DNA from: Nitrosospira sp.
GTDB taxonomy: Bacteria; Pseudomonadota; Gammaproteobacteria; Burkholderiales; Nitrosomonadaceae
NCBI GenBank assembly: GCA_013821425.1
Contig: JACDGV010000003.1
Span: forward strand, 62,001 to 126,000
DNA: 64,000 nt
Direction: 5' to 3'
In this document: positions 1 to 64,000 of the stretch, piece after piece
Layout of the letters: the number at the start of each line of letters is the position of its first letter
Numbering within the stretch: the first letter of the stretch is position 1
Translations under genes and position numbers: made by a program
The notes under the pieces: generated by a model
Seen by the model: the letters and a program-made list of their open reading frames with translations, nothing else
What the model was told of the DNA's origin: nothing
The model's database searches: none

Positions 1-799
1 GCGCATGTGCTATCAGTTTGTCGCGCACGAAACGGCCATTGACAAAAAAATACTGGGCATCGCGCGCAGACCGCGAGTATGCGGGCAACGCCGCCAAGCC
101 GGAGAGCCGTAAATCCGCTGCCTGCTCGTCAATGGATACGGACGATTGGCTGAATTCTTCTCCTAATATCGCCGCGATCCGCGTCCCTGTATCAGCGGCA
201 CGCAAATGACTCCGTACGGTTCCGTTGTGTTGCAACGTGAAAGCGATATCCGCGCGCCCCAGAGCGATTCGTCTGAATGCTTCCTCGCAATGCGAGAATT
301 CAGTGGCTTCACTTTTTAAAAATTTACGTCGGGCGGGGGTGTTGAAGTAGAGATCATGCATTTCCACCGTGGTGCCGTTGTTACGTGCCATGGGTTCCGG
401 CCGTGAAAAGCGGGTTCCTTCTGTTTCTATCCGCCAGGCGTGTTTCTCCTCCGCGTTACGGCTTGCCAGTATCAGCCGGGAAACCGCCGCGATACTGGCA
501 AGCGCCTCGCCCCGGAAACCAAGACTGGCCACGTTCTGCAAATCTTCCAGGGAACTGATCTTGCTGGTCGCATGCCGGGAAAGCGCAAGAACCATATCAT
601 CCAACGAAATACCTGTTCCGTTATCCGCGACACGGATCAGCTTGGTTCCGCCCTGAAAAAGTTGTGCCGATATTTCGGTTGCGGCGGCATCGACGCTATT
701 CTCCAGCATTTCCTTAAGCGCCGCGGCTGGCCGCTCGATCACTTCGCCAGCGGCGATCTGGCTGATGAGCAGGTCGGGTAAGAGCTTGATCGCGTTCAT
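1..799 (-). CDS. mutL: DNA mismatch repair protein MutL, N-terminal part (runs off left edge)
   Basis: Reading leftward from the ATG at 799, 266 codons stay open to the window edge, so the C-terminal half lies outside. The visible part is the GHKL ATPase region of MutL: it opens with IKLLPDLLISQIAAGEVIER-type sequence, then DNGTGI, RHATSKI, the GFRGEALASI box and a TPARRKFL segment, in the order seen in MutL. MutL couples MutS mismatch recognition to strand incision in methyl-independent or methyl-directed repair. The 117 bp between this start and cysB carries no gene. Family assignment is secure; whether the missing C-terminus carries an endonuclease motif cannot be told from here. Confidence 0.95.
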   Translation of the reverse strand, partial: MNAIKLLPDLLISQIAAGEVIERPAAALKEMLENSVDAAATEISAQLFQGGTKLIRVADNGTGISLDDMVLALSRHATSKISSLEDLQNVASLGFRGEALASIAAVSRLILASRNAEEKHAWRIETEGTRFSRPEPMARNNGTTVEMHDLYFNTPARRKFLKSEATEFSHCEEAFRRIALGRADIAFTLQHNGTVRSHLRAADTGTRIAAILGEEFSQSSVSIDEQAADLRLSGLAALPAYSRSARDAQYFFVNGRFVRDKLIAHA

Positions 800-915
800 G
801 AGTGTATCAGCAAGGATATGCGTGAATCATACAGCCGGGAATACTCGTGCTGTGCCAAGCACCGGGTGGCGGGAAAAGCCGTCCTTTGATGCGGCTGTTC
901 TTCATGTGACTCCAG

Positions 916-1842
916 TCATGTACGTTCTTTCATTGCGGCGGTAACGACGCCATGGTCAAGATGAGGGGCGAATATTTCGATGAAATCATAAATATACCCA
1001 CGCAAATAACTGTTGCGGCTAATACCGATGCGGGTCATGCTCGGCTCGAACAGATGGCTTGCATCTATCGATCTCAAGTGCTTGTCTCGCTTGGGGTCAA
1101 ACGCCATTTGCGCCAGAATGCCAATGCCCAGCCCCAGTTCCACGTACGTCTTTATGACATCAGCATCAATGGCTGTTAATACGACGTTCGGAATCAGGCC
1201 TTTTGCATCGAATGCCTGGTTAATCTTGGAGCGGCCGGTAAAAGCGAAATCATACGTGATGATCGGGTATCGGGCGATATCTTCCAGCGTCAGTTTCCCG
1301 AGTTTAAGCAGCGGATGCCGTGGCGGGACGACGACGCAGCGGTTCCATTGGTAGCAAGGCAGCATCACGAGTTCTGCAAATAGTTCGATCGCCTCGGTAG
1401 CGATGGCGATATCCGCCACACCCGATGTCACCAGTTGGGATATCTGGGTGGGGTTGCCCTGACGCAAAATTAATTTCACCTTAGGGTAGCGCGCGGTAAA
1501 ATGCTTGATTGCGGGGGGCAGCGCGTACCTCGCCTGGGTGTGGGTTGTGGCAATAGTAAGAGAGCCGCTGGCTTCATTGGCAAATTCCTGCCCGACCTGC
1601 TTCAGGTTCTTGGCGTCGCGGAGCATTCTTTCGGCAATCTCGAGAATAGCTCGTCCTGGCGCCGTGACCTGAACAACGCGCTTGCCATTACGCACAAAAA
1701 TATCTATGCCCAGCTCGCTTTCCAGGAGACGAATCTGCTTGCTGATTCCCGGCTGGGAGGTATGCAGGGTTTCTGCCGCTTTTGACAAGTTCAAGCCCTG
1801 ATGGGCCACTTCGGTTAAATATCGCAACTGTTGCAATTTCAT
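916..1842 (-). CDS. cysB: LysR-family sulfur regulator CysB
   Basis: A 308-residue LysR-type regulator with the N-terminal winged helix-turn-helix (residues about 1-60, including LSKAAETLHTSQPGISKQI) and a C-terminal periplasmic-binding-like effector domain (about 90-300). Sequence style and length match CysB/Cbl, which activate sulfate-assimilation genes when N-acetylserine is bound and sulfide is low. It is transcribed divergently from the sulfite reductase gene at 2204, with about 360 bp between, the normal arrangement for a LysR regulator controlling its neighbour. A palindrome 28 bp upstream of its start is a likely operator. CysB rather than Cbl is inferred from the adjoining cysH, cysD and cysN genes. 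Confidence 0.88.
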   Translation of the reverse strand: MKLQQLRYLTEVAHQGLNLSKAAETLHTSQPGISKQIRLLESELGIDIFVRNGKRVVQVTAPGRAILEIAERMLRDAKNLKQVGQEFANEASGSLTIATTHTQARYALPPAIKHFTARYPKVKLILRQGNPTQISQLVTSGVADIAIATEAIELFAELVMLPCYQWNRCVVVPPRHPLLKLGKLTLEDIARYPIITYDFAFTGRSKINQAFDAKGLIPNVVLTAIDADVIKTYVELGLGIGILAQMAFDPKRDKHLRSIDASHLFEPSMTRIGISRNSYLRGYIYDFIEIFAPHLDHGVVTAAMKERT

Positions 1843-1869
1843 GGTTCCACCGATCTAAATAATAAAAGG

Positions 1870-1888
1870 TTATGTTAATCTAACATAA
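1870..1888. promoter_or_regulatory. Perfect palindrome upstream of cysB, probable LysR-type operator
   Basis: TTATGTTA-ATC-TAACATAA is a perfect 8-bp inverted repeat with a 3-bp centre, lying 28 bp upstream of the cysB start in the divergent cysB/cysI intergenic region. It fits the dyad T-N11-A pattern of LysR-family sites, and the position would allow autorepression. Binding by this CysB is inferred. Confidence 0.5.
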
Positions 1889-2203
1889 TATTCTTTCATG
1901 ATATATATGTTCGTTGCTATTATGCCAACTTCGAGGCAACATACGCGGTTGTCCGCCATCGGTGGGGATGGGGGTGTTGTGGTAGACGGGACCTTGAATT
2001 GAAACGAAATTTCGGGTCCGCAATCGAATTGGAAAGGGATTCGTTCCCGGAATAATGATTTGCGCAGGAACAGATTGAGTGCATATCAGAGGGAAGGCCG
2101 GGCCGGCCAAAAGAACAACCGGCGGTTATTGTCATCGTGCAGGCGATCACTGTTGCCTCTTGCGGTGCCGAGTTGACATGGCCATAAATTGTGGAGGATA
2201 CAG

Positions 2204-4297
2204 ATGAGTCAATTGAATTACCTTGCCAACGAAGAGGAAATAACCTCTTACGATCAGGCCTTGCAGGATTACCAGGCTCTGCGCATGGATGTCGACCGTT
2301 TTACCGCTTCCCGTCTGCAAATGGGTATCTATGGCCAGCGGCAGGAGGGCGTCAACATGGTGCGCATCAAGCTTCCGGGCGGACGTCTTGATGCCCGGCA
2401 GTTGAACGTGATCGCAGATATGCTGGAAAAATACGCACGCCATGACGTTGTGCATATCACTACACGCCAGGATATTCAAATGCATTATGTGCCGCTGGAG
2501 GATACGCCAGCGGTGCTTCGCCATTTGGCTACCGCCGGATTGACGACCCGTGAAGCGTGCGGCAATACGATACGTAATGTCACGGCATGTCCGCTGTCGG
2601 GGGTGTGCCCGCGCCAGCATGTGGATGTCACAACGCATCTCGACGGCGCGGTACAGCACTTCTTGCGTAATCCGCTGACTCAGCAAATGCCGCGTAAGTT
2701 CAAGATCAGTTTTTCGGCCTGCGAGTCGGATTGCGCCCAAGGCATGATGCACGACATGGGGATTGTCGCAGTGCACGATGGCGGCCGCTTCGGTTTCAAG
2801 GTCCTGGCCGGAGGCGGGCTGGGACACAAGCCGCATGAGGCCATTGTCGTGGAAGAGTTCATTGAAGAAAAGGATTTGCTGCTGGTAATGGAAGCAATAA
2901 TTTCATTGCATAATCGCTATTCCGACCGGGTCAAGCGCGCCAAGTCCCGCATTAAATTCCTGGTCGATAAATTCGGGGCGGAAGGATTTATCGAGAAATA
3001 TCGTGAAGAACTGGTACGTACCAAGGCGGCGCTCGCAACTCAGGATTATCCGCAAGGCGAATGGAACGCGGGTTTGGACAGCGAGGTTCCCGGCATGGGC
3101 GCCCCCCGGCATGTGTTCCCGCAAAAACAGCGCGGTTATTTCGTATTTCCGATCAGCGTGCCAATGGGAAATTTGAATGTAACGCAATTGCGCAGTCTTG
3201 CTCGTCTCGCCGAGACTCACGAGTTGCAGGAAATCCGCGTGACGCAGGATCAAAACATGTTCCTGCCGAATGTACCGGAGGCCAAAATCGAGCCGCTGCG
3301 TGCCGCTCTGGCAGCATTGGGCCTGGAAGAACCCAAGGTTGGGGATGATGTGGTCGCTTGTCCCGGTACTTCGACTTGCCGCCTGGGCATAACCTCCAGC
3401 ACGATCGTGGCGCCTAAACTGAACGGGGGCCAGCATGATTTAAAGGTTCGCGTATCAGGATGCCATAACGGTTGCGCACAGCCAGAGGCGGGAGATATCG
3501 GAATTTATGGCGAAGGCAAGCGCATGCATGGCAAGCTTGTGCCGCACTATCAGACCTATTTCGGGGGTAACGCGATGGCTGGCGGGGCGCTGGCGATCAA
3601 AGGCCCGTCAATTCCCGCGGCGCGAATCGAGGCGGCGGTGGAGCGGGTGAAGTCGGCTCACGCGGCCAACAGCGAGACGGGCGAGACGTTTTTTTCCTGG
3701 ACGCGGCGCATGGGCAAGGAATATTTCACCGGGTTGCTGGCGGATCTAAAGGACGTAAAACCGGAACAATTGGAATCAGTCTTGCGCGATCACGGCAAGG
3801 ATGGCGATTTCAAGGTCTTGCAACTGGGTGGTGGCGAGTGCGCGGGAGTCAGCCAGGTGAAGATCGGTTCAAGCTTTTTCGAAGCGGCGCATGAGCGGAA
3901 TTATCGCGATGCGCTCAAGTTTCAACGCAAATTCGAGGATTCGGTCAAGTGTGCCGAGGAGATCGCACGGCTGATCGGGCAAGGGGTGAGCGAGTTGCTC
4001 GGCGGCCAGAAGTTCGATGGTCTGGCGGAGCAGGCGGACGAGTTGCGCCGGGTACTGCCCACCAAGCCGCGTCTATCCAGGCAGTTGGTAAAATTCGCAG
4101 AGGATTTCGCGCGGCCGGCCGAAGAGTTGAATGACAGCCAGCTGACCGAATGGTTTAGCGAGCTCGACGCGTGGACGATGGAGGCTGCGGAGTTTTGCCT
4201 CGGGTTTGACCGTCAGCTTGATCTGGCTGGCGCGCTGCCGCTGGTGGCTTCAGCCAGACAGCCGGTTCAGCGGCCGCAGTCGTCGGTGATAGTCTGA
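2204..4297 (+). CDS. cysI: One-chain nitrite/sulfite reductase (siroheme, [4Fe-4S])
   Basis: A 697-residue siroheme reductase built of two ferredoxin-like/siroheme halves plus a helical C-terminal extension of about 130 residues. It should reduce sulfite to sulfide as the last reductive step of sulfate assimilation. Each half carries its own cysteine set: C129-X5-C135 with C173-X3-C177, and C386-X5-C392 with C420-X3-C424. Ordinary CysI/NirA proteins keep only the second set. The start at 2204 is chosen because GGAGG at 2193-2197 sits 6 bases upstream. It heads cysH-cysD-cysN and is divergent from cysB. No cysJ flavoprotein is adjacent, so the electron donor must be something else, possibly the large flavoprotein at 7814. 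Nitrite as substrate cannot be excluded; context favours sulfite. Confidence 0.88.
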   Translation: MSQLNYLANEEEITSYDQALQDYQALRMDVDRFTASRLQMGIYGQRQEGVNMVRIKLPGGRLDARQLNVIADMLEKYARHDVVHITTRQDIQMHYVPLEDTPAVLRHLATAGLTTREACGNTIRNVTACPLSGVCPRQHVDVTTHLDGAVQHFLRNPLTQQMPRKFKISFSACESDCAQGMMHDMGIVAVHDGGRFGFKVLAGGGLGHKPHEAIVVEEFIEEKDLLLVMEAIISLHNRYSDRVKRAKSRIKFLVDKFGAEGFIEKYREELVRTKAALATQDYPQGEWNAGLDSEVPGMGAPRHVFPQKQRGYFVFPISVPMGNLNVTQLRSLARLAETHELQEIRVTQDQNMFLPNVPEAKIEPLRAALAALGLEEPKVGDDVVACPGTSTCRLGITSSTIVAPKLNGGQHDLKVRVSGCHNGCAQPEAGDIGIYGEGKRMHGKLVPHYQTYFGGNAMAGGALAIKGPSIPAARIEAAVERVKSAHAANSETGETFFSWTRRMGKEYFTGLLADLKDVKPEQLESVLRDHGKDGDFKVLQLGGGECAGVSQVKIGSSFFEAAHERNYRDALKFQRKFEDSVKCAEEIARLIGQGVSELLGGQKFDGLAEQADELRRVLPTKPRLSRQLVKFAEDFARPAEELNDSQLTEWFSELDAWTMEAAEFCLGFDRQLDLAGALPLVASARQPVQRPQSSVIV

Positions 4298-4325
4298 CGT
4301 ATGTCTCCAGTATCGATCCGACAGC

Positions 4326-5084
4326 ATGAGCCTGGATAGCCCGATAGCTGAAGTACGGGCATTGCTGCATACCGTGCAGGCAGATTATGCTCCGGCCGTC
4401 TTTGCCTGTAGTTTTGGTGCGGAGGACATGGTGTTGGTCGATTTAATCGCGCGCTACTTTCCGGGCATCGGTATATTTACCCTGGATACCGGGCGCCTGC
4501 CCGAGGAAACCTACAGCCTGATGAGAGAAGTGGCGGACCGTTACGGAATTCATGTTCCGGTTTATTTTCCCGAACCTGCGGCGGTGGAGGCCTATGTCGC
4601 GCAGAACGGCCCCAACGGCTTCTATGATAGCGTGGATTTACGTAAACAATGCTGCCATATCAGAAAGGTGGAGCCGCTGAAACGCGCCCTGAGCGGCAAG
4701 CGCGCATGGATCACAGGGCTGCGGCGCGATCAGGCTTCGACCAGGAAAGATCTGGCTGTGTCGGAATTCGATGGCGAAAACGGCCTGCAAAAGTTCAGCC
4801 CGCTACTGGAATGGAGCCTGTCCGATGTATGGGCATATCTCAAGCAATTCGATGTGCCATACAACATCCTGCACGACAGAGGTTACACGAGCATCGGCTG
4901 CGCACCTTGCACCCGCGCCATTACTCCCGGCGAGGAAGTCCGCGCAGGCCGGTGGTGGTGGGAAGATCCCGAGGTCAAGGAATGCGGTTTGCATCCGAGT
5001 AAGCGGCTTGTAACGGATCTGGCTGTTCCAGGGGAAGGCCAGGAAATGGAAGAGAAAAAGCATGGGCTAAACCCGGGCCTGTGA
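4326..5084 (+). CDS. cysH: Assimilatory adenylylsulfate (APS) reductase
   Basis: A 252-residue CysH-family protein that reduces activated sulfate to sulfite with thioredoxin. The paired cysteines C109-C110 and C192-X2-C195 are the [4Fe-4S] ligands that mark the APS-using (rather than PAPS-using) type, and C220 in the KECGLH motif is the catalytic cysteine that forms the thiosulfonate. The absence of an APS kinase domain in the downstream CysN fits direct use of APS. It starts 28 bp after cysI and is followed 18 bp later by cysD, so it is probably in the same transcript. The ribosome site before the start is weak. Confidence 0.94.
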   Translation: MSLDSPIAEVRALLHTVQADYAPAVFACSFGAEDMVLVDLIARYFPGIGIFTLDTGRLPEETYSLMREVADRYGIHVPVYFPEPAAVEAYVAQNGPNGFYDSVDLRKQCCHIRKVEPLKRALSGKRAWITGLRRDQASTRKDLAVSEFDGENGLQKFSPLLEWSLSDVWAYLKQFDVPYNILHDRGYTSIGCAPCTRAITPGEEVRAGRWWWEDPEVKECGLHPSKRLVTDLAVPGEGQEMEEKKHGLNPGL

Positions 5085-5102
5085 AGCTGCCAGGGTTGAT
5101 CG

Positions 5103-6095
5103 ATGGATATTATATTTAATGATATGCAAGAATTTATTACTCCTGTTCCAGGTTTCGTCATGAAGACTGAACCGGTAGCCATTAAACGCCGTATTGCACG
5201 CCATCTGGGTCATCTGGATGCACTGGAAAGCGAAGCCATCCATATCATGCGGGAGGTCGCCGCCGAATGTACCAATCCAGCCTTGATGTTCTCAGGTGGA
5301 AAGGATTCCATCGTGCTGCTGCGTTTGGCAGAAAAAGCTTTTCGTCCCGGGCGCTTTCCATTTCCGCTATTGCATGTCGATACGGGTCATAATTTTCCTG
5401 AAGTGATCGAGTTTCGTGACCGCCGCGTCAAGCAACTGGGCGAGCGGCTGATCGTGCGCAGCATGGAGGATTCCATCGCGAAGGGACGAGTAGTGTTGCG
5501 TTCGGAAAAACAGAGCCGTAATGCGTTTCAGTCCGTGACACTGCTGGATGCCATTGCGGAATTCGGTTTCGATGCATGTATCGGCGGTGCTCGCCGCGAT
5601 GAGGAAAAAGCCCGCGCCAAGGAACGTATATTCTCTTTTCGCGATGAATTTGGCCAATGGGATCCAAAGAACCAGCGTCCGGAATTATGGGACCTCTACA
5701 ACACGCGGGTACATAAGGGCGAGAACATTCGCGTATTTCCCATCAGCAACTGGACCGAACTCGACGTGTGGGAATACATAGCGCGCGAGGAACTGGAGGT
5801 GCCTCACATTTATTTTGCCCATACCCGCGATGTCATCAGGCGTGAGAGCGGCCTCTTGCCCTTGTCTCACCTGATCGATCTAAAGGAAGGAGAAAAAGTG
5901 GAACATCTTGTGGTGCGCTTTCGTACCGTGGGGGATATGAGTTGTACCTGTCCAGTGGAGTCAACCGCGGGCAGCGTGGGCGAAATCATTGCAGAAACGG
6001 CGATCACGCGAATTACAGAGCGGGGCGCTACACGCATGGACGATCAGACCTCGGATGCATCCATGGAGTTGCGCAAGAAAGAGGGGTATTTCTGA
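5103..6095 (+). CDS. cysD: Sulfate adenylyltransferase subunit 2
   Basis: A 330-residue CysD, the catalytic ATP sulfurylase subunit that with CysN makes APS from sulfate and ATP. The SGGKDS PP-loop near residue 65, LHVDTGHNFPE, the GGARRDEEKARAKER segment and the C-terminal CTCPVES stretch are typical. E. coli CysD has about 302 residues; the extra N-terminal residues here may mean that the real start is the internal ATG at 5160. The upstream ATG at 5103 is kept because AGGG lies 7-10 bases before it. It belongs to the cysI-cysH-cysD-cysN run; 210 bp without a gene separate it from cysN. Confidence 0.94.
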   Translation: MDIIFNDMQEFITPVPGFVMKTEPVAIKRRIARHLGHLDALESEAIHIMREVAAECTNPALMFSGGKDSIVLLRLAEKAFRPGRFPFPLLHVDTGHNFPEVIEFRDRRVKQLGERLIVRSMEDSIAKGRVVLRSEKQSRNAFQSVTLLDAIAEFGFDACIGGARRDEEKARAKERIFSFRDEFGQWDPKNQRPELWDLYNTRVHKGENIRVFPISNWTELDVWEYIAREELEVPHIYFAHTRDVIRRESGLLPLSHLIDLKEGEKVEHLVVRFRTVGDMSCTCPVESTAGSVGEIIAETAITRITERGATRMDDQTSDASMELRKKEGYF

Positions 6096-6305
6096 AGCGT
6101 GCCGTCATTAATCATGACACATCGTTAATCACGACAAGTGATGGCGTTATCGAGGGCCTCCCTTGCATAAAGTGCGATGAGTGCGTCGCGTCCTCATCCT
6201 CTTGGGGTCCGGATTTCAAGGTATATGAGAGGGCAGGGGGCTATCGCTACACCAGGGTGCGGAGGGAAGAAAGCGTGCGGAGAAAACGTCCAAAAGGGTT
6301 GTTGA

Positions 6306-7589
6306 ATGTCAGTCACTGAAAGTGTTTCTTTTGATCATACCGAATTGTTGCGTTTCATCACCGCCGGTAGCGTGGATGATGGCAAGAGCACGTTGATCGG
6401 ACGCCTCCTGCATGACTCGAAGTCCATTTTTGAAGATCAGTTGAGCGCCATCACCAGCACTTCGCAAAGGCGCGGGATGGAAGGCGTCGATCTGTCGCTG
6501 CTCACCGATGGCCTGCAGGCGGAGCGTGAACAAGGCATTACGATCGATGTCGCCTATCGATACTTCGCGACCCCAAAGCGTAAATTTATTATTGCCGACA
6601 CCCCCGGCCATGAACAGTATACGCGCAACATGGTAACGGGGGCATCCACGGCTAATCTTGCGATTATCCTGATTGATGCGCGCAAGGGCGTCCTCACCCA
6701 ATCGCGGCGGCACGCGTACCTCGCGAGCCTGGTGGGCATCCCTCATCTGGTGGTAGCGGTTAACAAGATGGATCTGGTGGATTATTCACGCGATGTCTTC
6801 GAGCAAATTTGCAATGATTTCGCGGCCTTCGCCAGCGGGCTCAAGCTGAACAATATAGCGTATATCCCTATGTCTGCCTTGCATGGTGATATGGTGGTGG
6901 AGCGCGGAGACAGACTTGACTGGTACGAAGGCATGTCGCTGATGGATCTGCTGGAGAATGTTCCGATTGATCACGACATCAATCTTGAGGATTTCCGCTT
7001 TCCGGTACAATTGGTGTGCCGGCCGCAAACGGAGGAGTTGCATGATTTCCGGGGCTACATGGGGCGCATCGAATCCGGCTCCATCAGTGCGGGCGATACG
7101 GTGAAAGTCCTGCCTTCGGGGCTGACTTCGCGTGTCAGGGAAATCATCACCTATGACGGAAACCTTGATGATGCCGTTGCGCCGCAGTCTGTCACCCTGA
7201 CGATTGAAGATCATCTGGATATCTCGCGCGGGGACATGCTCGTGAAACCCGTGGAAGCGCCACGCATCACGAAGGAGTTCGAGGCAATGCTTTGCTGGTT
7301 GTCAGAACAGAGCCTGGACCTGCGCCGCAAATATCTCATCAAACATACCACGCGGATCGTAAAGGCGCTGTTTACCAGAATAGAGTACCGTGTCGATGTT
7401 AACGCGCTGAATCGTGAGCCGGTCGATACTCTGAACATGAATGACATCGGACGTGTGCTGCTGAAAGTTCATCAGCCTCTGGTATGCGACCCGTATGAGC
7501 GTAACCATGCTACCGGGAGCTTTATTGTCATTGACGAAGTCAATAACAATACCGTCGCCGCTGGCATGATCTGTTCGGCGGAGGCGTGA
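6306..7589 (+). CDS. cysN: Sulfate adenylyltransferase subunit 1 (GTPase)
   Basis: A 427-residue CysN. Its translation-factor-type GTPase drives APS formation by CysD. Visible motifs are the P-loop GSVDDGKST (residues 21-29), DTPGHEQY (G3) and NKMDLVD (G4), followed by EF-Tu-like beta-barrel domains. The protein ends without the APS kinase (CysC) domain that many homologues carry, in agreement with an APS-type CysH upstream. It is the last gene before a terminator-like hairpin at 7650. Confidence 0.95.
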   Translation: MSVTESVSFDHTELLRFITAGSVDDGKSTLIGRLLHDSKSIFEDQLSAITSTSQRRGMEGVDLSLLTDGLQAEREQGITIDVAYRYFATPKRKFIIADTPGHEQYTRNMVTGASTANLAIILIDARKGVLTQSRRHAYLASLVGIPHLVVAVNKMDLVDYSRDVFEQICNDFAAFASGLKLNNIAYIPMSALHGDMVVERGDRLDWYEGMSLMDLLENVPIDHDINLEDFRFPVQLVCRPQTEELHDFRGYMGRIESGSISAGDTVKVLPSGLTSRVREIITYDGNLDDAVAPQSVTLTIEDHLDISRGDMLVKPVEAPRITKEFEAMLCWLSEQSLDLRRKYLIKHTTRIVKALFTRIEYRVDVNALNREPVDTLNMNDIGRVLLKVHQPLVCDPYERNHATGSFIVIDEVNNNTVAAGMICSAEA

Positions 7590-7649
7590 TTCGGCAATTT
7601 GGATCAATTCGTTTGCGGCACAAGACTGGCTGATAAACGAATCGAGAAG

Positions 7650-7682
7650 GCGGACAAGGCCGGGAAGTGCCTTGCCGCTTTT
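7650..7682 (+). terminator. Rho-independent terminator-like hairpin after cysN
   Basis: GCGG-A-CAAGGC (7650-7660) pairs with GCCTTG-CCGC (7669-7678) around an 8-base loop with one bulged A, followed by TTTT. It lies 60 bp after the cysN stop and would separate the cys operon from the flavoprotein gene at 7814. Confidence 0.5.
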
Positions 7683-7813
7683 GTATTTGTAGGCGTCAAA
7701 AGCACAAAGTGAAAAGGGTTATAGGGCTTATACGTTTGTTGGGCTTCATCTCTGGTCAGGCCAGGTTATTTCTTCTTTTTTGATTCACTTCCATACTTTT
7801 TGATGACTTTATC

Positions 7814-10800
7814 ATGACAAGTTTACAATCGGGTCACCACTCCGCACCGGCAACCGCTGTGCCTTCTTCCATGTTGGCATTCGGTATGGCTTTTGCCGAT
7901 CTATACCGTCGCGAGGGCCTGGCAAGACTGGATCAGGCATTTCTCGAATTTCTCCGTGAAGGAGAAGCCGGACTTGGTGCCCGCCTGGATCATGCCCGTG
8001 CTCATCCCGATAGCCTGGATCGCAAGGAGGAAGCTGCGTTGCTGATCGAGGTCGCGCCGTGGATGGAGGATTTTATTGCCAGATTGTTTGGCATTGGGAA
8101 AGAAGTCAATGCCCTTGCTGCGCGCCATCACCAACTTGCCCCGCTCTATTCCTGCAAAAGACAATTCGTTCAGCGCCGGGCGATGAATAAGGTGAGCGAT
8201 GCCGAGGCGGCGGAAGTGGATGGGATTGCGCTGGAAGAGAAACTGGCCACGGAATTCGAAGCGCCGTTTTCGGAGTTGGCGTTTGCCAGCAAGGTTACAC
8301 AGTGGTTGCTGGATGAAGAGGGGAACGGTGAGTGGCTCAAGAAGGCTTTGCTCTACGCGGCCTGGGCATTGAAGACGCCCGCAGGGCGAGAGCGGCACCG
8401 GGACGGGGTATTGTTCAAGGTCCCCGCCAAACTTGATTTCCTGCATCTGTTGCCAACGGATATTGATAAGTCGGCAGGCTATACCGTTCACAAGGCTCAT
8501 CATGTACGCCGCCGGGAAGGGTTTGCGCTCACCGATCCCGGCACCGATCTCGTAGGTGCGCTGGATGAGGCGAATTACTGTATCTGGTGCCATGAGCAAG
8601 GAAAGGATTCGTGCTCGAAGGGGATGAAGGAAAAGCCCAAAACACCTGGAGAATCTGTCTCCTTCAAAAAAAGCCAGCTTGGCGCTCTGCTTACCGGCTG
8701 TCCGCTGGAAGAGCGCATCTCCGAGTTTCACAAACTCAAGACCCAGGGCGTGGCTATCGGCAGCCTTGCCATGATTGTGATAGATAATCCCATGTGCGCA
8801 GGCACGGGACACCGGATTTGCAATGATTGCATGAAGTCCTGCATATACCAGAAACAGGAACCGGTCGATATTCCCCAGGCTGAAACGCGCACGCTCAAGG
8901 ATATCCTGGAACTGCCCTGGGGGTTCGAGATATATAGTCTCCTGACCCGCTGGAATCCGCTCGATCTCCGCCGACCGGTACCGAAGCCGCCGACGGGCCG
9001 GAAAGTGCTCGTAATTGGTATGGGACCCGCGGGATACACCCTGGCACATCATTTAATGAATGACGGCCACACGGTGGTCGGCATTGACGGTCTCAAGATC
9101 GAGCCATTGGCGCCGGAAATATCAGGGGTGAACCAACAGGGAGAACGCGTGCCGTTCAGGGCCATCCGCAATGCGGACGAGCTTGCCGAGGATCTGGATG
9201 AGCGCATGCCCGGGGGGTTTGGGGGTGTTGCCGAGTACGGCATTACCGTGCGCTGGGATAAGAATTTCCTCAAGCTGATTCGTCTGCTTCTGGAGCGGCG
9301 AGAAGAGTTCGCACTTTTCGGCGGTGTCCGCTTTGGCGGCACGCTCACTGCCGACGACGCGTTTGCCATGGGGTTTGACCATGTGGCGCTTGCCGCAGGG
9401 GCTGGACGCCCTACCGTGCTTGACTTGCCCAATGGCCTGGCCAGGGGGGTTCGCGCCGCCTCCGATTTCCTGATGGCGCTCCAGTTGAGCGGCGCGGCTC
9501 AGGTTAACTCGGTCGCCAACATGCAACTGCGCCTTCCTGTGGTGGTTATTGGCGGAGGCCTCACCGCTATCGATACCGCTACCGAAGCGCTTGCCTATTA
9601 TCCGGTACAAGTGGATAAATTCCTGCGGCGTTATGAAATTCTTGCAGCCGTGCAGGGGGAGGGGGCAATCCGTGGAGCATGGGACGAGGAAGAGCGGGAA
9701 ATTGCCGAGGAATTTCTGAGCCACGCCCGTTCCATTCGCGCCGAGCGGAAGGAAGCGGAAAAGGAAGGGCGCCCGCCGCGCATTCTGGAACTGGTTCAAT
9801 CATGGGGAGGCGCGACCATTGCGTACCGCAAACGGCTTATCGACAGTCCGTCATATACGCTCAATCACGAAGAAGTGGAGAAGGCGCTGGAAGAGGGCAT
9901 ATGGTTTGCCGAAGGTCTCACTCCAGTGCGAGTGGATACCGATAAATGGGAGCACGCGAAGGCCGTGCAGTTCGCCGTGCAAACACTGGATGAAACGGGG
10001 TCATGGCAGCAAACCGGCGAAGCGGTACTGCCGGCCCGGGCCGTTCTGGTCGCGGCAGGAACGCAGCCCAACACTGTGCTCGCCAGGGAAGATGAGAAGA
10101 ATTTCAAGCTGAACGGGCGTTATTTCGCGGCGTGCGATGAAAATGGCGAACCCGCCAACCCGCCACGCGCAAACCCCAAGCCGGAAACACCCAGCGTACT
10201 GCTGAGCCAAAACGACGACGGGCGCTTCATCAGTTTTTTCGGAGATCTGCACCCGTCCTATTCCGGCAATGTGGTAAAGGCGATGTCGAGCGCCAAACAG
10301 GGTTATCCAGTAGTAAGCCGGGTGCTGGAACGCCTGGCTCCGGCATCCTCGAAGCCGGCATGGCTATTCTTTGCCGAGATCAACGGGAGATTGCGCGCAA
10401 CCGTGCATAAGGTCGAGCGGCTGACTCCCAATATCATAGAGGTGGTGGTACACGCGCCAATGGCCGTGGAGCATTTTCACCCAGGCCAGTTTTACCGCTT
10501 CCAGAACTTCGCAACACTTGCCACGACTGCCGCGGAAACAAAACTGGCTATGGAAGGCATCGCACTCACGGGAGCCTCTGTCGATGTTCCCCGCGGGTTG
10601 GTATCGCTGATTGCCCTGGAAATGGGGGGGTCGGCAGATTTATGCGCCAAGCTCAACCCCGGCGATCCGGTAGTATTGATGGGACCCACGGGAACGGCCA
10701 CCGAGATTTTCCCGGATGAAACGGTGGTACTGGTGGGAGGCGGGCTGGGTAACGCAGTGCTGTTTTCCATTGGTGCGGCCGCGCGCGCCGCGGGGTCGAA

Positions 10801-11365
10801 GATTCTATACTTCGCGGGTTACAAGAAGCTGATTGACCGCTACAAGGTGGCGGAAATCGAGGCAGCGGCGGATGTGGTGGTGTGGTGCTGCGACGAGTCT
10901 CCAGGTTTCGAGCCCTCCCGCCCGGACGATCTGAGCTACGTGGGCAATATCGTGGAGGCCATGGCCGCTTATGGAAGCGGGGCCCTGGGTCTTCAGAAGA
11001 TTTGTCTGGCTGACGCCGACCGCATCATTGCCATCGGTTCCGACCGCATGATGGCGGCAGTGGGCGCAGCCCGTCATAACAAGCTCCGGCCTTATCTGAA
11101 GACAGATCACTTTGCCATCGGATCCATCAATTCTCCCATGCAGTGCATGATGAAGGAAATTTGCGCTCAGTGTCTGCAACCGCATAAGGACCCCGAAACG
11201 GGGGAGGTTACTTACGTGTTTTCCTGCTTCAATCAGGATCAACCGCTGGATCAGGTGGATTTCGGGGGCTTGGCGTCGCGTTTACGCCAAAACAGTGTCC
11301 AGGAAAAACTGACTACCCGCTGGATAAGTCACTGCCTGAAAGAAACGGAGCGGACTGGGACATGA
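7814..11365 (+). CDS. Large multidomain flavoprotein oxidoreductase (GltD-like plus FNR/PyrK-like)
   Basis: A 1183-residue protein with several redox modules. The N-terminal ~370 residues are helical with a Cys-rich zone (CIWC...C near 256-268 and a cluster of Cys around 330-350) like the [4Fe-4S] region of GltD/dihydropyrimidine dehydrogenase. A GltD-like pyridine-nucleotide oxidoreductase follows, with GMGPAG at 402-407 and a second Rossmann motif GGGLTA at 580. The last ~330 residues look like an FNR/PyrK-type FAD and NAD(P) module with GGGLG at 975 and a C1111-X5-C1117-X2-C1120-X17-C1138 iron-sulfur motif. It should move electrons from NAD(P)H through flavin and Fe-S centres to a partner. 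Lying between cysN and pntAA, and with no cysJ in sight, it is a candidate donor for the sulfite reductase. That role is inferred. Confidence 0.75.
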   Translation: MTSLQSGHHSAPATAVPSSMLAFGMAFADLYRREGLARLDQAFLEFLREGEAGLGARLDHARAHPDSLDRKEEAALLIEVAPWMEDFIARLFGIGKEVNALAARHHQLAPLYSCKRQFVQRRAMNKVSDAEAAEVDGIALEEKLATEFEAPFSELAFASKVTQWLLDEEGNGEWLKKALLYAAWALKTPAGRERHRDGVLFKVPAKLDFLHLLPTDIDKSAGYTVHKAHHVRRREGFALTDPGTDLVGALDEANYCIWCHEQGKDSCSKGMKEKPKTPGESVSFKKSQLGALLTGCPLEERISEFHKLKTQGVAIGSLAMIVIDNPMCAGTGHRICNDCMKSCIYQKQEPVDIPQAETRTLKDILELPWGFEIYSLLTRWNPLDLRRPVPKPPTGRKVLVIGMGPAGYTLAHHLMNDGHTVVGIDGLKIEPLAPEISGVNQQGERVPFRAIRNADELAEDLDERMPGGFGGVAEYGITVRWDKNFLKLIRLLLERREEFALFGGVRFGGTLTADDAFAMGFDHVALAAGAGRPTVLDLPNGLARGVRAASDFLMALQLSGAAQVNSVANMQLRLPVVVIGGGLTAIDTATEALAYYPVQVDKFLRRYEILAAVQGEGAIRGAWDEEEREIAEEFLSHARSIRAERKEAEKEGRPPRILELVQSWGGATIAYRKRLIDSPSYTLNHEEVEKALEEGIWFAEGLTPVRVDTDKWEHAKAVQFAVQTLDETGSWQQTGEAVLPARAVLVAAGTQPNTVLAREDEKNFKLNGRYFAACDENGEPANPPRANPKPETPSVLLSQNDDGRFISFFGDLHPSYSGNVVKAMSSAKQGYPVVSRVLERLAPASSKPAWLFFAEINGRLRATVHKVERLTPNIIEVVVHAPMAVEHFHPGQFYRFQNFATLATTAAETKLAMEGIALTGASVDVPRGLVSLIALEMGGSADLCAKLNPGDPVVLMGPTGTATEIFPDETVVLVGGGLGNAVLFSIGAAARAAGSKILYFAGYKKLIDRYKVAEIEAAADVVVWCCDESPGFEPSRPDDLSYVGNIVEAMAAYGSGALGLQKICLADADRIIAIGSDRMMAAVGAARHNKLRPYLKTDHFAIGSINSPMQCMMKEICAQCLQPHKDPETGEVTYVFSCFNQDQPLDQVDFGGLASRLRQNSVQEKLTTRWISHCLKETERTGT

Positions 11366-11536
11366 TATGCAAGGAATGAGGTGTTTTCTTCCGGCCCCGC
11401 GAATGCATCACGCCCGGTTGATTTATAATTCCGTGTTTTGGATGGAACCAGTAGTAACGGTAACGGGACATAACGGGCAATTTTGGCCACTATTGCGAAA
11501 AAGTGGCGAGACAGGGAAAGACAGGGGAGATTATCC

Positions 11537-12664
11537 ATGCACATAGGGATACCCGCAGAGATTCGCGGGGGAGAGACTCGTGTTGCGGCCACGCCGGAAA
11601 CGGTGAAGAAATTTACTGCCAATGGTCTGCATGTTGTTCTGGTACAGTCCGGCGCAGGCAGCGGCGCGAGCATATCCGATGAGGCGTTCGAGGCTGCCGG
11701 CGCAACCATTGTAGCCAGCCCGGCGGACCTGTACCGAGAATGCCGGATATTGCTCAAAGTGCGCGGTCCGGAGCCCGATGAACTGGAAATGATGCGCAAG
11801 GATGCGGTGTTGCTGGGCTTGCTTTCTCCGCATCAGGCAGAGGGTATCGAAGCTCTCGCCCGCCATGGCCTCACGGCCTTCGCCATGGAGAGGCTCCCGC
11901 GTATTTCCCGCGCCCAAAGCATGGACGTGCTTTCATCGCAGGCGAATATCGCCGGCTACAAAGCCGTATTGGTCGCGGCAAACGTCTATCAGAAATTTTT
12001 CCCCATGCTCATGACTGCGGCGGGTACGGTCAAGGCCGCCCGCGTGCTGGTGCTGGGTGCAGGGGTGGCGGGCTTGCAGGCTATTGCCACGGCCAAGCGC
12101 CTGGGCGCGGTGATTGAAGCGTTCGATGTGCGTCCTGTCGCGAAGGAGCAGGTGGAAAGTCTCGGGGCAAAGTTTGTCGAGGTTCCGCTCAGCGAGGAGG
12201 AAAAAGCGCAGGCGGAGACTGCCGGCGGCTACGCGCGTGAAATGTCCGACGATTATAAGCGCCGCCAGGGCGAGCTGGTGCACCAGCGTGCTGCCGCCGC
12301 CGACATCATCATTACCACGGCGCTGATTCCCGGCCGTCCGGCACCGGTTCTCATCAGGGAGGATACCGTGCGTGCCATGAAACCGGGGTCGGTAATTGTT
12401 GACATGGCGGTAGAGGCGGGCGGTAACTGCCCCTTGTCGGAACTGGACAAGACTGTGGTGAAGCACGGTGTGCATCTCGTCGGAATTGCCAATCTGCCAG
12501 GCTTGGTCGCGGCGGATTCCAGCGCACTGTATGCGCGCAACCTGATGAATTTTCTTAACCTGATGCTTGATGCGAAGACCGGTGAGTTCAACTTGAACCG
12601 CGAAGACGAGATCATCGCTGGAACGCTGGTCTGCCATGAAGGGGAAGTTGTCCGGAAAGCCTGA
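11537..12664 (+). CDS. pntAA: NAD(P)+ transhydrogenase, alpha subunit part 1
   Basis: A 375-residue NAD(H)-binding domain I of proton-translocating transhydrogenase, which makes NADPH from NADH at the cost of the proton gradient. The alanine-dehydrogenase-like fold begins MHIGIPAEIRGGETRVAATP, and the Rossmann motif LGAGVAGLQAIATAKRLGA is clear. The start at 11537 is chosen over an in-frame ATG 54 bases earlier because AGGGGAG lies just upstream. The alpha subunit is split: the membrane part is encoded separately at 12767. The neighbouring sulfur-assimilation genes consume NADPH, which makes the adjacency sensible. Confidence 0.94.
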   Translation: MHIGIPAEIRGGETRVAATPETVKKFTANGLHVVLVQSGAGSGASISDEAFEAAGATIVASPADLYRECRILLKVRGPEPDELEMMRKDAVLLGLLSPHQAEGIEALARHGLTAFAMERLPRISRAQSMDVLSSQANIAGYKAVLVAANVYQKFFPMLMTAAGTVKAARVLVLGAGVAGLQAIATAKRLGAVIEAFDVRPVAKEQVESLGAKFVEVPLSEEEKAQAETAGGYAREMSDDYKRRQGELVHQRAAAADIIITTALIPGRPAPVLIREDTVRAMKPGSVIVDMAVEAGGNCPLSELDKTVVKHGVHLVGIANLPGLVAADSSALYARNLMNFLNLMLDAKTGEFNLNREDEIIAGTLVCHEGEVVRKA

Positions 12665-12766
12665 ACCGCTACCGCAACCCTCGACATTGCGGTCACGGTT
12701 GCAAATCCCATTTCACTTGGCTAATAAAGAATCACGACAACAGTCAACGCACTAGAAGGAGCAGCC

Positions 12767-13072
12767 ATGATAGGCGAAATTGACCCAACCATCATCAATC
12801 TGACCGTGTTCGTACTGGCGGTATTTGTCGGCTATCACGTGGTATGGAACGTGACACCGGCCTTGCACACCCCGCTGATGTCAGTGACCAACGCGATTTC
12901 GGGCATCATCCTCGTTGGTGCCATGCTGGCGGCTGGCCCGGCCGAGACCGACTGGGGCGTATGGCTGGGGGCGGTGGCGGTAACCCTGGCGGCAATCAAT
13001 GTATTCGGCGGATTTCTTGTTACTCAGCGCATGCTGGAAATGTTCCGAAAAAAAGATAAAAAAGGAAGCTAG
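12767..13072 (+). CDS. pntAB: NAD(P)+ transhydrogenase, alpha subunit part 2 (membrane)
   Basis: A 101-residue membrane protein with three hydrophobic segments forming part of the proton channel (domain II) of transhydrogenase. AAGGAG lies 7 bases before the ATG at 12767. It follows pntAA by 102 bp and ends 3 bp before pntB, so pntAB and pntB are surely co-translated. The small size is normal for the three-subunit form of the enzyme. Confidence 0.93.
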
Positions 13073-13075
13073 TAA

Positions 13076-14455
13076 ATGTCCGCAAATACGGTGGCACTCG
13101 CGTATCTTATCGCGTCGGTTTTCTTCATCCTGGCGCTGAAGGGGTTAAGTTCCCCGCTCACCGCTCGCCGGGGTAATCTGTTTGGCATGGTTGGGATGGC
13201 CATCGCTGTTGTTACCACGCTCACCATCACGCAGAACTGGGTGCTGATTCTCGCGTGTATCGCGGTGGGCGGTACAATCGGCGCGGTTGTTGCCAGGCGG
13301 GTGCAAATGACGGCGATGCCGGAGCTGGTTGCATTCATGCACTCGCTGGTGGGTTTGGCAGCGGTATTTATCGCTATTGCCGCTGTCAATAATCCGGTTT
13401 CATTCGGCTTACCTGCCACGTTGCCGATGGGCAGCAAGCTGGAATTGTTCCTCGGCACATTTATCGGAGCCATGACCTGGTCGGGCTCGGTAATTGCATT
13501 CCTGAAGTTGTCAGGCCGCATGAGCGGCGCGCCCATCACCTTTGGCGGACAGCATATGGTCAACCTGGTCCTCGCGATCGTGATGGTCGGGTTCGGGCTA
13601 TGGTTCTTTTTTAGCGAAACGACCAATTGGCCAGCCTTTGCCATGATGACCGCGATTGCGTTTGTTCTCGGTTTTCTTATTATCATTCCCATCGGTGGCG
13701 CAGACATGCCGGTGGTTATTTCGATGCTCAACTCTTATTCCGGATGGGCGGCCGCGGGGATAGGCTTTTCACTTGGCAATCCCATGCTGATCATTGCCGG
13801 CTCGCTGGTGGGCAGTTCGGGCGCCATCCTTTCCTACATCATGTGCAAGGCCATGAACCGCCCGTTCCTGTCGGTCATACTTGGCGGTTTTGGCAGCGAC
13901 ACGGGAGCGGTAGCGGCAACCGATGGGGCACAGAAAACATACCGCAGCGGCAGTGCGGACGATGCGGCATTTTTAATGGGCAATGCTGACAGCGTCATCA
14001 TCGTGCCGGGTTACGGCCTGGCGGTGGCGCGAGCGCAGCACTCGGTCAAGGAACTGGCGGAAAAATTGCATGAGAAAGGGGTGAATGTGCGATTTGCCAT
14101 TCATCCGGTGGCGGGACGCATGCCGGGACATATGAATGTGTTATTGGCGGAAGCGGAGATACCTTACGAACAAGTACTTGAAATGGACGAAATCAACAGC
14201 GATTTCTCCAACACTGACGTAGTGTTGGTGCTGGGTGCGAACGATGTGGTAAACCCCGCGGCCAATGTTCCCGGCAGCCCGATATACGGCATGCCTATTC
14301 TTGACGCCCACAAGGCACGCACGGTGATGGTCGTCAAACGCAGCATGGCGGCGGGTTATGCGGGTCTTGACAATGACCTGTTCTACATGGACAAGACCAT
14401 GATGGTATTTGGCGACGCGAAGAAGGTCGTGGAAGACATGGTGAAGGCGTTATGA
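13076..14455 (+). CDS. pntB: NAD(P)+ transhydrogenase, beta subunit
   Basis: A 459-residue PntB. The N-terminal half has many transmembrane helices (domain II) and the C-terminal ~180 residues form the NADP(H)-binding domain III, with VPGYGLAVARAQ, the RMPGHMNVLLAEA stretch and DVVLVLGANDVVNPAA, all typical. The start overlaps the ribosome site in the end of pntAB. With PntAA and PntAB it completes the inner-membrane enzyme. Confidence 0.95.
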   Translation: MSANTVALAYLIASVFFILALKGLSSPLTARRGNLFGMVGMAIAVVTTLTITQNWVLILACIAVGGTIGAVVARRVQMTAMPELVAFMHSLVGLAAVFIAIAAVNNPVSFGLPATLPMGSKLELFLGTFIGAMTWSGSVIAFLKLSGRMSGAPITFGGQHMVNLVLAIVMVGFGLWFFFSETTNWPAFAMMTAIAFVLGFLIIIPIGGADMPVVISMLNSYSGWAAAGIGFSLGNPMLIIAGSLVGSSGAILSYIMCKAMNRPFLSVILGGFGSDTGAVAATDGAQKTYRSGSADDAAFLMGNADSVIIVPGYGLAVARAQHSVKELAEKLHEKGVNVRFAIHPVAGRMPGHMNVLLAEAEIPYEQVLEMDEINSDFSNTDVVLVLGANDVVNPAANVPGSPIYGMPILDAHKARTVMVVKRSMAAGYAGLDNDLFYMDKTMMVFGDAKKVVEDMVKAL

Positions 14456-14903
14456 TATTGATGACATCGCTTGATCGGGGAGTGTGGCGAAAACCAGGCG
14501 TGTGCGCAAAGCATAAGTAACTCATCCTTTTTGTAAACCGTCAGCCCACTACCGGTCCTATCACGGCTTTTCGGGAAACGACTACATTTTCACAACAAGG
14601 CTCCTGACGGCGTCGATAGCGAGATCTGGTTTCCAGCCCTGCGCGCGCAACTACTTGTTCCGCAAAGTCAACTCACGTGCCTGACGCGTGCCGCTTGCAA
14701 TCAATTTCAGCAAACATTATTTCAAGGACAGGATCGAGTTGTATACTTGATGATAAGAATGGCAGGGTTAAAGGCTACGTAATCCAGGAGGGGCGGCCCA
14801 CCCTCGAATTGAAAAAAAACGAATAGGTTCGTTTTTTTTCAACTTCGTCTTAACTTCTTTGAAGAAAGTTGGCTCTGCTCATCCCACAGTCAGAAATAAA
14901 CCC
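14456..14903. other. Intergenic region pntB-ald, no gene seen
   Basis: About 450 bp without a credible coding frame. The only clear structure is the A/T hairpin at 14809-14842. A TTG-initiated extension of ald from 14859 is possible but has no ribosome site. Confidence 0.6.
14809..14842. terminator. Perfect 15-bp hairpin with A8/T8 tracts
   Basis: A 15-base arm ending in A8-CGAA is followed by a TAGG loop and its exact complement containing T8. It reads as a terminator-like hairpin in both directions, although the T tract is within the stem. It lies 62 bp before the ald start and 350 bp after pntB, so it may end pntB readthrough or act in the ald leader. Confidence 0.45.
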
Positions 14904-16022
14904 ATGCTGATCGGACTACCCAAGGAAACCAAGGACCACGAAAACCGGGTCGGACTGACGCCCAGTACGGTCAGAACTCTGACGCGGCACGGGCATAAGG
15001 TGCTTGTACAGAGCGGGGCAGGGGAAGGCAGCTTCTTGTCCGACGTCGAGTATCAGTCCGCGGGAGCCATCGTTGTTCCTCATGCTGAAGATGCATGGGC
15101 GGCGCAATTGGTGGTCAAGGTCAAGGAACCTGTGGCGGCTGAATATCGTTATCTGCGCCGAGGCATGATTCTTTTCACTTATCTTCATCTGGCGTCGGAT
15201 AGGCTTCTTACTGACGCTCTACTGGAGTGCGGGGTGACCGCCCTCGCCTATGAAACTGTCCAGACCGAAGGCGGTAAATTGCCCCTGTTGACGCCGATGA
15301 GCGAGGTCGCTGGACGTATGGCCACTCAGGTTGGCGCGACCTACCTTCAAAGAACCCATGGTGGACGTGGGGTGTTGATGGGCGGCGTTCCTGGGGTCGC
15401 CCCGGCCAATGTCGCCATTCTTGGAGCCGGCATAGTCGGCACCAACGCCGCTCAGGTTGCCGTCGGGTGCGGCGCCCACGTTGCTATCCTGGATGTAAAC
15501 CATGATCGTCTGAAGTACCTAGATGACATTTATCGAGGCCGGTTACAGACGCGCAACAGTGACGAATATAACATTGAAGAGGTGGTTTACAATGCCGATC
15601 TGGTAATCGGCGCCGTTTTGATTCCTGGAGGACGAGCTCCCTGGCTGATTACGGCGGACATGTTACCCCATATGCGAAAAGGCTCGGTAATTGTCGATGT
15701 GGCGGTGGACCAGGGAGGGTGTGTGGAGACAACGCGGCCAACCACTCATAGCAGCCCCACCTACGAGATTGATGGGGTTGTGCATTACTGTGTTGCCAAT
15801 ATGCCAAGTGCCGTCCCGCGCACCAGCACATTCGCACTTAACGCGCAGACCTCAATTTATACGTTGCGGCTGGCGGATGAAGGGCTGGATGCAATACGCA
15901 TGAATCGCCCGCTACAATATGGTCTCAACACGCATTGCGGATCAGTAACCTATCCCGCGGTCGCGAGGGAATTCGACATGGCATGTGTTGATCCCCTGGA
16001 GGCATTGGAGGGGCCTGAATAA
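14904..16022 (+). CDS. ald: Alanine dehydrogenase
   Basis: A 372-residue protein of the Ald/PntA family that interconverts L-alanine and pyruvate plus ammonia with NAD(H). It begins MLIGLPKETKDHENRVGLTP, has the substrate-binding KVKEP segment and HGGRGVLMGGVPGV, and a Rossmann motif ILGAGIVGTNAAQVAVGCGA. Length matches Ald (about 371) and not the longer PntA proteins. The ATG at 14904 fits the family N-terminus; its ribosome site is poor. In an ammonia-oxidising lineage it could link alanine to ammonia assimilation, but that is inference. Confidence 0.93.
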   Translation: MLIGLPKETKDHENRVGLTPSTVRTLTRHGHKVLVQSGAGEGSFLSDVEYQSAGAIVVPHAEDAWAAQLVVKVKEPVAAEYRYLRRGMILFTYLHLASDRLLTDALLECGVTALAYETVQTEGGKLPLLTPMSEVAGRMATQVGATYLQRTHGGRGVLMGGVPGVAPANVAILGAGIVGTNAAQVAVGCGAHVAILDVNHDRLKYLDDIYRGRLQTRNSDEYNIEEVVYNADLVIGAVLIPGGRAPWLITADMLPHMRKGSVIVDVAVDQGGCVETTRPTTHSSPTYEIDGVVHYCVANMPSAVPRTSTFALNAQTSIYTLRLADEGLDAIRMNRPLQYGLNTHCGSVTYPAVAREFDMACVDPLEALEGPE

Positions 16023-16030
16023 AGGCCTTT
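16010..16030 (+). terminator. Weak terminator-like hairpin at the end of ald
   Basis: GGGGCCT (16010-16016) can pair with AGGCCTT (16023-16029), partly through G-T pairs, followed by a short T run. It overlaps the ald stop codon. Confidence 0.35.
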
Positions 16031-16133
16031 GTGCGAGTTGGTGGTAACATCGAGATGTTTGCTTTGCTCGGTATAAACAGGGCGGAAGCGTTTCTCCGCT
16101 CATCAAACGAATTGCCGTCGGGAGCCATAAAAC

Positions 16134-17039
16134 ATGAAGTCCATATACCCGGTATTTTTAGGCGCGTTTCTTGCCGTCAGTCAGTCGGCCATCGCCGATA
16201 TCGATATCGTTTTTAATTACCGGTACGACAGTTCCAGCTTTTTCACGGGCGAAAATAGTTCGCGCCAGGAATTGCTGAATGCTGCCGCGTCTGTATTCGA
16301 AACCCGCTTGCAGGAAAATCTGGCTGCAATCTCTTCATCTGGACCGGACCGGTTCAACGCTCGATTCTTTCAACCTGATACCGGTAACCAGATTACTATC
16401 CCAAACTTTAACGTAGCGGCTAATGAAATCGTGGTTTTTGCCGGGGCGTACAATCTCGGGAGTACGCTGGCAGCGGGAGGTTCAGGCGGGTTTTCCAGCA
16501 GCGGTTCCACCGCTTTTCTCGACAATGTTTATAGCAGAGGGCAGCCCGGCGCGCTTTTGCCGTTGGAGACGGATTTTAGTCCCTGGGGTGGGGCAATATC
16601 GTTCAATACCACTTCAAACTGGTATTTCGACACAGATACGACGACCGACGAATCCTTCCCGGGACAATTTGATCTTTATTCAGTAGCAGTACATGAGCTT
16701 GCCCATGTACTCGGCTTCAGCAGTGCTCAATCTTTTGATAACCTGAATTCCGGCGGCCTGTTCACCGGCTCCGCTGTTCATGCCTTGCTGGGTTTCCATC
16801 CCTCGTTGACCGGTGACGGGCATTGGGTATCGGGGCTCAGTTATTCAGGTCAAGAGGCAGCGATGGATCCAGACATTACCGCTAACCAGCGCGTACATTT
16901 TACGGAACTTGATTTTGCCGCCATGAAGGATTTCGGCTGGCAAGTCTCCCCGATACCCGAGGCAGAAATTTGGACCCTGTTTATTGCCGGTCTCGGGTTG
17001 CTGGGATGGCGCTCGCGTGCCACCCAACGCAGAGGCTAG
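16134..17039 (+). CDS. PEP-CTERM-anchored zinc metalloprotease-like protein
   Basis: A 301-residue exported protein: signal peptide (residues 1-21, cleavage after AIA), a large domain with the zinc motif H187-E-L-A-H191-V-L-G, an AMDP segment in the place of a Met-turn, and a C-terminal sorting tail made of a P-E-A motif, a hydrophobic helix and an RSRATQRRG basic end. It should be exported, processed by exosortase and act on proteins at or outside the cell surface. The third metzincin histidine expected three residues after the motif glycine is absent (serine), so the third zinc ligand is elsewhere or activity is lost. The sorting motif is PEA, not the usual PEP. No exosortase gene is in the window. 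The gene stands alone between ald and a K+/H+ antiporter gene. Confidence 0.8.
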   Translation: MKSIYPVFLGAFLAVSQSAIADIDIVFNYRYDSSSFFTGENSSRQELLNAAASVFETRLQENLAAISSSGPDRFNARFFQPDTGNQITIPNFNVAANEIVVFAGAYNLGSTLAAGGSGGFSSSGSTAFLDNVYSRGQPGALLPLETDFSPWGGAISFNTTSNWYFDTDTTTDESFPGQFDLYSVAVHELAHVLGFSSAQSFDNLNSGGLFTGSAVHALLGFHPSLTGDGHWVSGLSYSGQEAAMDPDITANQRVHFTELDFAAMKDFGWQVSPIPEAEIWTLFIAGLGLLGWRSRATQRRG

Positions 17040-17602
17040 CTTGGACGGCAGTGGCCGATGCAGCATCGTGACCCGGCAGAACCCTTTTTGCGTGCGTGTC
17101 ACTTGTCCGGAGGCTCCCTCCGTGCTCATGGTGTCCGAAAGCTCGTCCTTTCATACCGGTACGTTCGAATTCAGCCCCCGTAATCGCATTCTCGGTCATG
17201 GGTTCTTGCGCGGGGCGCCGCCCCAGTCCCGCTGCTAGCCGGTAGCTAGTCCAAGTCCCGCCCGCTGTCCATTATTGTGCATTCCGGTTCAGGAATTCTG
17301 AACAAGTCTTCTATGAGACGCATTGCCGTGAAATTGAGATCAATACAAGGTGGACGAAGAAAATCATTGCAATGCCTATTAAGCCGGAGTGCAATGCATG
17401 TGTGTCGAATTTGACGCTATCCATTCGACACGCCGCTCGTACGCAGCCCGCTTCATGTGTAATGTGGAGATGGGAATAACCCAACACCGTTTCTTGCCGG
17501 CCTGGCGCTTGTGTCAACGGAAAGCAGCTACCGTGCTTCCGCGAAGCGTGTGCAAGATTTCCCTTGCGTTGTCCAGGCTTATGCCGTCCAAGCGAAGAAG
17601 AC
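17040..17602. other. Intergenic region, no gene seen
   Basis: About 560 bp with only short overlapping frames of no family resemblance. A GGGGCGCCGCCCC palindrome sits near 17212-17224. Nothing else is recognisable. Confidence 0.5.
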
Positions 17603-19315
17603 ATGCCCCATAGCATTAACCTGATCACCACTATTTCCGCTAGCTTTGGTCTCGCCCTGCTGATGGGCCTTATTGCCAGCCGGCTAAAGTTGCCGGTATT
17701 GCTGGGATATCTCCTCGCAGGTGTCATTCTCGGTCCCTATACCCCCGGCTTCGTCGCCGATGTCGGGTTATCGGGCCAACTGGCGGAAATCGGCGTCATT
17801 CTGCTGATGTTTGGAGTCGGGCTCCACTTTTCGCTGGACGACCTGCTGGCTGTCCGCCGAATCGCCTTGCCAGGTGCGATTGTGCAGATCGCAGTGTCAA
17901 CCGCTTTAGGCGCGGCAGTTGCGGTTTCCTGGGGTTGGGGTGTGGGCGTGGGAGTGGTATTTGGAGTAGCGCTTTCCACCGCCAGCACCGTCGTGCTGCT
18001 TCGGGCACTTGAGCAGCGCGGTCTGCTCAAGTCCGTCAACGGGTCAATCGCAGTTGGGTGGCTGATAGTCGAGGACCTGGCGATGGTTCTGGTCCTGGTC
18101 CTGCTGCCCCCGCTTGCCGGATGGCTGGGGGCAGATCAAGGCGGTTCGGCAGGTAACTCCGATCCGGATCTACTTGGAACTCTCCTGCTCACTTTCGGCA
18201 AGGTGGCGTTCTTCATTGCCCTGATGCTTATTGTGGGGAAACGCGTTTTCCCCTGGCTGCTCTGGCATGTAGCCAGCACTAACTCGAAGGAGTTGTTCAT
18301 TCTGAGTGTGATCGCAGTGGCGATCGGCATAGCTTATGGTTCGGCAGTTCTCTTTGGTGTCTCATTTGCATTGGGTGCGTTTTTCGCCGGCACGGTTATG
18401 CGCGAGTCCGATTTGAGTCACCGGGCGGCTCAGGAATCCCTGCCGCTCAGGGATGCTTTTTCGGTATTATTCTTTGTTTCGGTAGGGATGCTGTTTGACC
18501 CGGGCATACTGGTAGAGCAACCGCTCCATGTTCTGGCCACTCTCGCCATTATCATTATCGGAAAATCGGTTGCGGCGTTTGTTTTGGTGCTTGTTTTTCG
18601 TTATCCGCTCAATACCGCACTCACCGTATCGGCTAGTCTGGCGCAAATAGGGGAGTTTTCCTTTATCCTCGCCGCGCTTGGCGTTTCGCTCGGACTTCTG
18701 CCGGTTGAGGCTCAGAATCTGATACTGGCGGGGGCTTTTATCTCGATTACCCTCAATCCGCTGGTATTTCGGATTATCGAACCAATACAGACGTGGGTAC
18801 GGGCCCGTTCCCAGCTCGCCCGTATTCTGGAGCGCGCTGATGATCCCCTGGCGGAGTTGCCGGTGACTGTTGCGTCAAGCTACGTTACGAGTCATGTGGT
18901 ACTTGTCGGCTATGGCCGTGTAGGCCGTCATATTGGTGAAGCCCTGGTCAAACAGGGTGTGCCACTTGTTGTGGCGGAACAGAATCGGGAAGTGGTCGAG
19001 GCTCTGCGCAAGCGGGGGATCAATGCCGTGGCGGGTGATGCATCCGAACCGGCTGTGCTCATACAGGCGCATATTGCTCGGGCGGGCATGCTCGTAATTG
19101 CGGTTCCCGATTCATTACGTGCCCGGCGAATGATCGAAACCGCACGTATACTTAATCCTGCGGTCGACATTATAGTGCGTTCGCACAATGAGGAAGAAGC
19201 GGCGCTGCTACGGACAGAGAGCGGCGGGACGGTATTTCTTGGCGAACATGAGCTTGCCCTGAGCATGACGCGCCTCGTGTTGGAAAAGATCGGATCCAAT
19301 AGCGCCAAGGAGTGA
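17603..19315 (+). CDS. ybaL: YbaL/KefB-type K+/H+ antiporter with RCK (TrkA-N) domain
   Basis: A 570-residue monovalent cation:proton antiporter-2 protein. The first ~400 residues have about 12 membrane helices of the Na+/H+ exchanger fold (LPVLLGYLLAGVILGPYTPG near the start), then a cytosolic TrkA-N domain with GYGRVGRHIGEALVKQG that binds nucleotide and gates transport. Length and the absence of a KefB-specific glutathione region favour YbaL. The ATG at 17603, preceded by GAAGAAG, is preferred to one 39 bases earlier. It would handle potassium and pH balance at the inner membrane. It is followed by an ArsC-like gene, with no sign of one operon. Confidence 0.85.
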   Translation: MPHSINLITTISASFGLALLMGLIASRLKLPVLLGYLLAGVILGPYTPGFVADVGLSGQLAEIGVILLMFGVGLHFSLDDLLAVRRIALPGAIVQIAVSTALGAAVAVSWGWGVGVGVVFGVALSTASTVVLLRALEQRGLLKSVNGSIAVGWLIVEDLAMVLVLVLLPPLAGWLGADQGGSAGNSDPDLLGTLLLTFGKVAFFIALMLIVGKRVFPWLLWHVASTNSKELFILSVIAVAIGIAYGSAVLFGVSFALGAFFAGTVMRESDLSHRAAQESLPLRDAFSVLFFVSVGMLFDPGILVEQPLHVLATLAIIIIGKSVAAFVLVLVFRYPLNTALTVSASLAQIGEFSFILAALGVSLGLLPVEAQNLILAGAFISITLNPLVFRIIEPIQTWVRARSQLARILERADDPLAELPVTVASSYVTSHVVLVGYGRVGRHIGEALVKQGVPLVVAEQNREVVEALRKRGINAVAGDASEPAVLIQAHIARAGMLVIAVPDSLRARRMIETARILNPAVDIIVRSHNEEEAALLRTESGGTVFLGEHELALSMTRLVLEKIGSNSAKE

Positions 19316-19484
19316 TGGATTATTCTAACAATACGGCTACAACGGCTCCATGGAAAGAACAGGATGTTTCGATGTTTCCGCTGGGGATCACCGGATCAAT
19401 TGAGAGGGAACTTTACGGGCAGTCCGGGTTCGCATATATATCCGCGACGAAGGCCCGATCATGACATTAACATATAGGGACTGG

Positions 19485-19850
19485 ATGAATAACAGGATTG
19501 TGGTTTATCAGAAACCCGCATGTAGTAAATGCAGGGCTACGCTGGCTCTTCTGAAGGATAGGGGAGCAGAATTCGACGCCATCAATTATTACGAAGTGCC
19601 CCTGACGGCGGACGGATTACGGGAGCTGATCGAGAAGCTCGGTGTGCCGGTTAGCGATGTTTTGCGCATGGATGAACCGGTGGCGCGGGATCTCAAGCTT
19701 GCCAAGCGACTTGCTGAGCGGCAGTTAACGGATGATGAACTGATACGAATTATGGTGGAGAATCCGGATTTGATCCAGCGGCCAATCGTCGTGCGCGGTG
19801 ACGAGGCAGTATTATGCCGCCCCCCGGAGAAAGTGACGAAATTTCTATAA
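19485..19850 (+). CDS. arsC: ArsC-family thioredoxin-fold reductase (arsenate reductase-like)
   Basis: A 121-residue ArsC-family protein: RIVVYQKPACSKCRATLALL carries the active cysteine at the N-terminus, and NPDLIQRPIVVRGDEAVLCR near the C-terminus is the usual substrate-region signature. ArsC reduces arsenate with glutathione/glutaredoxin. No arsB, arsR or other ars gene is adjacent, so another disulfide-type role is possible. The start at 19485 has AGGGA 5 bases upstream; an in-frame ATG at 19461 would add eight residues. Confidence 0.8.
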   Translation: MNNRIVVYQKPACSKCRATLALLKDRGAEFDAINYYEVPLTADGLRELIEKLGVPVSDVLRMDEPVARDLKLAKRLAERQLTDDELIRIMVENPDLIQRPIVVRGDEAVLCRPPEKVTKFL

Positions 19851-20015
19851 CCGGCCTGCCTTGCAGTGGGGAATGGGCTCGGACGCAGCTGCTTTCGTCG
19901 GCTCGGACGAACGGCCTTCGTACTGTCTGGACATTCCTGCTGAACAGGTTTGTAACGGCCGCATGTCCGTATTAAACTCTGGAACGCAAGTATCGTGATC
20001 TATACGGGTGGAATA

Positions 20016-20414
20016 ATGAGGGATACGACGATTAGAATGACAGTAACCGGTGTTTGGCGGTTCGGTAGCGCGCTTGTTCTTGCAATTCTGCTGGGCGCCG
20101 CCGCTTCTGTCGCGCAGGCGGCATGTTCAGGATGCCTTTGTCCTGGAAATCCCTGCAAGCTCTGTCCGCTGCCCCCTTCGAAAAATGATGCGTCTGATCC
20201 GGGGGGTCCGGACATATGTCTGAAAATCAGGGAGAAAGTCCCGGCAGTGTCTTCCAGTACTGAGCCAAACGAGCATTACGCAAGTCTCGATAAATCGATC
20301 ATGGAGTGTGTGAGGAGCGGTGGCGATGTTGTCATGAATTCGCGCCGAAACAAGGAATTTCCTTCCAAGCATTATTGCAAGCCCTACATCCCGTTTGGAA
20401 CGGGAAAAAATTAG
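20016..20414 (+). CDS. Small cysteine-rich secreted protein, unknown function
   Basis: A 132-residue protein with a hydrophobic signal peptide ending around AQA (about residue 36), followed at once by a Cys/Pro-rich stretch (ACSGCLCPGNPCKLCPLPP) with five cysteines and three more Cys later. The rest is polar with no recognisable domain. The tight C-x2-C spacing could bind metal or form disulfides in the periplasm. It precedes the sensor-kinase operon on the same strand, 187 bp away, and may be independent. Not identified. Confidence 0.65.
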   Translation: MRDTTIRMTVTGVWRFGSALVLAILLGAAASVAQAACSGCLCPGNPCKLCPLPPSKNDASDPGGPDICLKIREKVPAVSSSTEPNEHYASLDKSIMECVRSGGDVVMNSRRNKEFPSKHYCKPYIPFGTGKN

Positions 20415-20600
20415 AGCCCGGCAGAGAGGCATGGTTCCAGCTTTTGGTCAGCAGCACGTACCCATCGAAGTCCATATTTCATCGATATTTCGCGTTTCTC
20501 CGCCCTGGCTTCAATATCCCGCAAGTGATGAGCGTGACATGAGCATGAGACCAATGCGAATGGAGGTTTTCAGTTCCGCATTTGCTTCGGAAGGGGGCCA

Positions 20601-22112
20601 ATGAGCACTCGCATGGAAGCCGAAGGGCAGGAGAGCCGGGGCGGCGCCGTCGCGCCCGTGTCCCGGTTGCGGCGCAACCCGCAGTCTTTCCTCAAATTGA
20701 TTCTTCTCGGCTTCGCACTTGTTGGTTTGCCGCTTATCATCGCGCTCATCAACAACGCTCTTTCCATTGACAGGTTGACAGACCACAGCCGCAAGGCGGT
20801 ATATCAAGCCGCCCAGATTGCCCATAGCAGCCGTGCCCTGGTTGATGAAATTGCTGCCATGGAGCGTGCTGTGCGGCAAACACATATTCTCGGCGATACA
20901 TCCTTGCTGGAGGGTTATTTTCGGGCGCACAACAAATTCGAGAGCACGGCTGCCAGCCTTTTGGAACTTTCGCTGCATACTGAACATCAGCTATTACTGG
21001 CACAACTGCAGTTATCGGAAGCTTCTATTTTTCAGAAAGTGTCAGCTGTAAAACACTCGCCCGAACAATTGCGCGAGCTGATTGGGGATTTTGTGCTCCT
21101 AAGGGATTCCGCCCGAACCTTTGCGACTGTCGGTTACGCGTTGATTGAGCGCGAGGTGGAAGAAATGCAGGACATGGCGGGTCACGCCCGCTTTACGGTA
21201 GGATGGCAGTTGCTTGCGCTGATTCCGTTTGCCATCCTGCTTGCATTTGCTTTCTCGGTTCGGATTGCGCGTCCAATTCGCCAGATTGATGAGGCTATCA
21301 GGAATATGGGGCAAGGTGAGCTATCCAAGGCCATTCGGGTGGATGGACCGCAGGATCTGGTGTATTTCGGCGAACGCCTCGACTGGATGCGCCGACGTCT
21401 TCTCAAGCTCGAAGAGCAGAAAACGCGTTTCTTGCAACATGTTTCTCATGAACTCAAGACCCCGCTTACAGCAATGCGCGAAGGCGCCGATCTACTGGCA
21501 GAAGGGGTGGCTGGCGAGTTGACGGAAGAACAGCAGCGCATCGCGCGTATACTTCATACCAATAGTCTGCAACTCCAGCGCCGCATTGAGGATTTGCTGA
21601 GCTTCAGCGCTCTCCAGGCGGAGAAAGCCGCGCTGGTGAAACATGAAGCGAGCCTGCGCAATATTGTGGATGCGGTTCTGCAAGACCAGAATCTCATAAT
21701 CATGAGCAAGGGCTTGAGAATGGAGCTATCCTGTCCGGAATTCATGATTCACTGCGACGAGCAAAAGATCAAAGTCATCGTCGATAACCTTTTATCCAAT
21801 GCTGTCAAATTTTCCCCAGCCGGAGGATGCATTCGTATCTGGACAAGTAAGACAGTAGAACTGGCTCAATTGAATATCGTGGACGCGGGCTTGGGCGTTG
21901 ACGAGGTGGATCGCGAGAAAGTATTTGAGCCTTTTTACCAGGGACGGCGCGTCCTGGACAGTCATGTGAGAGGGACCGGGCTGGGACTCTCGATAGCCCG
22001 TGAGTACGCACTGGCCCATGGCGGCAATATTGATCTCGTTTCGCGAGCTGCTGAAGGCGCCCATTTCCGTCTCACCATACCGATTCGTGATGCGGATGGG
22101 TCCCATGAGTAG
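20601..22112 (+). CDS. glrK: Sensor histidine kinase GlrK (QseE-like)
   Basis: A 503-residue membrane kinase: one helix near residues 33-55, a periplasmic sensor region (to about 198), a second helix, a HAMP linker, a HisKA domain with H283 in VSHELKTPLTAMREGADLL and an HATPase_c domain with DNLLSNAVKFSP and GTGLGLSIA. It should phosphorylate the response regulator encoded two genes downstream. The order kinase, lipoprotein, sigma-54 activator is exactly that of glrK-qseG-glrR in enterobacteria, where the system responds to envelope and hormone-like cues. The stop overlaps the next gene by 8 bp, showing translational coupling. Confidence 0.88.
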   Translation: MSTRMEAEGQESRGGAVAPVSRLRRNPQSFLKLILLGFALVGLPLIIALINNALSIDRLTDHSRKAVYQAAQIAHSSRALVDEIAAMERAVRQTHILGDTSLLEGYFRAHNKFESTAASLLELSLHTEHQLLLAQLQLSEASIFQKVSAVKHSPEQLRELIGDFVLLRDSARTFATVGYALIEREVEEMQDMAGHARFTVGWQLLALIPFAILLAFAFSVRIARPIRQIDEAIRNMGQGELSKAIRVDGPQDLVYFGERLDWMRRRLLKLEEQKTRFLQHVSHELKTPLTAMREGADLLAEGVAGELTEEQQRIARILHTNSLQLQRRIEDLLSFSALQAEKAALVKHEASLRNIVDAVLQDQNLIIMSKGLRMELSCPEFMIHCDEQKIKVIVDNLLSNAVKFSPAGGCIRIWTSKTVELAQLNIVDAGLGVDEVDREKVFEPFYQGRRVLDSHVRGTGLGLSIAREYALAHGGNIDLVSRAAEGAHFRLTIPIRDADGSHE

Positions 22113-22650
22113 GGTTCATCAAAGGTTCCGGCTTCTGCTGGCGGTGGTATTTGTAATGTTCGCAGGATTGGCGGCCTGCTCGGCGGTTCCGCAGGAAAAC
22201 GGACCTCCCATTGAATCATCGTTACCCGATTTGGCGGTAGCGGGTCCGATGGATGATATGATGCAGTATTATGATTCCGTCCACAGAAGATCGCCTGCGG
22301 AACTTGGCCGCGCCTACGACAAGGCAAAACAGAATTTCGCAAAGAACAAAAGCGAGGCAAACCGGGCCAGGCTGGTGTTGCTTCTTACCTTGCCCAATAC
22401 ATCCTTCCGTGACGTCAATTCAGCACTCCAGCTTCTCAGCGAATGGCAGCGGGTTCCGGGGGCCACGACGGATCTGCAAAGTTTCAGAAACTTGATGGTG
22501 AACCTGCTCACGGAGCAACAAAAGCTTAGTCAAAGCGTGGAAGACCTGGCGCAAAAATTGAAAGAAGAGCAGAAGCGTGTAGACACCCTGCAAAGTCAGA
22601 TCGATGCCATAAAAAACATGGAAAAAACGCTAATTTTCAGAGAACCATAG
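22105..22650 (+). CDS. qseG: QseG-like outer-membrane lipoprotein
   Basis: A 181-residue lipoprotein with a signal peptide ending in the lipobox GLAAC (Cys near residue 25), a helical middle and a C-terminal coiled coil rich in Q, E and K. It lies between glrK and glrR, overlapping the kinase gene by 8 bp (ATGAGTAG). In E. coli the protein in this slot, QseG, binds the sensor kinase and tunes its activity. The start at 22105 has GGATGGG a few bases upstream; an ATG at 22090 is an alternative. Function rests mostly on position; sequence similarity to QseG is not obvious by eye. Confidence 0.75.
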   Translation: MSRVHQRFRLLLAVVFVMFAGLAACSAVPQENGPPIESSLPDLAVAGPMDDMMQYYDSVHRRSPAELGRAYDKAKQNFAKNKSEANRARLVLLLTLPNTSFRDVNSALQLLSEWQRVPGATTDLQSFRNLMVNLLTEQQKLSQSVEDLAQKLKEEQKRVDTLQSQIDAIKNMEKTLIFREP

Positions 22651-22666
22651 GTAGAAGACCGCAGAC

Positions 22667-24031
22667 ATGCCCGATGCAAAACCCAAGATTCTAATTGTCG
22701 ATGACGATACCGACCTGCTTCAATTACTTGTGATCCGGCTTACAGCCGCCGGATACAGTACAGACGCTGTACAAAGTGCCGAGGCGGCGCTCAACTATCT
22801 TGATGTGTCCCGGCCGCAACTTGTCATCAGCGATATGCAGATGGGGGGCATGGATGGCATGGCGTTATTCGAGCACATCCATCGTTCGCTGCCGACCTTG
22901 CCGGTGATTATCCTGACGGCGCACGGCACCATTCCCGACGCCGTGGCAGCCGTTCAGCGGGGCGTATTCGGATACCTTGCCAAACCCTTCGACAGCAAAA
23001 CTTTGTTGGCAAATATCAGCCAGGCGCTTCGTCTTGTCCCTGGGGGCGGGTCATCTCAAAAAGAGGCTTCACCGGCAGCGTGGCGCAAGAATATCATTAC
23101 CCAAAGCGCGGTGATGGAGGATCTTCTTACCAAGGCGGGTCTCGTAGCGGAAGGGGATGCGAGTGTATTGATCTACGGCGAAAGCGGCGTGGGCAAAGAA
23201 TTATTCGCCCACGCCATCCATGAGGCGTCCAAACGCCGTCAACATCCGTTCGTGGCTATAAATTGCGCGGCGATTCCGGAACAGTTGCTGGAGTCCGAGT
23301 TGTTCGGACACGTCAGGGGCGCGTTCACTGGCGCGGTCCGGGATCACAAGGGGTTGTTCCAGTTGGCTGAGGGCGGCACGCTATTTCTTGATGAAATTGG
23401 TGATATGCCGCTTTTGCTCCAGGTCAAGTTGTTGCGGGTTCTACAGGAAAGGCAAGTGCGACAGGTCGGGTCCACACAGACAATTTCCGTGGATGTCCGC
23501 ATTATTTCCGCAACGCATCGGGACCTCAAGGCCGAAATCGCCGCTGGTACGTTTCGCGAAGATCTTTATTACAGACTGGATGTGGTTGCGCTCACAATCC
23601 CCGTTTTGGCGCAAAGGCGGGAGGATATCCCGTTGTTGACAAATTATTTCCTCAGCATGTTTGCGGAAAAGTACAATAAAAATATCAACGGGTTTTCCCC
23701 AGAGGCGATGGAAATGCTGGTAAGCACGTCATGGCCGGGAAATGTGAGGCAACTGATGAATGTTGTCGAGCGATGTGTCGCCTTGAGTACCGCTCCCCTG
23801 ATTTCGCCTGTACTTGTGTATGACGCCATGCACCGGGAAGAGGAACAACTCGTGTCTTTCGAGGATGCGCGCAAAAGCTTCGAACGAGACTATCTGGTGC
23901 GCGTACTGAAGATTACAGGCGGCAACGTGACCCAGGCGGCGCGCCTCGCTAAACGCAATCGCACCGAGTTTTACAAGCTGCTTCAGAGATATCAGCTCGA
24001 TCCCTCGGTTTTCAAGCAGGCACAGGCCTGA
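22667..24031 (+). CDS. glrR: Sigma-54-dependent response regulator GlrR (QseF-like)
   Basis: A 454-residue NtrC-family activator: receiver domain with phospho-acceptor D56, AAA+ domain with Walker A GESGVGKE (171-178) and the sigma-54-contact loop GAFTGA (218-223), and a Fis-type helix-turn-helix at the end (GNVTQAARLAKRNRTEFYKL). After phosphorylation by the kinase at 20601 it should oligomerise and open sigma-54 promoters. I found no convincing sigma-54 promoter in the nearby intergenic regions, so its targets lie elsewhere. Confidence 0.92.
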   Translation: MPDAKPKILIVDDDTDLLQLLVIRLTAAGYSTDAVQSAEAALNYLDVSRPQLVISDMQMGGMDGMALFEHIHRSLPTLPVIILTAHGTIPDAVAAVQRGVFGYLAKPFDSKTLLANISQALRLVPGGGSSQKEASPAAWRKNIITQSAVMEDLLTKAGLVAEGDASVLIYGESGVGKELFAHAIHEASKRRQHPFVAINCAAIPEQLLESELFGHVRGAFTGAVRDHKGLFQLAEGGTLFLDEIGDMPLLLQVKLLRVLQERQVRQVGSTQTISVDVRIISATHRDLKAEIAAGTFREDLYYRLDVVALTIPVLAQRREDIPLLTNYFLSMFAEKYNKNINGFSPEAMEMLVSTSWPGNVRQLMNVVERCVALSTAPLISPVLVYDAMHREEEQLVSFEDARKSFERDYLVRVLKITGGNVTQAARLAKRNRTEFYKLLQRYQLDPSVFKQAQA

Positions 24032-24059
24032 AGTAGTACGGAAACCCCGGAAAAAGCCT

Positions 24060-24082
24060 CCCAGCCTGAAGTCCTGGCTGGG
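24060..24082 (-). terminator. Terminator-like hairpin, best read on the minus strand
   Basis: CCCAGCC (24060-24066) pairs perfectly with GGCTGGG (24076-24082) around a 9-base loop. On the minus strand the stem is followed by AGGCTTTTTCC, as in a rho-independent terminator; on the plus strand there is no T run. It lies just after glrR and just downstream (minus sense) of the possible decayed gene at 24092-24330. Confidence 0.5.
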
Positions 24083-24091
24083 GAGTGGTTC

Positions 24092-24330
24092 CTATGCCCG
24101 AGCGAGAGAGATGGCTTCCTCGCACGTCCTCGTCTTCCGGCCTTTATCCTCCCGCATATCCTCCAGCAAAGCATAGCCCTGCACCGGTACGCTGGCCGGG
24201 CGGGCTTGCCGCCTTGTTCGCTGGCCGGAACCGCGAGGGGTCCCAGGATTGACTCCCGGATACGATTGCGTTCATCCTCGGCGAATTTCTCGCCCTTCCT
24301 GACAATAAAGCCAAGCTCCTTCCGCTATTA
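24092..24330 (-). pseudogene. Possible decayed gene remnant on the minus strand
   Basis: Two frames read like one protein broken by a frameshift: an upstream part with KFAEDERNRIRESILGPL and a downstream part ending QGYALLEDMREDK...AISLARA and a stop at 24092. Stops lie immediately upstream of the first part, so no full start is left. The terminator at 24060 fits the end of such a gene. Family not recognised; short and speculative. Confidence 0.25.
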
Positions 24331-24918
24331 TACTGTCTCGGAAGCTGTCATCTCCACTCCTTATCCCGCGTAAAAAAGGCTGGACCCCAGATGCGGTCTC
24401 GACATTGTCAGGGCGCAGCACGAGCCGCATAATTCTCCGCAGCATAGAAGTCGGCCTGCCAGGGCAACGCTATGCGTTGGTCAGAAAACCGGGTTGAATT
24501 GAAGCGTGTTGGATGCAGAAAGGTGCTCTCAGGTTTCCGCCTGCGTGACGATGTTCGTCGTGTTGATTTCGGGGAAGAAGGGCGCCACTCCAACCGTCGG
24601 GTAAGCCCGGTAGACCGTTTTCATTGATGCTTTTCTCCAATGCTATTGAAAAACGCGGAAAAAACTGCCGCCCTATACTATGCTGGCTTATGAGGGCGAC
24701 AGTTTCTGGTTTTTCGGTGCGGGGCGACACATCCCGCTGTGGTGCAGAATACTGGGCGCGATATTGGCCCGGCGACTGAAATCATTGAGGAAGCTGCTGA
24801 AACGGGGTGAACTGCCTCGTTCCGCTCTCTTTTGAGCTTGGGCGCGTTTGCCCTGGCTGGTGCGGACCAGAGTGATGAGCAGCACGCGATTACTGCCATA
24901 ACCTTTCGAGATATTCAA
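24331..24918. other. Intergenic region, no gene seen
   Basis: Almost 600 bp with overlapping short frames on both strands and no family resemblance. It may be decayed sequence continuing from the remnant at 24092. Nothing regulatory is clear. Confidence 0.45.
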
Positions 24919-25599
24919 ATGGACTATAACCCTCCTTCTATGCCCGGTCCAGCGACTAAACCGGTGCAAATTCCGGCGGCCGGCGTGCTATTGCATGCCG
25001 ATTTGGCTGTACCTGACGAGGCGCGCGCTATTATCGCTTTTGCCCATGGCAGCGGCAGTGGGCGCCATAGCAGCCGAAACCGTTACGTGGCGACAACATT
25101 GAATGGATTCAAGTTTGCAACCTTGCTCGCCGATCTGCTCACGGAAGAGGAAGAAATCATTGATTCGCGGACGCGGCATCTCAGATTCGATATCCCGATG
25201 CTGGCGGATAGACTGATTGATATTGCGGACTGGCTGCAGCGAGAACCGCAGACAAAGCATTTGAGAATTGGTTGGTTCGGGGCCAGCACCGGAGCGGGCG
25301 CCGCCCTGATTGCCGCGGCAAGGCGCCCGGAAAATATCATGGCTGTAGTCTCGCGTGGCGGCCGGCCGGACCTGGCCGGTGGATATCTGCCGGAAGTCAA
25401 GGCGCCCGTGCTTCTTATCGTAGGGGAGAACGATTTTGAAGTACTGGAACTTAATAAGTCGGCTCTTGCGCGGCTTAACCCCAATGCCGGATCAAGATTG
25501 GAAATTGTCCCAAATGCCACACACTTGTTTGAAGAGCCCGGTACGCTGGAGGCAGCTGCCCTTCTGGCGGCCCAATGGTTCGAAACAAACTGCAGATAG
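24919..25599 (+). CDS. Alpha/beta hydrolase of the dienelactone hydrolase type
   Basis: A 226-residue soluble hydrolase. FAHGSGSGRHSSRNR early in the chain, the nucleophile elbow GWFGASTGAGAAL (Ser in G-A-S-T-G), the acid region LLIVGENDFEV and the late histidine in VPNATHLFEEP make a credible Ser-Asp-His triad. Homologues with this pattern are annotated as dienelactone hydrolase-like or phosphoribosyltransferase-associated hydrolases; the substrate is unknown. An in-frame TTG at 24832 would add 29 residues but has no ribosome site. The next gene, an erythromycin-esterase-like enzyme, follows on the same strand 243 bp later. Confidence 0.78.
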   Translation: MDYNPPSMPGPATKPVQIPAAGVLLHADLAVPDEARAIIAFAHGSGSGRHSSRNRYVATTLNGFKFATLLADLLTEEEEIIDSRTRHLRFDIPMLADRLIDIADWLQREPQTKHLRIGWFGASTGAGAALIAAARRPENIMAVVSRGGRPDLAGGYLPEVKAPVLLIVGENDFEVLELNKSALARLNPNAGSRLEIVPNATHLFEEPGTLEAAALLAAQWFETNCR

Positions 25600-25699
25600 C
25601 TGAGGGGCCAGGGATAAACGATCCGGACGTCAGGGAACCATGAAAAGAATGCTCGGAAGCAGCTCCTGCTAAACATGCAGGTCCGCCGGTTACCGTTCT

Positions 25700-25750
25700 G
25701 GCGGCTCGGTGGCGGCTCGGTGGCGGCTCGGTGGCGGCTTGTGGCGGCTT
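25700..25750. repeat. Tandem 11-bp repeat GGCGGCTCGGT
   Basis: Three exact head-to-tail copies of GGCGGCTCGGT (25700-25732) are followed by two shortened copies (GGCGGCTTGT, GGCGGCTT). The array lies between the two hydrolase genes, about 90 bp before the erythromycin-esterase-like start. Slipped-strand expansion is the simple explanation. Confidence 0.85.
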
Positions 25751-25842
25751 CTTGGTAGAGTCTTTGTGTCTGTCGCGGTCCAGTTCGACTCAGCCGTGGA
25801 TGATGGGGTCGCGTGAAGTAGTGAAGTCGAGAGGCTAACGAT

Positions 25843-27201
25843 ATGCCAGATGTCAAGGGAGGCCATAGCCTGATTGATGTGCTCGAGAGGGCCGCACAGC
25901 CTCTGCGGACAGGCGACGACTATCATGCGCTCATAAGTGCCGCAAAAACCAAAAAATTTGTTTTGCTCGGCGAAGCCACGCATGGAACGGCGGAGTTTTA
26001 TCGTATTCGCGCCGAGCTTACCCGGCGCCTCATGATGGCCGAGGGGTTCGATGCTGTTGCGGTTGAGGCCGACTGGCCCGACGCCTATAGGGTAAACCGG
26101 TTCGTGTCCGGGCGGCCGGGTGATACGCAAGCCGATGAGGCCTTGTCGAACTTTCAGCGATTTCCGACCTGGATGTGGCGCAACACCGAGGTGTTGGCCT
26201 TCATTACGTGGCTCCATGCTCATAATCGGGATACCGGGCGATTTGAGGGTCAGAAGGAACCTCTTGGGTTTTATGGTCTTGATTTATACAGTATGACAAC
26301 TTCCATGCAGGCGGTCCTTGCCTATCTGGAGAAGATTGATCCTTCCGAGGCTGCGGCCGCGCGTGCTCGTTACGGGTGTTTTGGTCAGTTCATCACCAAC
26401 CCCCAGGCCTACGGCTACGCAATTGCCTCAGGCAGATGGGATTCCTGCGAGCAGGAGGTGATCATCCAGCTCATGCAGCTCCAGCGCAAGGCTGGGGTTT
26501 ACGTTGAGAAGGATGGTGCGTTCGCGGGGAACGAATATTTTTCTGCGCAGCAAAATGCCGAGCTGGTAAGAAATGCCGAGGAATATTATCGCGCGATGTT
26601 CAGGGGGCGCCCCAATACATGGAATCTCAGGGACCGCCACATGTTTGAAACACTCGAAAAACTTGCCAGTCATCTTGGAACCCGTCTGGGACGGGAAGCC
26701 CGGATTATTGTATGGGCGCACAATTCCCATCTGGGGAATGCCGCAGCGACCGACATGGGGAGGCGCGGCGAATTCAATATCGGCCAGCTGGTCAGGGAAA
26801 CGTATGCGGACAGGGCGCTTCATGTCGGATTCTCGACCAGTCGAGGCGAGGTAACGGCTGCCTCAGACTGGGACGGCCCGGCGGAAGCAAAAAAGATTCG
26901 GAACCCATTGCCGGACAGCTACGAAGAGGTTTTCTCGCGACTCGAAAAGAAACGGTTCTTTCTGGACTTGCGCACTGGCGGCGAGGCTGTTGACCTGTTG
27001 GGAGACGAAAGGCTGCAACGTGCAATCGGCGTCATCTATAAGGCTGAAACCGAGCGGATGAGCCATTACTTCTATTCCTCCCTGCCACGCCAATTTGATT
27101 TCATGATTCACATTGATGAAACCAAAGCGGTACAGCCGTTGCCCTCGTTCGTTCACCGGAGGCCTGGCGAAATGGATGAAACCTACCCGTCGGGCTTGTG
27201 A
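25843..27201 (+). CDS. Erythromycin esterase family protein
   Basis: A 452-residue soluble protein of the erythromycin esterase superfamily. Signature elements are LLGEATHGTAEFYRIRAELTR near residue 42, VAVEADWPDAYRVNRF and VWAHNSHLGNAA, which carry the histidines and glutamates of the active site in EreA/EreB-like enzymes. True macrolide esterases are a small subset; most chromosomal members have unknown substrates, so resistance is not claimed. The ATG at 25843 is in the expected place. Confidence 0.82.
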   Translation: MPDVKGGHSLIDVLERAAQPLRTGDDYHALISAAKTKKFVLLGEATHGTAEFYRIRAELTRRLMMAEGFDAVAVEADWPDAYRVNRFVSGRPGDTQADEALSNFQRFPTWMWRNTEVLAFITWLHAHNRDTGRFEGQKEPLGFYGLDLYSMTTSMQAVLAYLEKIDPSEAAAARARYGCFGQFITNPQAYGYAIASGRWDSCEQEVIIQLMQLQRKAGVYVEKDGAFAGNEYFSAQQNAELVRNAEEYYRAMFRGRPNTWNLRDRHMFETLEKLASHLGTRLGREARIIVWAHNSHLGNAAATDMGRRGEFNIGQLVRETYADRALHVGFSTSRGEVTAASDWDGPAEAKKIRNPLPDSYEEVFSRLEKKRFFLDLRTGGEAVDLLGDERLQRAIGVIYKAETERMSHYFYSSLPRQFDFMIHIDETKAVQPLPSFVHRRPGEMDETYPSGL

Positions 27202-27567
27202 GTCCAGCCAAAGCCGATTTCTGCACCCCTCGTGAAAGGAAAACTGGGCAGTTAAGGGCTGAGGGCGTCGCGTACTGGCTGGCGTTCCTGTGGTAGCTTG
27301 GCCGGGGGAATGTCTTCAATTTTTGTTATGTAATTCATCGCACGGACGCGCCGGTGTACCAGCATCAAGCTTGGTTGATCGGCCGAGCTGTCTGGATGAT
27401 GAAAGAGTGATCCGAAAAAAACAGAAAACTTCAGCATCATGCGGGCTACTCCATAGTGTTGGAGGTCATGAAATTTCGGTATTGAACTCTTCAAATTTGA
27501 ACAAAATAAAACCTTTTGATAATAAAAGGCGATAGCAAGAGACGTTCTGCCCAAGGGAACCCGGATC
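27202..27567 (+). promoter_or_regulatory. Leader region of the pel locus
   Basis: Composition shifts sharply to A/T rich in the last 100 bp. A perfect palindrome TTCAAATTTGAA lies at 27490-27501, and TTGAAC about 27495 is 17 bp from TAATAA, a possible weak promoter. A small hairpin (CCTTTT/AAAAGG near 27512-27530) precedes the pelB ribosome site. No gene is supported here. Promoter calls are by eye only. Confidence 0.35.
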
Positions 27568-30500
27568 ATGAACTTGTTTGGTAATTTAAAAAAAACAATA
27601 TTGTTACTCGGTTTGGGATTGACTCTTATTTTTGCTCTTTTGTTTTATAGAGAGGATCGATTTAAAGAATTATTCCAAATAGCAAAGCCGGATCATCTTT
27701 CGGTGCTTTACCTAAAGCTCCTGTTAAATATTAATCCTCGTGACGCTAGTTTACGTATTGAGCTTGCACGGCACTATATAAACCTGGGTGAACTGGAGGA
27801 GGCTCGTACTGCTCTGGCACCATTGTTAGTTAAAAATGGCCCAGCAGAATTAAGAGCTCGGCTAATGATATTAGAGCTCGACCTCAAGGATTATCATTCG
27901 ACAGCGGAAAATGACTCAAGCCGAAAGAAAAAGTTAGCTGATCTGCAAAACAGCATTATTGAGATCAGTAAAAATCAGATCCCGATAACTTTAATGCCGG
28001 AAATCATCAAACTCAGCCTGGAACTTGGCCAACCTGCTGTCGTTGCAGATCTATATTACCGTTGGTCCGCGATTATTGGTGATTCTTTCGAACGCCTGGA
28101 GAAATTACAAGAATCAGCACGATGGTATATCGCATCAGAGATGCAGAATCGGGCAGCAGAGATATATAATCAATGTTATGAGCTATCGAAGGATACAGTC
28201 CAGGCTCGGAAATTTGCATTTCTAACCCTTCAGGCGCTACGAGCGGCGGGTAACTATAAGCTCGCTCTCGAATATTTTCGTAACTACCAGCAGAAATTTC
28301 CAAAAGATCCTGAACTGCTTGATGAGGCAATCAGCATCTATCTGGCTGACAACAATCCTGTGAGCGCATATGAAACAGGCATCTCGCGGTTGGCATTTGA
28401 TCCAGATAATCCTGAACAAATCAGGAGGCAGGTTGATCGTGCCCTTGCAGTTGGGGAGGTTCAGGCAGCTTTGGCTTTAGCTCGGCGACTGGTCGAGATT
28501 GTTCCGGCTGATGAAGATGCCCATGAAAGCCTGGGACGTATTGCAGAATGGGCTTTAATGCCAGAGGTCGCATTAAAAGAATGGCTATGGCTGGGAAGAA
28601 ATAGAAAAGATGATGCGGCTATCCTGAATGCGATCAGGCTTTCAAAAGGGCTCTATTCTGTCGATACTGCCTTGGAAATGCTGGTACAACTATCAAATAA
28701 ACGAAAATTAACCAGCGAGGAACTGAATAGCTTATTTTCTGCATATGACGAGGCAGGCAGCATATCTGATCATGTTAATTTTCTGGAGTCCTATTTAAGG
28801 CGCTATCCTGATAATTCCCAGGTATGGGAAGCATTGGCTAAAACACGGGAAAATGCGGGGCAATTAACCGAGGCTATCGCCACATGGGAACTTATTGGAA
28901 TGCGTTTCAATCGCCTGCCAGAGGCTGTTACCCATCAAGCCAGATTGCTGTGGAAAAACGGCCAGTCTGAGAAGGCGCTTCTTACATTGCTATCAAATAA
29001 AAATAATGTAACAGAAAAGGAAACGCATTTTTGGGAGATTCTGAGCGAGCTTTCCTGGGAACTGAAACGACCCCAGCATGCATTAGCGGCTTATACCGTT
29101 CTTTGGGAATCAGGAAGCAACTATGCGCTTGTTGCAGAACGGTTGATTCAATTGACGCGGGATGCAGGGAGGGCAGAAGAGTCTATCGCAATCGGTGAAG
29201 AAGCTTATCATCGTTTTAATCAATCCCGCTGGTTATTGCTCGCCATGGATGTTGCTAATCAGGCAGGTTTGTCAGCTCAACTAAAACGGCTTTTGGAAAT
29301 GGCAATGAGTAATGAATCGCAATTTCTGGATTCCGAGATGTACTGGCTAATGCATGCTCAGTTGAATACTTATGAGAATAAACCTGAAATAGCTTTAAAG
29401 AATTATCAACAAGCTTTAAAAGTTAATCCTGCATCGACTACCGCTAAAGAAGGAGTTTTATGGAATCGCATTGGGCTGAACGACAGGCCATCGCTACAAT
29501 CATATATCAAACGCTGGCGTGCCGATGCATCGACAAACCCGTCGTTATGGGGTGCTTATGGGATGGCATTGTCGAAGGTAGGTCGGAACAAGGAAGCTTT
29601 GCCCTGGCTTGAGCGTAAATCGCGCGCCAATCCCGATGATTATCTATGGCTGCTTACCTATGCAGATGTCTTGAGTGGATCAGGACATGCAGATACAGCC
29701 TGGAATCTGCGTAGATATGTCTTGCTTAACTTGAGATCCCGCCTCAATGAAATTGGGAATACGCCACTTAAAAAGAAAAAGATTAAGGATTTGTTGCGCC
29801 CGGAGTACCTGGCTTTAGTTCGCAATATGGAAGGCGCAGATGTCGAGGTGTCGATATTAAAAAAATTCCTTGCCAAGGGATACGACGATCCCGCGGTGCA
29901 GGAATTGCTTGTCGCTGCTCACTTGTCTCAGGAAAATTATTCCATTGCTCGTTATTGGTTATTGCAAAAACATGTTGCCAGACAAGAAACCCCGTCCTGG
30001 CAGCGCCTTGCTTTAGCCTTGGCGGAAAATAATCTCGTTGCCGCTGAACATATTCTCGAAAATGAAAATGATAAGCTTTCTGAATTTAATAAAATGGAGA
30101 CGCTTAGGCGCCTGGATAGAAATGAAGAAGCCTTGTCATTGGCCTATAAACTTCTTGAATCACACAAGGGCCAGCCGGCGGTGCAAACGCACCTCTTCAA
30201 TTCCCGGGATGAACTGTTAGTGAAATCAAGCAGGCAAGCGATAGGAGGCATTGATTATAAGACTCTGGGAGATATAAATTTTCTGGAAAGTCGAGCGCGG
30301 TTTAACATGCCTTATCGACGTGCAGTCCTGGCAACGGAACTAAAGCATACTCGGCTGGATTCTTCTAATCCCGACATTATTCTGCCTGCAAATCATGAAG
30401 TGGATATAACGGCAGAATTTAAACATCCTCTGCGAGAAGGAGTGTTTCAGGTGAATCTGGGTGGCAATCTCAGGGAAGTCAATTCCCTTGTTCATGGGGC

Positions 30501-31152
30501 AGTTAGAGTTAGCCAGGATGTAACTGATAGATTGAAAACGAGCTTGCGCGTGGGAGTGAATGAAATGAGTCATGAAACCGGGGCGTTACGGGCACTGGGA
30601 AAAAAAGATACGATTTTACTCGGCGCCTCTACTCAATTATCAAAGCAAACATTCCTCAATTTGGAGATTGACGGTCATCGTTATGCGAGTAGAGAAGGAG
30701 GCACCTTGGGTAAAGGCTATAAGGTGCAAACGATTCTGGGACATTCCCTGCTTAGAGGCATTCAGGACTGGCAGGTCAGACTTCAGGGATCATGGGAAAG
30801 CAACCGCCTGACACAGACGCTCCCTTCTGACTTGAACGGGTTATTGAGTCCCTCCCTGGCAGATGCGGAAACCCTGATCCCGCGGAAATTTGGTCTTCTG
30901 GGCATGGGTACGACTTTCCGTTATGGGGCATCCGATCAGGGTATGCTGAGGCGACCCTTTGTTCTTGCGGATGTTTGGGCAGGGTGGGTATGGCCTGCCA
31001 ATGATTTAGGGTATAACGGGCGGGTGTCCATGGGGATTTCATTGTTAGGTCCCGATATTCTTAGCGCGGGAGTTTTTTATAGTAATGTCCAGGGCGGCAG
31101 GACTGATCAAGCTTTTTCAGGGGCAGGTCTTCAATACTCCATTCGCTTCTGA
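27568..31152 (+). CDS. pelB: Pel polysaccharide export protein PelB
   Basis: A 1194-residue protein, virtually the length of P. aeruginosa PelB (1193). One N-terminal membrane helix (about residues 9-27) is followed by a long periplasmic array of TPR-like helical pairs (about 40-880) and a C-terminal beta-barrel (about 890-1194) ending in the outer-membrane signature Phe (GLQYSIRF). PelB scaffolds PelA in the periplasm and forms the outer-membrane exit pore for Pel with PelC. AAGGG lies upstream of the start. Here it is separated by 5.7 kb from pelC-G, with three other genes between, unlike the pelABCDEFG order. Codon use is A/T rich compared with the genes before it. Confidence 0.9.
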   Translation: MNLFGNLKKTILLLGLGLTLIFALLFYREDRFKELFQIAKPDHLSVLYLKLLLNINPRDASLRIELARHYINLGELEEARTALAPLLVKNGPAELRARLMILELDLKDYHSTAENDSSRKKKLADLQNSIIEISKNQIPITLMPEIIKLSLELGQPAVVADLYYRWSAIIGDSFERLEKLQESARWYIASEMQNRAAEIYNQCYELSKDTVQARKFAFLTLQALRAAGNYKLALEYFRNYQQKFPKDPELLDEAISIYLADNNPVSAYETGISRLAFDPDNPEQIRRQVDRALAVGEVQAALALARRLVEIVPADEDAHESLGRIAEWALMPEVALKEWLWLGRNRKDDAAILNAIRLSKGLYSVDTALEMLVQLSNKRKLTSEELNSLFSAYDEAGSISDHVNFLESYLRRYPDNSQVWEALAKTRENAGQLTEAIATWELIGMRFNRLPEAVTHQARLLWKNGQSEKALLTLLSNKNNVTEKETHFWEILSELSWELKRPQHALAAYTVLWESGSNYALVAERLIQLTRDAGRAEESIAIGEEAYHRFNQSRWLLLAMDVANQAGLSAQLKRLLEMAMSNESQFLDSEMYWLMHAQLNTYENKPEIALKNYQQALKVNPASTTAKEGVLWNRIGLNDRPSLQSYIKRWRADASTNPSLWGAYGMALSKVGRNKEALPWLERKSRANPDDYLWLLTYADVLSGSGHADTAWNLRRYVLLNLRSRLNEIGNTPLKKKKIKDLLRPEYLALVRNMEGADVEVSILKKFLAKGYDDPAVQELLVAAHLSQENYSIARYWLLQKHVARQETPSWQRLALALAENNLVAAEHILENENDKLSEFNKMETLRRLDRNEEALSLAYKLLESHKGQPAVQTHLFNSRDELLVKSSRQAIGGIDYKTLGDINFLESRARFNMPYRRAVLATELKHTRLDSSNPDIILPANHEVDITAEFKHPLREGVFQVNLGGNLREVNSLVHGAVRVSQDVTDRLKTSLRVGVNEMSHETGALRALGKKDTILLGASTQLSKQTFLNLEIDGHRYASREGGTLGKGYKVQTILGHSLLRGIQDWQVRLQGSWESNRLTQTLPSDLNGLLSPSLADAETLIPRKFGLLGMGTTFRYGASDQGMLRRPFVLADVWAGWVWPANDLGYNGRVSMGISLLGPDILSAGVFYSNVQGGRTDQAFSGAGLQYSIRF

Positions 31153-31402
31153 ATCTGGAGCAAGGTGGAATAAATAAACGAACGATGTCTGATGAATGAA
31201 TCATCGCCCTTGACATAAGACAGTCGTCGGAGCTGTGCAACTCCTAACCGTGCGTACTAAAACAGGTAAATCTCCCAGGCGGGTTTTAAGAGAAATCGAG
31301 TGGGACCGTAAAATCAACATTCCCGCACAACCCACGCGCAAGGGTTTTCAGAAGCTAATACAGCGCAATACAGCGCAACGTTTTGCCCCTTGCAAAGCTA
31401 GC

Positions 31403-31433
31403 AAAAGGCCCCCGGCTTTACCGGGGGCCTTTT
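31403..31433. terminator. Strong bidirectional terminator between pelB and the minus-strand gene
   Basis: AAAAGGCCCCCGG (31403-31415) and CCGGGGGCCTTTT (31421-31433) form a perfect 13-bp stem with a CTTTA loop, flanked by A4 and T4. It can end pelB transcription rightward and the gene at 31459-31845 leftward. A short direct repeat TACAGCGCAA (twice) lies just upstream near 31359. Confidence 0.88.
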
Positions 31434-31458
31434 AGATGCTCATCGAACAGAAAAGTGC

Positions 31459-31845
31459 TTATTCCGACTGAGTCTCGAAATAAGCAGCGGCGTCAAGCAG
31501 CGGTTGAGGATCGCCCCCCTGGCGTGCAACAATTTCCGCCGTCTCTTTATACTGGTCGGCCAGCGACCCCGCCTGCTGAGAGTACAACGGTTCCCGCGAC
31601 TTTAGTTTCCTGTCATTCTCCTTTCGTATCTTCTTTCTGTTCTCCTGGCTGACTTCTGGAAGCTTCTTGGCTTCCGGAAGCTTCTTGTTAGCCCTTTCCG
31701 TGGCCTGGCCGGGAAGTTGGGGGCTCTCAGCCATTGTTTGGGGTGCGGCATATGCCAGCGGCGAGGCTCCGGTACCGATGGCAACGGTCACGGCGACAGT
31801 CAGCAGGGCCAGGACGGGCTTGGCCCGGTCGATGTAGTATTTCAT
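31459..31845 (-). CDS. Small secreted protein paired with the deacetylase, unknown function
   Basis: A 128-residue protein with a clear signal peptide (cleavage after about residue 33, AYA) and a mature part rich in Lys, Glu and Arg (NKKLPEAKKLPEVSQENRKK), ending in a helical acidic stretch. A good ribosome site, AGAGGAT, precedes the ATG. It is 63 bp downstream of the Agd3-like deacetylase gene on the same strand, so the two are probably one transcript ending at 31403. A basic periplasmic or extracellular protein beside polymer-modifying enzymes could bind the polymer or an enzyme; no domain is recognised. Confidence 0.7.
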   Translation of the reverse strand: MKYYIDRAKPVLALLTVAVTVAIGTGASPLAYAAPQTMAESPQLPGQATERANKKLPEAKKLPEVSQENRKKIRKENDRKLKSREPLYSQQAGSLADQYKETAEIVARQGGDPQPLLDAAAYFETQSE

Positions 31846-31908
31846 TTTAAGATCCTCTTAATTTAAGCTTTCACCAAAAACATTCGGGAAGCAACCTGCT
31901 CTCCAGTG

Positions 31909-34056
31909 TCACTGAGCCAGCGCCCGGTTAACTATGTACGTCTTGGGCGTTGTGTTTACGTTGATCTCACGCATAAACTGGCCACCGTAAAAATCTCCCC
32001 CTGACACACCCGTAACAAGAAGATTGGGGACGGCCTGGTCTGCGGATAGCGTTACCTTATTGGTGGTGCGATTCCACATCGCCTGAATGGCCGCGGATTT
32101 AGTCTTGAAACGTTCTTCGGTAAGGTCGCCAATCCGATAATAGGGATAATTCTTGACCGGTAATTTGAACAGCCGCTCATATTCGGTGAAGGCAGCATTT
32201 AACCAATCAAATTGGAGTGTATTGCCACTCTCATCGTATTTGGCCAGGTTCGACTGGTGGAAAAAATGAGGCCACTTATTAAAGGTCAGCATGTGGCGCA
32301 ATGCGCCATCGGCTTCCGCCACGAGAATTTCCGAATAATTCCGGGGCAAGCAGATGGCTCCGGGTATCTGACAGGGATTTTGCCCTGCATTCTCAAATCT
32401 CCCGTGAAAGATATAGTTGTACTCATCTACCAACTGAGGCGGATTCGTCACGTTGTAGAAAATATTGGTGGGCCAGCGTGGAAGCAGAAGCCGATCATTT
32501 TGGCTGCCGTCTTCGTACTGGGTGACAAATTGTTCAAGGTTCTGCGCCCGTTGCGACGAGTCGGAGGCAAGATAGTCCACCCCCGCGTTGGCGGCGGCTT
32601 CCAGGAATAGCAGATTGGCGCCGCCCTCATCAAATGCCACGTCGTCAGCCTGAACATTGAACATCCCCGGATGGGAAGCAGGGTCATCGGTACATTTGCG
32701 ATCTTTTAGGCCGGAGTGATTGCCGCTTACGAGCACCCGGTTATTTTGACTTTTCTCAGGAAGACCCAGAAGCCCCCAGACAGTCCTGTTCTTCGTAATT
32801 TCCGCCTTGATAGCCGCGATCGTGGTAAAGGTCTCATAATCACAAGGGGCATCTACTGGAACCGGTGCCTTGTCCATGTCCGCATGCGTATAGGTGTGGT
32901 TGATGAAGCGGAAATGGGCTTTGTTGGCAACCACCGCTGCCACCAGGTCTTCCGTCAAGTTTGCAGTCAGTGTCGCTGCTAGCGGATCTACCACTGCCCC
33001 GGAACCATTGAATGCAAAATCCAGCATGAAAGTACCGGCTGTCGGATGTGCGGAACGAAAGGCAGTCTGCTTGCTCACCGCATTGTTGATATCAGCGCTG
33101 TTCAACCGGTAGGTATCAACAGGATGATCCTTCTTAAGGTCGGGATCCCATAGGCCGTTAGCAAGAAACAAATCGTCCAGATGAGCAGCCATGTGGATAC
33201 GGCGCCCGCCGACGAATACGCCTTGCGTCACCCAGTTGATGAACTCGTAGGCCAGGACCTGTGAATGGACAAGGAATGAGGCATGAGTAATCGTCGAGAT
33301 CATCACTTCTCGTACCGGCGTTGCCTGGGAAGGCGCCATGAATCGTACGATCGATACCAGCGCTTCGCCATTCTCGGTTTTCAGCAGCGGCTCAACGCTT
33401 GGTTTGGATCCGTCCCGCAGGACAAGAGCATCGTTTCGTGGATTGGCTGCGAAGGCAAAGTCCGTAATGGGAAGGGTATTACCCTGGTTCACATACTCAA
33501 AAACCTCCTTGCTGAGAGCGGTAGGCACTGTCCATTGCCCATCGTAGTTGGTTGAACTGGACGAATAGACAAGGCCATAATCCAGGTAGACTCCATAAGG
33601 AGGGTTCGGATCCCAATAAGTGCCCGGCCATCCCGACAGAACCGCCTGGCGCACGCCAAAGTCTTTTTGGTAATCGTGCAGGATGTCCCATTCCGCAGGC
33701 GTGAAGTTTGGAACCAGATCGGAGTCCGTCAGCATGATGCCATTATAGTTGCCTACACAACCCGCCTCCTCGGCTTTGCAGGCGGCTCCCGCCGAGGTGG
33801 AGGCAAGCATCGCAGCCGTTAAATCCTGTGTACCGGCATTCAACACATCGTACCCCACTCCCATTTCCTCAAGCACAGGTTTAATGTAGGTTAAACCCAG
33901 ATCTTCCGCTACATCCCCCGTCGCGATAACCAATATCCTGAGTTTAACGGCATTATCGGCAAACGCAGGTGCCGGCCCAATCATTAAAGCGAGCCAAGAG
34001 AACCATAGGGTCACCGAGGCAAGCAGTGGCCGTTTCATGTTCAAGTTCTTTTTCAT
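31909..34056 (-). CDS. Agd3-like secreted polysaccharide deacetylase (CE18-like)
   Basis: A 715-residue secreted protein: signal peptide (cleavage after AFA, near residue 34), an N-terminal domain starting with a Rossmann-like segment (ILVIATGDVAEDLGLTYI), and a deacetylase domain carrying the metal motifs H292-L-D294-D295 and N386-H387-T-Y-T-H391-A-D. This layout and the Asp plus His-x3-His set resemble Agd3, the founding CE18 enzyme that deacetylates galactosaminogalactan in Aspergillus. The start at 34056 has GGAGA upstream and gives a normal signal peptide. It lies inside the pel locus, divergent from the GH114 gene. Inferred role: deacetylating Pel or a related GalNAc polymer outside the cell, in addition to the PelA deacetylase. 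G+C content is higher than in pelB. Confidence 0.78.
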   Translation of the reverse strand: MKKNLNMKRPLLASVTLWFSWLALMIGPAPAFADNAVKLRILVIATGDVAEDLGLTYIKPVLEEMGVGYDVLNAGTQDLTAAMLASTSAGAACKAEEAGCVGNYNGIMLTDSDLVPNFTPAEWDILHDYQKDFGVRQAVLSGWPGTYWDPNPPYGVYLDYGLVYSSSSTNYDGQWTVPTALSKEVFEYVNQGNTLPITDFAFAANPRNDALVLRDGSKPSVEPLLKTENGEALVSIVRFMAPSQATPVREVMISTITHASFLVHSQVLAYEFINWVTQGVFVGGRRIHMAAHLDDLFLANGLWDPDLKKDHPVDTYRLNSADINNAVSKQTAFRSAHPTAGTFMLDFAFNGSGAVVDPLAATLTANLTEDLVAAVVANKAHFRFINHTYTHADMDKAPVPVDAPCDYETFTTIAAIKAEITKNRTVWGLLGLPEKSQNNRVLVSGNHSGLKDRKCTDDPASHPGMFNVQADDVAFDEGGANLLFLEAAANAGVDYLASDSSQRAQNLEQFVTQYEDGSQNDRLLLPRWPTNIFYNVTNPPQLVDEYNYIFHGRFENAGQNPCQIPGAICLPRNYSEILVAEADGALRHMLTFNKWPHFFHQSNLAKYDESGNTLQFDWLNAAFTEYERLFKLPVKNYPYYRIGDLTEERFKTKSAAIQAMWNRTTNKVTLSADQAVPNLLVTGVSGGDFYGGQFMREINVNTTPKTYIVNRALAQ

Positions 34057-34623
34057 GGATAGAATCTCCGTTAGCAAACAAAAGCAAAAAAGGCTCTGAA
34101 TTCTTACATACCGCTTGTACAGCATAGTTCAACCCAGACAGAGTTTCTCGAAAGGTCGGGTCGGAGCGAGCTTTTTTTCAAAATGGTTAAATGGCGTATC
34201 ATTTTCCTGCTTTTTCTTCCTCGATCTCCTGGTTTTCGTCGGGGTGTAAACTGCTTACACTTGCTCTTACTTGGTCTATTCAGCTTTTCAAACCGGTGCC
34301 CATACTCAACATTAACGCACTGATTCGTAAAGATAATCTAGCATGACCTAGCGCGTCCTGCAAGCTATACTGGCAGTGGGCACAGGAAGAAGCAGTGGGC
34401 ACGGAAGAACCCGAAGTCCTCAGAATTAAAATGTCGCGATAGAATTGAATAAAACCGGGAACGAGATGGATTCAGGTTTGAGGGCGGTTTTGTTAGTTAT
34501 TGGATCGTCAGGACCCAGGGGTGCCTAATGATGAATCAGACACTTTTGGTTTTTTGAACCGGGGACGGTCACCCATCACTAACCCCCTTCATGTCCGTAA
34601 ATTCCTTTATTGAGGAAAATATC
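34057..34623. promoter_or_regulatory. Divergent promoter region, deacetylase / GH114
   Basis: About 570 bp between two divergent genes of the pel locus, so it must hold both promoters. A tandem direct repeat GCAGTGGGCAC(A)GGAAGAA occupies 34372-34408 (19- and 18-bp copies). No sure promoter hexamers were found and no gene is supported. Confidence 0.45.
34372..34408. repeat. Tandem 18/19-bp direct repeat
   Basis: GCAGTGGGCACAGGAAGAA at 34372-34390 is followed at once by the same sequence lacking one A (34391-34408). It lies midway between the two divergent starts and could be a pair of regulator sites or a slippage duplication. Confidence 0.8.
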
Positions 34624-36027
34624 ATGTTGAAATCCCGCGTCACTTCTAATACTTTTTTAATCAAACCCATAGTTTGGTTAATAAAAAAAATTCCAATTTA
34701 CAAAATGCATTTGTTCAAACAGGTAAAAAGCTTGATTCAGCTACTTTTAGGCATGATGCTGTTAATGGCAAATGTCAGCTTCGCTGAGTTCATGTTTCCC
34801 TCCAACCTGTTAAATAAAGGAGGTTCATCGACGCCGCAGCCCCTGGAAGTTCTTGCTGTAAAAGATCAACAGGACTCGGACGATAATTTGGACAGCTATA
34901 TAGAATTCGATACTGATTCGCGGGGATATTCAGGAACCTTCAGGTTCAATCTCCCAGCTAAACCTGAAAAAACGATCCACGAGTTAATCTTCCATGCTAA
35001 TTATCGCGGTCCGGAAAAATCCAATCAGAAATGGGAGTTTCAATTACTGAATGTTGAAACCGGTAAATGGTTTTATGTCGCAGACAATAGCGATGTGGTA
35101 GATCGGGCCTGGAGCCCTATCATTGCAACAATAAAAGATCCCGCTCAATTTATTGACGGGCGCAACCAAATAACTTTGCGCTACATCACAAGAAGTACAG
35201 GAAATAATAGCCAGCTTGACTTCGTGGCGCTTGAAGTAAAAGGTTCCGAATCCAATTCGCCCACCTCCCGGTCGGATCGTGATTCAGGAGCGATACCACT
35301 CTCAGCGGTTGTGAGTACCGGAAACCGCTGGCGACCGGCTCCCGGGTTAAGTTGGCAAATTCAATATACTGAGACGATAGATACGTCCTTGAATGTCGAT
35401 GTTTATAATCTTGATCTGTTTGATACCAGTGCAGAGGTCATCTCTGCAATACGATCCAAGGGCAAGCATGTCATTTGTTATTTTAGTGCGGGTGCCTATG
35501 AAAACTGGCGGCCGGACAGGGTGGCATTTCCAGGATCTGTTCTCGGCCGGTATCTGGACGGCTGGGCGGGCGAGCGATGGCTGGATATACGACGATTGGA
35601 TATTCTGATTCCTATCATGCGGGCTCGTCTGGAGCAGGCTGCGAATAAAGGCTGCAATGGCGTTGATCCTGACAATGTCGACGGCTACAGTAACAATACG
35701 GGATTTGCTCTCAGCTACGACGATCAGCTAGCCTATAACAAAGCCCTTGCTGAGGCGGCACATGATCTTGGACTCGCTATAGGTTTGAAAAATAATCTTG
35801 ATCAAATCAGGGATCTTGTGAATCACTTCGACTTTGCTGTGAATGAACAATGCTTTCAATATGAAGAATGCGACACGCTTAAACCATTTGTTGATGCGGG
35901 GAAAGCCGTTTTCGGTATTGAATACCATCTTTCAAATCGGAGCTTTTGCCCGCAAGCCAATGCGATGAATTTCGACTTTCTGAAGAAAATTTTGTCGTTG
36001 GATGCGCGAAGACGACCCTGCAGATAG
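34624..36027 (+). CDS. GH114 endo-alpha-1,4-polygalactosaminidase-like protein
   Basis: A 467-residue exported protein: long N-terminal region with a hydrophobic signal segment ending ANVSFA, a beta-sandwich-like domain (about residues 60-210) that may bind carbohydrate, then a GH114 TIM barrel. GH114 hallmarks are ICYFSAGAYENWRPD, the catalytic-Asp strand GVDPDNVDGY, GLKNN and NEQCFQYEEC with the probable catalytic Glu. Known members such as fungal Ega3 cut partly deacetylated galactosaminogalactan. GAGG at 34612-34615 supports the start at 34624. Standing between the Agd3-like gene and pelC, it may trim or release Pel; its domain is separate from the GH166-type domain of PelA. Confidence 0.85.
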   Translation: MLKSRVTSNTFLIKPIVWLIKKIPIYKMHLFKQVKSLIQLLLGMMLLMANVSFAEFMFPSNLLNKGGSSTPQPLEVLAVKDQQDSDDNLDSYIEFDTDSRGYSGTFRFNLPAKPEKTIHELIFHANYRGPEKSNQKWEFQLLNVETGKWFYVADNSDVVDRAWSPIIATIKDPAQFIDGRNQITLRYITRSTGNNSQLDFVALEVKGSESNSPTSRSDRDSGAIPLSAVVSTGNRWRPAPGLSWQIQYTETIDTSLNVDVYNLDLFDTSAEVISAIRSKGKHVICYFSAGAYENWRPDRVAFPGSVLGRYLDGWAGERWLDIRRLDILIPIMRARLEQAANKGCNGVDPDNVDGYSNNTGFALSYDDQLAYNKALAEAAHDLGLAIGLKNNLDQIRDLVNHFDFAVNEQCFQYEECDTLKPFVDAGKAVFGIEYHLSNRSFCPQANAMNFDFLKKILSLDARRRPCR

Positions 36028-36116
36028 TCCAACAGCGTAACCGCCAAGCTAACCTGCTAACCGGAATTCGCAACATCCCTCGTTGAGTCCCGAGTCCTGG
36101 TTTGCAGAATTGGTGC

Positions 36117-36304
36117 TGAGCAGCAAATTCGACTGGGACTGGAGTGATATAGCCGATAAAACCCTACCCCCGGTTTTAATTGTCATCCTTCCGCCATGCT
36201 TCGATAAAAGCATGTGCTTCGTTCAAAGTCCCGAACCAAAAAACGCGTTCAGGCCCGTTCCGGAATTGCTACTTGCTTTCGATATAGGCGTTCTGAATCG
36301 GTTG
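36117..36304 (-). pseudogene. IS3-family transposase (OrfB) C-terminal remnant
   Basis: On the minus strand QPIQNAYIES, then (in a shifted frame) VFWFGTLNEAHAFIEAWR and GYITPVPVEFAA follow the order of the last ~65 residues of IS3-family OrfB, including the final Glu region of the DDE domain. In-frame stops and at least one frameshift break it. Only ~190 bp remain. It lies between the GH114 gene and pelC, marking an old insertion in the locus. Confidence 0.65.
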
Positions 36305-36346
36305 GCAGGGTTAGATGAGTGCGCGCGTCGCACTCCGCTGATGGCC

Positions 36347-36790
36347 TCATGAATCCCAGGTCAGGCTGGCAAATTTCCAGCTTAATTGATCTGCCCCCTC
36401 CAGGGAAGCCCTCATGCTCTGCAAGAGCTCCGGTAACTGTGCCACGCAGTTTCCCGAGATTGAGGTATTCACCTCGATCGAGATACTCTTTGCCATAAAA
36501 TCCAAATCATCCACCTCATTCAGATAGAGAATAGGCATGCTGTAAGGCAGGCCGTCATGGACGAAAACGCATTGATATAGGTGTGTGCGGATGAGTACTG
36601 CGCAAAGATGCGGACCCGGGCGAACCAAGACACCCTTGAAATATGCCCGAGCCTGACCTATACCTTCATTAGTGGTGATGAAAAAAAGAGTGACTGCACT
36701 CCAAGATCGCAAGGGTGTTGAAGAGACAGGCGCATTACGAAAAAGCTCATCAAGGCTAGACAGCGCCCCCATAACGCCTGTGTACAACAT
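36347..36790 (-). CDS. Uncertain minus-strand open frame, hypothetical protein
   Basis: A frame of about 147 codons from an ATG at 36790, opposite to the pel genes and filling the gap between the IS3 remnant and pelC. The translation is evenly mixed, with a reasonable hydrophobic/polar alternation (CVFVHDGLPYSMPILYL), no signal peptide and no known domain. No ribosome site is visible. It may be a real orphan, cargo of the vanished insertion element, or chance. Confidence 0.3.
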   Translation of the reverse strand: MLYTGVMGALSSLDELFRNAPVSSTPLRSWSAVTLFFITTNEGIGQARAYFKGVLVRPGPHLCAVLIRTHLYQCVFVHDGLPYSMPILYLNEVDDLDFMAKSISIEVNTSISGNCVAQLPELLQSMRASLEGADQLSWKFASLTWDS

Positions 36791-36860
36791 ATCTTGTAAG
36801 AATAGGGTGCTGTGTATAACAAGCAATATTCAATTAATTAATAACCAAAAAGGTTTGATT

Positions 36861-37430
36861 ATGTTGATCACCCGTGAAAAAAACCTGCGATTTGCTCATA
36901 TAAAGCTTAAATTGTTCTTCGTTATTATTTTGTTTGAATTGTTGGCCGCATGTTCGGTCATTGACGTACAGAAAGGTGCTTCTCTTTCTTCTTCCGAACG
37001 TTGGATGATTCTACCCTTTCAGAATTACTCACAGACTCCGCGGGCAGATGAACAAGTGGAAGAACTGCTGGCTACATTGTTCAGGATTCGCGGTGTCGCA
37101 GATATAGAAATGTACGAGCAGCAAGATGAGGAAAAGGGTGAATTGCTTGAATTCCACGACCGCAAACGTCAGGAAAAAGCCTTGGCGCTAGCTATTAAAC
37201 GGAACGTTTCCTACGTAGTGACTGGAAGCGTTGATGAATGGCAATACAAACTCGGTGTTGGTGGCGAACCGGCTGTCGGCCTCACAATGCGCGTCATAGA
37301 GATTCCCTCCGGAAAAGTTGTTTGGTCCGCGAGTGGGGCACGGACGGGCTGGAGCACAGGATCGCTCAGTGGTACGGCGCAAAAGTTGCTTAAGGATTTG
37401 GTTTCGAAGATTGAAATCGCTCGATTGTGA
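36861..37430 (+). CDS. pelC: Pel lipoprotein PelC
   Basis: A 189-residue lipoprotein with a signal peptide ending in the lipobox LLAAC and a mature part with RWMILPFQNYSQTPRA, YVVTGSVDEWQYK and a final amphipathic helix, as in PelC. PelC forms a dodecameric ring at the periplasmic face of the outer membrane that guides Pel toward PelB. The ATG at 36861, preceded by AAAGG, is chosen because a longer frame upstream would bury the signal peptide. It opens a tight run pelC-D-E-F; pelD starts 28 bp later. Confidence 0.88.
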   Translation: MLITREKNLRFAHIKLKLFFVIILFELLAACSVIDVQKGASLSSSERWMILPFQNYSQTPRADEQVEELLATLFRIRGVADIEMYEQQDEEKGELLEFHDRKRQEKALALAIKRNVSYVVTGSVDEWQYKLGVGGEPAVGLTMRVIEIPSGKVVWSASGARTGWSTGSLSGTAQKLLKDLVSKIEIARL

Positions 37431-37458
37431 TTTCCGACAAAAAAAATTGAAAACATTA

Positions 37459-38847
37459 ATGCTGCTAGAGAAGATAGAAAGAATCAGATGGATAGAGTCA
37501 GTCGTTATCGCATTTTCACTTCCAATAATTGGTTATGCAATTGATCCATCTGATCCTTTTTATATAAATTACAGGTTTCCCTGGCTGATGTTTGCTCCTC
37601 TGTTAGCTAGTCTTCGATGTGGGTTTGTATGCGGAATTACTTCCGCCACATTGCTTATCACCATGGTTTCAGGTGGTTTCTTCCTGGGATGGTCTCAAGT
37701 TCCTTTTTTTCCCGAAGAAATGATAATCGGATTGTTGCTATTCACAGTGATTTCGGCTGAATTTTATGAATCCTGGAATCGTAAGATAAAACTTCTGGAT
37801 ACTAAATATAACCATTTTAAGGTAAGAATGGATGAGTTTACGCGCTCGTACCACCTTATCAAATACTCCCATCACCAGTTGGAACAACATTTGGCAAGCC
37901 GGGCGAAAAGCTTGCGTTCAACATTACATGATCTTGAAAAGAACATTTTGTCGCTGGTAGGCAATAAGGGTGAACCCCTGGCGGGTATTGGTGAGAATAT
38001 CCTCAAAATCCTTAGTCGCTATGCGAGTGTACAGATGGCCGGCATCTACGCGGTAAATAAGCAACGAAGCATTAGTGGGAAGCCTGTGGCATGTTTGGGA
38101 CAGCCACCCGTTTTGTTGGCCTCGGATCCTGTAATAGTAGAAGCTCTGAAAACGGGAGATGTTGCCAGTATTGAAGTGGAAAAAAACGATGTTATGGCCG
38201 CTGCTGGAGCACTGGTCGCCATCCCGTTAGTAGATGTTCATCAGAAAATCTGGGGGGTGGTTGTCGTAAACGAGATGCCATTATTTGCATTGCAAGAAAG
38301 TACCATGGATTTTCTCGCTGTTTTGGGTGGAAAAATGGGTGATCTTATTAAACGGCGCGCAGAGGCATATAGTAATGACAATGACAATGACAATGACAAT
38401 GACAATGACAATGACGATGGAAAAGCTGTGGAAAGCAGGTTAAGCCGAATTCTGAGGGAGGTTAACTACTTAAAGTCATCTGCTGTGGCGATTGTCATAA
38501 TTATCAACTCTGAAGAGCTTCAGAGGCAATTCCTTGCTAGATTTCAGGCCGAGTTGAGAGGAGTGGATGAAATTCTTATTTTTAAAGATAAGTGGGATCG
38601 CCAGGTCTTTTTGATACTACTACCTCATACGGACGAAAATGGCGCCAGTGAATTCTTGAGCCGCATTGAATTATCGACATCAACGGCGGAAACGGCCTGT
38701 CATGGGTTGGAGAAAATGTCCTATAACTTTCGTGATGGCAATATTGGCGTGTGTATGTGGATCCTCGATAGTAAAACTTCTCGAGAAAAACTTTTATTGG
38801 AAATAGACCAATTTCGTAACAACGAATTCAGTTGCAGCAGTTTGTAA
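37459..38847 (+). CDS. pelD: c-di-GMP receptor PelD
   Basis: A 462-residue inner-membrane protein: four hydrophobic segments (about residues 13-105), a coiled linker, a GAF domain (about 180-300) and a degenerate GGDEF domain (about 325-455). The I-site residues match P. aeruginosa PelD in both type and number: R367-G-V-D370 and R402. Binding of c-di-GMP there switches on Pel synthesis by PelF, PelG and PelE. No GGDEF signature remains, so it is a receptor and not a cyclase. The ATG at 37459 gives the family length. Between the GAF and GGDEF domains lies an (Asn-Asp)7 tract encoded by a hexanucleotide repeat. Confidence 0.92.
   Translation: MLLEKIERIRWIESVVIAFSLPIIGYAIDPSDPFYINYRFPWLMFAPLLASLRCGFVCGITSATLLITMVSGGFFLGWSQVPFFPEEMIIGLLLFTVISAEFYESWNRKIKLLDTKYNHFKVRMDEFTRSYHLIKYSHHQLEQHLASRAKSLRSTLHDLEKNILSLVGNKGEPLAGIGENILKILSRYASVQMAGIYAVNKQRSISGKPVACLGQPPVLLASDPVIVEALKTGDVASIEVEKNDVMAAAGALVAIPLVDVHQKIWGVVVVNEMPLFALQESTMDFLAVLGGKMGDLIKRRAEAYSNDNDNDNDNDNDNDDGKAVESRLSRILREVNYLKSSAVAIVIIINSEELQRQFLARFQAELRGVDEILIFKDKWDRQVFLILLPHTDENGASEFLSRIELSTSTAETACHGLEKMSYNFRDGNIGVCMWILDSKTSREKLLLEIDQFRNNEFSCSSL
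38374..38415 (+). repeat. Seven tandem AATGAC hexamers inside pelD
   Basis: Seven exact copies of AATGAC encode Asn-Asp seven times, followed by Asp-Gly, at the junction between the GAF and degenerate GGDEF domains. Copy-number change would lengthen or shorten the linker by two residues per unit without a frameshift. Confidence 0.95.
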
Positions 38848-38867
38848 GATCGAATAAGACCGAATTC

Positions 38868-39911
38868 ATGGATATCAAAATTATGGGAAGAAAAATGCGG
38901 GTATTTCATATCCTGGGTAAGTTAATTCTAGTTGCTCTGGCCTTGGGATTGGAAATATATGGTTTGCAGTTAATTTTCAATGACTCCATATCTGGACAGA
39001 ATTTAATAACAGCGCTGTTTGCTCATTTCATTGCGAGCGCTGTCGCCGCCTGTGTTTTCCCCGGAATCATGGTGCCTGATCACAATGAGGCGAAGTTGAA
39101 AATTCGTGCTCTTTTCTTTGCGATCATTTTTTACTTACCTGTGCTGGGGCTGGTAGGGCTGATTTTAGCGATACCATTTGTAGTAGGCCGTTCCTCGAAA
39201 TCGAAACGCCTGAATGCTTTCATGAATATAAATAAAATCCGCGATCTTCCCCCTGGGACTACCGTTATGGGGGGTCAGCCAGTTAACTTGCATAGCCTGT
39301 ACGATTTATATGGATCCCGAAATCCTGACAGACGGCTGCAAGCAGTGTATGCAACCTTAAAACTGAAGGACAGGGACGCGATTCCCTTGTTGCGTATGGC
39401 GCTGGGCGATCCGGTTGATGACATCAGATTACTTGCTTACGCTTTATTAGACCGTAAAGAGTACAGACTGAGCAAGCGCATACAGAAATCCAAGCAGGAT
39501 CTGGATAAAATGGAAAACTTGAGAAGAAAACAACTATATCGGCAGATAGCTAACGACTACTGGGAGTTGGCACATCTGGGTCTCGTTCAAGGAGAGGCAA
39601 AAAAACATGTCCTCAGCATGGCCTACGAATACATTGAACGGGGCCTTGAATATTCTCCCCAGGATTCAGGGCTTCTCTTCCAGTATGCTCAAATATTGCT
39701 GAGATTGGGAGAATATCAACAGGCATTTGAAAAATTTAAACAGGCGGAGACTCTCGGAATTGAATATGTAAGTTTGCTGACCTACTATGCGGAAATAGCT
39801 TTTTATAGCCGCCGGTATCAAGAAGTGAAGCAATTAATGGCGGTGATAGAACTTCCCGCAGCCTATCCCGTTTTGACCACGGCGGCAGGATTTTGGCGAA
39901 AAGATATTTGA
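38868..39911 (+). CDS. pelE: Pel synthesis protein PelE
   Basis: A PelE of about 347 residues with two N-terminal membrane helices (within residues 10-105) and a cytosolic C-terminal TPR-like helical region (DSGLLFQYAQILLRLGEYQQ). PelE joins PelD, PelF and PelG in the inner-membrane synthase complex. Three starts are possible: 38832 (overlapping pelD), 38868 and 38895 (GGAAG close upstream); 38868 is a compromise near the P. aeruginosa length of 329. Its stop overlaps the pelF start as TGATG, so translation is coupled. Confidence 0.83.
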   Translation: MDIKIMGRKMRVFHILGKLILVALALGLEIYGLQLIFNDSISGQNLITALFAHFIASAVAACVFPGIMVPDHNEAKLKIRALFFAIIFYLPVLGLVGLILAIPFVVGRSSKSKRLNAFMNINKIRDLPPGTTVMGGQPVNLHSLYDLYGSRNPDRRLQAVYATLKLKDRDAIPLLRMALGDPVDDIRLLAYALLDRKEYRLSKRIQKSKQDLDKMENLRRKQLYRQIANDYWELAHLGLVQGEAKKHVLSMAYEYIERGLEYSPQDSGLLFQYAQILLRLGEYQQAFEKFKQAETLGIEYVSLLTYYAEIAFYSRRYQEVKQLMAVIELPAAYPVLTTAAGFWRKDI

Positions 39912-41422
39912 TGCAGCAGCAACAGAAATACGCCGATATCACACTCTTGTTAGAAGGCACCTATCCTTTTATCAGGGGGGGAGTTTCCGGATGGGTGCAC
40001 CAGATATTGGAAGGGTTGCCACAGCACACATTTTCTTTAATTTTTCTGGGATCAAGGAAGAGTGATTATGATGAACCAAAATATGGCTTACCCGACAACG
40101 TCGTTCATTTGGAATGCCATTATTTATGGGACGATTTTTTCACATCTAAACCGAGGGCCTGTAAAGGTAATGACGAATATATTCTGGACTCAGGGCAACT
40201 CCACGATTGGTTCCGAAATCCATGCTCAGATTTCGATGAAGTTGCCCTAAAGAAACTTTTGGTGTCCTTGGGGCAGCCGTCTGGCTTCACCGCGGAGGAG
40301 TTTTTTTTTAGCGATGCCGCCTGGCGGCATATCTGTGAATATTACAATAAATATAATGCGGGAAATTCATTCATACATTATCTATGGGCGATCAAAGCCA
40401 TGCATGGCCCGTTGTTTATGCTTTCCAGCATTGCCCATCAGTATCCTGTGGCGACAGGAGCATTCCATACCGTGTCCACTGGTTTTGCGGGTTTTCTTGG
40501 AGTATTGCTGCATTACAGAACCGGCCGGCCACTCATTCTAACGGAACATGGCATCTACACTAAAGAAAGAAAAATAGACTTGCAATCCCTTTTCATTAAA
40601 GAGCATCGTGATTCATTAAGTGATGCGCTTTATATGGGAATGCAATATCAGGAATTATTATGGATAAGATATTTCGAGTCGCTAGGCCGGCTAATTTATA
40701 AGGCTTCAAATCCTATTATAAGTCTTTACGAAACCAATAGAAGGCGCCAAATCACTGATGGCGCGGATCGTGACCGAACACAAGTGATTCCAAACGGCAT
40801 GGAAATGGAGCGTTTTCTTCCTCTGCGTGCGCAACGGCCAGGAAAAATTCCCCTGGTGGTTGGATTGGTAGGAAGGATAGTGCCGATAAAGGATATTAAA
40901 ACTTTTATTCGAGCCATGCGCACGGTTGTGATTCAACTGCCTCAAGCTGAAGGCTGGCTGATCGGTCCACAAGAAGAGGATAAGGAGTATTTGCAGGAAT
41001 GTAGAAGTCTGATTCACGAGCTAGGGTTGGACAGAAAAGTACGGTTTTTAGGGTTCCAACAAATTAGCGACATGCTCCCTCGTCTGGGATTGCTGGTATT
41101 GACATCAATCAGCGAAGCCTTCCCGTTGGTGATACTTGAAGCTTTCGCAAGCGGGCTGCCAGTCGTGACTACCGACGTGGGCGCCTGTCGAGAAATCATC
41201 GAAGGTAACAGCGACGAGGATCGTGCTTTGGGGTGTGCAGGTATCGTAACACCCATAGCAGACCCAGAAGCAACTGCTGCGGCTGTGATTGCGTTGCTGA
41301 CTGATGAAAGTCGTTGGCATGAAGCACAGAAAGCTGGTATTGAACGCGTTGAAACCTATTATACGCAGGCTGGAATGCTTGACGATTACGAAAAGATTTA
41401 TAGCCGGGCGCTTACCCAATGA
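39911..41422 (+). CDS. pelF: Pel glycosyltransferase PelF
   Basis: A 503-residue cytosolic GT4 glycosyltransferase (P. aeruginosa PelF: 507). ITLLLEGTYPFIRGGVSGWV at the N-terminus is a strong PelF signature, and the C-terminal Rossmann domain carries GLVGRIVPIKDIKTF and the E-X7-E motif in SEAFPLVILEAF. It polymerises Pel from UDP-GalNAc. The ATG at 39911 overlaps the pelE stop; an ATG at 39893 would add six residues. Confidence 0.92.
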   Translation: MQQQQKYADITLLLEGTYPFIRGGVSGWVHQILEGLPQHTFSLIFLGSRKSDYDEPKYGLPDNVVHLECHYLWDDFFTSKPRACKGNDEYILDSGQLHDWFRNPCSDFDEVALKKLLVSLGQPSGFTAEEFFFSDAAWRHICEYYNKYNAGNSFIHYLWAIKAMHGPLFMLSSIAHQYPVATGAFHTVSTGFAGFLGVLLHYRTGRPLILTEHGIYTKERKIDLQSLFIKEHRDSLSDALYMGMQYQELLWIRYFESLGRLIYKASNPIISLYETNRRRQITDGADRDRTQVIPNGMEMERFLPLRAQRPGKIPLVVGLVGRIVPIKDIKTFIRAMRTVVIQLPQAEGWLIGPQEEDKEYLQECRSLIHELGLDRKVRFLGFQQISDMLPRLGLLVLTSISEAFPLVILEAFASGLPVVTTDVGACREIIEGNSDEDRALGCAGIVTPIADPEATAAAVIALLTDESRWHEAQKAGIERVETYYTQAGMLDDYEKIYSRALTQ

Positions 41423-41654
41423 ATCATTACTAACTGTCATGTACAGCCGGTATCAAGCACCATTTTTTTTTGTTGCTTCTGACGTCTCATTTTTTATGGA
41501 ACGGCAGCGATCAATTCTGACAGACGTTGCGCTCCTTTCAATTTCCCCCAGAGTTTTGCGGCGATGAAGATCATGATCGGCTGCTCTCGCGTGAAACGCA
41601 GCCTCGTGTTTTTGCGGTGCTGTCATGCAAACTCCTGAGTAACTCCACACAATA
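41423..41654. other. Gap between pelF and pelG with possible insertion remnant
   Basis: 232 bp interrupt the otherwise tight pelC-F run. On the minus strand a frame reads TREQPIMIFIAAKLWGKL followed by KGAQRLSELIAAVP and a stop, which has the look of a protein C-terminus and may be left from a mobile element; family not identified. More G/C rich than pelF and pelG. Confidence 0.35.
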
Positions 41655-43022
41655 ATGGCTGGCATTGGGTTCAGACTGCGGGAGCTGACAAAAAATGATA
41701 CGTTGTCAGGACTACTGCTGGCTTATGGTTTTGCCGGTGTTATCGGTTCCGGGCCGTGGGTGTTGTCGATTATCGGTATTCTGCTGATTGGCATCATTAA
41801 CACAGAGAACTCAAACACACCTTATTATGTTGGGCAGTTTCAGATATCCGTAACTTATCTAATGGCAACTTCTTTAATCCTCACCAGCCCTTTGCAGCTG
41901 ATGATCACACGCTTTATTGCTGACAGGGTGTATGAAAAACACGAAGAACAAGTTTTACCGAATCTGACCGGCGCGATTTTTATTGTAGTAACTATCAGTG
42001 GAACGCTTGCGGGTCTTTGTTTGATTTACCTGTTTACCGGATCGGTGTTGTATCGTTTATTGATGTTGAGCGGTCTGGTAATCCTTTCTACTATCTGGAT
42101 TGTAGTAATCGTTTTATCGGGACTGAAGGCGTACCAAGAGGTTTTATTAGCTTTCCTGCTAGGTTACGGCATAACAGTATGGGCTGCCATGGAGTTGGGC
42201 GCGTACGGACTGGAAGGCCTGCTTTCTGGTTTTGTTGTGGGTCATGCGCTTTTATTATTTGTGCTCCTGGTTGTGGTTTTTCGCGCCTATTCGAGTGATA
42301 AATTGATTGCCTTTGATTTTTTACGAAGAAGTCAAATATTCCCAAGCCTTGCAATTACTGGCCTTCTTTATAACGTGGCTATTTGGGCTGACAAATTTAT
42401 TTTCTGGTTCAATCCTCTTACCAGCATTGAGATTATTTCACCCTTGAGGGGGTCGCCGATTTATGACCTTCCAATATTTCTGGCCTATTTATCAATCATA
42501 CCCGGCATGGCGGTATTTTTATTGCGCGTGGAGACGGATTTTGCAGAGCAGTATACGAAGTTTTATGGTGCTATCAACCGTGGAGCTCCCTTAAAGCTCA
42601 TTTTAGAAATCTATGAAGAAATGATGGTAACTATTCGACGGGGATTTATCGAGATCTTTAAGGTACAGGGAATGACGATCGTGATATTACTGGCAGTAGG
42701 GACCAAATTACTGGCATGGGTAGGAATATCTCCTTTATATAGAGTACTGTTCAATATTGACCTGGTTGCGGTGGGCGTTCAAGTATTATTGCTGGCTGTT
42801 CTCAATGTATTGTTTTACTTCGATTATCGTAAAGATGCTTTGTATCTCTGTTTGCTGTGCGCCACCTCGAACATTGTATTCACCCTGATGAGTCACTATC
42901 TGGGGCCTGCATTTTATGGCTATGGTTTTGCCTTGTCAGTGGTATTGACTACATTGGTTGGTATGGCCGTCGTCGCAAAACGACTTAACCGGCTGGTTTA
43001 CGCAACATTCATGTTACGTTAA
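41655..43022 (+). CDS. pelG: Pel inner-membrane transporter PelG
   Basis: A 455-residue polytopic membrane protein (P. aeruginosa PelG: 456) with about twelve hydrophobic segments and the N-terminal signature MAGIGFRLRELTKNDTLSG. PelG carries the polymer made by PelF across the inner membrane under control of PelD. It follows pelF after 232 bp and precedes pelA. Confidence 0.92.
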   Translation: MAGIGFRLRELTKNDTLSGLLLAYGFAGVIGSGPWVLSIIGILLIGIINTENSNTPYYVGQFQISVTYLMATSLILTSPLQLMITRFIADRVYEKHEEQVLPNLTGAIFIVVTISGTLAGLCLIYLFTGSVLYRLLMLSGLVILSTIWIVVIVLSGLKAYQEVLLAFLLGYGITVWAAMELGAYGLEGLLSGFVVGHALLLFVLLVVVFRAYSSDKLIAFDFLRRSQIFPSLAITGLLYNVAIWADKFIFWFNPLTSIEIISPLRGSPIYDLPIFLAYLSIIPGMAVFLLRVETDFAEQYTKFYGAINRGAPLKLILEIYEEMMVTIRRGFIEIFKVQGMTIVILLAVGTKLLAWVGISPLYRVLFNIDLVAVGVQVLLLAVLNVLFYFDYRKDALYLCLLCATSNIVFTLMSHYLGPAFYGYGFALSVVLTTLVGMAVVAKRLNRLVYATFMLR

Positions 43023-43158
43023 CAATTCTGCTGTACATAACCTATAACAAGACAGCAAGCCTGCAATAATGCAGTCGCAGCCAAGCGGGAGCGTTGGGGG
43101 GGAGTCGGGAAATGCCGTGATAGGCCGGGGCTGGACGATCATAAATGGAGTCACAGTA

Positions 43159-45969
43159 GTGAATTATCAAATGACTTTTTTGAAGCGCTGCGCTTTTTTA
43201 AGGCTTATCCAGAGCATGCTTTTATCCTCTATTTGCTTGCCCGTGTACGGGGATTCCAGTACTGCCTTCTTCTATGGCCGACCTGCCCCGGTGGATTTAC
43301 TTTCTCATTTTACGCAAGTCGTAGTAGAACCCGAAAATGTAGATAACCTGGACTATCTTCATGAAAAGGGAACCAAGGTATTTGCCTATATAAGTATCGG
43401 GGAGATCAATGCGACACGATCCTGGTATCCAGAAATCCCGAAAAATTGGTTTATGGGCAGCAATAAAGAATGGGGAAGCCATGTCATTGACCTAACTCAG
43501 CAAGGATGGCACGACTATCTCATTGATAAATATTTGTCCCGGCTATGGGAAGAAGGCTATCGCGGTTTTTTTTTGGATGGACTGGATAGTTATCAAAGGT
43601 TTGTCCTGGAACCCCATGACCGGTTGATTCAGGAAAAAGCATTGTCCGATCTGATTAAACGCATACATCAGCATTTTCCAGGAGTCGAGCTTATATTTAA
43701 CCGGGGGTTTGAGATCGTGCCGGAAGTTGGTCAATACGCGGTTGCGTTAGCTGGTGAATCGCTATTCCAACGCTGGGATCCGCCCAGCCGAGAATATACA
43801 AAGGTTGTGGAGCCTGATCGTAACTGGTTGTTGGAGAAGTTAAGGCAGGTACGAGATCAATATGGATTGCAAATAATCGTTATTGACTACGTTGACCCCA
43901 GGCAGAAGGAACTTGCGCGAGCCACCGCCAAACGGATATCTGACCTGGGCTTCACGCCTTGGGTGGCAAATCCGGGATTGGATACTCTTGGTACTGGCGC
44001 GCTAGAAGTTTTCCCCCGACGAGTTTTAGCACTTTATGATGGACAGGACCATCCGGAAGGGCTGCAACAGACGGATGTTCATAAATTACTGGCCATGCCA
44101 TTGGAATATCTGGGTTATACGCTCGATTATTTGGATGTAAATCTGGGACTACCAGGGAATTTATTGACAGGACAGTATGCCGGAATCGTTACCTGGTTCA
44201 ACAACGATGCTTTACCCAGGCCGATGATTTATAGAGAGTGGCTGTTGCGACAGATGGATTCGGGGGTAAAAGTTGCTATTTTTGGGAATTTAGGTTTCAA
44301 AGCTGATAATGCTTTTTTGCAACGTCTAGGGGTCAAATTAAGTCAGTCAGAATCCTTGGAGGGGCCAGTCAACATTGGGCTGAGCGATAAAATGATTGGT
44401 TATGAGGCCCAGCCTAACCCCACGACGCGGGGGCTCTCAGCCTGGCAACCGCTGGAAAACGGTATTGAAAATGAAAACGGTATTGAAAATTATCTAAGCT
44501 TGACCGATGAAACGGAAGCATCACTAGTCGCCGTGTTTTCCGGGCATTGGGGTGGGGCCGCCTTGCATCCCTACGTGATAGAGGCTGGTTACGAGGGACG
44601 TCAACGATGGATCGTCAACCCGTTTGAGTTCTTATCCACAGCTCTTAACCTATCAGGAATACCTGTACCTGATGTCACCACTGAGAATGGCCGACGTTTA
44701 TTGCTGGTACAGGTTGATGGTGATGGGGCTGGGAATAAGGCAGAAATACCCGGAACGCCGCTGGCGATAAAAGTCATTCAGGATCAATTTTTGCAAAACT
44801 TTAAACTGCCTTCAACGGTTTCCATAATTGAAGGAGAAACAGCGAATGGCGGTTCGCCAGACACCTTAACTGAGACTGAGAAGGTGGCGCGAGATATTTT
44901 CAAACTTAAGAATGTTGAAATAGCAAGTCATTCCTATAGTCATCCTTCAGCGTGGTTCCAAAAGAATAATATTGATGCTGCGGGTGATGATTATCGCCTT
45001 GCTGTTGAAGGATATGGATTTGACTTAAACCGGGAAATCGCCGGTTCCGTAGAATATATTAATAAAACTCTGGCACCTGAGGGGAAGCATGCGCGTGTTT
45101 TCTTATGGACTGGTGATGGGCTGGCAGATGAAGAGGCTCTAGTTCTGACGCGTTCGCTTGGATTGGAGAATATGAATGGCGGTGGCGCGACGATATCCAA
45201 TGATGAACAAACGATGACACGCGTGCCTCCCCTCGGTTATGTAATTAATGGACAGCTCCAGGTATATGCCCCCATCGCAAGCGACCATGTTTATACAAAT
45301 AGTTGGCAGGGTCCTTATTACGGATTTAATCGGGTCATCGAAACCCTGCGACTCACTGATAGTCCGCTTCGTCTGAAACCAATGCATATTCGTTATCACT
45401 TTTATTCAGGAAGCAAAACCGCATCCATCAATGCCCTAAAATCTGTGTATCGGTGGAGTATCAAACAGGAATATAGGGCTATTTGGGTTAGTGAGTACGG
45501 TCAGAAGGTAAATGAATTCCAGAACATTACCCTGTCTCGCCGTATGGATGGGGCTTGGGATATTAGAGGACTGGGTTCGTTACGTACATTACGCCTGCCA
45601 ATGTCGGCAGGATGGCCTGACTTAGAAAAATCCGAGGGGGTTGTAGGAGTTCGTGATGCAAATCAAGGGCGATATGTGCATCTTTTCCCCAATCATGGTC
45701 AAGTTCTATTGTATACAACACCTGATCCTCCTTTAACCACCTACCTATTACACAGCAATGGGGAGATAGAGGAATGGCAGAAGACTGCAGGGGGTGTCAG
45801 TTTGCAAATGCATGCTCATATGCCACTGGAAATGGTCATGGCATCCCCAGAACGAAAGTGCCATGTCAATTGGTCGGGTGGCAGGCTGGATGGACAACAG
45901 CAGAGCCAAGGCTGGAAATTCGTTTTTCCAGTGGCGAATCCCGGAAATATCAATCTCGTTTGTTATTAA
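43159..45969 (+). CDS. pelA: PelA, periplasmic Pel hydrolase/deacetylase
   Basis: A 936-residue PelA (P. aeruginosa: 948). After a signal segment (LRLIQSMLLSSICLPVYG) come a GH166-type hydrolase barrel (about residues 30-280; GES with E200 in the place of the catalytic Glu218), a Rossmann-like middle domain, and a polysaccharide deacetylase with D520-G-D522 and H591-S-Y-S-H595, matching D528/D530 and H600/H604 of P. aeruginosa. It deacetylates nascent Pel and can cut it. The GTG at 43159 is preferred because GGAG (43147-43150) is 8 bases upstream; an ATG at 43069 has no ribosome site. pelA is last in the cluster instead of first. Confidence 0.92.
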   Translation: MNYQMTFLKRCAFLRLIQSMLLSSICLPVYGDSSTAFFYGRPAPVDLLSHFTQVVVEPENVDNLDYLHEKGTKVFAYISIGEINATRSWYPEIPKNWFMGSNKEWGSHVIDLTQQGWHDYLIDKYLSRLWEEGYRGFFLDGLDSYQRFVLEPHDRLIQEKALSDLIKRIHQHFPGVELIFNRGFEIVPEVGQYAVALAGESLFQRWDPPSREYTKVVEPDRNWLLEKLRQVRDQYGLQIIVIDYVDPRQKELARATAKRISDLGFTPWVANPGLDTLGTGALEVFPRRVLALYDGQDHPEGLQQTDVHKLLAMPLEYLGYTLDYLDVNLGLPGNLLTGQYAGIVTWFNNDALPRPMIYREWLLRQMDSGVKVAIFGNLGFKADNAFLQRLGVKLSQSESLEGPVNIGLSDKMIGYEAQPNPTTRGLSAWQPLENGIENENGIENYLSLTDETEASLVAVFSGHWGGAALHPYVIEAGYEGRQRWIVNPFEFLSTALNLSGIPVPDVTTENGRRLLLVQVDGDGAGNKAEIPGTPLAIKVIQDQFLQNFKLPSTVSIIEGETANGGSPDTLTETEKVARDIFKLKNVEIASHSYSHPSAWFQKNNIDAAGDDYRLAVEGYGFDLNREIAGSVEYINKTLAPEGKHARVFLWTGDGLADEEALVLTRSLGLENMNGGGATISNDEQTMTRVPPLGYVINGQLQVYAPIASDHVYTNSWQGPYYGFNRVIETLRLTDSPLRLKPMHIRYHFYSGSKTASINALKSVYRWSIKQEYRAIWVSEYGQKVNEFQNITLSRRMDGAWDIRGLGSLRTLRLPMSAGWPDLEKSEGVVGVRDANQGRYVHLFPNHGQVLLYTTPDPPLTTYLLHSNGEIEEWQKTAGGVSLQMHAHMPLEMVMASPERKCHVNWSGGRLDGQQQSQGWKFVFPVANPGNINLVCY

Positions 45970-46149
45970 CTGAGATAGCTCATTAGCCGATTTTTGCGTG
46001 GACTGGCAGCACGAGCGAATGGCCGTCATTCGCCATAATCCCTCGAACCAGGTTCTTCGTTATATCGGAACCGTCAGCACGAGTTGGTGAGGCGGCTCCG
46101 TTTGTTTGAACAATAGAAGTTCTTTTTTAAGTGGAATCTCTGCTGATTC

Positions 46150-46585
46150 TCACGCTGCCAGTTTAGCCGCCGGCAGCATCACGGCATAAGCCTCATCAGG
46201 TGTTTTCTTGCCCAGGCTTGAATGCGGCCTGGACTGGTTGTACAGTCCATGTATTGCATGATCGATCCCCTGGCTTCAGTGACCGAGTCATAAGCATGCA
46301 AATACACTCGCTCGTATTTCACCGATTTCCACAGGCGCTCGACGAACACATTATCCCTCCAGGCTCCGCGCCCGTCCATGCTGAGGTTACACCCCCGATC
46401 CTTGACGGCTTGCACGAACTCATGCGTGGTGAACTGACTGCCTTGACCGGTATTCACAATCTCCGGTTTGCCATGGTGGTTGAATGCCTCTTGCAGCACA
46501 TCGACTGCATGGCAAGTCTCCAGCGTGATTGCCGCCTTTGCGCGCAATACGCGGGGCGAGGTCCAGTTTACGACGGCGCATTTTT
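46150..46585 (-). pseudogene. IS3-family transposase (OrfB) fragment, frameshifted
   Basis: The C-terminal ~145 residues of an IS3-family OrfB: AVVNWTSPRVL, HHGKPEIVNTGQGSQFTTHE (second catalytic Asp replaced by Gly in NTGQGSQF), MDGRGAWRDNVFVERLWKSV (catalytic Glu in FVERLW). Near 46250 the frame shifts, after which YNQSRPHSSLGKKTPDEAYA continues to a stop at 46150. The N-terminal part, OrfA and clear terminal repeats are missing. Non-functional. It lies between pelA and the PEP-CTERM gene. Confidence 0.85.
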
Positions 46586-46629
46586 ACGATTCCTTGATTT
46601 TTGAGAAAAATAGTCTATTTATTAAATAA

Positions 46630-46658
46630 TACCGCTACAGGGGGGAGGGTTAGCGGTA
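46630..46658 (+). promoter_or_regulatory. Inverted repeat in the leader of the PEP-CTERM gene
   Basis: TACCGCTA (46630-46637) and TAGCGGTA (46651-46658) form a perfect 8-bp inverted repeat around a G-rich 13-base centre, 38 bp before the start codon. It could be an operator or leader hairpin, or the boundary of the IS3 fragment. Confidence 0.35.
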
Positions 46659-46696
46659 GGCCGAGCGAATTCCGCAGCCATTCGAGGAGAACTAAA

Positions 46697-48622
46697 ATGA
46701 AGAATACGAAGAAGAATCAGCGCATGAACAGAGAGCCCTCAAGCTTCAAGGTTGTTCGGTTGTTACCGATTGCCGCCGCGCTGGCGGCATCGGGCATAAT
46801 CCAGCCCGCTTTTGCCGTCGACCGCACCTGGTTCGGGGGTACAGGGGATTGGGGCGTCGATACGCACTGGTCGCCCACCGGCGTACCCGGCGGCGGCGAT
46901 AGGGCAATCTTTAACAGCGGCAATTCCACCCTGTCGTTCAATACGGGAATTGCCAGCCTCGATTTCTTCGGAGGGTTTTTTCATGGAGCTGGCGATCTTG
47001 CGGTCAGTGGTTTGACCACTTTCACAGGTGGTCAGATAGGTGGTGATGGCGGCGATGTGATTGCCAATGGTGGCCTTACCATCAGTGGAGCGGCAGACAA
47101 AAACCTGGGCTACCTCAATAGTCCAGTTTCGAGCGGTATTGTAAATAATGGCACTGGCACCTGGAGCGGTGCGGGCGATCTTGCCAGCTTCCCGAATGGG
47201 CGTTTGACCAACAGTGCTGGTGGAGGTTTTGACATTCAGACCGACGCTGACTTCACAGGCGGCGCGTTAATCAATCAGGGCTCGCTGACCAAATCGGCCG
47301 GTGCCACCGACGGCTCGGACAAGACGGTAATTAGCGGCAGACTCGAAAACTCTGGCTCAATCAATGTGCAGCAGGGAACATTATCCATTACCGGAAGCGG
47401 GGTGCATACTGGCAGCTTTGCCAGCGGAGATAATAGCTGGATCGAATTTGCCGCCGGCCTCAACGCCACACAACAGCTAAATGCCGGCGCCAGTGTTACG
47501 GGCAACGTTCGCATGATTAGCTCGTCTGGAACAACGTTTGTCAATAGCGGCGCTACTTACGATGCTGCGCGCACTGAAATCATCAGTGGTGGCAAGCTCA
47601 GCTTCACTGAGCCAAGCCAGACAGCCAATACGGACACGCTAAGTGTATCCGGAGGCGCTCTTGGCGGAGCTGGCGATCTTGCGGTCAGTGGTTTGACCAC
47701 TTTCACAGGTGGTCAGATAGGTGGTGATGGCGGCGATGTGATTGCCAATGGCGGACTTGCCATCAGCGGAGCGGCCGATAAAACGTTGGGCCGAATCAAT
47801 GGTCCAGCTTCCAGCGGCATCGTCAACAATGAGACAGCCACTTGGAGCGGTGCTGGCGACCTTAGCAATTTCCCCAGTGGGCGCTTCACCAACAGTGCGG
47901 GCGCCAACTTCGATATTCAGACCGATGCCGACTTCACCAATGGCACCTTCATCAATCAGGGCTCGCTGACCAAATCGGCCGGTGCCACCGACGGCTCGGA
48001 CAAGACGGTGATCAGCGGAGCATTCGAAAACTCCGGTTCGGTCAATGTGCAGCAGGGTGCGCTGGAAGTCACCAGAGCGTTCAATAATCAAGGTGTGATC
48101 GATGTTGCTACAGGTACGGTATTCCATGGCAACAACGCCAACTTCACCAATGATGGCACGATCCAGGGTGACGGCACCATCCAGACCCAGTTAAACAGCG
48201 ATCTGGTCAACACCGGTGCAATCAACCCCGGCGAGGCCATCGGCCATCTCACTATCGACGGTGATTTGACTCAGATGGGAGGCGGCGTTATCAACTTTGA
48301 ACTTGCCAGCCTGAGCAGTTTCGACCAGTTGACAATTACCGATGACGTGGCGCTGGGGGGTGAAATAGCCGTGTGGAATCTCGGCTACACGCCTGTCGTC
48401 GGCGACAGTTTCGTCGTGGCAATGTTCGATGAACGCCTGGGAGACTCGACTTTTTCATCCGTCAGCACGCATGGCTTCGGCTCGGGCGTGAACTTTGGGG
48501 TCATCTACAATGAGCACGATGTTACGTTGGCGGTAACAGCAGTGCCCGAGCCTGAGCAATACCTGATGTTTCTCGCGGGGCTCGGCCTGATGGGCGCCAT
48601 GGCTCGCCGCCGGCGGGGTTGA
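46697..48622 (+). CDS. PEP-CTERM surface protein with autotransporter-like beta repeats
   Basis: A 641-residue exported protein: signal peptide ending AFA near residue 41, a long Gly/Asn/Ser/Thr-rich region of short beta repeats (GLTTFTGGQIGGDGG, LINQGSLTKSAGATDGSDK), and a C-terminal VPEPEQYLMFLAGLGLMGAMARRRRG sorting tail for exosortase. The repeats look like those of right-handed beta-helix autotransporter passengers, so it is likely a surface or matrix protein. A ~395-bp segment is present twice, 681 bp apart. GAGGAGA 7-13 bases upstream of 46697 sets the start. Its position after the pel locus suggests, without proving, a shared matrix role. Confidence 0.83.
   Translation: MKNTKKNQRMNREPSSFKVVRLLPIAAALAASGIIQPAFAVDRTWFGGTGDWGVDTHWSPTGVPGGGDRAIFNSGNSTLSFNTGIASLDFFGGFFHGAGDLAVSGLTTFTGGQIGGDGGDVIANGGLTISGAADKNLGYLNSPVSSGIVNNGTGTWSGAGDLASFPNGRLTNSAGGGFDIQTDADFTGGALINQGSLTKSAGATDGSDKTVISGRLENSGSINVQQGTLSITGSGVHTGSFASGDNSWIEFAAGLNATQQLNAGASVTGNVRMISSSGTTFVNSGATYDAARTEIISGGKLSFTEPSQTANTDTLSVSGGALGGAGDLAVSGLTTFTGGQIGGDGGDVIANGGLAISGAADKTLGRINGPASSGIVNNETATWSGAGDLSNFPSGRFTNSAGANFDIQTDADFTNGTFINQGSLTKSAGATDGSDKTVISGAFENSGSVNVQQGALEVTRAFNNQGVIDVATGTVFHGNNANFTNDGTIQGDGTIQTQLNSDLVNTGAINPGEAIGHLTIDGDLTQMGGGVINFELASLSSFDQLTITDDVALGGEIAVWNLGYTPVVGDSFVVAMFDERLGDSTFSSVSTHGFGSGVNFGVIYNEHDVTLAVTAVPEPEQYLMFLAGLGLMGAMARRRRG
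46985..47379 (+). repeat. Internal duplication, copy 1
   Basis: Pairs with 47666-48060 at a constant offset of 681 bp. 46985-47070 is identical to 47666-47751 (86 bp) and 47270-47328 is identical to 47951-48009 (59 bp); sequence between is diverged but alignable. Confidence 0.9.
47666..48060 (+). repeat. Internal duplication, copy 2
   Basis: Second copy of the unit at 46985-47379, separated from it by a unique ~286-bp segment. The identical blocks include synonymous positions, so the duplication is recent or maintained by conversion. Confidence 0.9.
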
Positions 48623-48635
48623 TACGCCAGGACGC

Positions 48636-48673
48636 CTCCATTTTGTTCAGATTATGACGGAGAACAAATGGAG
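48636..48673 (+). terminator. Hairpin after the PEP-CTERM gene
   Basis: CTCCATTTTGTTC (48636-48648) pairs with GAACAAATGGAG (48662-48673) with one bulged T. No T run follows, so it may protect the 3' end or be an imperfect terminator. Confidence 0.4.
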
Positions 48674-48788
48674 CGGCTGCGGGTAAAAATGGAAAGGCAT
48701 ATTGAGGGGCGCAGCTTGTCGGATGCATGCATGAAGTGGGCATGAGGTTGGATTGTTGAATTTATTGTCTCGTTGATCGGGAGGAAAA

Positions 48789-49580
48789 ATGAAGAAATTA
48801 CCTTATCTTTTTCTGGCGGGAGCCGCCTTGCTTCACGCTGTGCCCGTCCTTGCCGAGCATAGTGAAGGCCGTGTAGACCCTGTAAAACGTGCCGTGAATA
48901 TCACGCTTGGCAGTTCCGGCGTGGCGCTGGATAACGCGGCGTTGCGATCGGTCCGGAAATTAGCAGGGCAAGCAATCGCCGCCGAAACGATCGATACATT
49001 TTCAGTTTATAGCCCCAGGGCGGGTGGACCTATCCCGATTGAAGGTGGCCTGATTGCATGCGCGGAAGCGGGCTTTAGCTCAACGCCACAGCGGTTTAAT
49101 ACTTTCGTTGGCGACTTGCGCGACATTCGTCCAAAGGCGGGAACCTTTCTCAACGTGGAACTTGTCGAGCAGTGCAAGCCAATCGATGCCACTGGACCTT
49201 TAACCTGTGGAGGAATTACAGGAACGGCCTGTGCTGACGCAAAACAGTATTGTGATTTCGATATAGGTAAATGCAAGATGCCGGACGCTCAAGGCATGTG
49301 CAAGACCAAGCCCACTATTTGCACGCGGGAATATCGGCCCGTTTGCGGTTGTGATGGAAAAACTTACGGGAACGCATGCACCGCGGCCGCCGCAGGGGTA
49401 TCTATCGAGCATGAAGGCGATTGCCGGACATCCGAACCGCAAGCGTGCGGCGGGATTGCGGGAATTCAATGTCCCCAGGGTAGTGCTTGCGTGGATGACC
49501 CCGCTGACGATTGCGATCCTGAAGCTGGCGGGGCGGATTGCCCGGGAATCTGCCAACCCAAACAAGAGCCCGTTTACTGA
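48789..49580 (+). CDS. Secreted protein with Kazal-type protease-inhibitor domain
   Basis: A 263-residue exported protein: signal peptide (cleavage after VLA, about residue 22), an N-terminal domain of unknown type (about 25-130), then a Cys-rich C-terminal half. Residues about 170-213 form a Kazal domain, with PVCGCDGKTYGNAC giving the typical VCGxDGxTYxNxC core and six cysteines. Kazal domains bind and block serine proteases. GGGAGG precedes the ATG. Two further Cys-rich stretches (TCGGITGTACADAKQYC; ACGGIAGIQCPQGSAC) flank the domain. It may protect surface proteins from predators' or its own proteases; that is inference. Confidence 0.82.
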   Translation: MKKLPYLFLAGAALLHAVPVLAEHSEGRVDPVKRAVNITLGSSGVALDNAALRSVRKLAGQAIAAETIDTFSVYSPRAGGPIPIEGGLIACAEAGFSSTPQRFNTFVGDLRDIRPKAGTFLNVELVEQCKPIDATGPLTCGGITGTACADAKQYCDFDIGKCKMPDAQGMCKTKPTICTREYRPVCGCDGKTYGNACTAAAAGVSIEHEGDCRTSEPQACGGIAGIQCPQGSACVDDPADDCDPEAGGADCPGICQPKQEPVY

Positions 49581-49736
49581 TCAGCTTTTGCTGCAAGAAT
49601 GTTAGCCACCGCACAGAGTTCGTCCAGAATAAGGTTTAAAAATTTGCGGTATTCAACCGTTAGTTAAGGGCATGCAGCGACTATGGGCTGATACCGGCTG
49701 CATGGCCACATCAAACCATTTTTTAAAGGATACATC

Positions 49737-49988
49737 TTGTCTAGCAGACCATCAACCAAACCCGGCAACGGGAGAAGCAAGAGAAGCACCGCAGATCAGA
49801 AATCGGTGGCAGGTGAACTGACGGCAGCGGATGGAAACGAGCCAGGCAGGCACGAACGGAGAAAAGGTCATCAGATAATTTCCACGGCCACCTATTATCG
49901 TACTGACCGTCGCGGTTCCGGCAATTTCGGTTATGACGAGTTGCAGGAGTGGATGGATGCGGACCTCGACCCGGAGGGTGGTCTATAG
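49737..49988 (+). CDS. Small hydrophilic protein, hypothetical (TTG start)
   Basis: An 83-codon frame beginning with TTG, preceded by AAAGGA at good distance. The product is very polar and basic at first (STKPGNGRSKRSTADQK) and ends in an acidic stretch (YDELQEWMDADLDPEGGL). No domain is recognised. It lies just before two small heat-shock genes and may be part of a stress group. No ATG is available near the start. Confidence 0.45.
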   Translation: MSSRPSTKPGNGRSKRSTADQKSVAGELTAADGNEPGRHERRKGHQIISTATYYRTDRRGSGNFGYDELQEWMDADLDPEGGL

Positions 49989-50091
49989 GCACGCCAGGTG
50001 GAACAGATTTCGGGGGTTGGAACCAAGGCAGAAACCAGCCTCGAAATAAGTGGCACATGACAACTTTATTACTTTGGAAGGAGAAAATACC

Positions 50092-50538
50092 ATGGCAAAT
50101 ATTGTTCGGCGTTCCCCGCTTTTTGGAGATATCGCTCGCTACGACCCTTTTTCCAGTATGGACGACTGGTTTAAAGGCTTCGGTATGCGGCCGTTTTCTA
50201 TCGAAAACGAGGCGCCTACGATCAAAATCGACTTAAGTGAGAACGATGCGGCCTATACCGTGCGCGCGGAAATCCCGGGAGTAAAAAAAGAGGATGTCAA
50301 AGTGCAAGTCGAGGGCAACCGGGTTTCTATCAGTTGTGAGACCAAACAGGAAAAAGAGGAAAAAGAAGGCGAAAGGGTGATTTGTCGCGAATGCCACCAA
50401 GGGTCGAGCTATAGGAGTTTTACTCTCGGAAGCGATGTGGATGAGACCAAAGCGGAAGCGAAGTATGAGAATGGCACGCTGGAACTTACGCTTCCCAAGA
50501 AGGAAGGGACCACGGCCCGGCGGATCGAGGTTAAATAA
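50092..50538 (+). CDS. Small heat-shock protein (Hsp20 family)
   Basis: A 148-residue alpha-crystallin-type chaperone that holds unfolding proteins. The core begins PTIKIDLSENDAAYTVRAEI with PGVKKEDVKVQVEGNRVSI, and ends with the A-x-x-x-NGTLELTLPK strand typical of Hsp20. AAGGAG precedes the ATG at 50092. The EKEEKEGERVICRECH insert and SYRSFTL segment fit class A bacterial proteins. It forms a cluster with a CBS protein and a second Hsp20. Confidence 0.9.
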   Translation: MANIVRRSPLFGDIARYDPFSSMDDWFKGFGMRPFSIENEAPTIKIDLSENDAAYTVRAEIPGVKKEDVKVQVEGNRVSISCETKQEKEEKEGERVICRECHQGSSYRSFTLGSDVDETKAEAKYENGTLELTLPKKEGTTARRIEVK

Positions 50539-50802
50539 AGGCTATATATTTGTGGCGGCAGAATGAGGCGCTGGCCATTACTTTTTGAGAGCGTGGTCGG
50601 CGTGATCAATCGGGGAAGAACCTATTCCAGGCGGCGGGGGTGCCCAAGTAACCTTCTGGTACGATTCCGCCGTTCGGGCGGTTTGGGGGTTGGAAACAAG
50701 AACAGCCGGAGGTCGATGGGCGCTGTCCATTCTTTCTGTAGTGCAGCTGCCGATAAATTTTATGGAAGATAATGGAAGATATAGTACAAAACGGAGGGCA
50801 TT

Positions 50803-51252
50803 ATGCCTATCGGTGAAATCTGCAGCCGCGACGTTATTGTTTTGCGACGTGACGACACCATCTCGGACGCGGCCAAACTCATGCGCCAGCATCATGTCGG
50901 AGACGTAGTCGTTGTCGAAGAGCGGGATGGTATGCGCGTTCCGGTCGGGATTGTCACCGATCGGGATCTCGTAGTCGAGATCATGGCGACGGAGCTTGAC
51001 CAGGCGGTCATAACGGTAGGCGATATCATGCTGGAAGAGCTGGTGACCGTGAAAGAAAATGTGGGTATATTCGAGGCGGTTCAGTACATGCGCAGCAAGA
51101 CTGTAAGGCGATTACCGATAGTGGATGAAAATGGCGGGCTGGTGGGTGTGCTGACACTCGACGACCTGCTGGAACTGTTGGCTGAGGAATTACTTGCAAT
51201 TGCCAAACTTGTTAGCCATCAGCGGCAGAAGGAGACCAGGCGGCGTCCCTAG
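50803..51252 (+). CDS. CBS-domain-pair protein
   Basis: A 149-residue soluble protein made of two CBS motifs: the first around MPIGEICSRDVIVLRRDDTI and VGIVTDRDLVVEI, the second around DIMLEELVTVKENVGI and LVGVLTLDDLLELL. Such stand-alone pairs bind adenine nucleotides and sense energy state. AACGGAGGG precedes the ATG. Position between two Hsp20 genes suggests a stress regulon; partner unknown. Confidence 0.85.
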   Translation: MPIGEICSRDVIVLRRDDTISDAAKLMRQHHVGDVVVVEERDGMRVPVGIVTDRDLVVEIMATELDQAVITVGDIMLEELVTVKENVGIFEAVQYMRSKTVRRLPIVDENGGLVGVLTLDDLLELLAEELLAIAKLVSHQRQKETRRRP

Positions 51253-51379
51253 AATGGGTCGCTTGCAAAGATATTATCGCTCGTACTAACAAAAAAAGAT
51301 GAACCTCCAGCGCCTTGGGCAGGGTTTAGTGCAACTCAAGCCAGGTTGGAGATTTAGCTAATAATAGAAAGGACACATC

Positions 51380-51886
51380 ATGCTGGATTCAATCAAGCAC
51401 ACCGGGAAAAATATCCGGCGTGGGCTTAGCAGGACCTGGGACCATATGTCGGAAGGCTGGCGCGAATTGTTCCATCACAGTACGGACGCGCTGACTCACT
51501 TTACGCGTAGTAAGGAGGAGAAAACCGCGGATGCCGGCGCGATCCCTGTTTCGCGGAACTGGAGCCTGTTGGCGGGAGAGATCGAGGAAACCGACAAGGA
51601 GATTGTGGTCCGGGTAGAGTTGCCGGGCATGGAAAAAAAAGACTGTCAGGCTACAATTGACGGCAACATGCTTTATCTGCGAGGCGAAAAACGCGTGGAG
51701 CGTGTTAGGGACAACAGCATCTACCATGTAACAGAACGCGCGTATGGGATATTCGAGAGGGCCATTCCGTTGCCATGCAACGTGGATGCGGACAATGCCG
51801 AAGCGAACTACAAGAATGGTGTGTTAACTGTTCGTCTTCCAAAATTGGGCGGAGAAAAAGGCCGATTGATTCCCTTGTCTCATTGA
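51380..51886 (+). CDS. Second small heat-shock protein (Hsp20 family)
   Basis: A 168-residue Hsp20. After a ~55-residue N-terminal arm with aromatic residues, the alpha-crystallin core runs from EIEETDKEIVVRVELPGMEKK to the strand NGVLTVRLPK. It is clearly diverged from the Hsp20 at 50092, with a longer N-terminal arm, so the two may form different or mixed oligomers. GAAAGGA lies before the ATG. Confidence 0.9.
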   Translation: MLDSIKHTGKNIRRGLSRTWDHMSEGWRELFHHSTDALTHFTRSKEEKTADAGAIPVSRNWSLLAGEIEETDKEIVVRVELPGMEKKDCQATIDGNMLYLRGEKRVERVRDNSIYHVTERAYGIFERAIPLPCNVDADNAEANYKNGVLTVRLPKLGGEKGRLIPLSH

Positions 51887-52084
51887 CAAAATGAACGCGA
51901 CACATGAGTTCAAGGGGGCATGTCCTGCCATGGGGGCAGTCGCTTTCCCGTTGCGAGCCGGCGGTGTTGTCTGCTTCATTTGCTCATCTGGCTCATCTGC
52001 CTTATTTGCTTTAGGGCTGAAGCGGCCGAAACGAGTGTCCAACAGAATCAGAAAGGAATAAAGGATAAAAAGGAGAGACCCATC

Positions 52085-52561
52085 ATGTCCATGACCCTCA
52101 CAGCTGCTTCTTTTCCGCCAAACGGTATCATTCCAAGCCGGCACACATGCGAAGGCCACGATAGTTCGCCGGAGCTTATGTGGACAGACGTTCCCGAGGG
52201 CGCGAAAAGCCTGGTCCTTATCATGGATGATCCCGATGCCCCTGATCCAGCGGTGCCCCAGAGAGTCTGGGTGCATTGGGTGTTATATAATATTCCCGTC
52301 GACGCCAGCGGGCTGCCCGAAGGCATCGCCGCGACAGATCTTCCCTCAGGAACCCGAGAGGGTCTGAATGATTGGGAGCGCACCGGCTACGGAGGCCCAT
52401 GCCCGCCGATAGGCCAGCACCGGTATTTTCACAAGCTTTACGCATTGGACACCCCGCTGCGGGAGATAAACCCTCCCACCAAGGCAATGCTGGAGAAAGC
52501 GATGGAAGGCCACGTTATTGCCAAATCCGAGCTGATAGGCCGATATCAGAAGCAGTATTAA
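52085..52561 (+). CDS. YbhB/YbcL family (Raf kinase inhibitor-like) protein
   Basis: A 158-residue protein of the phosphatidylethanolamine-binding family. Conserved pieces are SRHTCEGHDSSPELMW, LVLIMDDPDAPDP, VHWVLYNIP and GPCPPIGQHRYFHKLYALD, which build the ligand pocket. AGGAG at 52071-52075 gives a strong start at 52085. The same frame is open upstream to an ATG at 51920 and would add a signal-peptide-like segment (LLHLLIWLICLICFRAEA), so a secreted form is possible. Ligand and role in bacteria are not known. Confidence 0.83.
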   Translation: MSMTLTAASFPPNGIIPSRHTCEGHDSSPELMWTDVPEGAKSLVLIMDDPDAPDPAVPQRVWVHWVLYNIPVDASGLPEGIAATDLPSGTREGLNDWERTGYGGPCPPIGQHRYFHKLYALDTPLREINPPTKAMLEKAMEGHVIAKSELIGRYQKQY

Positions 52562-52619
52562 GACCCGCGGAAAAACAGGCAATACGCTTGTTCATGTTGC
52601 CGCGGAAGCAGCAAGTAGC

Positions 52620-53606
52620 ATGATGAAGGCAGCCCCTCAACAACCAACACGCGCATTATCGTTCAACCGTCCAGTGGCCTGGCCAATGAAGTGGAAAATA
52701 AAGTCGGCGGTTAAAGACTTCAAGTATCGGTGCGCGCTATTTTTCTGTCTGCTGGCAAGAAAGAGAGTACCCGAAAAGCCTTTGGTCCGGCTGTACGAGG
52801 AAGGGCTGGTATCGCCCGACTTCGCCAGACCGGTTTGTTTTTTTTGTAGTTACGACGCGGAAAGCATCGTCAGGGAGAATGTCTACTATTACCTTGATGG
52901 ACTCGCGCTGGCGGGTTTCAATATTGTATTCATCAGCTCCAGCGATGCTATTGCAAAGCCGGACCTCGAGCGGTTGTCGCTCAGCTGTGTAAGAATCATT
53001 AATCGGGAGAACAAAGGATATGATTTTTACGGGTGGAAAACAGCATTGGAAAAATATGGCGAATATAAGCGCCATCCGGGTCTGCTGCTAGCAAATGACA
53101 GTGTATTCGGCCCGCTTTTCAGCATTAAGGATATAATTACGCAGTTCGAAAATTGCGATGCCGATATTGTTGGAATGACGGACTCATTCCATATCTGTCC
53201 GCATCTTCAGTCCTATTTCCTTTTTTGCAAGAAAAACGTAATCCTGTCTGAGGAATTTACCCGTTTCTTCCAGGACGTTGAGGTTCTGGCACTCAAGATC
53301 GCCGTTATCCGAAAATACGAGGTCGGTTTTTCCCGCCTTCTTCGCGGCCGTTTCCGTCTTTCCGCGCTTTATGGCGTAGAAACGGTTCTGGATCGGTTCG
53401 ATTATCGGCAAAGGCCTATGGGATGGATAGAATCGACCTTTCACTTTTGGAAACCTCTTATTAGCGAATTCAGATTCCCGTTTCTTAAAAAAAGCGTATT
53501 GACGAGGAGGGGAGTTCCGCTGGAAGAGGTTGCGTCCGTGCTTGTTGAAAGTGGTTCTCTTTATGACACGGATATCCTCCATGATTGGACTGGGGGCCGC
53601 AGATAG
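52620..53606 (+). CDS. Rhamnan-synthesis-F-like glycan protein
   Basis: A 328-residue protein of the RgpF family (rhamnan synthesis F). ENKGYDFYGWKTALEKYGEY, LLLANDSVFGPLFSI and DIVGMTDSFHICPHLQSYFL are characteristic. RgpF-type proteins act in building rhamnose-rich or other cell-surface polysaccharides, probably as glycosyltransferases. The start is an ATG-ATG pair at 52620. It is followed on the same strand, 247 bp later, by an FkbM methyltransferase that could modify the same glycan. No other O-antigen genes are near, so this is a small satellite locus. Confidence 0.78.
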   Translation: MMKAAPQQPTRALSFNRPVAWPMKWKIKSAVKDFKYRCALFFCLLARKRVPEKPLVRLYEEGLVSPDFARPVCFFCSYDAESIVRENVYYYLDGLALAGFNIVFISSSDAIAKPDLERLSLSCVRIINRENKGYDFYGWKTALEKYGEYKRHPGLLLANDSVFGPLFSIKDIITQFENCDADIVGMTDSFHICPHLQSYFLFCKKNVILSEEFTRFFQDVEVLALKIAVIRKYEVGFSRLLRGRFRLSALYGVETVLDRFDYRQRPMGWIESTFHFWKPLISEFRFPFLKKSVLTRRGVPLEEVASVLVESGSLYDTDILHDWTGGRR

Positions 53607-53853
53607 TTGTTGCCCCTTTTTCGTCTGGAGGGTACACGGTGACTCCCGGATGCCTTTCCCTGTTGGGCAGGAATACAGCCCGGTAACTTCCGGGAACATC
53701 AGTTGCGGGAAACGTTGCGGCTGGTCTGCGACCATGCCGGCGCGCATCTTACAAAAAAGCGTCAGAATTACTTAAACAAAGCGCGTATCCTCCTTCGGGA
53801 TTACATGTCCCTTTCTTTCACTTGAACTCGTACATCTACGATTTGGCCCCCAC

Positions 53854-54627
53854 ATGTCTTCATTTTTCATGGATATTCTTTCCGGTTTTACTGTAGCACT
53901 TTATGGACTGAAAGGCGGCTACACGACAGTGAATGTTAAAGGCCAGTCCATACGTGTCGCGGTGGATAATTTCCGGACGCTTCAACGAGCTAAAACCTAC
54001 TCGATCAAAGAGCCCGACACTCTGGATTGGCTGGACAATTTCGAAGCGGGCTCGTGTTTTTTTGATCTGGGAGCGAATATTGGCCAATATTCGCTATATC
54101 CCGCGAAAAAATATGGCAGTGACATCCAGGTTTATTCCTTTGAGCCGCAGTGCATAAACTATTATTTGCTTAACAGGAATATATACCTGAACAGACTTGA
54201 AAAAAATATTACGTCCTATTGCGTGGCTGTATCGGGGCAGGAGGCGTTTTCCAGCCTGTATATTCCCAAGTTTATCGGGGGGGGGAATCGTTCCCAGTTT
54301 GGAAAGGAAGACTTGAAAAACATGAAAGTGCGCGCTACCCATATCCAGGGGATGTTTGGGGTAACGCTGGACGATTTATGCTCGAAATGGGGATTCCCTT
54401 ATCCCAACTATATCAAGATCGATGTTGATGGCATCGAAATTCCCATCATCAAAGGTGCCGGGAATGTACTGAAAAATCCGGCGCTCAAGTCTGTTATTGT
54501 AGAATTGGGGACTGCGGAGGAGCAGCAGGAAGCAGTAAGTCTGATGGAACAGGCGGGTCTGAAGGTGAAATTCAAGACTACCAGGAACTGGGGCGAAACC
54601 TGTTTCATATTCGAAAAGAACGTCTGA
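53854..54627 (+). CDS. FkbM family methyltransferase
   Basis: A 257-residue SAM-dependent methyltransferase of the FkbM family. FFDLGANIGQYSLYPAKK is motif I (SAM site), YSFEPQCINYYLLNRNIYLN the following acidic strand, and IKIDVDGIEIPIIKGA the signature FkbM motif. Members often O-methylate sugars in surface polysaccharides. Pairing with the RgpF-like gene supports a glycan substrate. The start has no strong ribosome site. Confidence 0.83.
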   Translation: MSSFFMDILSGFTVALYGLKGGYTTVNVKGQSIRVAVDNFRTLQRAKTYSIKEPDTLDWLDNFEAGSCFFDLGANIGQYSLYPAKKYGSDIQVYSFEPQCINYYLLNRNIYLNRLEKNITSYCVAVSGQEAFSSLYIPKFIGGGNRSQFGKEDLKNMKVRATHIQGMFGVTLDDLCSKWGFPYPNYIKIDVDGIEIPIIKGAGNVLKNPALKSVIVELGTAEEQQEAVSLMEQAGLKVKFKTTRNWGETCFIFEKNV

Positions 54628-54741
54628 ACGTCTGAACGCCGGTTAGCGCGTGGCGAAGATGGCGCGCGCTAGGCTATCCGTAGTGAACGGGCGGGAGGGG
54701 CCATAGGATCGCCGCCTGCTATCCTGGCCCTGCTGGGAAGA

Positions 54742-56475
54742 TTACCTCGAAATCGCGGCTCGGGCATCGAAATTATTCCCCGCTTCGGATGGACGTTGCA
54801 TCGGTTCTGCCTTACCCCTCGAAAGGGTGTAAATGTTATCGGCTGCGGCAATCAGGGCAGGCTGATGAGATACGGCAACGACCGTCAGGTTCTTCGCCAG
54901 TTTTCGCAGCGTCTCGCAGACCAGCTGTTCACTTTCGGGGTCGAGCGCGCTGGTCGGTTCATCGAGCAACAGGAACGAAGGGCGGTGAGCCAATGCCCGG
55001 GCTATGGCGATACGCTGACGCTGTCCGCCCGACAGCAACCCGCCGCGCTCGCCTACCACTGTGTTCAGCCCGTCTGGAAGCACACTGACGAAGTCCCAGG
55101 CGCCCGCCTGCCGCAGCGCCCTCTCCGCATCGGCTTCGACCAGATCGGGGGCGCCGACAAGGATGTTGCTGAGAATGGTATCGTGAAGCAGAACATTTTC
55201 CTGGGACACGTAACCGATCATGCGCCGCCACTCGCGCAGATTGATTTCGCGCAAGGATACGCCGTCTATGAGAATTTCCCCTGACCTGGGCTCAGCAAGA
55301 CCGCAGAGCAGGTCCAGCATGGTGCTTTTACCCACCCCGGACGGCCCCGCGATCGTGGTAAACGAATGGGCGGGAAGTTCGAGATTCAATTCCTGGAAAA
55401 TCGTCTTGGTGCCATAGTCGAAATTCACGTTTCGCAAGCTGATACCTGTTTGAAACGTAGGCATGCGCGTGCCCGTGGTGCGTTCCGCTGCGGCACGCGC
55501 CTCTTCAATGGCTGTGCGCAAGGCCCAATAGGCGCTTTCCTGCGCCATCAGATTCTGGTATTTACGCTGCGTCTTGTTAAGCAGGCTCAGAAGACGGGTG
55601 AGCAGAAAGACCATTACCATTACTGCGGGCAGCGACAGTTCCCACATCACCAGGGCGAGGTACAAGCCGATTGCCATGAGGGTGGCAAGAATGGGTTCCT
55701 GCAAGGCCATCAATGCTTCGCGCGCCATGATCTCGCGGCGTGTTGCCTTTTCCAGTTGTTTGGTTTGATCACGGAGGATGGCCTCTGCCACGTTGTCCCG
55801 GGCCATGGCCTTCAACGATTTCACCGACCCCAACACGTCCGAAAGATACGTCAGCAAGTGGCGCAGCAGATGGGTCTGCTTCGTTCCCGCCTTACGGGTG
55901 GCACGGATCAGTTGATGCAGCAGGCGCAGGATCACTATGCCGACCAGGAAGGAGGTAAGCGTCGCCTGCCATGAAACAAACATGGCTACGGTTCCATAGA
56001 CAACCACTTGTACCGCCAGCGCAAGGACGGTAACGCTATGCTCGAACCCGTTGGCCGCCCGATAAGCCTCCGTGGCAACCGAATTGGACAGCGAGCCCAT
56101 GGGCTGGCGCAAGTAATATTGCCACCGGCTGGCGAGGAGTGCGTCGATTAATTCGAGGCGAAGCGCTGTTGCGACATGGGCGACGGTATAGCCAACCTGT
56201 CTGTTGGCAAGCAGCAATATCAGGCTCTTGATGATCATGCCGCCGACAATAATCAGTAACATCACGCCAATGGTTGGTTCGATGCCGATACCTTGGAGCA
56301 CTTCCACGATTTTTTTTCCGATATCCGAATTCGCGGTATCGCCCACCGCGATCGAAAGTAACGGGAGAAGCGCGGTCAGACTGAGCCCTTCAGCGATCCC
56401 CGCAGCCAGCAGCGCAATCAGCACGTACGCTGTGCGCCGGGGGAAAAGCGTGCAATAGGTAAAGAGGGTCCGCAT
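54742..56475 (-). CDS. ABC transporter, fused permease and ATPase (exporter type)
   Basis: A 577-residue half-transporter: an N-terminal six-helix membrane domain (about residues 15-310) and a C-terminal ATPase with Walker A GPSGVGKSTM, the ABC signature LLSGGQRQRIAIARAL and Walker B FLLLDEPTSALD. It should work as a homodimer exporting a lipid, peptide or glycolipid. Closest in style to MsbA/HlyB-type exporters; the substrate is unknown. It is convergent with the FkbM gene, so a joint glycan role is possible but not shown by operon structure. Confidence 0.87.
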   Translation of the reverse strand: MRTLFTYCTLFPRRTAYVLIALLAAGIAEGLSLTALLPLLSIAVGDTANSDIGKKIVEVLQGIGIEPTIGVMLLIIVGGMIIKSLILLLANRQVGYTVAHVATALRLELIDALLASRWQYYLRQPMGSLSNSVATEAYRAANGFEHSVTVLALAVQVVVYGTVAMFVSWQATLTSFLVGIVILRLLHQLIRATRKAGTKQTHLLRHLLTYLSDVLGSVKSLKAMARDNVAEAILRDQTKQLEKATRREIMAREALMALQEPILATLMAIGLYLALVMWELSLPAVMVMVFLLTRLLSLLNKTQRKYQNLMAQESAYWALRTAIEEARAAAERTTGTRMPTFQTGISLRNVNFDYGTKTIFQELNLELPAHSFTTIAGPSGVGKSTMLDLLCGLAEPRSGEILIDGVSLREINLREWRRMIGYVSQENVLLHDTILSNILVGAPDLVEADAERALRQAGAWDFVSVLPDGLNTVVGERGGLLSGGQRQRIAIARALAHRPSFLLLDEPTSALDPESEQLVCETLRKLAKNLTVVAVSHQPALIAAADNIYTLSRGKAEPMQRPSEAGNNFDARAAISR

Positions 56476-56928
56476 GGCCTAGATCAGAAGAGGGTCGATT
56501 ATCATATCCTAAATTATCGAGCAGATCGTTTAGAAACCTGAATAAGACGCGCATAGCCAGAGGGGCGGCGATGGGAATTCTGCCGTTTGCCCCAGGAATG
56601 CTCCTCACTCCCTTCCAGCGGCTGGTTCAGCCGATCCAGCCGTGTGCGGCTGACCATAGCGAACTCCTGCATCCAGGCTCATCAATAGATACAAGGGGTG
56701 AGAGACGGCCAGTCAGGATGGTTCATTCAGGGCTTCCTTAGAGCCTGTACGCTGCCCTGCCGTGCCCAAGGCGACTGATGGCATCAATTCGCCCGGAAGA
56801 CGGCACGATCCTGTTCAGTTCGGGATTCGGCGGGCAGCAGCGTGAGACATGCCCGTCTCGGTGCAGACAATGTTCCATAAAATGGATAAGACACGACGGA
56901 AGATGGTAGTGAAACGTTTAATCTGTTT
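56476..56928. other. Intergenic region with one arm of a long-range inverted repeat
   Basis: About 450 bp between two minus-strand genes, without a credible gene. It holds the 16-bp sequence at 56726-56741 that recurs inverted at 63851-63866, and a small AGCCG/CGGCT hairpin near 56638. Confidence 0.5.
56726..56741 (+). repeat. 16-bp inverted-repeat arm (left)
   Basis: TTCAGGGCTTCCTTAG here is the exact reverse complement of 63851-63866, 7.1 kb away. The pair brackets DUF2165, ku, ligD, the methyltransferase, LOV and SRPBCC genes. Confidence 0.8.
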
Positions 56929-57483
56929 TTATTCTTTCCGGTCGGTCCGGTCATATCCGATACTGCCCGGCTCACGCGGATTGTCGCTTTGCGCGGTGTA
57001 AATCAATACCAAAACAATACAGACGACGAACCGGAATGCGGGTTGTTGCCCATTCCAGTCCGGGGATTGCCACATGCAGAACCATTCCCCGCCCACTACC
57101 ATGAATCCAAAAAACCACAATGCAAAGCCAAAGGTCAGCCCCGCGATGGAGAGAGATTTGGCTCTGTCGAACGTCGGGGCGTCACTTTTGATATTGTAAA
57201 GCAAGCGTAGCGCGCCTAAAAGGCACAAAGCGGCGATCAGGAATTCAAGAAATATGATCGAAGCATAAACAGCCGAATGCACCGAAGGTTCGGTTATCGC
57301 ACGATGCGTCAAGGCATTCCCCGGATAGACTGTATCCATCGACATTACGTGCTGAACAAACGCGAAGTTGGAGGGGTAGTCGACGACATTATTCAGGGCG
57401 GCCAGCAGAGCCAGGCAGCCAATCCCGGATATCAGAAATATTTTGCTTGCCCGGATTACCAGAGTTTTATCCATGGCCGACAT
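56929..57483 (-). CDS. DUF2165-family membrane protein
   Basis: A 184-residue protein with four hydrophobic segments. NNVVDYPSNFAFVQHVMSMD and the NALTHRAIT segment between helices 1 and 2, and GGEWFCMWQSPDWNGQQPAF near the end, match the DUF2165 family of predicted small integral membrane proteins. Function is unknown. An ATG nine bases further in (57474) is an alternative start. It is next to another small membrane protein on the same strand. Confidence 0.8.
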   Translation of the reverse strand: MSAMDKTLVIRASKIFLISGIGCLALLAALNNVVDYPSNFAFVQHVMSMDTVYPGNALTHRAITEPSVHSAVYASIIFLEFLIAALCLLGALRLLYNIKSDAPTFDRAKSLSIAGLTFGFALWFFGFMVVGGEWFCMWQSPDWNGQQPAFRFVVCIVLVLIYTAQSDNPREPGSIGYDRTDRKE

Positions 57484-57553
57484 CGGGTTGCTGGGAACCC
57501 TGTGTCTCCAATGTTAAGATAGCGATGACTATGTCAGCAGTCGGGGGGGATTG

Positions 57554-57781
57554 TTAATCAGTCGTACGCACCCCCCGGATGTTGAGCGTGGCCAAGGCAA
57601 TCTGGAGACCGATAACAGCAAAGGCCTGAGCGTGCCACCCCCATGTTACCCATAGCACGTTACTAACGAGTGAAAGCAGAAACCCCGCGTGGCGTGTCCG
57701 CTTGGACGGAAAAGTCAGCAGCCACACCGCGAGTACGTTAACGACCATTGCGGGCCATTGTAGCAGGGAATAATAATCCAT
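57554..57781 (-). CDS. Small membrane protein, unknown
   Basis: A 75-residue protein with about three hydrophobic segments (VVNVLAVWLLTF; AGFLLSLVSNVLWVTWGW; FAVIGLQIALATL), similar in layout to PnuC/SemiSWEET-like small membrane proteins but too short to place. The ATG at 57781, with GAACGGA upstream, is chosen over an in-frame TTG at 57802. It ends about 70 bp before the DUF2165 start and may be co-transcribed with it. Confidence 0.65.
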   Translation of the reverse strand: MDYYSLLQWPAMVVNVLAVWLLTFPSKRTRHAGFLLSLVSNVLWVTWGWHAQAFAVIGLQIALATLNIRGVRTTD

Positions 57782-58108
57782 ATTTATCCGTTCTCTTGCC
57801 AAATAGTTTGTAAAACAGGTTCAAACAATGCCTTCAAGCTGTTCGATCCCCGCGTTTCCGCTTTGTCTATACCGAGCTTGTTAATGTCGGCCTGACGGAG
57901 CAGGCGCATCCTCGCATTAATCCACGTGGCGCTCCGTGCGCCAGAATACAGAGGAGGAGTCTTCCGCATTCGTGCGCAATCGCACATACAATCCCGCAGG
58001 CAGGGTTCATGATTCTTCTGCCAGTCAGTCCGTTCTGGCCTCTGTTCTACCTTTGTTTCCCAGCCCCAAAGCGTTTGGCAATATCATTTTTTTACGGTGA
58101 ATTGATTC

Positions 58109-59029
58109 ATGGCCGCTTCTAATTCCAGCAGCCGGGCCTTGTGGAAAGGCGCCATCAGTTTCGGGCTGGTACATATACCTGTCGCGCTTCATTCCGCGAC
58201 TTCGGAAGAAGGGTTGAATTTCGATTGGCTGGACAAGCGCAGCATGGACCGGGTCGGCTACAAGCGGATCAATAAAAAGACCGGCAAGGAGATCAACAAA
58301 GATAACATCGTGAAGGGAATCGAATACGAGGACGGGCAATACGTCATTCTGAGCCCGGAAGAGATCGCCGCCGCTTATCCGACAACCACGCAAACAATCG
58401 AGATTGAGATGTTTGTGGCGGCTACGGATATTCCCTTCGTTTACCTCGAGCGCCCTTATTATATTGTTCCGATCAACAAGGGTGCCAAAGTCTACGCGCT
58501 TCTGCGCGAAGCTCTCTTCAAGACGCAGCGTGTGGGTATTGCTCGGGTAGTGATTCAGACCAAACAGCATCTGGCCGCGCTTGTGCCGTCCGGCCCGGCA
58601 CTGGTACTGAATTTGTTGCGATGGGGCAATGAGATACGCAGCTGGGAAAATCTGAGCTTCCCCCCGGAGGGAACAGGGGAGGCAGGCATTACCGAAAAGG
58701 AACTGAAAATGGCTGAGCAATTGGTGATGGACATGAGCGGCAAGTGGCATCCCGAAGCATTCCGGGACTCATTCAAGGATGAGATTATGAAGCTCGTGCA
58801 CCAGAAGGCAGAAATGGGTGACGTACAAGCCGTGGCTCAACCGGAAGAATCCGAAACACCGCAGGGCGGTGCGCAAATCCTCGATCTCACCGAACTGCTC
58901 CAGCGCAGTTTGAAGACGAGCGGCAACAAGGAAGAGCGCGCTAAGACGCCAGCGAAGAAATCACCCAAAGCCGGTGCCGACAATGAATCGGTCCATTCCA
59001 AGGGGACGAACAAGCGCCGGGCAGGGTAA
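58109..59029 (+). CDS. ku: Ku, non-homologous end-joining DNA-binding protein
   Basis: A 306-residue bacterial Ku. It opens SSRALWKGAISFGLVHIPVA, has GYKRINKKTGKEI and YFIVP-like PYYIVPINKGAKVYALLREAL, and ends in a Lys/Ala/Pro-rich tail (AKTPAKKSPKAG) as in many bacterial Ku proteins. A homodimeric ring binds broken DNA ends and recruits LigD. It is 13 bp upstream of ligD, a certain two-gene operon. The ribosome site before 58109 is weak. Confidence 0.95.
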   Translation: MAASNSSSRALWKGAISFGLVHIPVALHSATSEEGLNFDWLDKRSMDRVGYKRINKKTGKEINKDNIVKGIEYEDGQYVILSPEEIAAAYPTTTQTIEIEMFVAATDIPFVYLERPYYIVPINKGAKVYALLREALFKTQRVGIARVVIQTKQHLAALVPSGPALVLNLLRWGNEIRSWENLSFPPEGTGEAGITEKELKMAEQLVMDMSGKWHPEAFRDSFKDEIMKLVHQKAEMGDVQAVAQPEESETPQGGAQILDLTELLQRSLKTSGNKEERAKTPAKKSPKAGADNESVHSKGTNKRRAG

Positions 59030-59042
59030 GCAAAGGCAAAGT

Positions 59043-61571
59043 ATGCCAAAACCGGATTTACTCAAGGCTTACCGGGCTAAACGCAATTTCTCCATCACGT
59101 CTGAACCTTCCGGTATCGGCCTGTGCGCAAGTGCCATCAGGACAGCGCCGGCATTCGTTATACAGAAGCACTGGGCGACCCGCCTTCATTACGACTTCAG
59201 GCTGGAGCTCGATGGAACCATGAAAAGCTGGGCCGTTCCCAAGGGCCCCAGCTTCGATCCCGAGCACAAGCGGATGGCGGTTCATGTAGAAGATCATCCC
59301 CTTTCGTACAATAGCTTTGAAGGCGAGATCCCGTCCGGACAGTATGGTGCCGGCAAGGTCATCATATGGGATACGGGCACGTGGTTTCCTCTGGAGGACC
59401 CCCATCGGGGATATCGTGACGGGAAACTGAAATTCGAGCTGATCGGGCACAAACTGAAAGGTCATTGGGCTTTGGTCCGCATGAGAAACGATGAAGAAAA
59501 GAAGCAGCAAGCCTGGCTGCTTATCAAGGAAAAGGATGAATATGCCCGTCCCGGAAGCGAATACAGCGTCGTGGATGAAATGCCGGGAAGCGTAGCGGAC
59601 CTTCCGTCTGCAGGGGCTCAACAAGCTGGCGGACCGGCCAGGACGAAAACCGTCAGCACAAAGGAAAGAACGGCTTTGCCTCGGGGCGCCACCAAGGCCA
59701 AACTCCCTCTTGTCCTTCGGCCTCAGCTTGCCACGCTGGTGGATGGGCCTCCCAATGACTCGGGGGAATGGATATACGAGATCAAGTTCGACGGTTACCG
59801 GATGTTGACCAGGATAGATGGCGGGACCGTTCGTCTTTTTACTCGCAACGAAAATGACTGGTCTCACAAATTGCCTGATCTGGTCAAATCAATGCGCCAT
59901 ATGAAATTGAAGTCTGGATGGATAGACGGCGAAATTGTGGTATTGAATGAGAAAGGCATACCCGATTTCCAGGCTCTGCAGAATGCTTTTGATAACGCCG
60001 CCACACAAAACATTGTCTATTATCTTTTTGATATCCCGTTCCGGGATGGATATGACTTGCGATCCGTTCCTCTGATCGAACGCAGGGAATCGTTGAAAAC
60101 GTGCTTTAAGGGCGATCCACCTGAACAGATACGTTTCAGCGAGATTTTCGACGTACCGCCCGATGACATTATTGCCTCGGCATGCCGTCTCGGACTGGAA
60201 GGCGTGATTGGCAAGCGCAAAACCTCTACGTACGTCTCCCGTCGGTCTTCCGACTGGATAAAGCTGAAGTGCAAGCAGCGTCAGGAGTTTATCATTGGCG
60301 GCTATACCGATCCCCAAGGTTCCCGAACCGGGATAGGTTCGCTTTTGCTAGGTTTTTATGACGAAGGCAAAAATCTCCGGTATGCGGGTAACGTGGGCAC
60401 GGGATTCAGCGATAAAACATTGCGCATTCTCAAGACGAAACTGGACGGGATTGGAGTGAGACATTGCCCTTTCATGGAGACGAACGGCATCGGTAAAAAA
60501 TCGCACTGGGTCTCGCCCACGCTAGTGGCTGAGGTGTCCTTTGGCGAGTGGACCCGGGACGGCCACATCCGCCACTCGGTTTTTCATGGTTTAAGATCAG
60601 ACAAGAAGGCGGAATCCATTGTCAGGGAGAAACCGATGCATACTGCCAGCGTAAAGGCGACAAAAACGTCATCGATACTTCCATCACTCAAGGTTACGAA
60701 CCCCAACCGAGTAATAGATCCTTCGACAGGACTGACCAAGATTGGTCTCGTGCGCTACTACTCACTTGTCGCCCCGCTGATGCTGGAGCATCTGAAAGGA
60801 AGACCGGTATCCCTGGTACGTGCACCGGACGGGATTTCCGGCCAGCTGTTTTTCCAGAAGCACTGGGAAAAGGAGAACATGCAAGGCGTTAACCAGCTTG
60901 ATCCCGCCCTTGATCCCGAGCATCCCCCCTTGCTTGAAGTCTCGACCAGCAACGGTCTGTTGTCTGCGGCCCAGATGAACGTAATCGAGTTTCATACGTG
61001 GAATGCAAAAAAAGACGCTATCGGCAAACCCGATAGAATGACGTTCGACCTCGATCCCGGAGAGGGGGTGCAGTGGGAGCAGATCCAGGAGTCGGCGCAG
61101 CTGGTTTCCATATTCCTGCATGAACTGGGGCTAAAATCTTTCCTGAAAACCAGTGGCGGCAAGGGTCTCCATGTTGTCGTGCCGATAAAAAGGTTGCGCG
61201 ACTGGGACACAGTGAAGGATTTCTCCCAAGCCATTGTTCAGCACCTGGCCGCAACCATACCCCAGCGCTTCGTCGCAAAAAGCGGGCCGCGTAACCGGGT
61301 GGGGAAGGTCTTTATTGATTATCTGCGCAATGGCTTTGGCGCTACCACCGTAGCGGCCTGGTCTGCGCGGGCACGTCCCGGTCTGGGTGTATCCGTACCG
61401 CTGGCATGGGAGGAACTGAAGTCGCTTACCAGTGCCGCTCGCTGGTCTGTCTCCAATATTCACGAACGTCTGGACGAGGGCAACCTTCCATGGGCCGGCT
61501 ACGAAGCGGCAAAGCAATCCATATTGCCGGCGATGAAAACCCTGGGCTTCAAACCTGGCAAGGAGGCATGA
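59043..61571 (+). CDS. ligD: LigD, multifunctional NHEJ ligase (PE-LIG-POL)
   Basis: An 842-residue LigD with the Pseudomonas domain order. Phosphoesterase: H43, H49, D51, R53 and H85 in the KHWATRLHYDFRLELDG and HVEDHPLSY segments. Ligase: adenylated lysine K248 in YEIKFDGYR, followed by an OB fold. Polymerase/primase: D669 and D671 in TFDLDPGEG and D759 in VFIDYLR, the same numbers as the catalytic residues of P. aeruginosa LigD. It trims, fills and seals breaks held by Ku. All three activities look intact. The start at 59043 matches the family N-terminus; an in-frame ATG upstream lies inside ku. Confidence 0.95.
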   Translation: MPKPDLLKAYRAKRNFSITSEPSGIGLCASAIRTAPAFVIQKHWATRLHYDFRLELDGTMKSWAVPKGPSFDPEHKRMAVHVEDHPLSYNSFEGEIPSGQYGAGKVIIWDTGTWFPLEDPHRGYRDGKLKFELIGHKLKGHWALVRMRNDEEKKQQAWLLIKEKDEYARPGSEYSVVDEMPGSVADLPSAGAQQAGGPARTKTVSTKERTALPRGATKAKLPLVLRPQLATLVDGPPNDSGEWIYEIKFDGYRMLTRIDGGTVRLFTRNENDWSHKLPDLVKSMRHMKLKSGWIDGEIVVLNEKGIPDFQALQNAFDNAATQNIVYYLFDIPFRDGYDLRSVPLIERRESLKTCFKGDPPEQIRFSEIFDVPPDDIIASACRLGLEGVIGKRKTSTYVSRRSSDWIKLKCKQRQEFIIGGYTDPQGSRTGIGSLLLGFYDEGKNLRYAGNVGTGFSDKTLRILKTKLDGIGVRHCPFMETNGIGKKSHWVSPTLVAEVSFGEWTRDGHIRHSVFHGLRSDKKAESIVREKPMHTASVKATKTSSILPSLKVTNPNRVIDPSTGLTKIGLVRYYSLVAPLMLEHLKGRPVSLVRAPDGISGQLFFQKHWEKENMQGVNQLDPALDPEHPPLLEVSTSNGLLSAAQMNVIEFHTWNAKKDAIGKPDRMTFDLDPGEGVQWEQIQESAQLVSIFLHELGLKSFLKTSGGKGLHVVVPIKRLRDWDTVKDFSQAIVQHLAATIPQRFVAKSGPRNRVGKVFIDYLRNGFGATTVAAWSARARPGLGVSVPLAWEELKSLTSAARWSVSNIHERLDEGNLPWAGYEAAKQSILPAMKTLGFKPGKEA

Positions 61572-61695
61572 GGACCCCCTGATACTTCCACGCGGAGCGC
61601 GTTCCGGGAGCGGTGAAGTTGCAGGCGGTGGTTCGATGTCGCGGTGAAATTCAACTGTCCTTTTCGTGCCAGGCGGGATAGCCCTCATCGGGGGC

Positions 61696-62730
61696 TTACG
61701 GCTTGATACCGGCGACTACGCTGTAGTACCCGAAAGCGGGGTATACGCCAATATCATGAAATCCGGCATCTCTCAGCATCGCCGACAACTCGAGGCCTGA
61801 ATATGACTCGCCCTCTGTCCATCCCATCATTAGCATGCTATAGGCGGCGGGTGCGAAAGGCCCTGTTTTTTCGTCGTTATACAGTACATCATGAACAACC
61901 AGACGTCCTCCCGATGCAAGACTCTCGAAGCTCTTCGCGGTGAGGAACTCGCACTTCTCGCGAGGCCAGTCATGGTAAATATTGGAGTAAAAGTGCAGAT
62001 CAGCTTCCGGAAAGGGGTCGCTCCACATATCGGAAACGTGTGTGGTGATACGGTTCCGCAAGCCGTACTGAATGATAAACTCCTGAGCGACTTCGCAGAT
62101 AGGCTCGAGGTCCAGAACAATTCCCTTAAGGCCTGGCAGTTTCAGTGCCGCTCCGATCGAATGCGCTCCAGAACCTCCGCCGATGTCGAGCATCATCCGG
62201 TATCTTGAAAGGTCCATCGTGTCTGGCCACGCGGCCGCCAGCGTCATGCTGATGCTGTGCATTCCACGGGTAAATTTACGTGCCAACTCAGCTTGCTCTT
62301 CGTGCGATTTATAGATATCCCCCCCGCCATAAGCCTGGGGTAAATCCGTGAGCACTGCTCTCTCCAGGCTCGAGTAGGAAAATACCTGGGAATTGTCGAT
62401 CATCATGTCCCAGAAGAAACCGAAGTAGCTGGGACTTGATTCGAGGAGGTAGTCTTCCGCCAATGCCGTAAGGCCGTAATGCTTGTCTTGCAGGGAAAGG
62501 AAGCCCAACGCCGTTGCGGTCGTCAGTATCGCTTCCGCCGGCCTTCTTTTAATGTGCAGCACCTTGCAGATATCCGGCAATGTGCGCGCGCCCTGTTCGA
62601 GCAGGGAGAAGACTTTCAGCCGGTGCGCTATGAGCAGTGCGGGGTATCCGTAAACCGCGAACATGACATCCCACAAAGGACGGTCGTCCCGACAGGGCCG
62701 GTGAATATTTACAGATTTTTCCTGCGCCAT
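61696..62730 (-). CDS. SAM-dependent O-methyltransferase (two-domain, CrtF/HIOMT-like)
   Basis: A 344-residue methyltransferase with an N-terminal winged-helix dimerisation domain (about residues 20-105; ALLIAHRLKVFSLLEQGART) and a C-terminal Rossmann domain. Motif I is MMLDIGGGSGAHSIGAALKL, and IYHDWPREKCEFL holds the His-Asp catalytic pair common to small-molecule O-methyltransferases such as hydroxyneurosporene and acetylserotonin enzymes. No carotenoid or secondary-metabolite genes are nearby, so the substrate is open. It is convergent with ligD and followed upstream by the LOV gene on the same strand. Confidence 0.83.
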   Translation of the reverse strand: MAQEKSVNIHRPCRDDRPLWDVMFAVYGYPALLIAHRLKVFSLLEQGARTLPDICKVLHIKRRPAEAILTTATALGFLSLQDKHYGLTALAEDYLLESSPSYFGFFWDMMIDNSQVFSYSSLERAVLTDLPQAYGGGDIYKSHEEQAELARKFTRGMHSISMTLAAAWPDTMDLSRYRMMLDIGGGSGAHSIGAALKLPGLKGIVLDLEPICEVAQEFIIQYGLRNRITTHVSDMWSDPFPEADLHFYSNIYHDWPREKCEFLTAKSFESLASGGRLVVHDVLYNDEKTGPFAPAAYSMLMMGWTEGESYSGLELSAMLRDAGFHDIGVYPAFGYYSVVAGIKP

Positions 62731-62843
62731 GGAAACCTCTTTCTAATGTTAATGTAATGGATTAACTCGGCTAAAACGGTATGTGTCCGGGAGTGCATGC
62801 CGGTTCGGGCGGACGTTTCGAACGGTCCCTGCAACATCCCATA

Positions 62844-63317
62844 TCAAGGCCTTGGCAGCAACGAAGTCAGCAGGCGCCTTGTATCGGCTTCCTGTTGCAT
62901 ACTGAACTTGGAGATCATGTCCCTGTTACGATTTATATCGTACTGGATCCCGAGATAGTAGATGAGTTTACCCGCGCCGTCGAAGAGTGGAGTGAGCGTC
63001 AAATGATTGAAAAAAATTTCTCCGTCCTTCCGGTAGTTGCGAATAGTCACTTCAATGGGCTGATGGTCCTTGATAGCCCGCTTCATTGCGAAACGGGCTT
63101 CCTGTTCTCGATCTTTCCCTTGTAAAAAACGACAGTTCCGTCCAAGAATTTCCTGCTGAGAGTACCCTGTCATTGCTTCAAATTGCCTGTTGGCATAAAC
63201 GATGGGCATGTCTTCCTGGTCGGGATCCACGAGTGTGATTCCATTGACGGAACTATCCAGTATCTGGGACAGGATCTGGGGGATCAATCCCGGGTCTTTT
63301 TCCACGACGAAGGTCAT
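62844..63317 (-). CDS. Short LOV blue-light receptor (PAS domain only)
   Basis: A 157-residue protein consisting of one LOV domain with short flanking helices. The photoactive cysteine is C62 in GRNCRFLQG, and the flavin contacts N94, N104 and Q125 are all in place, so FMN binding and blue-light adduct formation are expected. No kinase, GGDEF or DNA-binding effector is attached; helical ends (SKFSMQQEADTRRLL) probably mediate dimerisation, as in Pseudomonas short LOV proteins. It starts 18 bp after the SRPBCC gene, so the two are likely co-transcribed and the SRPBCC protein may be its partner. Confidence 0.9.
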   Translation of the reverse strand: MTFVVEKDPGLIPQILSQILDSSVNGITLVDPDQEDMPIVYANRQFEAMTGYSQQEILGRNCRFLQGKDREQEARFAMKRAIKDHQPIEVTIRNYRKDGEIFFNHLTLTPLFDGAGKLIYYLGIQYDINRNRDMISKFSMQQEADTRRLLTSLLPRP

Positions 63318-63335
63318 TCTTTTTCTCCTGGATAG

Positions 63336-63827
63336 TTAACGGGACGAGGGCTTCGCCATATGAGCGGCTTCAGTTAATCGCTTTAAATTTCTTACCGTGC
63401 GTTCCGCCCCTTCCTGGACCACTACCCGGATCAATTTCTCAAATGGGCGCATGAACATTTGTATTTCGCTCAGTTCAAATATAAAGACGAGATGGGCTGA
63501 TTTTCCCGAATCCATTTCCCGTAATTCGTAGGTGCAGCAAAATGGATCGGAAACCCCGGTAAATCCCACGCGTTTGCCCGGCTCATACACATTAATCTTG
63601 AATCGGGTTTCCGTTCGACGGCCTTGGTCGACACGGACTTGCCTTGCGAGGGTTCCCAACTTCAATGGACCCTCGGTGAGCCGTTCAAGCTCAACAACCT
63701 CAGGGGACCATCTGGGATAATTTTCGAAGAATCCGTCGCTCAGGTACTCGAAGACCTCCCCGGCAGGACAATCGATTGCAATGCTCGCCTTCGCTATAAC
63801 AGGTTCTTTGGTGCCTAAACCAAACAT
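63336..63827 (-). CDS. SRPBCC (START-like) family protein
   Basis: A 163-residue soluble protein with the helix-grip fold pattern: AKASIAIDCPAGEVFEYLSD, NYPRWSPEVVELERLTEGPL, the FKINVYEPGKRVGF strand and a long C-terminal helix. This fold binds hydrophobic ligands in a cavity (polyketide cyclase/dehydrase and lipid transport family). Ligand unknown. It lies directly upstream of the LOV photoreceptor gene in the same direction. Confidence 0.8.
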   Translation of the reverse strand: MFGLGTKEPVIAKASIAIDCPAGEVFEYLSDGFFENYPRWSPEVVELERLTEGPLKLGTLARQVRVDQGRRTETRFKINVYEPGKRVGFTGVSDPFCCTYELREMDSGKSAHLVFIFELSEIQMFMRPFEKLIRVVVQEGAERTVRNLKRLTEAAHMAKPSSR

Positions 63828-63850
63828 ACGTCATGCCCCTGTTTTTCAGC

Positions 63851-63866
63851 CTAAGGAAGCCCTGAA
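63851..63866 (-). repeat. 16-bp inverted-repeat arm (right)
   Basis: CTAAGGAAGCCCTGAA is the exact reverse complement of 56726-56741. It also sits within a local dyad AGCCT...AGGCT (63849-63871). The rest of the right edge, to 64000, shows no gene. Confidence 0.8.
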
Positions 63867-64000
63867 GGCTAAAGGTTGGTACTTCAAGTTGTGCAGTATG
63901 ATTGTTGCCGGTCTTGCAGAGTTTAACGCCTCACTGGAAAGCTGGAGAAATGATATCCCGAATTGGGGAATTGGGAAAAATCACAGCTTACATGAAATTA

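Follow-up and report, generated by a model that had tools for sequence, protein, structure and literature searches.

Deacetylation renders both Pel and galactosaminogalactan (GAG) cationic and adhesive, and each polymer has been described with a deacetylase of its own. What, then, are a deacetylase and a hydrolase of the GAG type doing inside a bacterial pel locus? The locus that raises this question lies in a 64,000-nucleotide stretch of a Nitrosospira sp. contig (JACDGV010000003.1, positions 62,001 to 126,000; the window) from a genome of 3.14 Mb (G000). The genus is represented here by 23 species genomes, and 38 other relatives were compared. The window locus is called pel-II below, and another pel locus of the same genome pel-I. 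Open reading frames and family matches place and order the seven pel genes and the CE18-like, small and GH114 genes of pel-II as an earlier note on this DNA had said:

27568..31152, plus strand: pelB-II, outer-membrane export barrel with TPR domain, 1194 aa (PF24604, 294 bits, E 1.9e-87)
31459..31845, minus strand: small exported protein of no known family, 128 aa, directly 3' of the CE18 gene
31909..34125, minus strand: CE18 (Agd3-type) carbohydrate deacetylase with a CBM87-like N-terminal region, 738 aa (PF25115; 6nwz)
34126..34590, no strand: CE18-GH114 intergenic region of 465 bp, from its position a probable shared regulatory region
34591..36027, plus strand: GH114 endo-alpha-1,4-galactosaminidase-type hydrolase, 478 aa (PF03537 and PF14741, the GH114-associated N-terminal domain)
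within 36672..37430, plus strand: pelC-II (PDB PelC 9h80, E 8.8e-40)
37318..38847, plus strand: pelD-II, c-di-GMP receptor type (PF16963; 4dmz, E 4.7e-26)
38832..39911, plus strand: pelE-II (position, weak TPR matches and our own comparisons; 28.7% identity to its positional pel-I counterpart)
39893..41422, plus strand: pelF-II, glycosyltransferase (NCBIfam NF038011, PelF, 686 bits)
41655..43022, plus strand: pelG-II, inner-membrane exporter (PF16933, 501 bits)
43069..45969, plus strand: pelA-II, GH166 hydrolase and CE21 deacetylase domains, 966 aa (9cgy, E 3.8e-184, residues 63-965)

The set pelA to pelG is complete, pelE being the weakest call. The true start of pelC-II is likely near 36861, judging from an LAAC motif and the length of homologues, and would yield a lipoprotein of about 189 aa. 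PelD-II has RGVD in place of the RGLD of the solved PelD. An AATGAC tandem repeat inside pelD (38374-38419) encodes a run of Asn-Asp; as its unit length is divisible by three, the frame would survive slippage. The canonical Pseudomonas operon pelABCDEFG, as the consulted part of PMC12022489 presents it, has the same seven genes and a PelA composed of GH166 and CE21. By comparison, the single-operon order is broken in the window: pelB stands apart, the minus-strand CE18-small pair and GH114 are inserted, and pelCDEFG follows with pelA last.

With the inserted pair on the minus strand, a detail absent from the earlier note, CE18 is head to head with GH114, and the pair and pelB point toward each other. 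Being antisense to pel in the window, the two share no transcript with it. The translations of CE18, the small protein and GH114 alike begin with a signal-peptide-like stretch, as judged by eye. Across the intergenic regions, the 465-bp one included, matches to sigma-54 and sigma-70 promoter patterns do not exceed those in shuffled sequence. A transposase or IS remnant was considered in the GH114-pelC gap (ORF 36347-36826, minus strand) and rejected: the frame has no Pfam match and the repeats are uninformative. Other genes of the window include, upstream of pelB, those for a histidine kinase and a sigma-54 response regulator (20601-24031; here too sigma-54 pattern matches are not above shuffles) and, immediately ahead of pelB, one for an erythromycin-esterase-family protein (25843-27201). 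A PEP-CTERM protein (46601-48622) is encoded shortly 3' of pelA, followed by a Kazal-domain protein (48789-49580), and a multidomain DNA ligase of the LigD type (bacterial end joining) lies at 58974-61571.

The CE18 gene product matches PF25115 with 58 bits (cut-off 27.6); its CBM87 match, at 20.6 bits, falls below that family's cut-off of 27.6. An AlphaFold2 model (mean pLDDT 79) finds Agd3 (6nwz), whose fold comprises CBM87, CE and beta-rich C-terminal domains, as the top Foldseek match in the PDB (E 1.2e-33, TM 0.64 by query length, rmsd 6.2), with human NDST1 as runner-up (1.3e-17). Agd3 is a metal-dependent GAG deacetylase, and the roles of its residues, namely an Asp pair acting as base and metal ligand, HxxxH, a base-coordinating Arg and an acid His, are described in the part of Bamford et al. 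(2020; PMC7229062) examined. Alignment to 6nwz finds all four motifs in the window protein: CM1 DD, CM2 HxxxH, CM3 Arg and CM4 His. The corresponding residues, D317, D318, H410, H414, R550 and H623, are invariant in 18/18 genus rows and in 20/20 rows of a wider alignment that includes Methylococcales and Acidobacteria; where Agd3 has the highly conserved CM4 Met beside its acid His, the window enzyme has Phe. One G001 copy has a run of N across its 3' part and was left alone. In its predicted structure, the window CE18 is thus an Agd3-fold enzyme with intact catalytic residues, which would be exported and would act on a Pel-type polymer.

The GH114 hydrolase is equally close to its fungal counterpart, with 286 bits to PF03537 and an E value of 2.6e-59 to Ega3 (6oj1). 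Its motifs GVDPDNVDGY and VNEQC are identical to those of Ega3, so that both acidic catalytic motifs (Asp, Glu) of the family's TIM barrel are kept; these residues, and the specificity of Ega3 for deacetylated stretches, are given in the consulted text of PMC12054363.

The third inserted gene has no Pfam or NCBIfam match and no PDB relative (one chain at E 1.2), and its position follows CE18. Among loci L067-L094 and the genus loci (L095 left out), a gene of this small-protein family lies directly 3' of 30/36 distinct CE18 genes, with a gap of at most 67 bp or with overlapping ORF calls; two of the six CE18 genes that lack it run off the contig. In Nitrosospira briensis Nsp8 the two are naturally fused (L071:9992-12454), the small protein forming the C-terminus of CE18 without a signal peptide of its own. 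In a model of this fusion, block pLDDT is ~35-75 where the enzyme would meet the small domain. None of the distant CE18 loci (L096-L108; G609, G619, G759) gave a match to the small protein. Gene order and fusion are good evidence that the small protein is functionally tied to CE18 in the nitrifier-methanotroph clade, where it would act as a partner of the enzyme.

The window locus is a second, accessory Pel operon. The first, pel-I, which the earlier note did not have, lies on contig 41 of the window genome (L037:3350-14241) in the order pelA-pelB-pelD-pelE-pelF-pelG. In G000, G018 and G020, whose pel-I loci were viewed whole, pelB and pelD overlap, so there is no pelC between them. PelG is present in 23/23 genus genomes and 0/38 other relatives, and five genomes (G000, G001, G011, G016 and G022) have two PelG-bearing loci: pel-I, which starts with pelA, and pel-II, in which pelA follows pelG. 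The PelF proteins of the two loci share 49% identity. The pel-II order is permuted in G011 (pelDEFGA, pelB, small-CE18, GH114, in a stretch that starts within pelD), and G022 carries a tandem copy of the CE18-small pair. A pel duplication, locus gain and moved pelA have been reported for Nitrosospira multiformis (Bundalovic-Torma et al., 2020; PMC7112194, in the text examined).

CE18 is found at all five pel-II loci of the genus, the G016 locus ending at a contig end. GH114 with its associated domain occurs in 5/23 genus genomes, exactly those with pel-II. The naive probability of this match, 3e-5, is weakened by the pel-I tree, which suggests few independent events: G001, G016 and G022 are joined, and G000 and G011 sit at an unresolved fork (the comparison of labels on this tree covered labelled rows only and was not used as a test). 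In three of the five pel-II genomes (G001, G016, G022) GH114 lies away from pel-II. By our own tally from locus listings, 10/13 loci that hold both CE18 and GH114 have the two head to head: the window, G011, Nitrosomonas communis mag.23, Nm44, Nm34 and five acidobacterial loci, including L101, where the ORF calls of CE18 and GH114 overlap. They are together in another arrangement in JL21, KLAP95 and G609. Three of the acidobacterial loci with CE18 and GH114 were tested, and each has a glycosyltransferase of the PelF type (154-163 bits; NCBIfam cut-off 100); PelG at acidobacterial CE18 loci was checked with our own profiles only.

Linkage of CE18 to pel extends beyond the genus. One pattern scan of the species-genome collection yielded 42 CE18 loci, 12 of which have strong pel matches (E below 1e-60): Nitrosovibrio tenuis Nv1 and Nitrosospira Nsp14 and Nsp2; Nitrosomonas KLAP95, JL21, communis mag.23, Nm34 and Nm44; two Methylococcales; and, from distant Burkholderiales, HGW-Betaproteobacteria-3 (HGW-Beta3) and a Hydrogenophaga. 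The other 30 have no strong pel match in the flank examined, some being cut by contig ends. Several linked loci are co-directional: in Methylococcales G454, a single strand carries CE18, the small gene, pelBCDEFG and pelA, a further short piece of CE18 lying 3' of pelA, and in Nitrosomonas JL21 and KLAP95 CE18, the small gene, pelCDEFG and pelA run in the same direction. In G609, CE18, a split PelA, pelF and pelG share a strand, and GH114 closes the locus at its far end; CE18 and pelG are ~20 kb apart in G619, and the G759 contig is too short to judge linkage. In Nm34 and Nm44, full-length pelA is also immediately preceded by an additional, separately encoded PelA hydrolase domain (L087:4526-8221, L092:3175-7089), apparently a recent partial duplication.

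At the level of genomes, CE18 keeps company with PelA. In a sample of 398 genomes drawn evenly from the phylum, 33 have PelA and two have CE18, both among the 33; in an evenly drawn class sample of 369 genomes, 22 have PelA and all four CE18 genomes are among them. Leaving out the window genome, the class sample gives 3/3 against 21/368 (hypergeometric p 1.6e-4, resting on three genomes) and the phylum sample 1/1 (p 0.08, resting on one genome). PelG accompanies PelA in 39/40 PelA-bearing genomes tested, the exception being G603. Within the genus, CE18 is present in 20/23 genomes and in 0/38 other relatives; the genomes without it are G002 (80% complete, and without a detected pel-I PelA), G018 and G020. 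The functional link proposed in the earlier note hinged on co-conservation of the CE18-like and GH114 genes with pel in at least some relative. Such co-conservation is present in several lineages, with CE18 at pel in Nitrosospira/Nitrosovibrio, Nitrosomonas, Methylococcales and two Burkholderiales.

The link of CE18, the small protein and GH114 to a Pel-type polymer is thus well supported, if indirectly, and the three are best seen as pel accessory genes. With a probability of roughly 0.7, the pel-II polymer is finished by a processing set, CE18 with its small partner and GH114, held in common with fungal GAG.

A different division of labor is suggested by the state of PelA itself. PelA deacetylases belong to CE21, and their active-site residues are called conserved in the consulted part of PMC12022489; a Gram-positive enzyme is placed in CE26 (PMC13254593, in the part consulted). 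PelA-II keeps the GH166 Asp and Glu. In its CE21 domain (MT1 motif QVDGD) the Asp pair, HxxxH and the acid His are kept, and the first, base-activating His is Gln. The earlier note had counted two deacetylases and two hydrolase domains at the locus; the count is right, and this His is the one catalytic residue not kept. Gln occupies the position in 10/10 full-length pel-II PelAs. As a sign of a dead deacetylase the substitution was dropped: although His is present in 27/28 CE18-free rows of the phylum sample, it is missing from 5/14 in the class sample, and a change that also occurs in CE18-free PelAs is not diagnostic. The phylum rows represent 28 of the 31 CE18-free PelA genomes, with G070, G101 and G410 left out.

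PelA of pel-I has gone further. Instead of the usual His-x-Asp-Gly-Asp it reads Glu-x-Arg-Gly-Asp, with the catalytic base Asp changed to Arg in 22/22 copies; comparison with the solved PelA confirms the Arg in the window genome, and in three copies the acid His is Asn. By contrast, all 45 other CE21-bearing PelA rows examined keep the base Asp (28 from the phylum sample, 17 from the class sample, where no row came from G555 and no CE21 part from G603 or G662). In Nitrosomonas JL21 and KLAP95 and in HGW-Beta3, PelA is a hydrolase with no CE21 at all; each has CE18 at pel, and their genomes hold no other PelA match. (The Hydrogenophaga assembly with a pel-linked CE18 has no PelA match.) In a tree of the hydrolase domain, JL21 and KLAP95 fall within the pel-II clade; HGW-Beta3, whose CE18 is also separate in the CE18 tree, falls outside it, although its branch is long and the fork weak, and from this separation CE21 was probably lost, or never gained, twice.

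These cases make it likely that CE18 replaced CE21 in JL21, KLAP95 and HGW-Beta3, and possible that it did so for pel-I. Whether CE18 has taken over as the main Pel deacetylase, with PelA decaying to a hydrolase only, is another matter. The three CE21-less relatives, their probable two origins and the Arg of pel-I PelA point that way, but G609, G619 and G759 keep an intact CE21 alongside CE18, which excludes replacement as a general rule. A strict rule is further opposed by G018 and G020, in which a defective pel-I PelA is found without CE18, and by G662, which has PelG and a hydrolase-only PelA without CE18 (and a CE4-type deacetylase match within ~4 kb); the His-to-Gln change of pel-II adds nothing diagnostic. 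A takeover is therefore held only tentatively. Somewhat more doubtful is the proposal that nitrifier and methanotroph Pel exchanged CE21 for a two-part CE18 unit, in which the small protein, of a new family, would dock the enzyme to the Pel machinery and free copies would serve pel-I in trans. The same genomes bear on the earlier note's suggestion of a polymer modified twice: it would fit G609, G619 and G759, where an intact CE21 and CE18 occur together, but the three relatives without CE21 deny it the standing of a general rule.

It could also be that the pel-II polymer is chemically different, a GAG-like chain of, e.g., GalNAc and galactose, and has CE18 and GH114 for that reason. In Nitrosomonas communis mag.23 and Nm34 a nucleotide-sugar epimerase-family gene lies beside pelB; GlmU-like and GlmS-like genes, a possible amino-sugar supply unit, follow another CE18-small pair in Nm34 (L094:5267-8531); and the PelF proteins of pel-II and pel-I have diverged to the extent given above. 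However, the epimerase and GlmS would suit plain GalNAc equally well, PelF-II is scored as a PelF equivalog at 686 bits amid a full pel set, and no other synthase was seen within the pel-II locus. A GAG-like composition is accordingly unlikely.

CE18 also occurs away from pel. Among 25 CE18 places in the genus, six are at pel-II and 19 elsewhere, and the neighbors of these free copies vary between genomes. When ten neighbors from four free loci were searched for families, a GT4 glycosyltransferase turned up near three of the loci and none at the fourth: at L054 and L067, in two related Nitrosospira genomes, GT4 (L054:4697-6007, L067:14240-15514) is ~3 kb or less from the CE18-small pair, and at L090 it is ~9 kb away. 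Such GT4 genes might mark another polymer for CE18. In the CE18 tree, from which six short fragments and L108 were left out and in which near-identical rows were merged, most free copies form two groups inside a clade that also contains pel-linked ones, the base of the clade being unresolved; L013, the CE18 of the window itself, is labeled free there solely owing to a short flanking stretch. That CE18 and GH114 target a foreign or unrelated polymer, such as fungal GAG or cell wall, and sit at pel by chance or hitch-hiking, would suit the surplus of free pairs with varied neighbors but is quite unlikely given pel linkage in separate lineages, the confinement of CE18 to PelA-bearing genomes in both samples, the grouping of free copies with pel-linked ones, the GT4 genes at three of four free loci and the little obvious use of a foraging enzyme to chemolithotrophs.

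If the pel-II polymer is indeed finished by a GAG-type processing set, its path can be sketched. The chain, for which membership of the Pel family predicts alpha-1,4-linked GalNAc, would be synthesized and moved by PelF, PelG, PelD and PelE; the PelA hydrolase and deacetylase would work in the periplasm, and PelB and PelC would export the polymer, each of these roles being assigned by homology. The exported CE18, with its small exported partner, would then strip further acetyl groups, and GH114 would cleave the GalN-rich stretches left by CE18. The charge, length and release of the polymer could thereby be adjusted separately from its synthesis.

The Aspergillus GAG cluster (agd3, ega3, sph3, gtb3 and, presumably, uge3) is alike, in the descriptions consulted, in having agd3 and ega3 as neighbors, two galactosaminidases and one CE18 deacetylase; it differs in that the window polymer would be made by PelF/PelG-type machinery with a PelA of GH166 and CE21. 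At pel-II, PelF/PelG and GH166 stand in place of the fungal Gtb3-type synthase and GH135 enzyme Sph3. Parts of the bacterial arrangement are already in print. Within the examined text of Bamford et al. (2020), bacterial homologues of Agd3 in Gram-negative loci consistently occur together with GH114 and with Pel outer-membrane genes, and the loci described resemble pel-II in having CE18, frequently a nearby GH114, a glycosyltransferase, Pel-like outer-membrane genes and a three-domain enzyme. What sets pel-II apart from those loci is a pel operon that is complete and second in its genome, a small exported partner that is conserved, the recurrence of the arrangement among nitrifiers and methanotrophs, and some relatives' lack of CE21. 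The account of N. multiformis by Bundalovic-Torma et al. (2020) shares with the window the genus, two pel copies, a rearranged pelA and a gained locus; the text examined does not name CE18, GH114 or the state of PelA. We recognized no published report of the small partner, or of CE21 decay with CE18, in a search that covered text outside figures and supplements and in which the small protein had no name to go by.

The hosts of these loci are ammonia and methane oxidizers living in biofilms in soils and treatment plants, and to our knowledge little is known of their matrix polymers. A fungal-type CE18 at pel, with CE21 missing from the PelA of some relatives, amounts to a natural experiment on which deacetylation Pel needs, and where; the small partner adds a new candidate to the factors of galactosaminan deacetylation.
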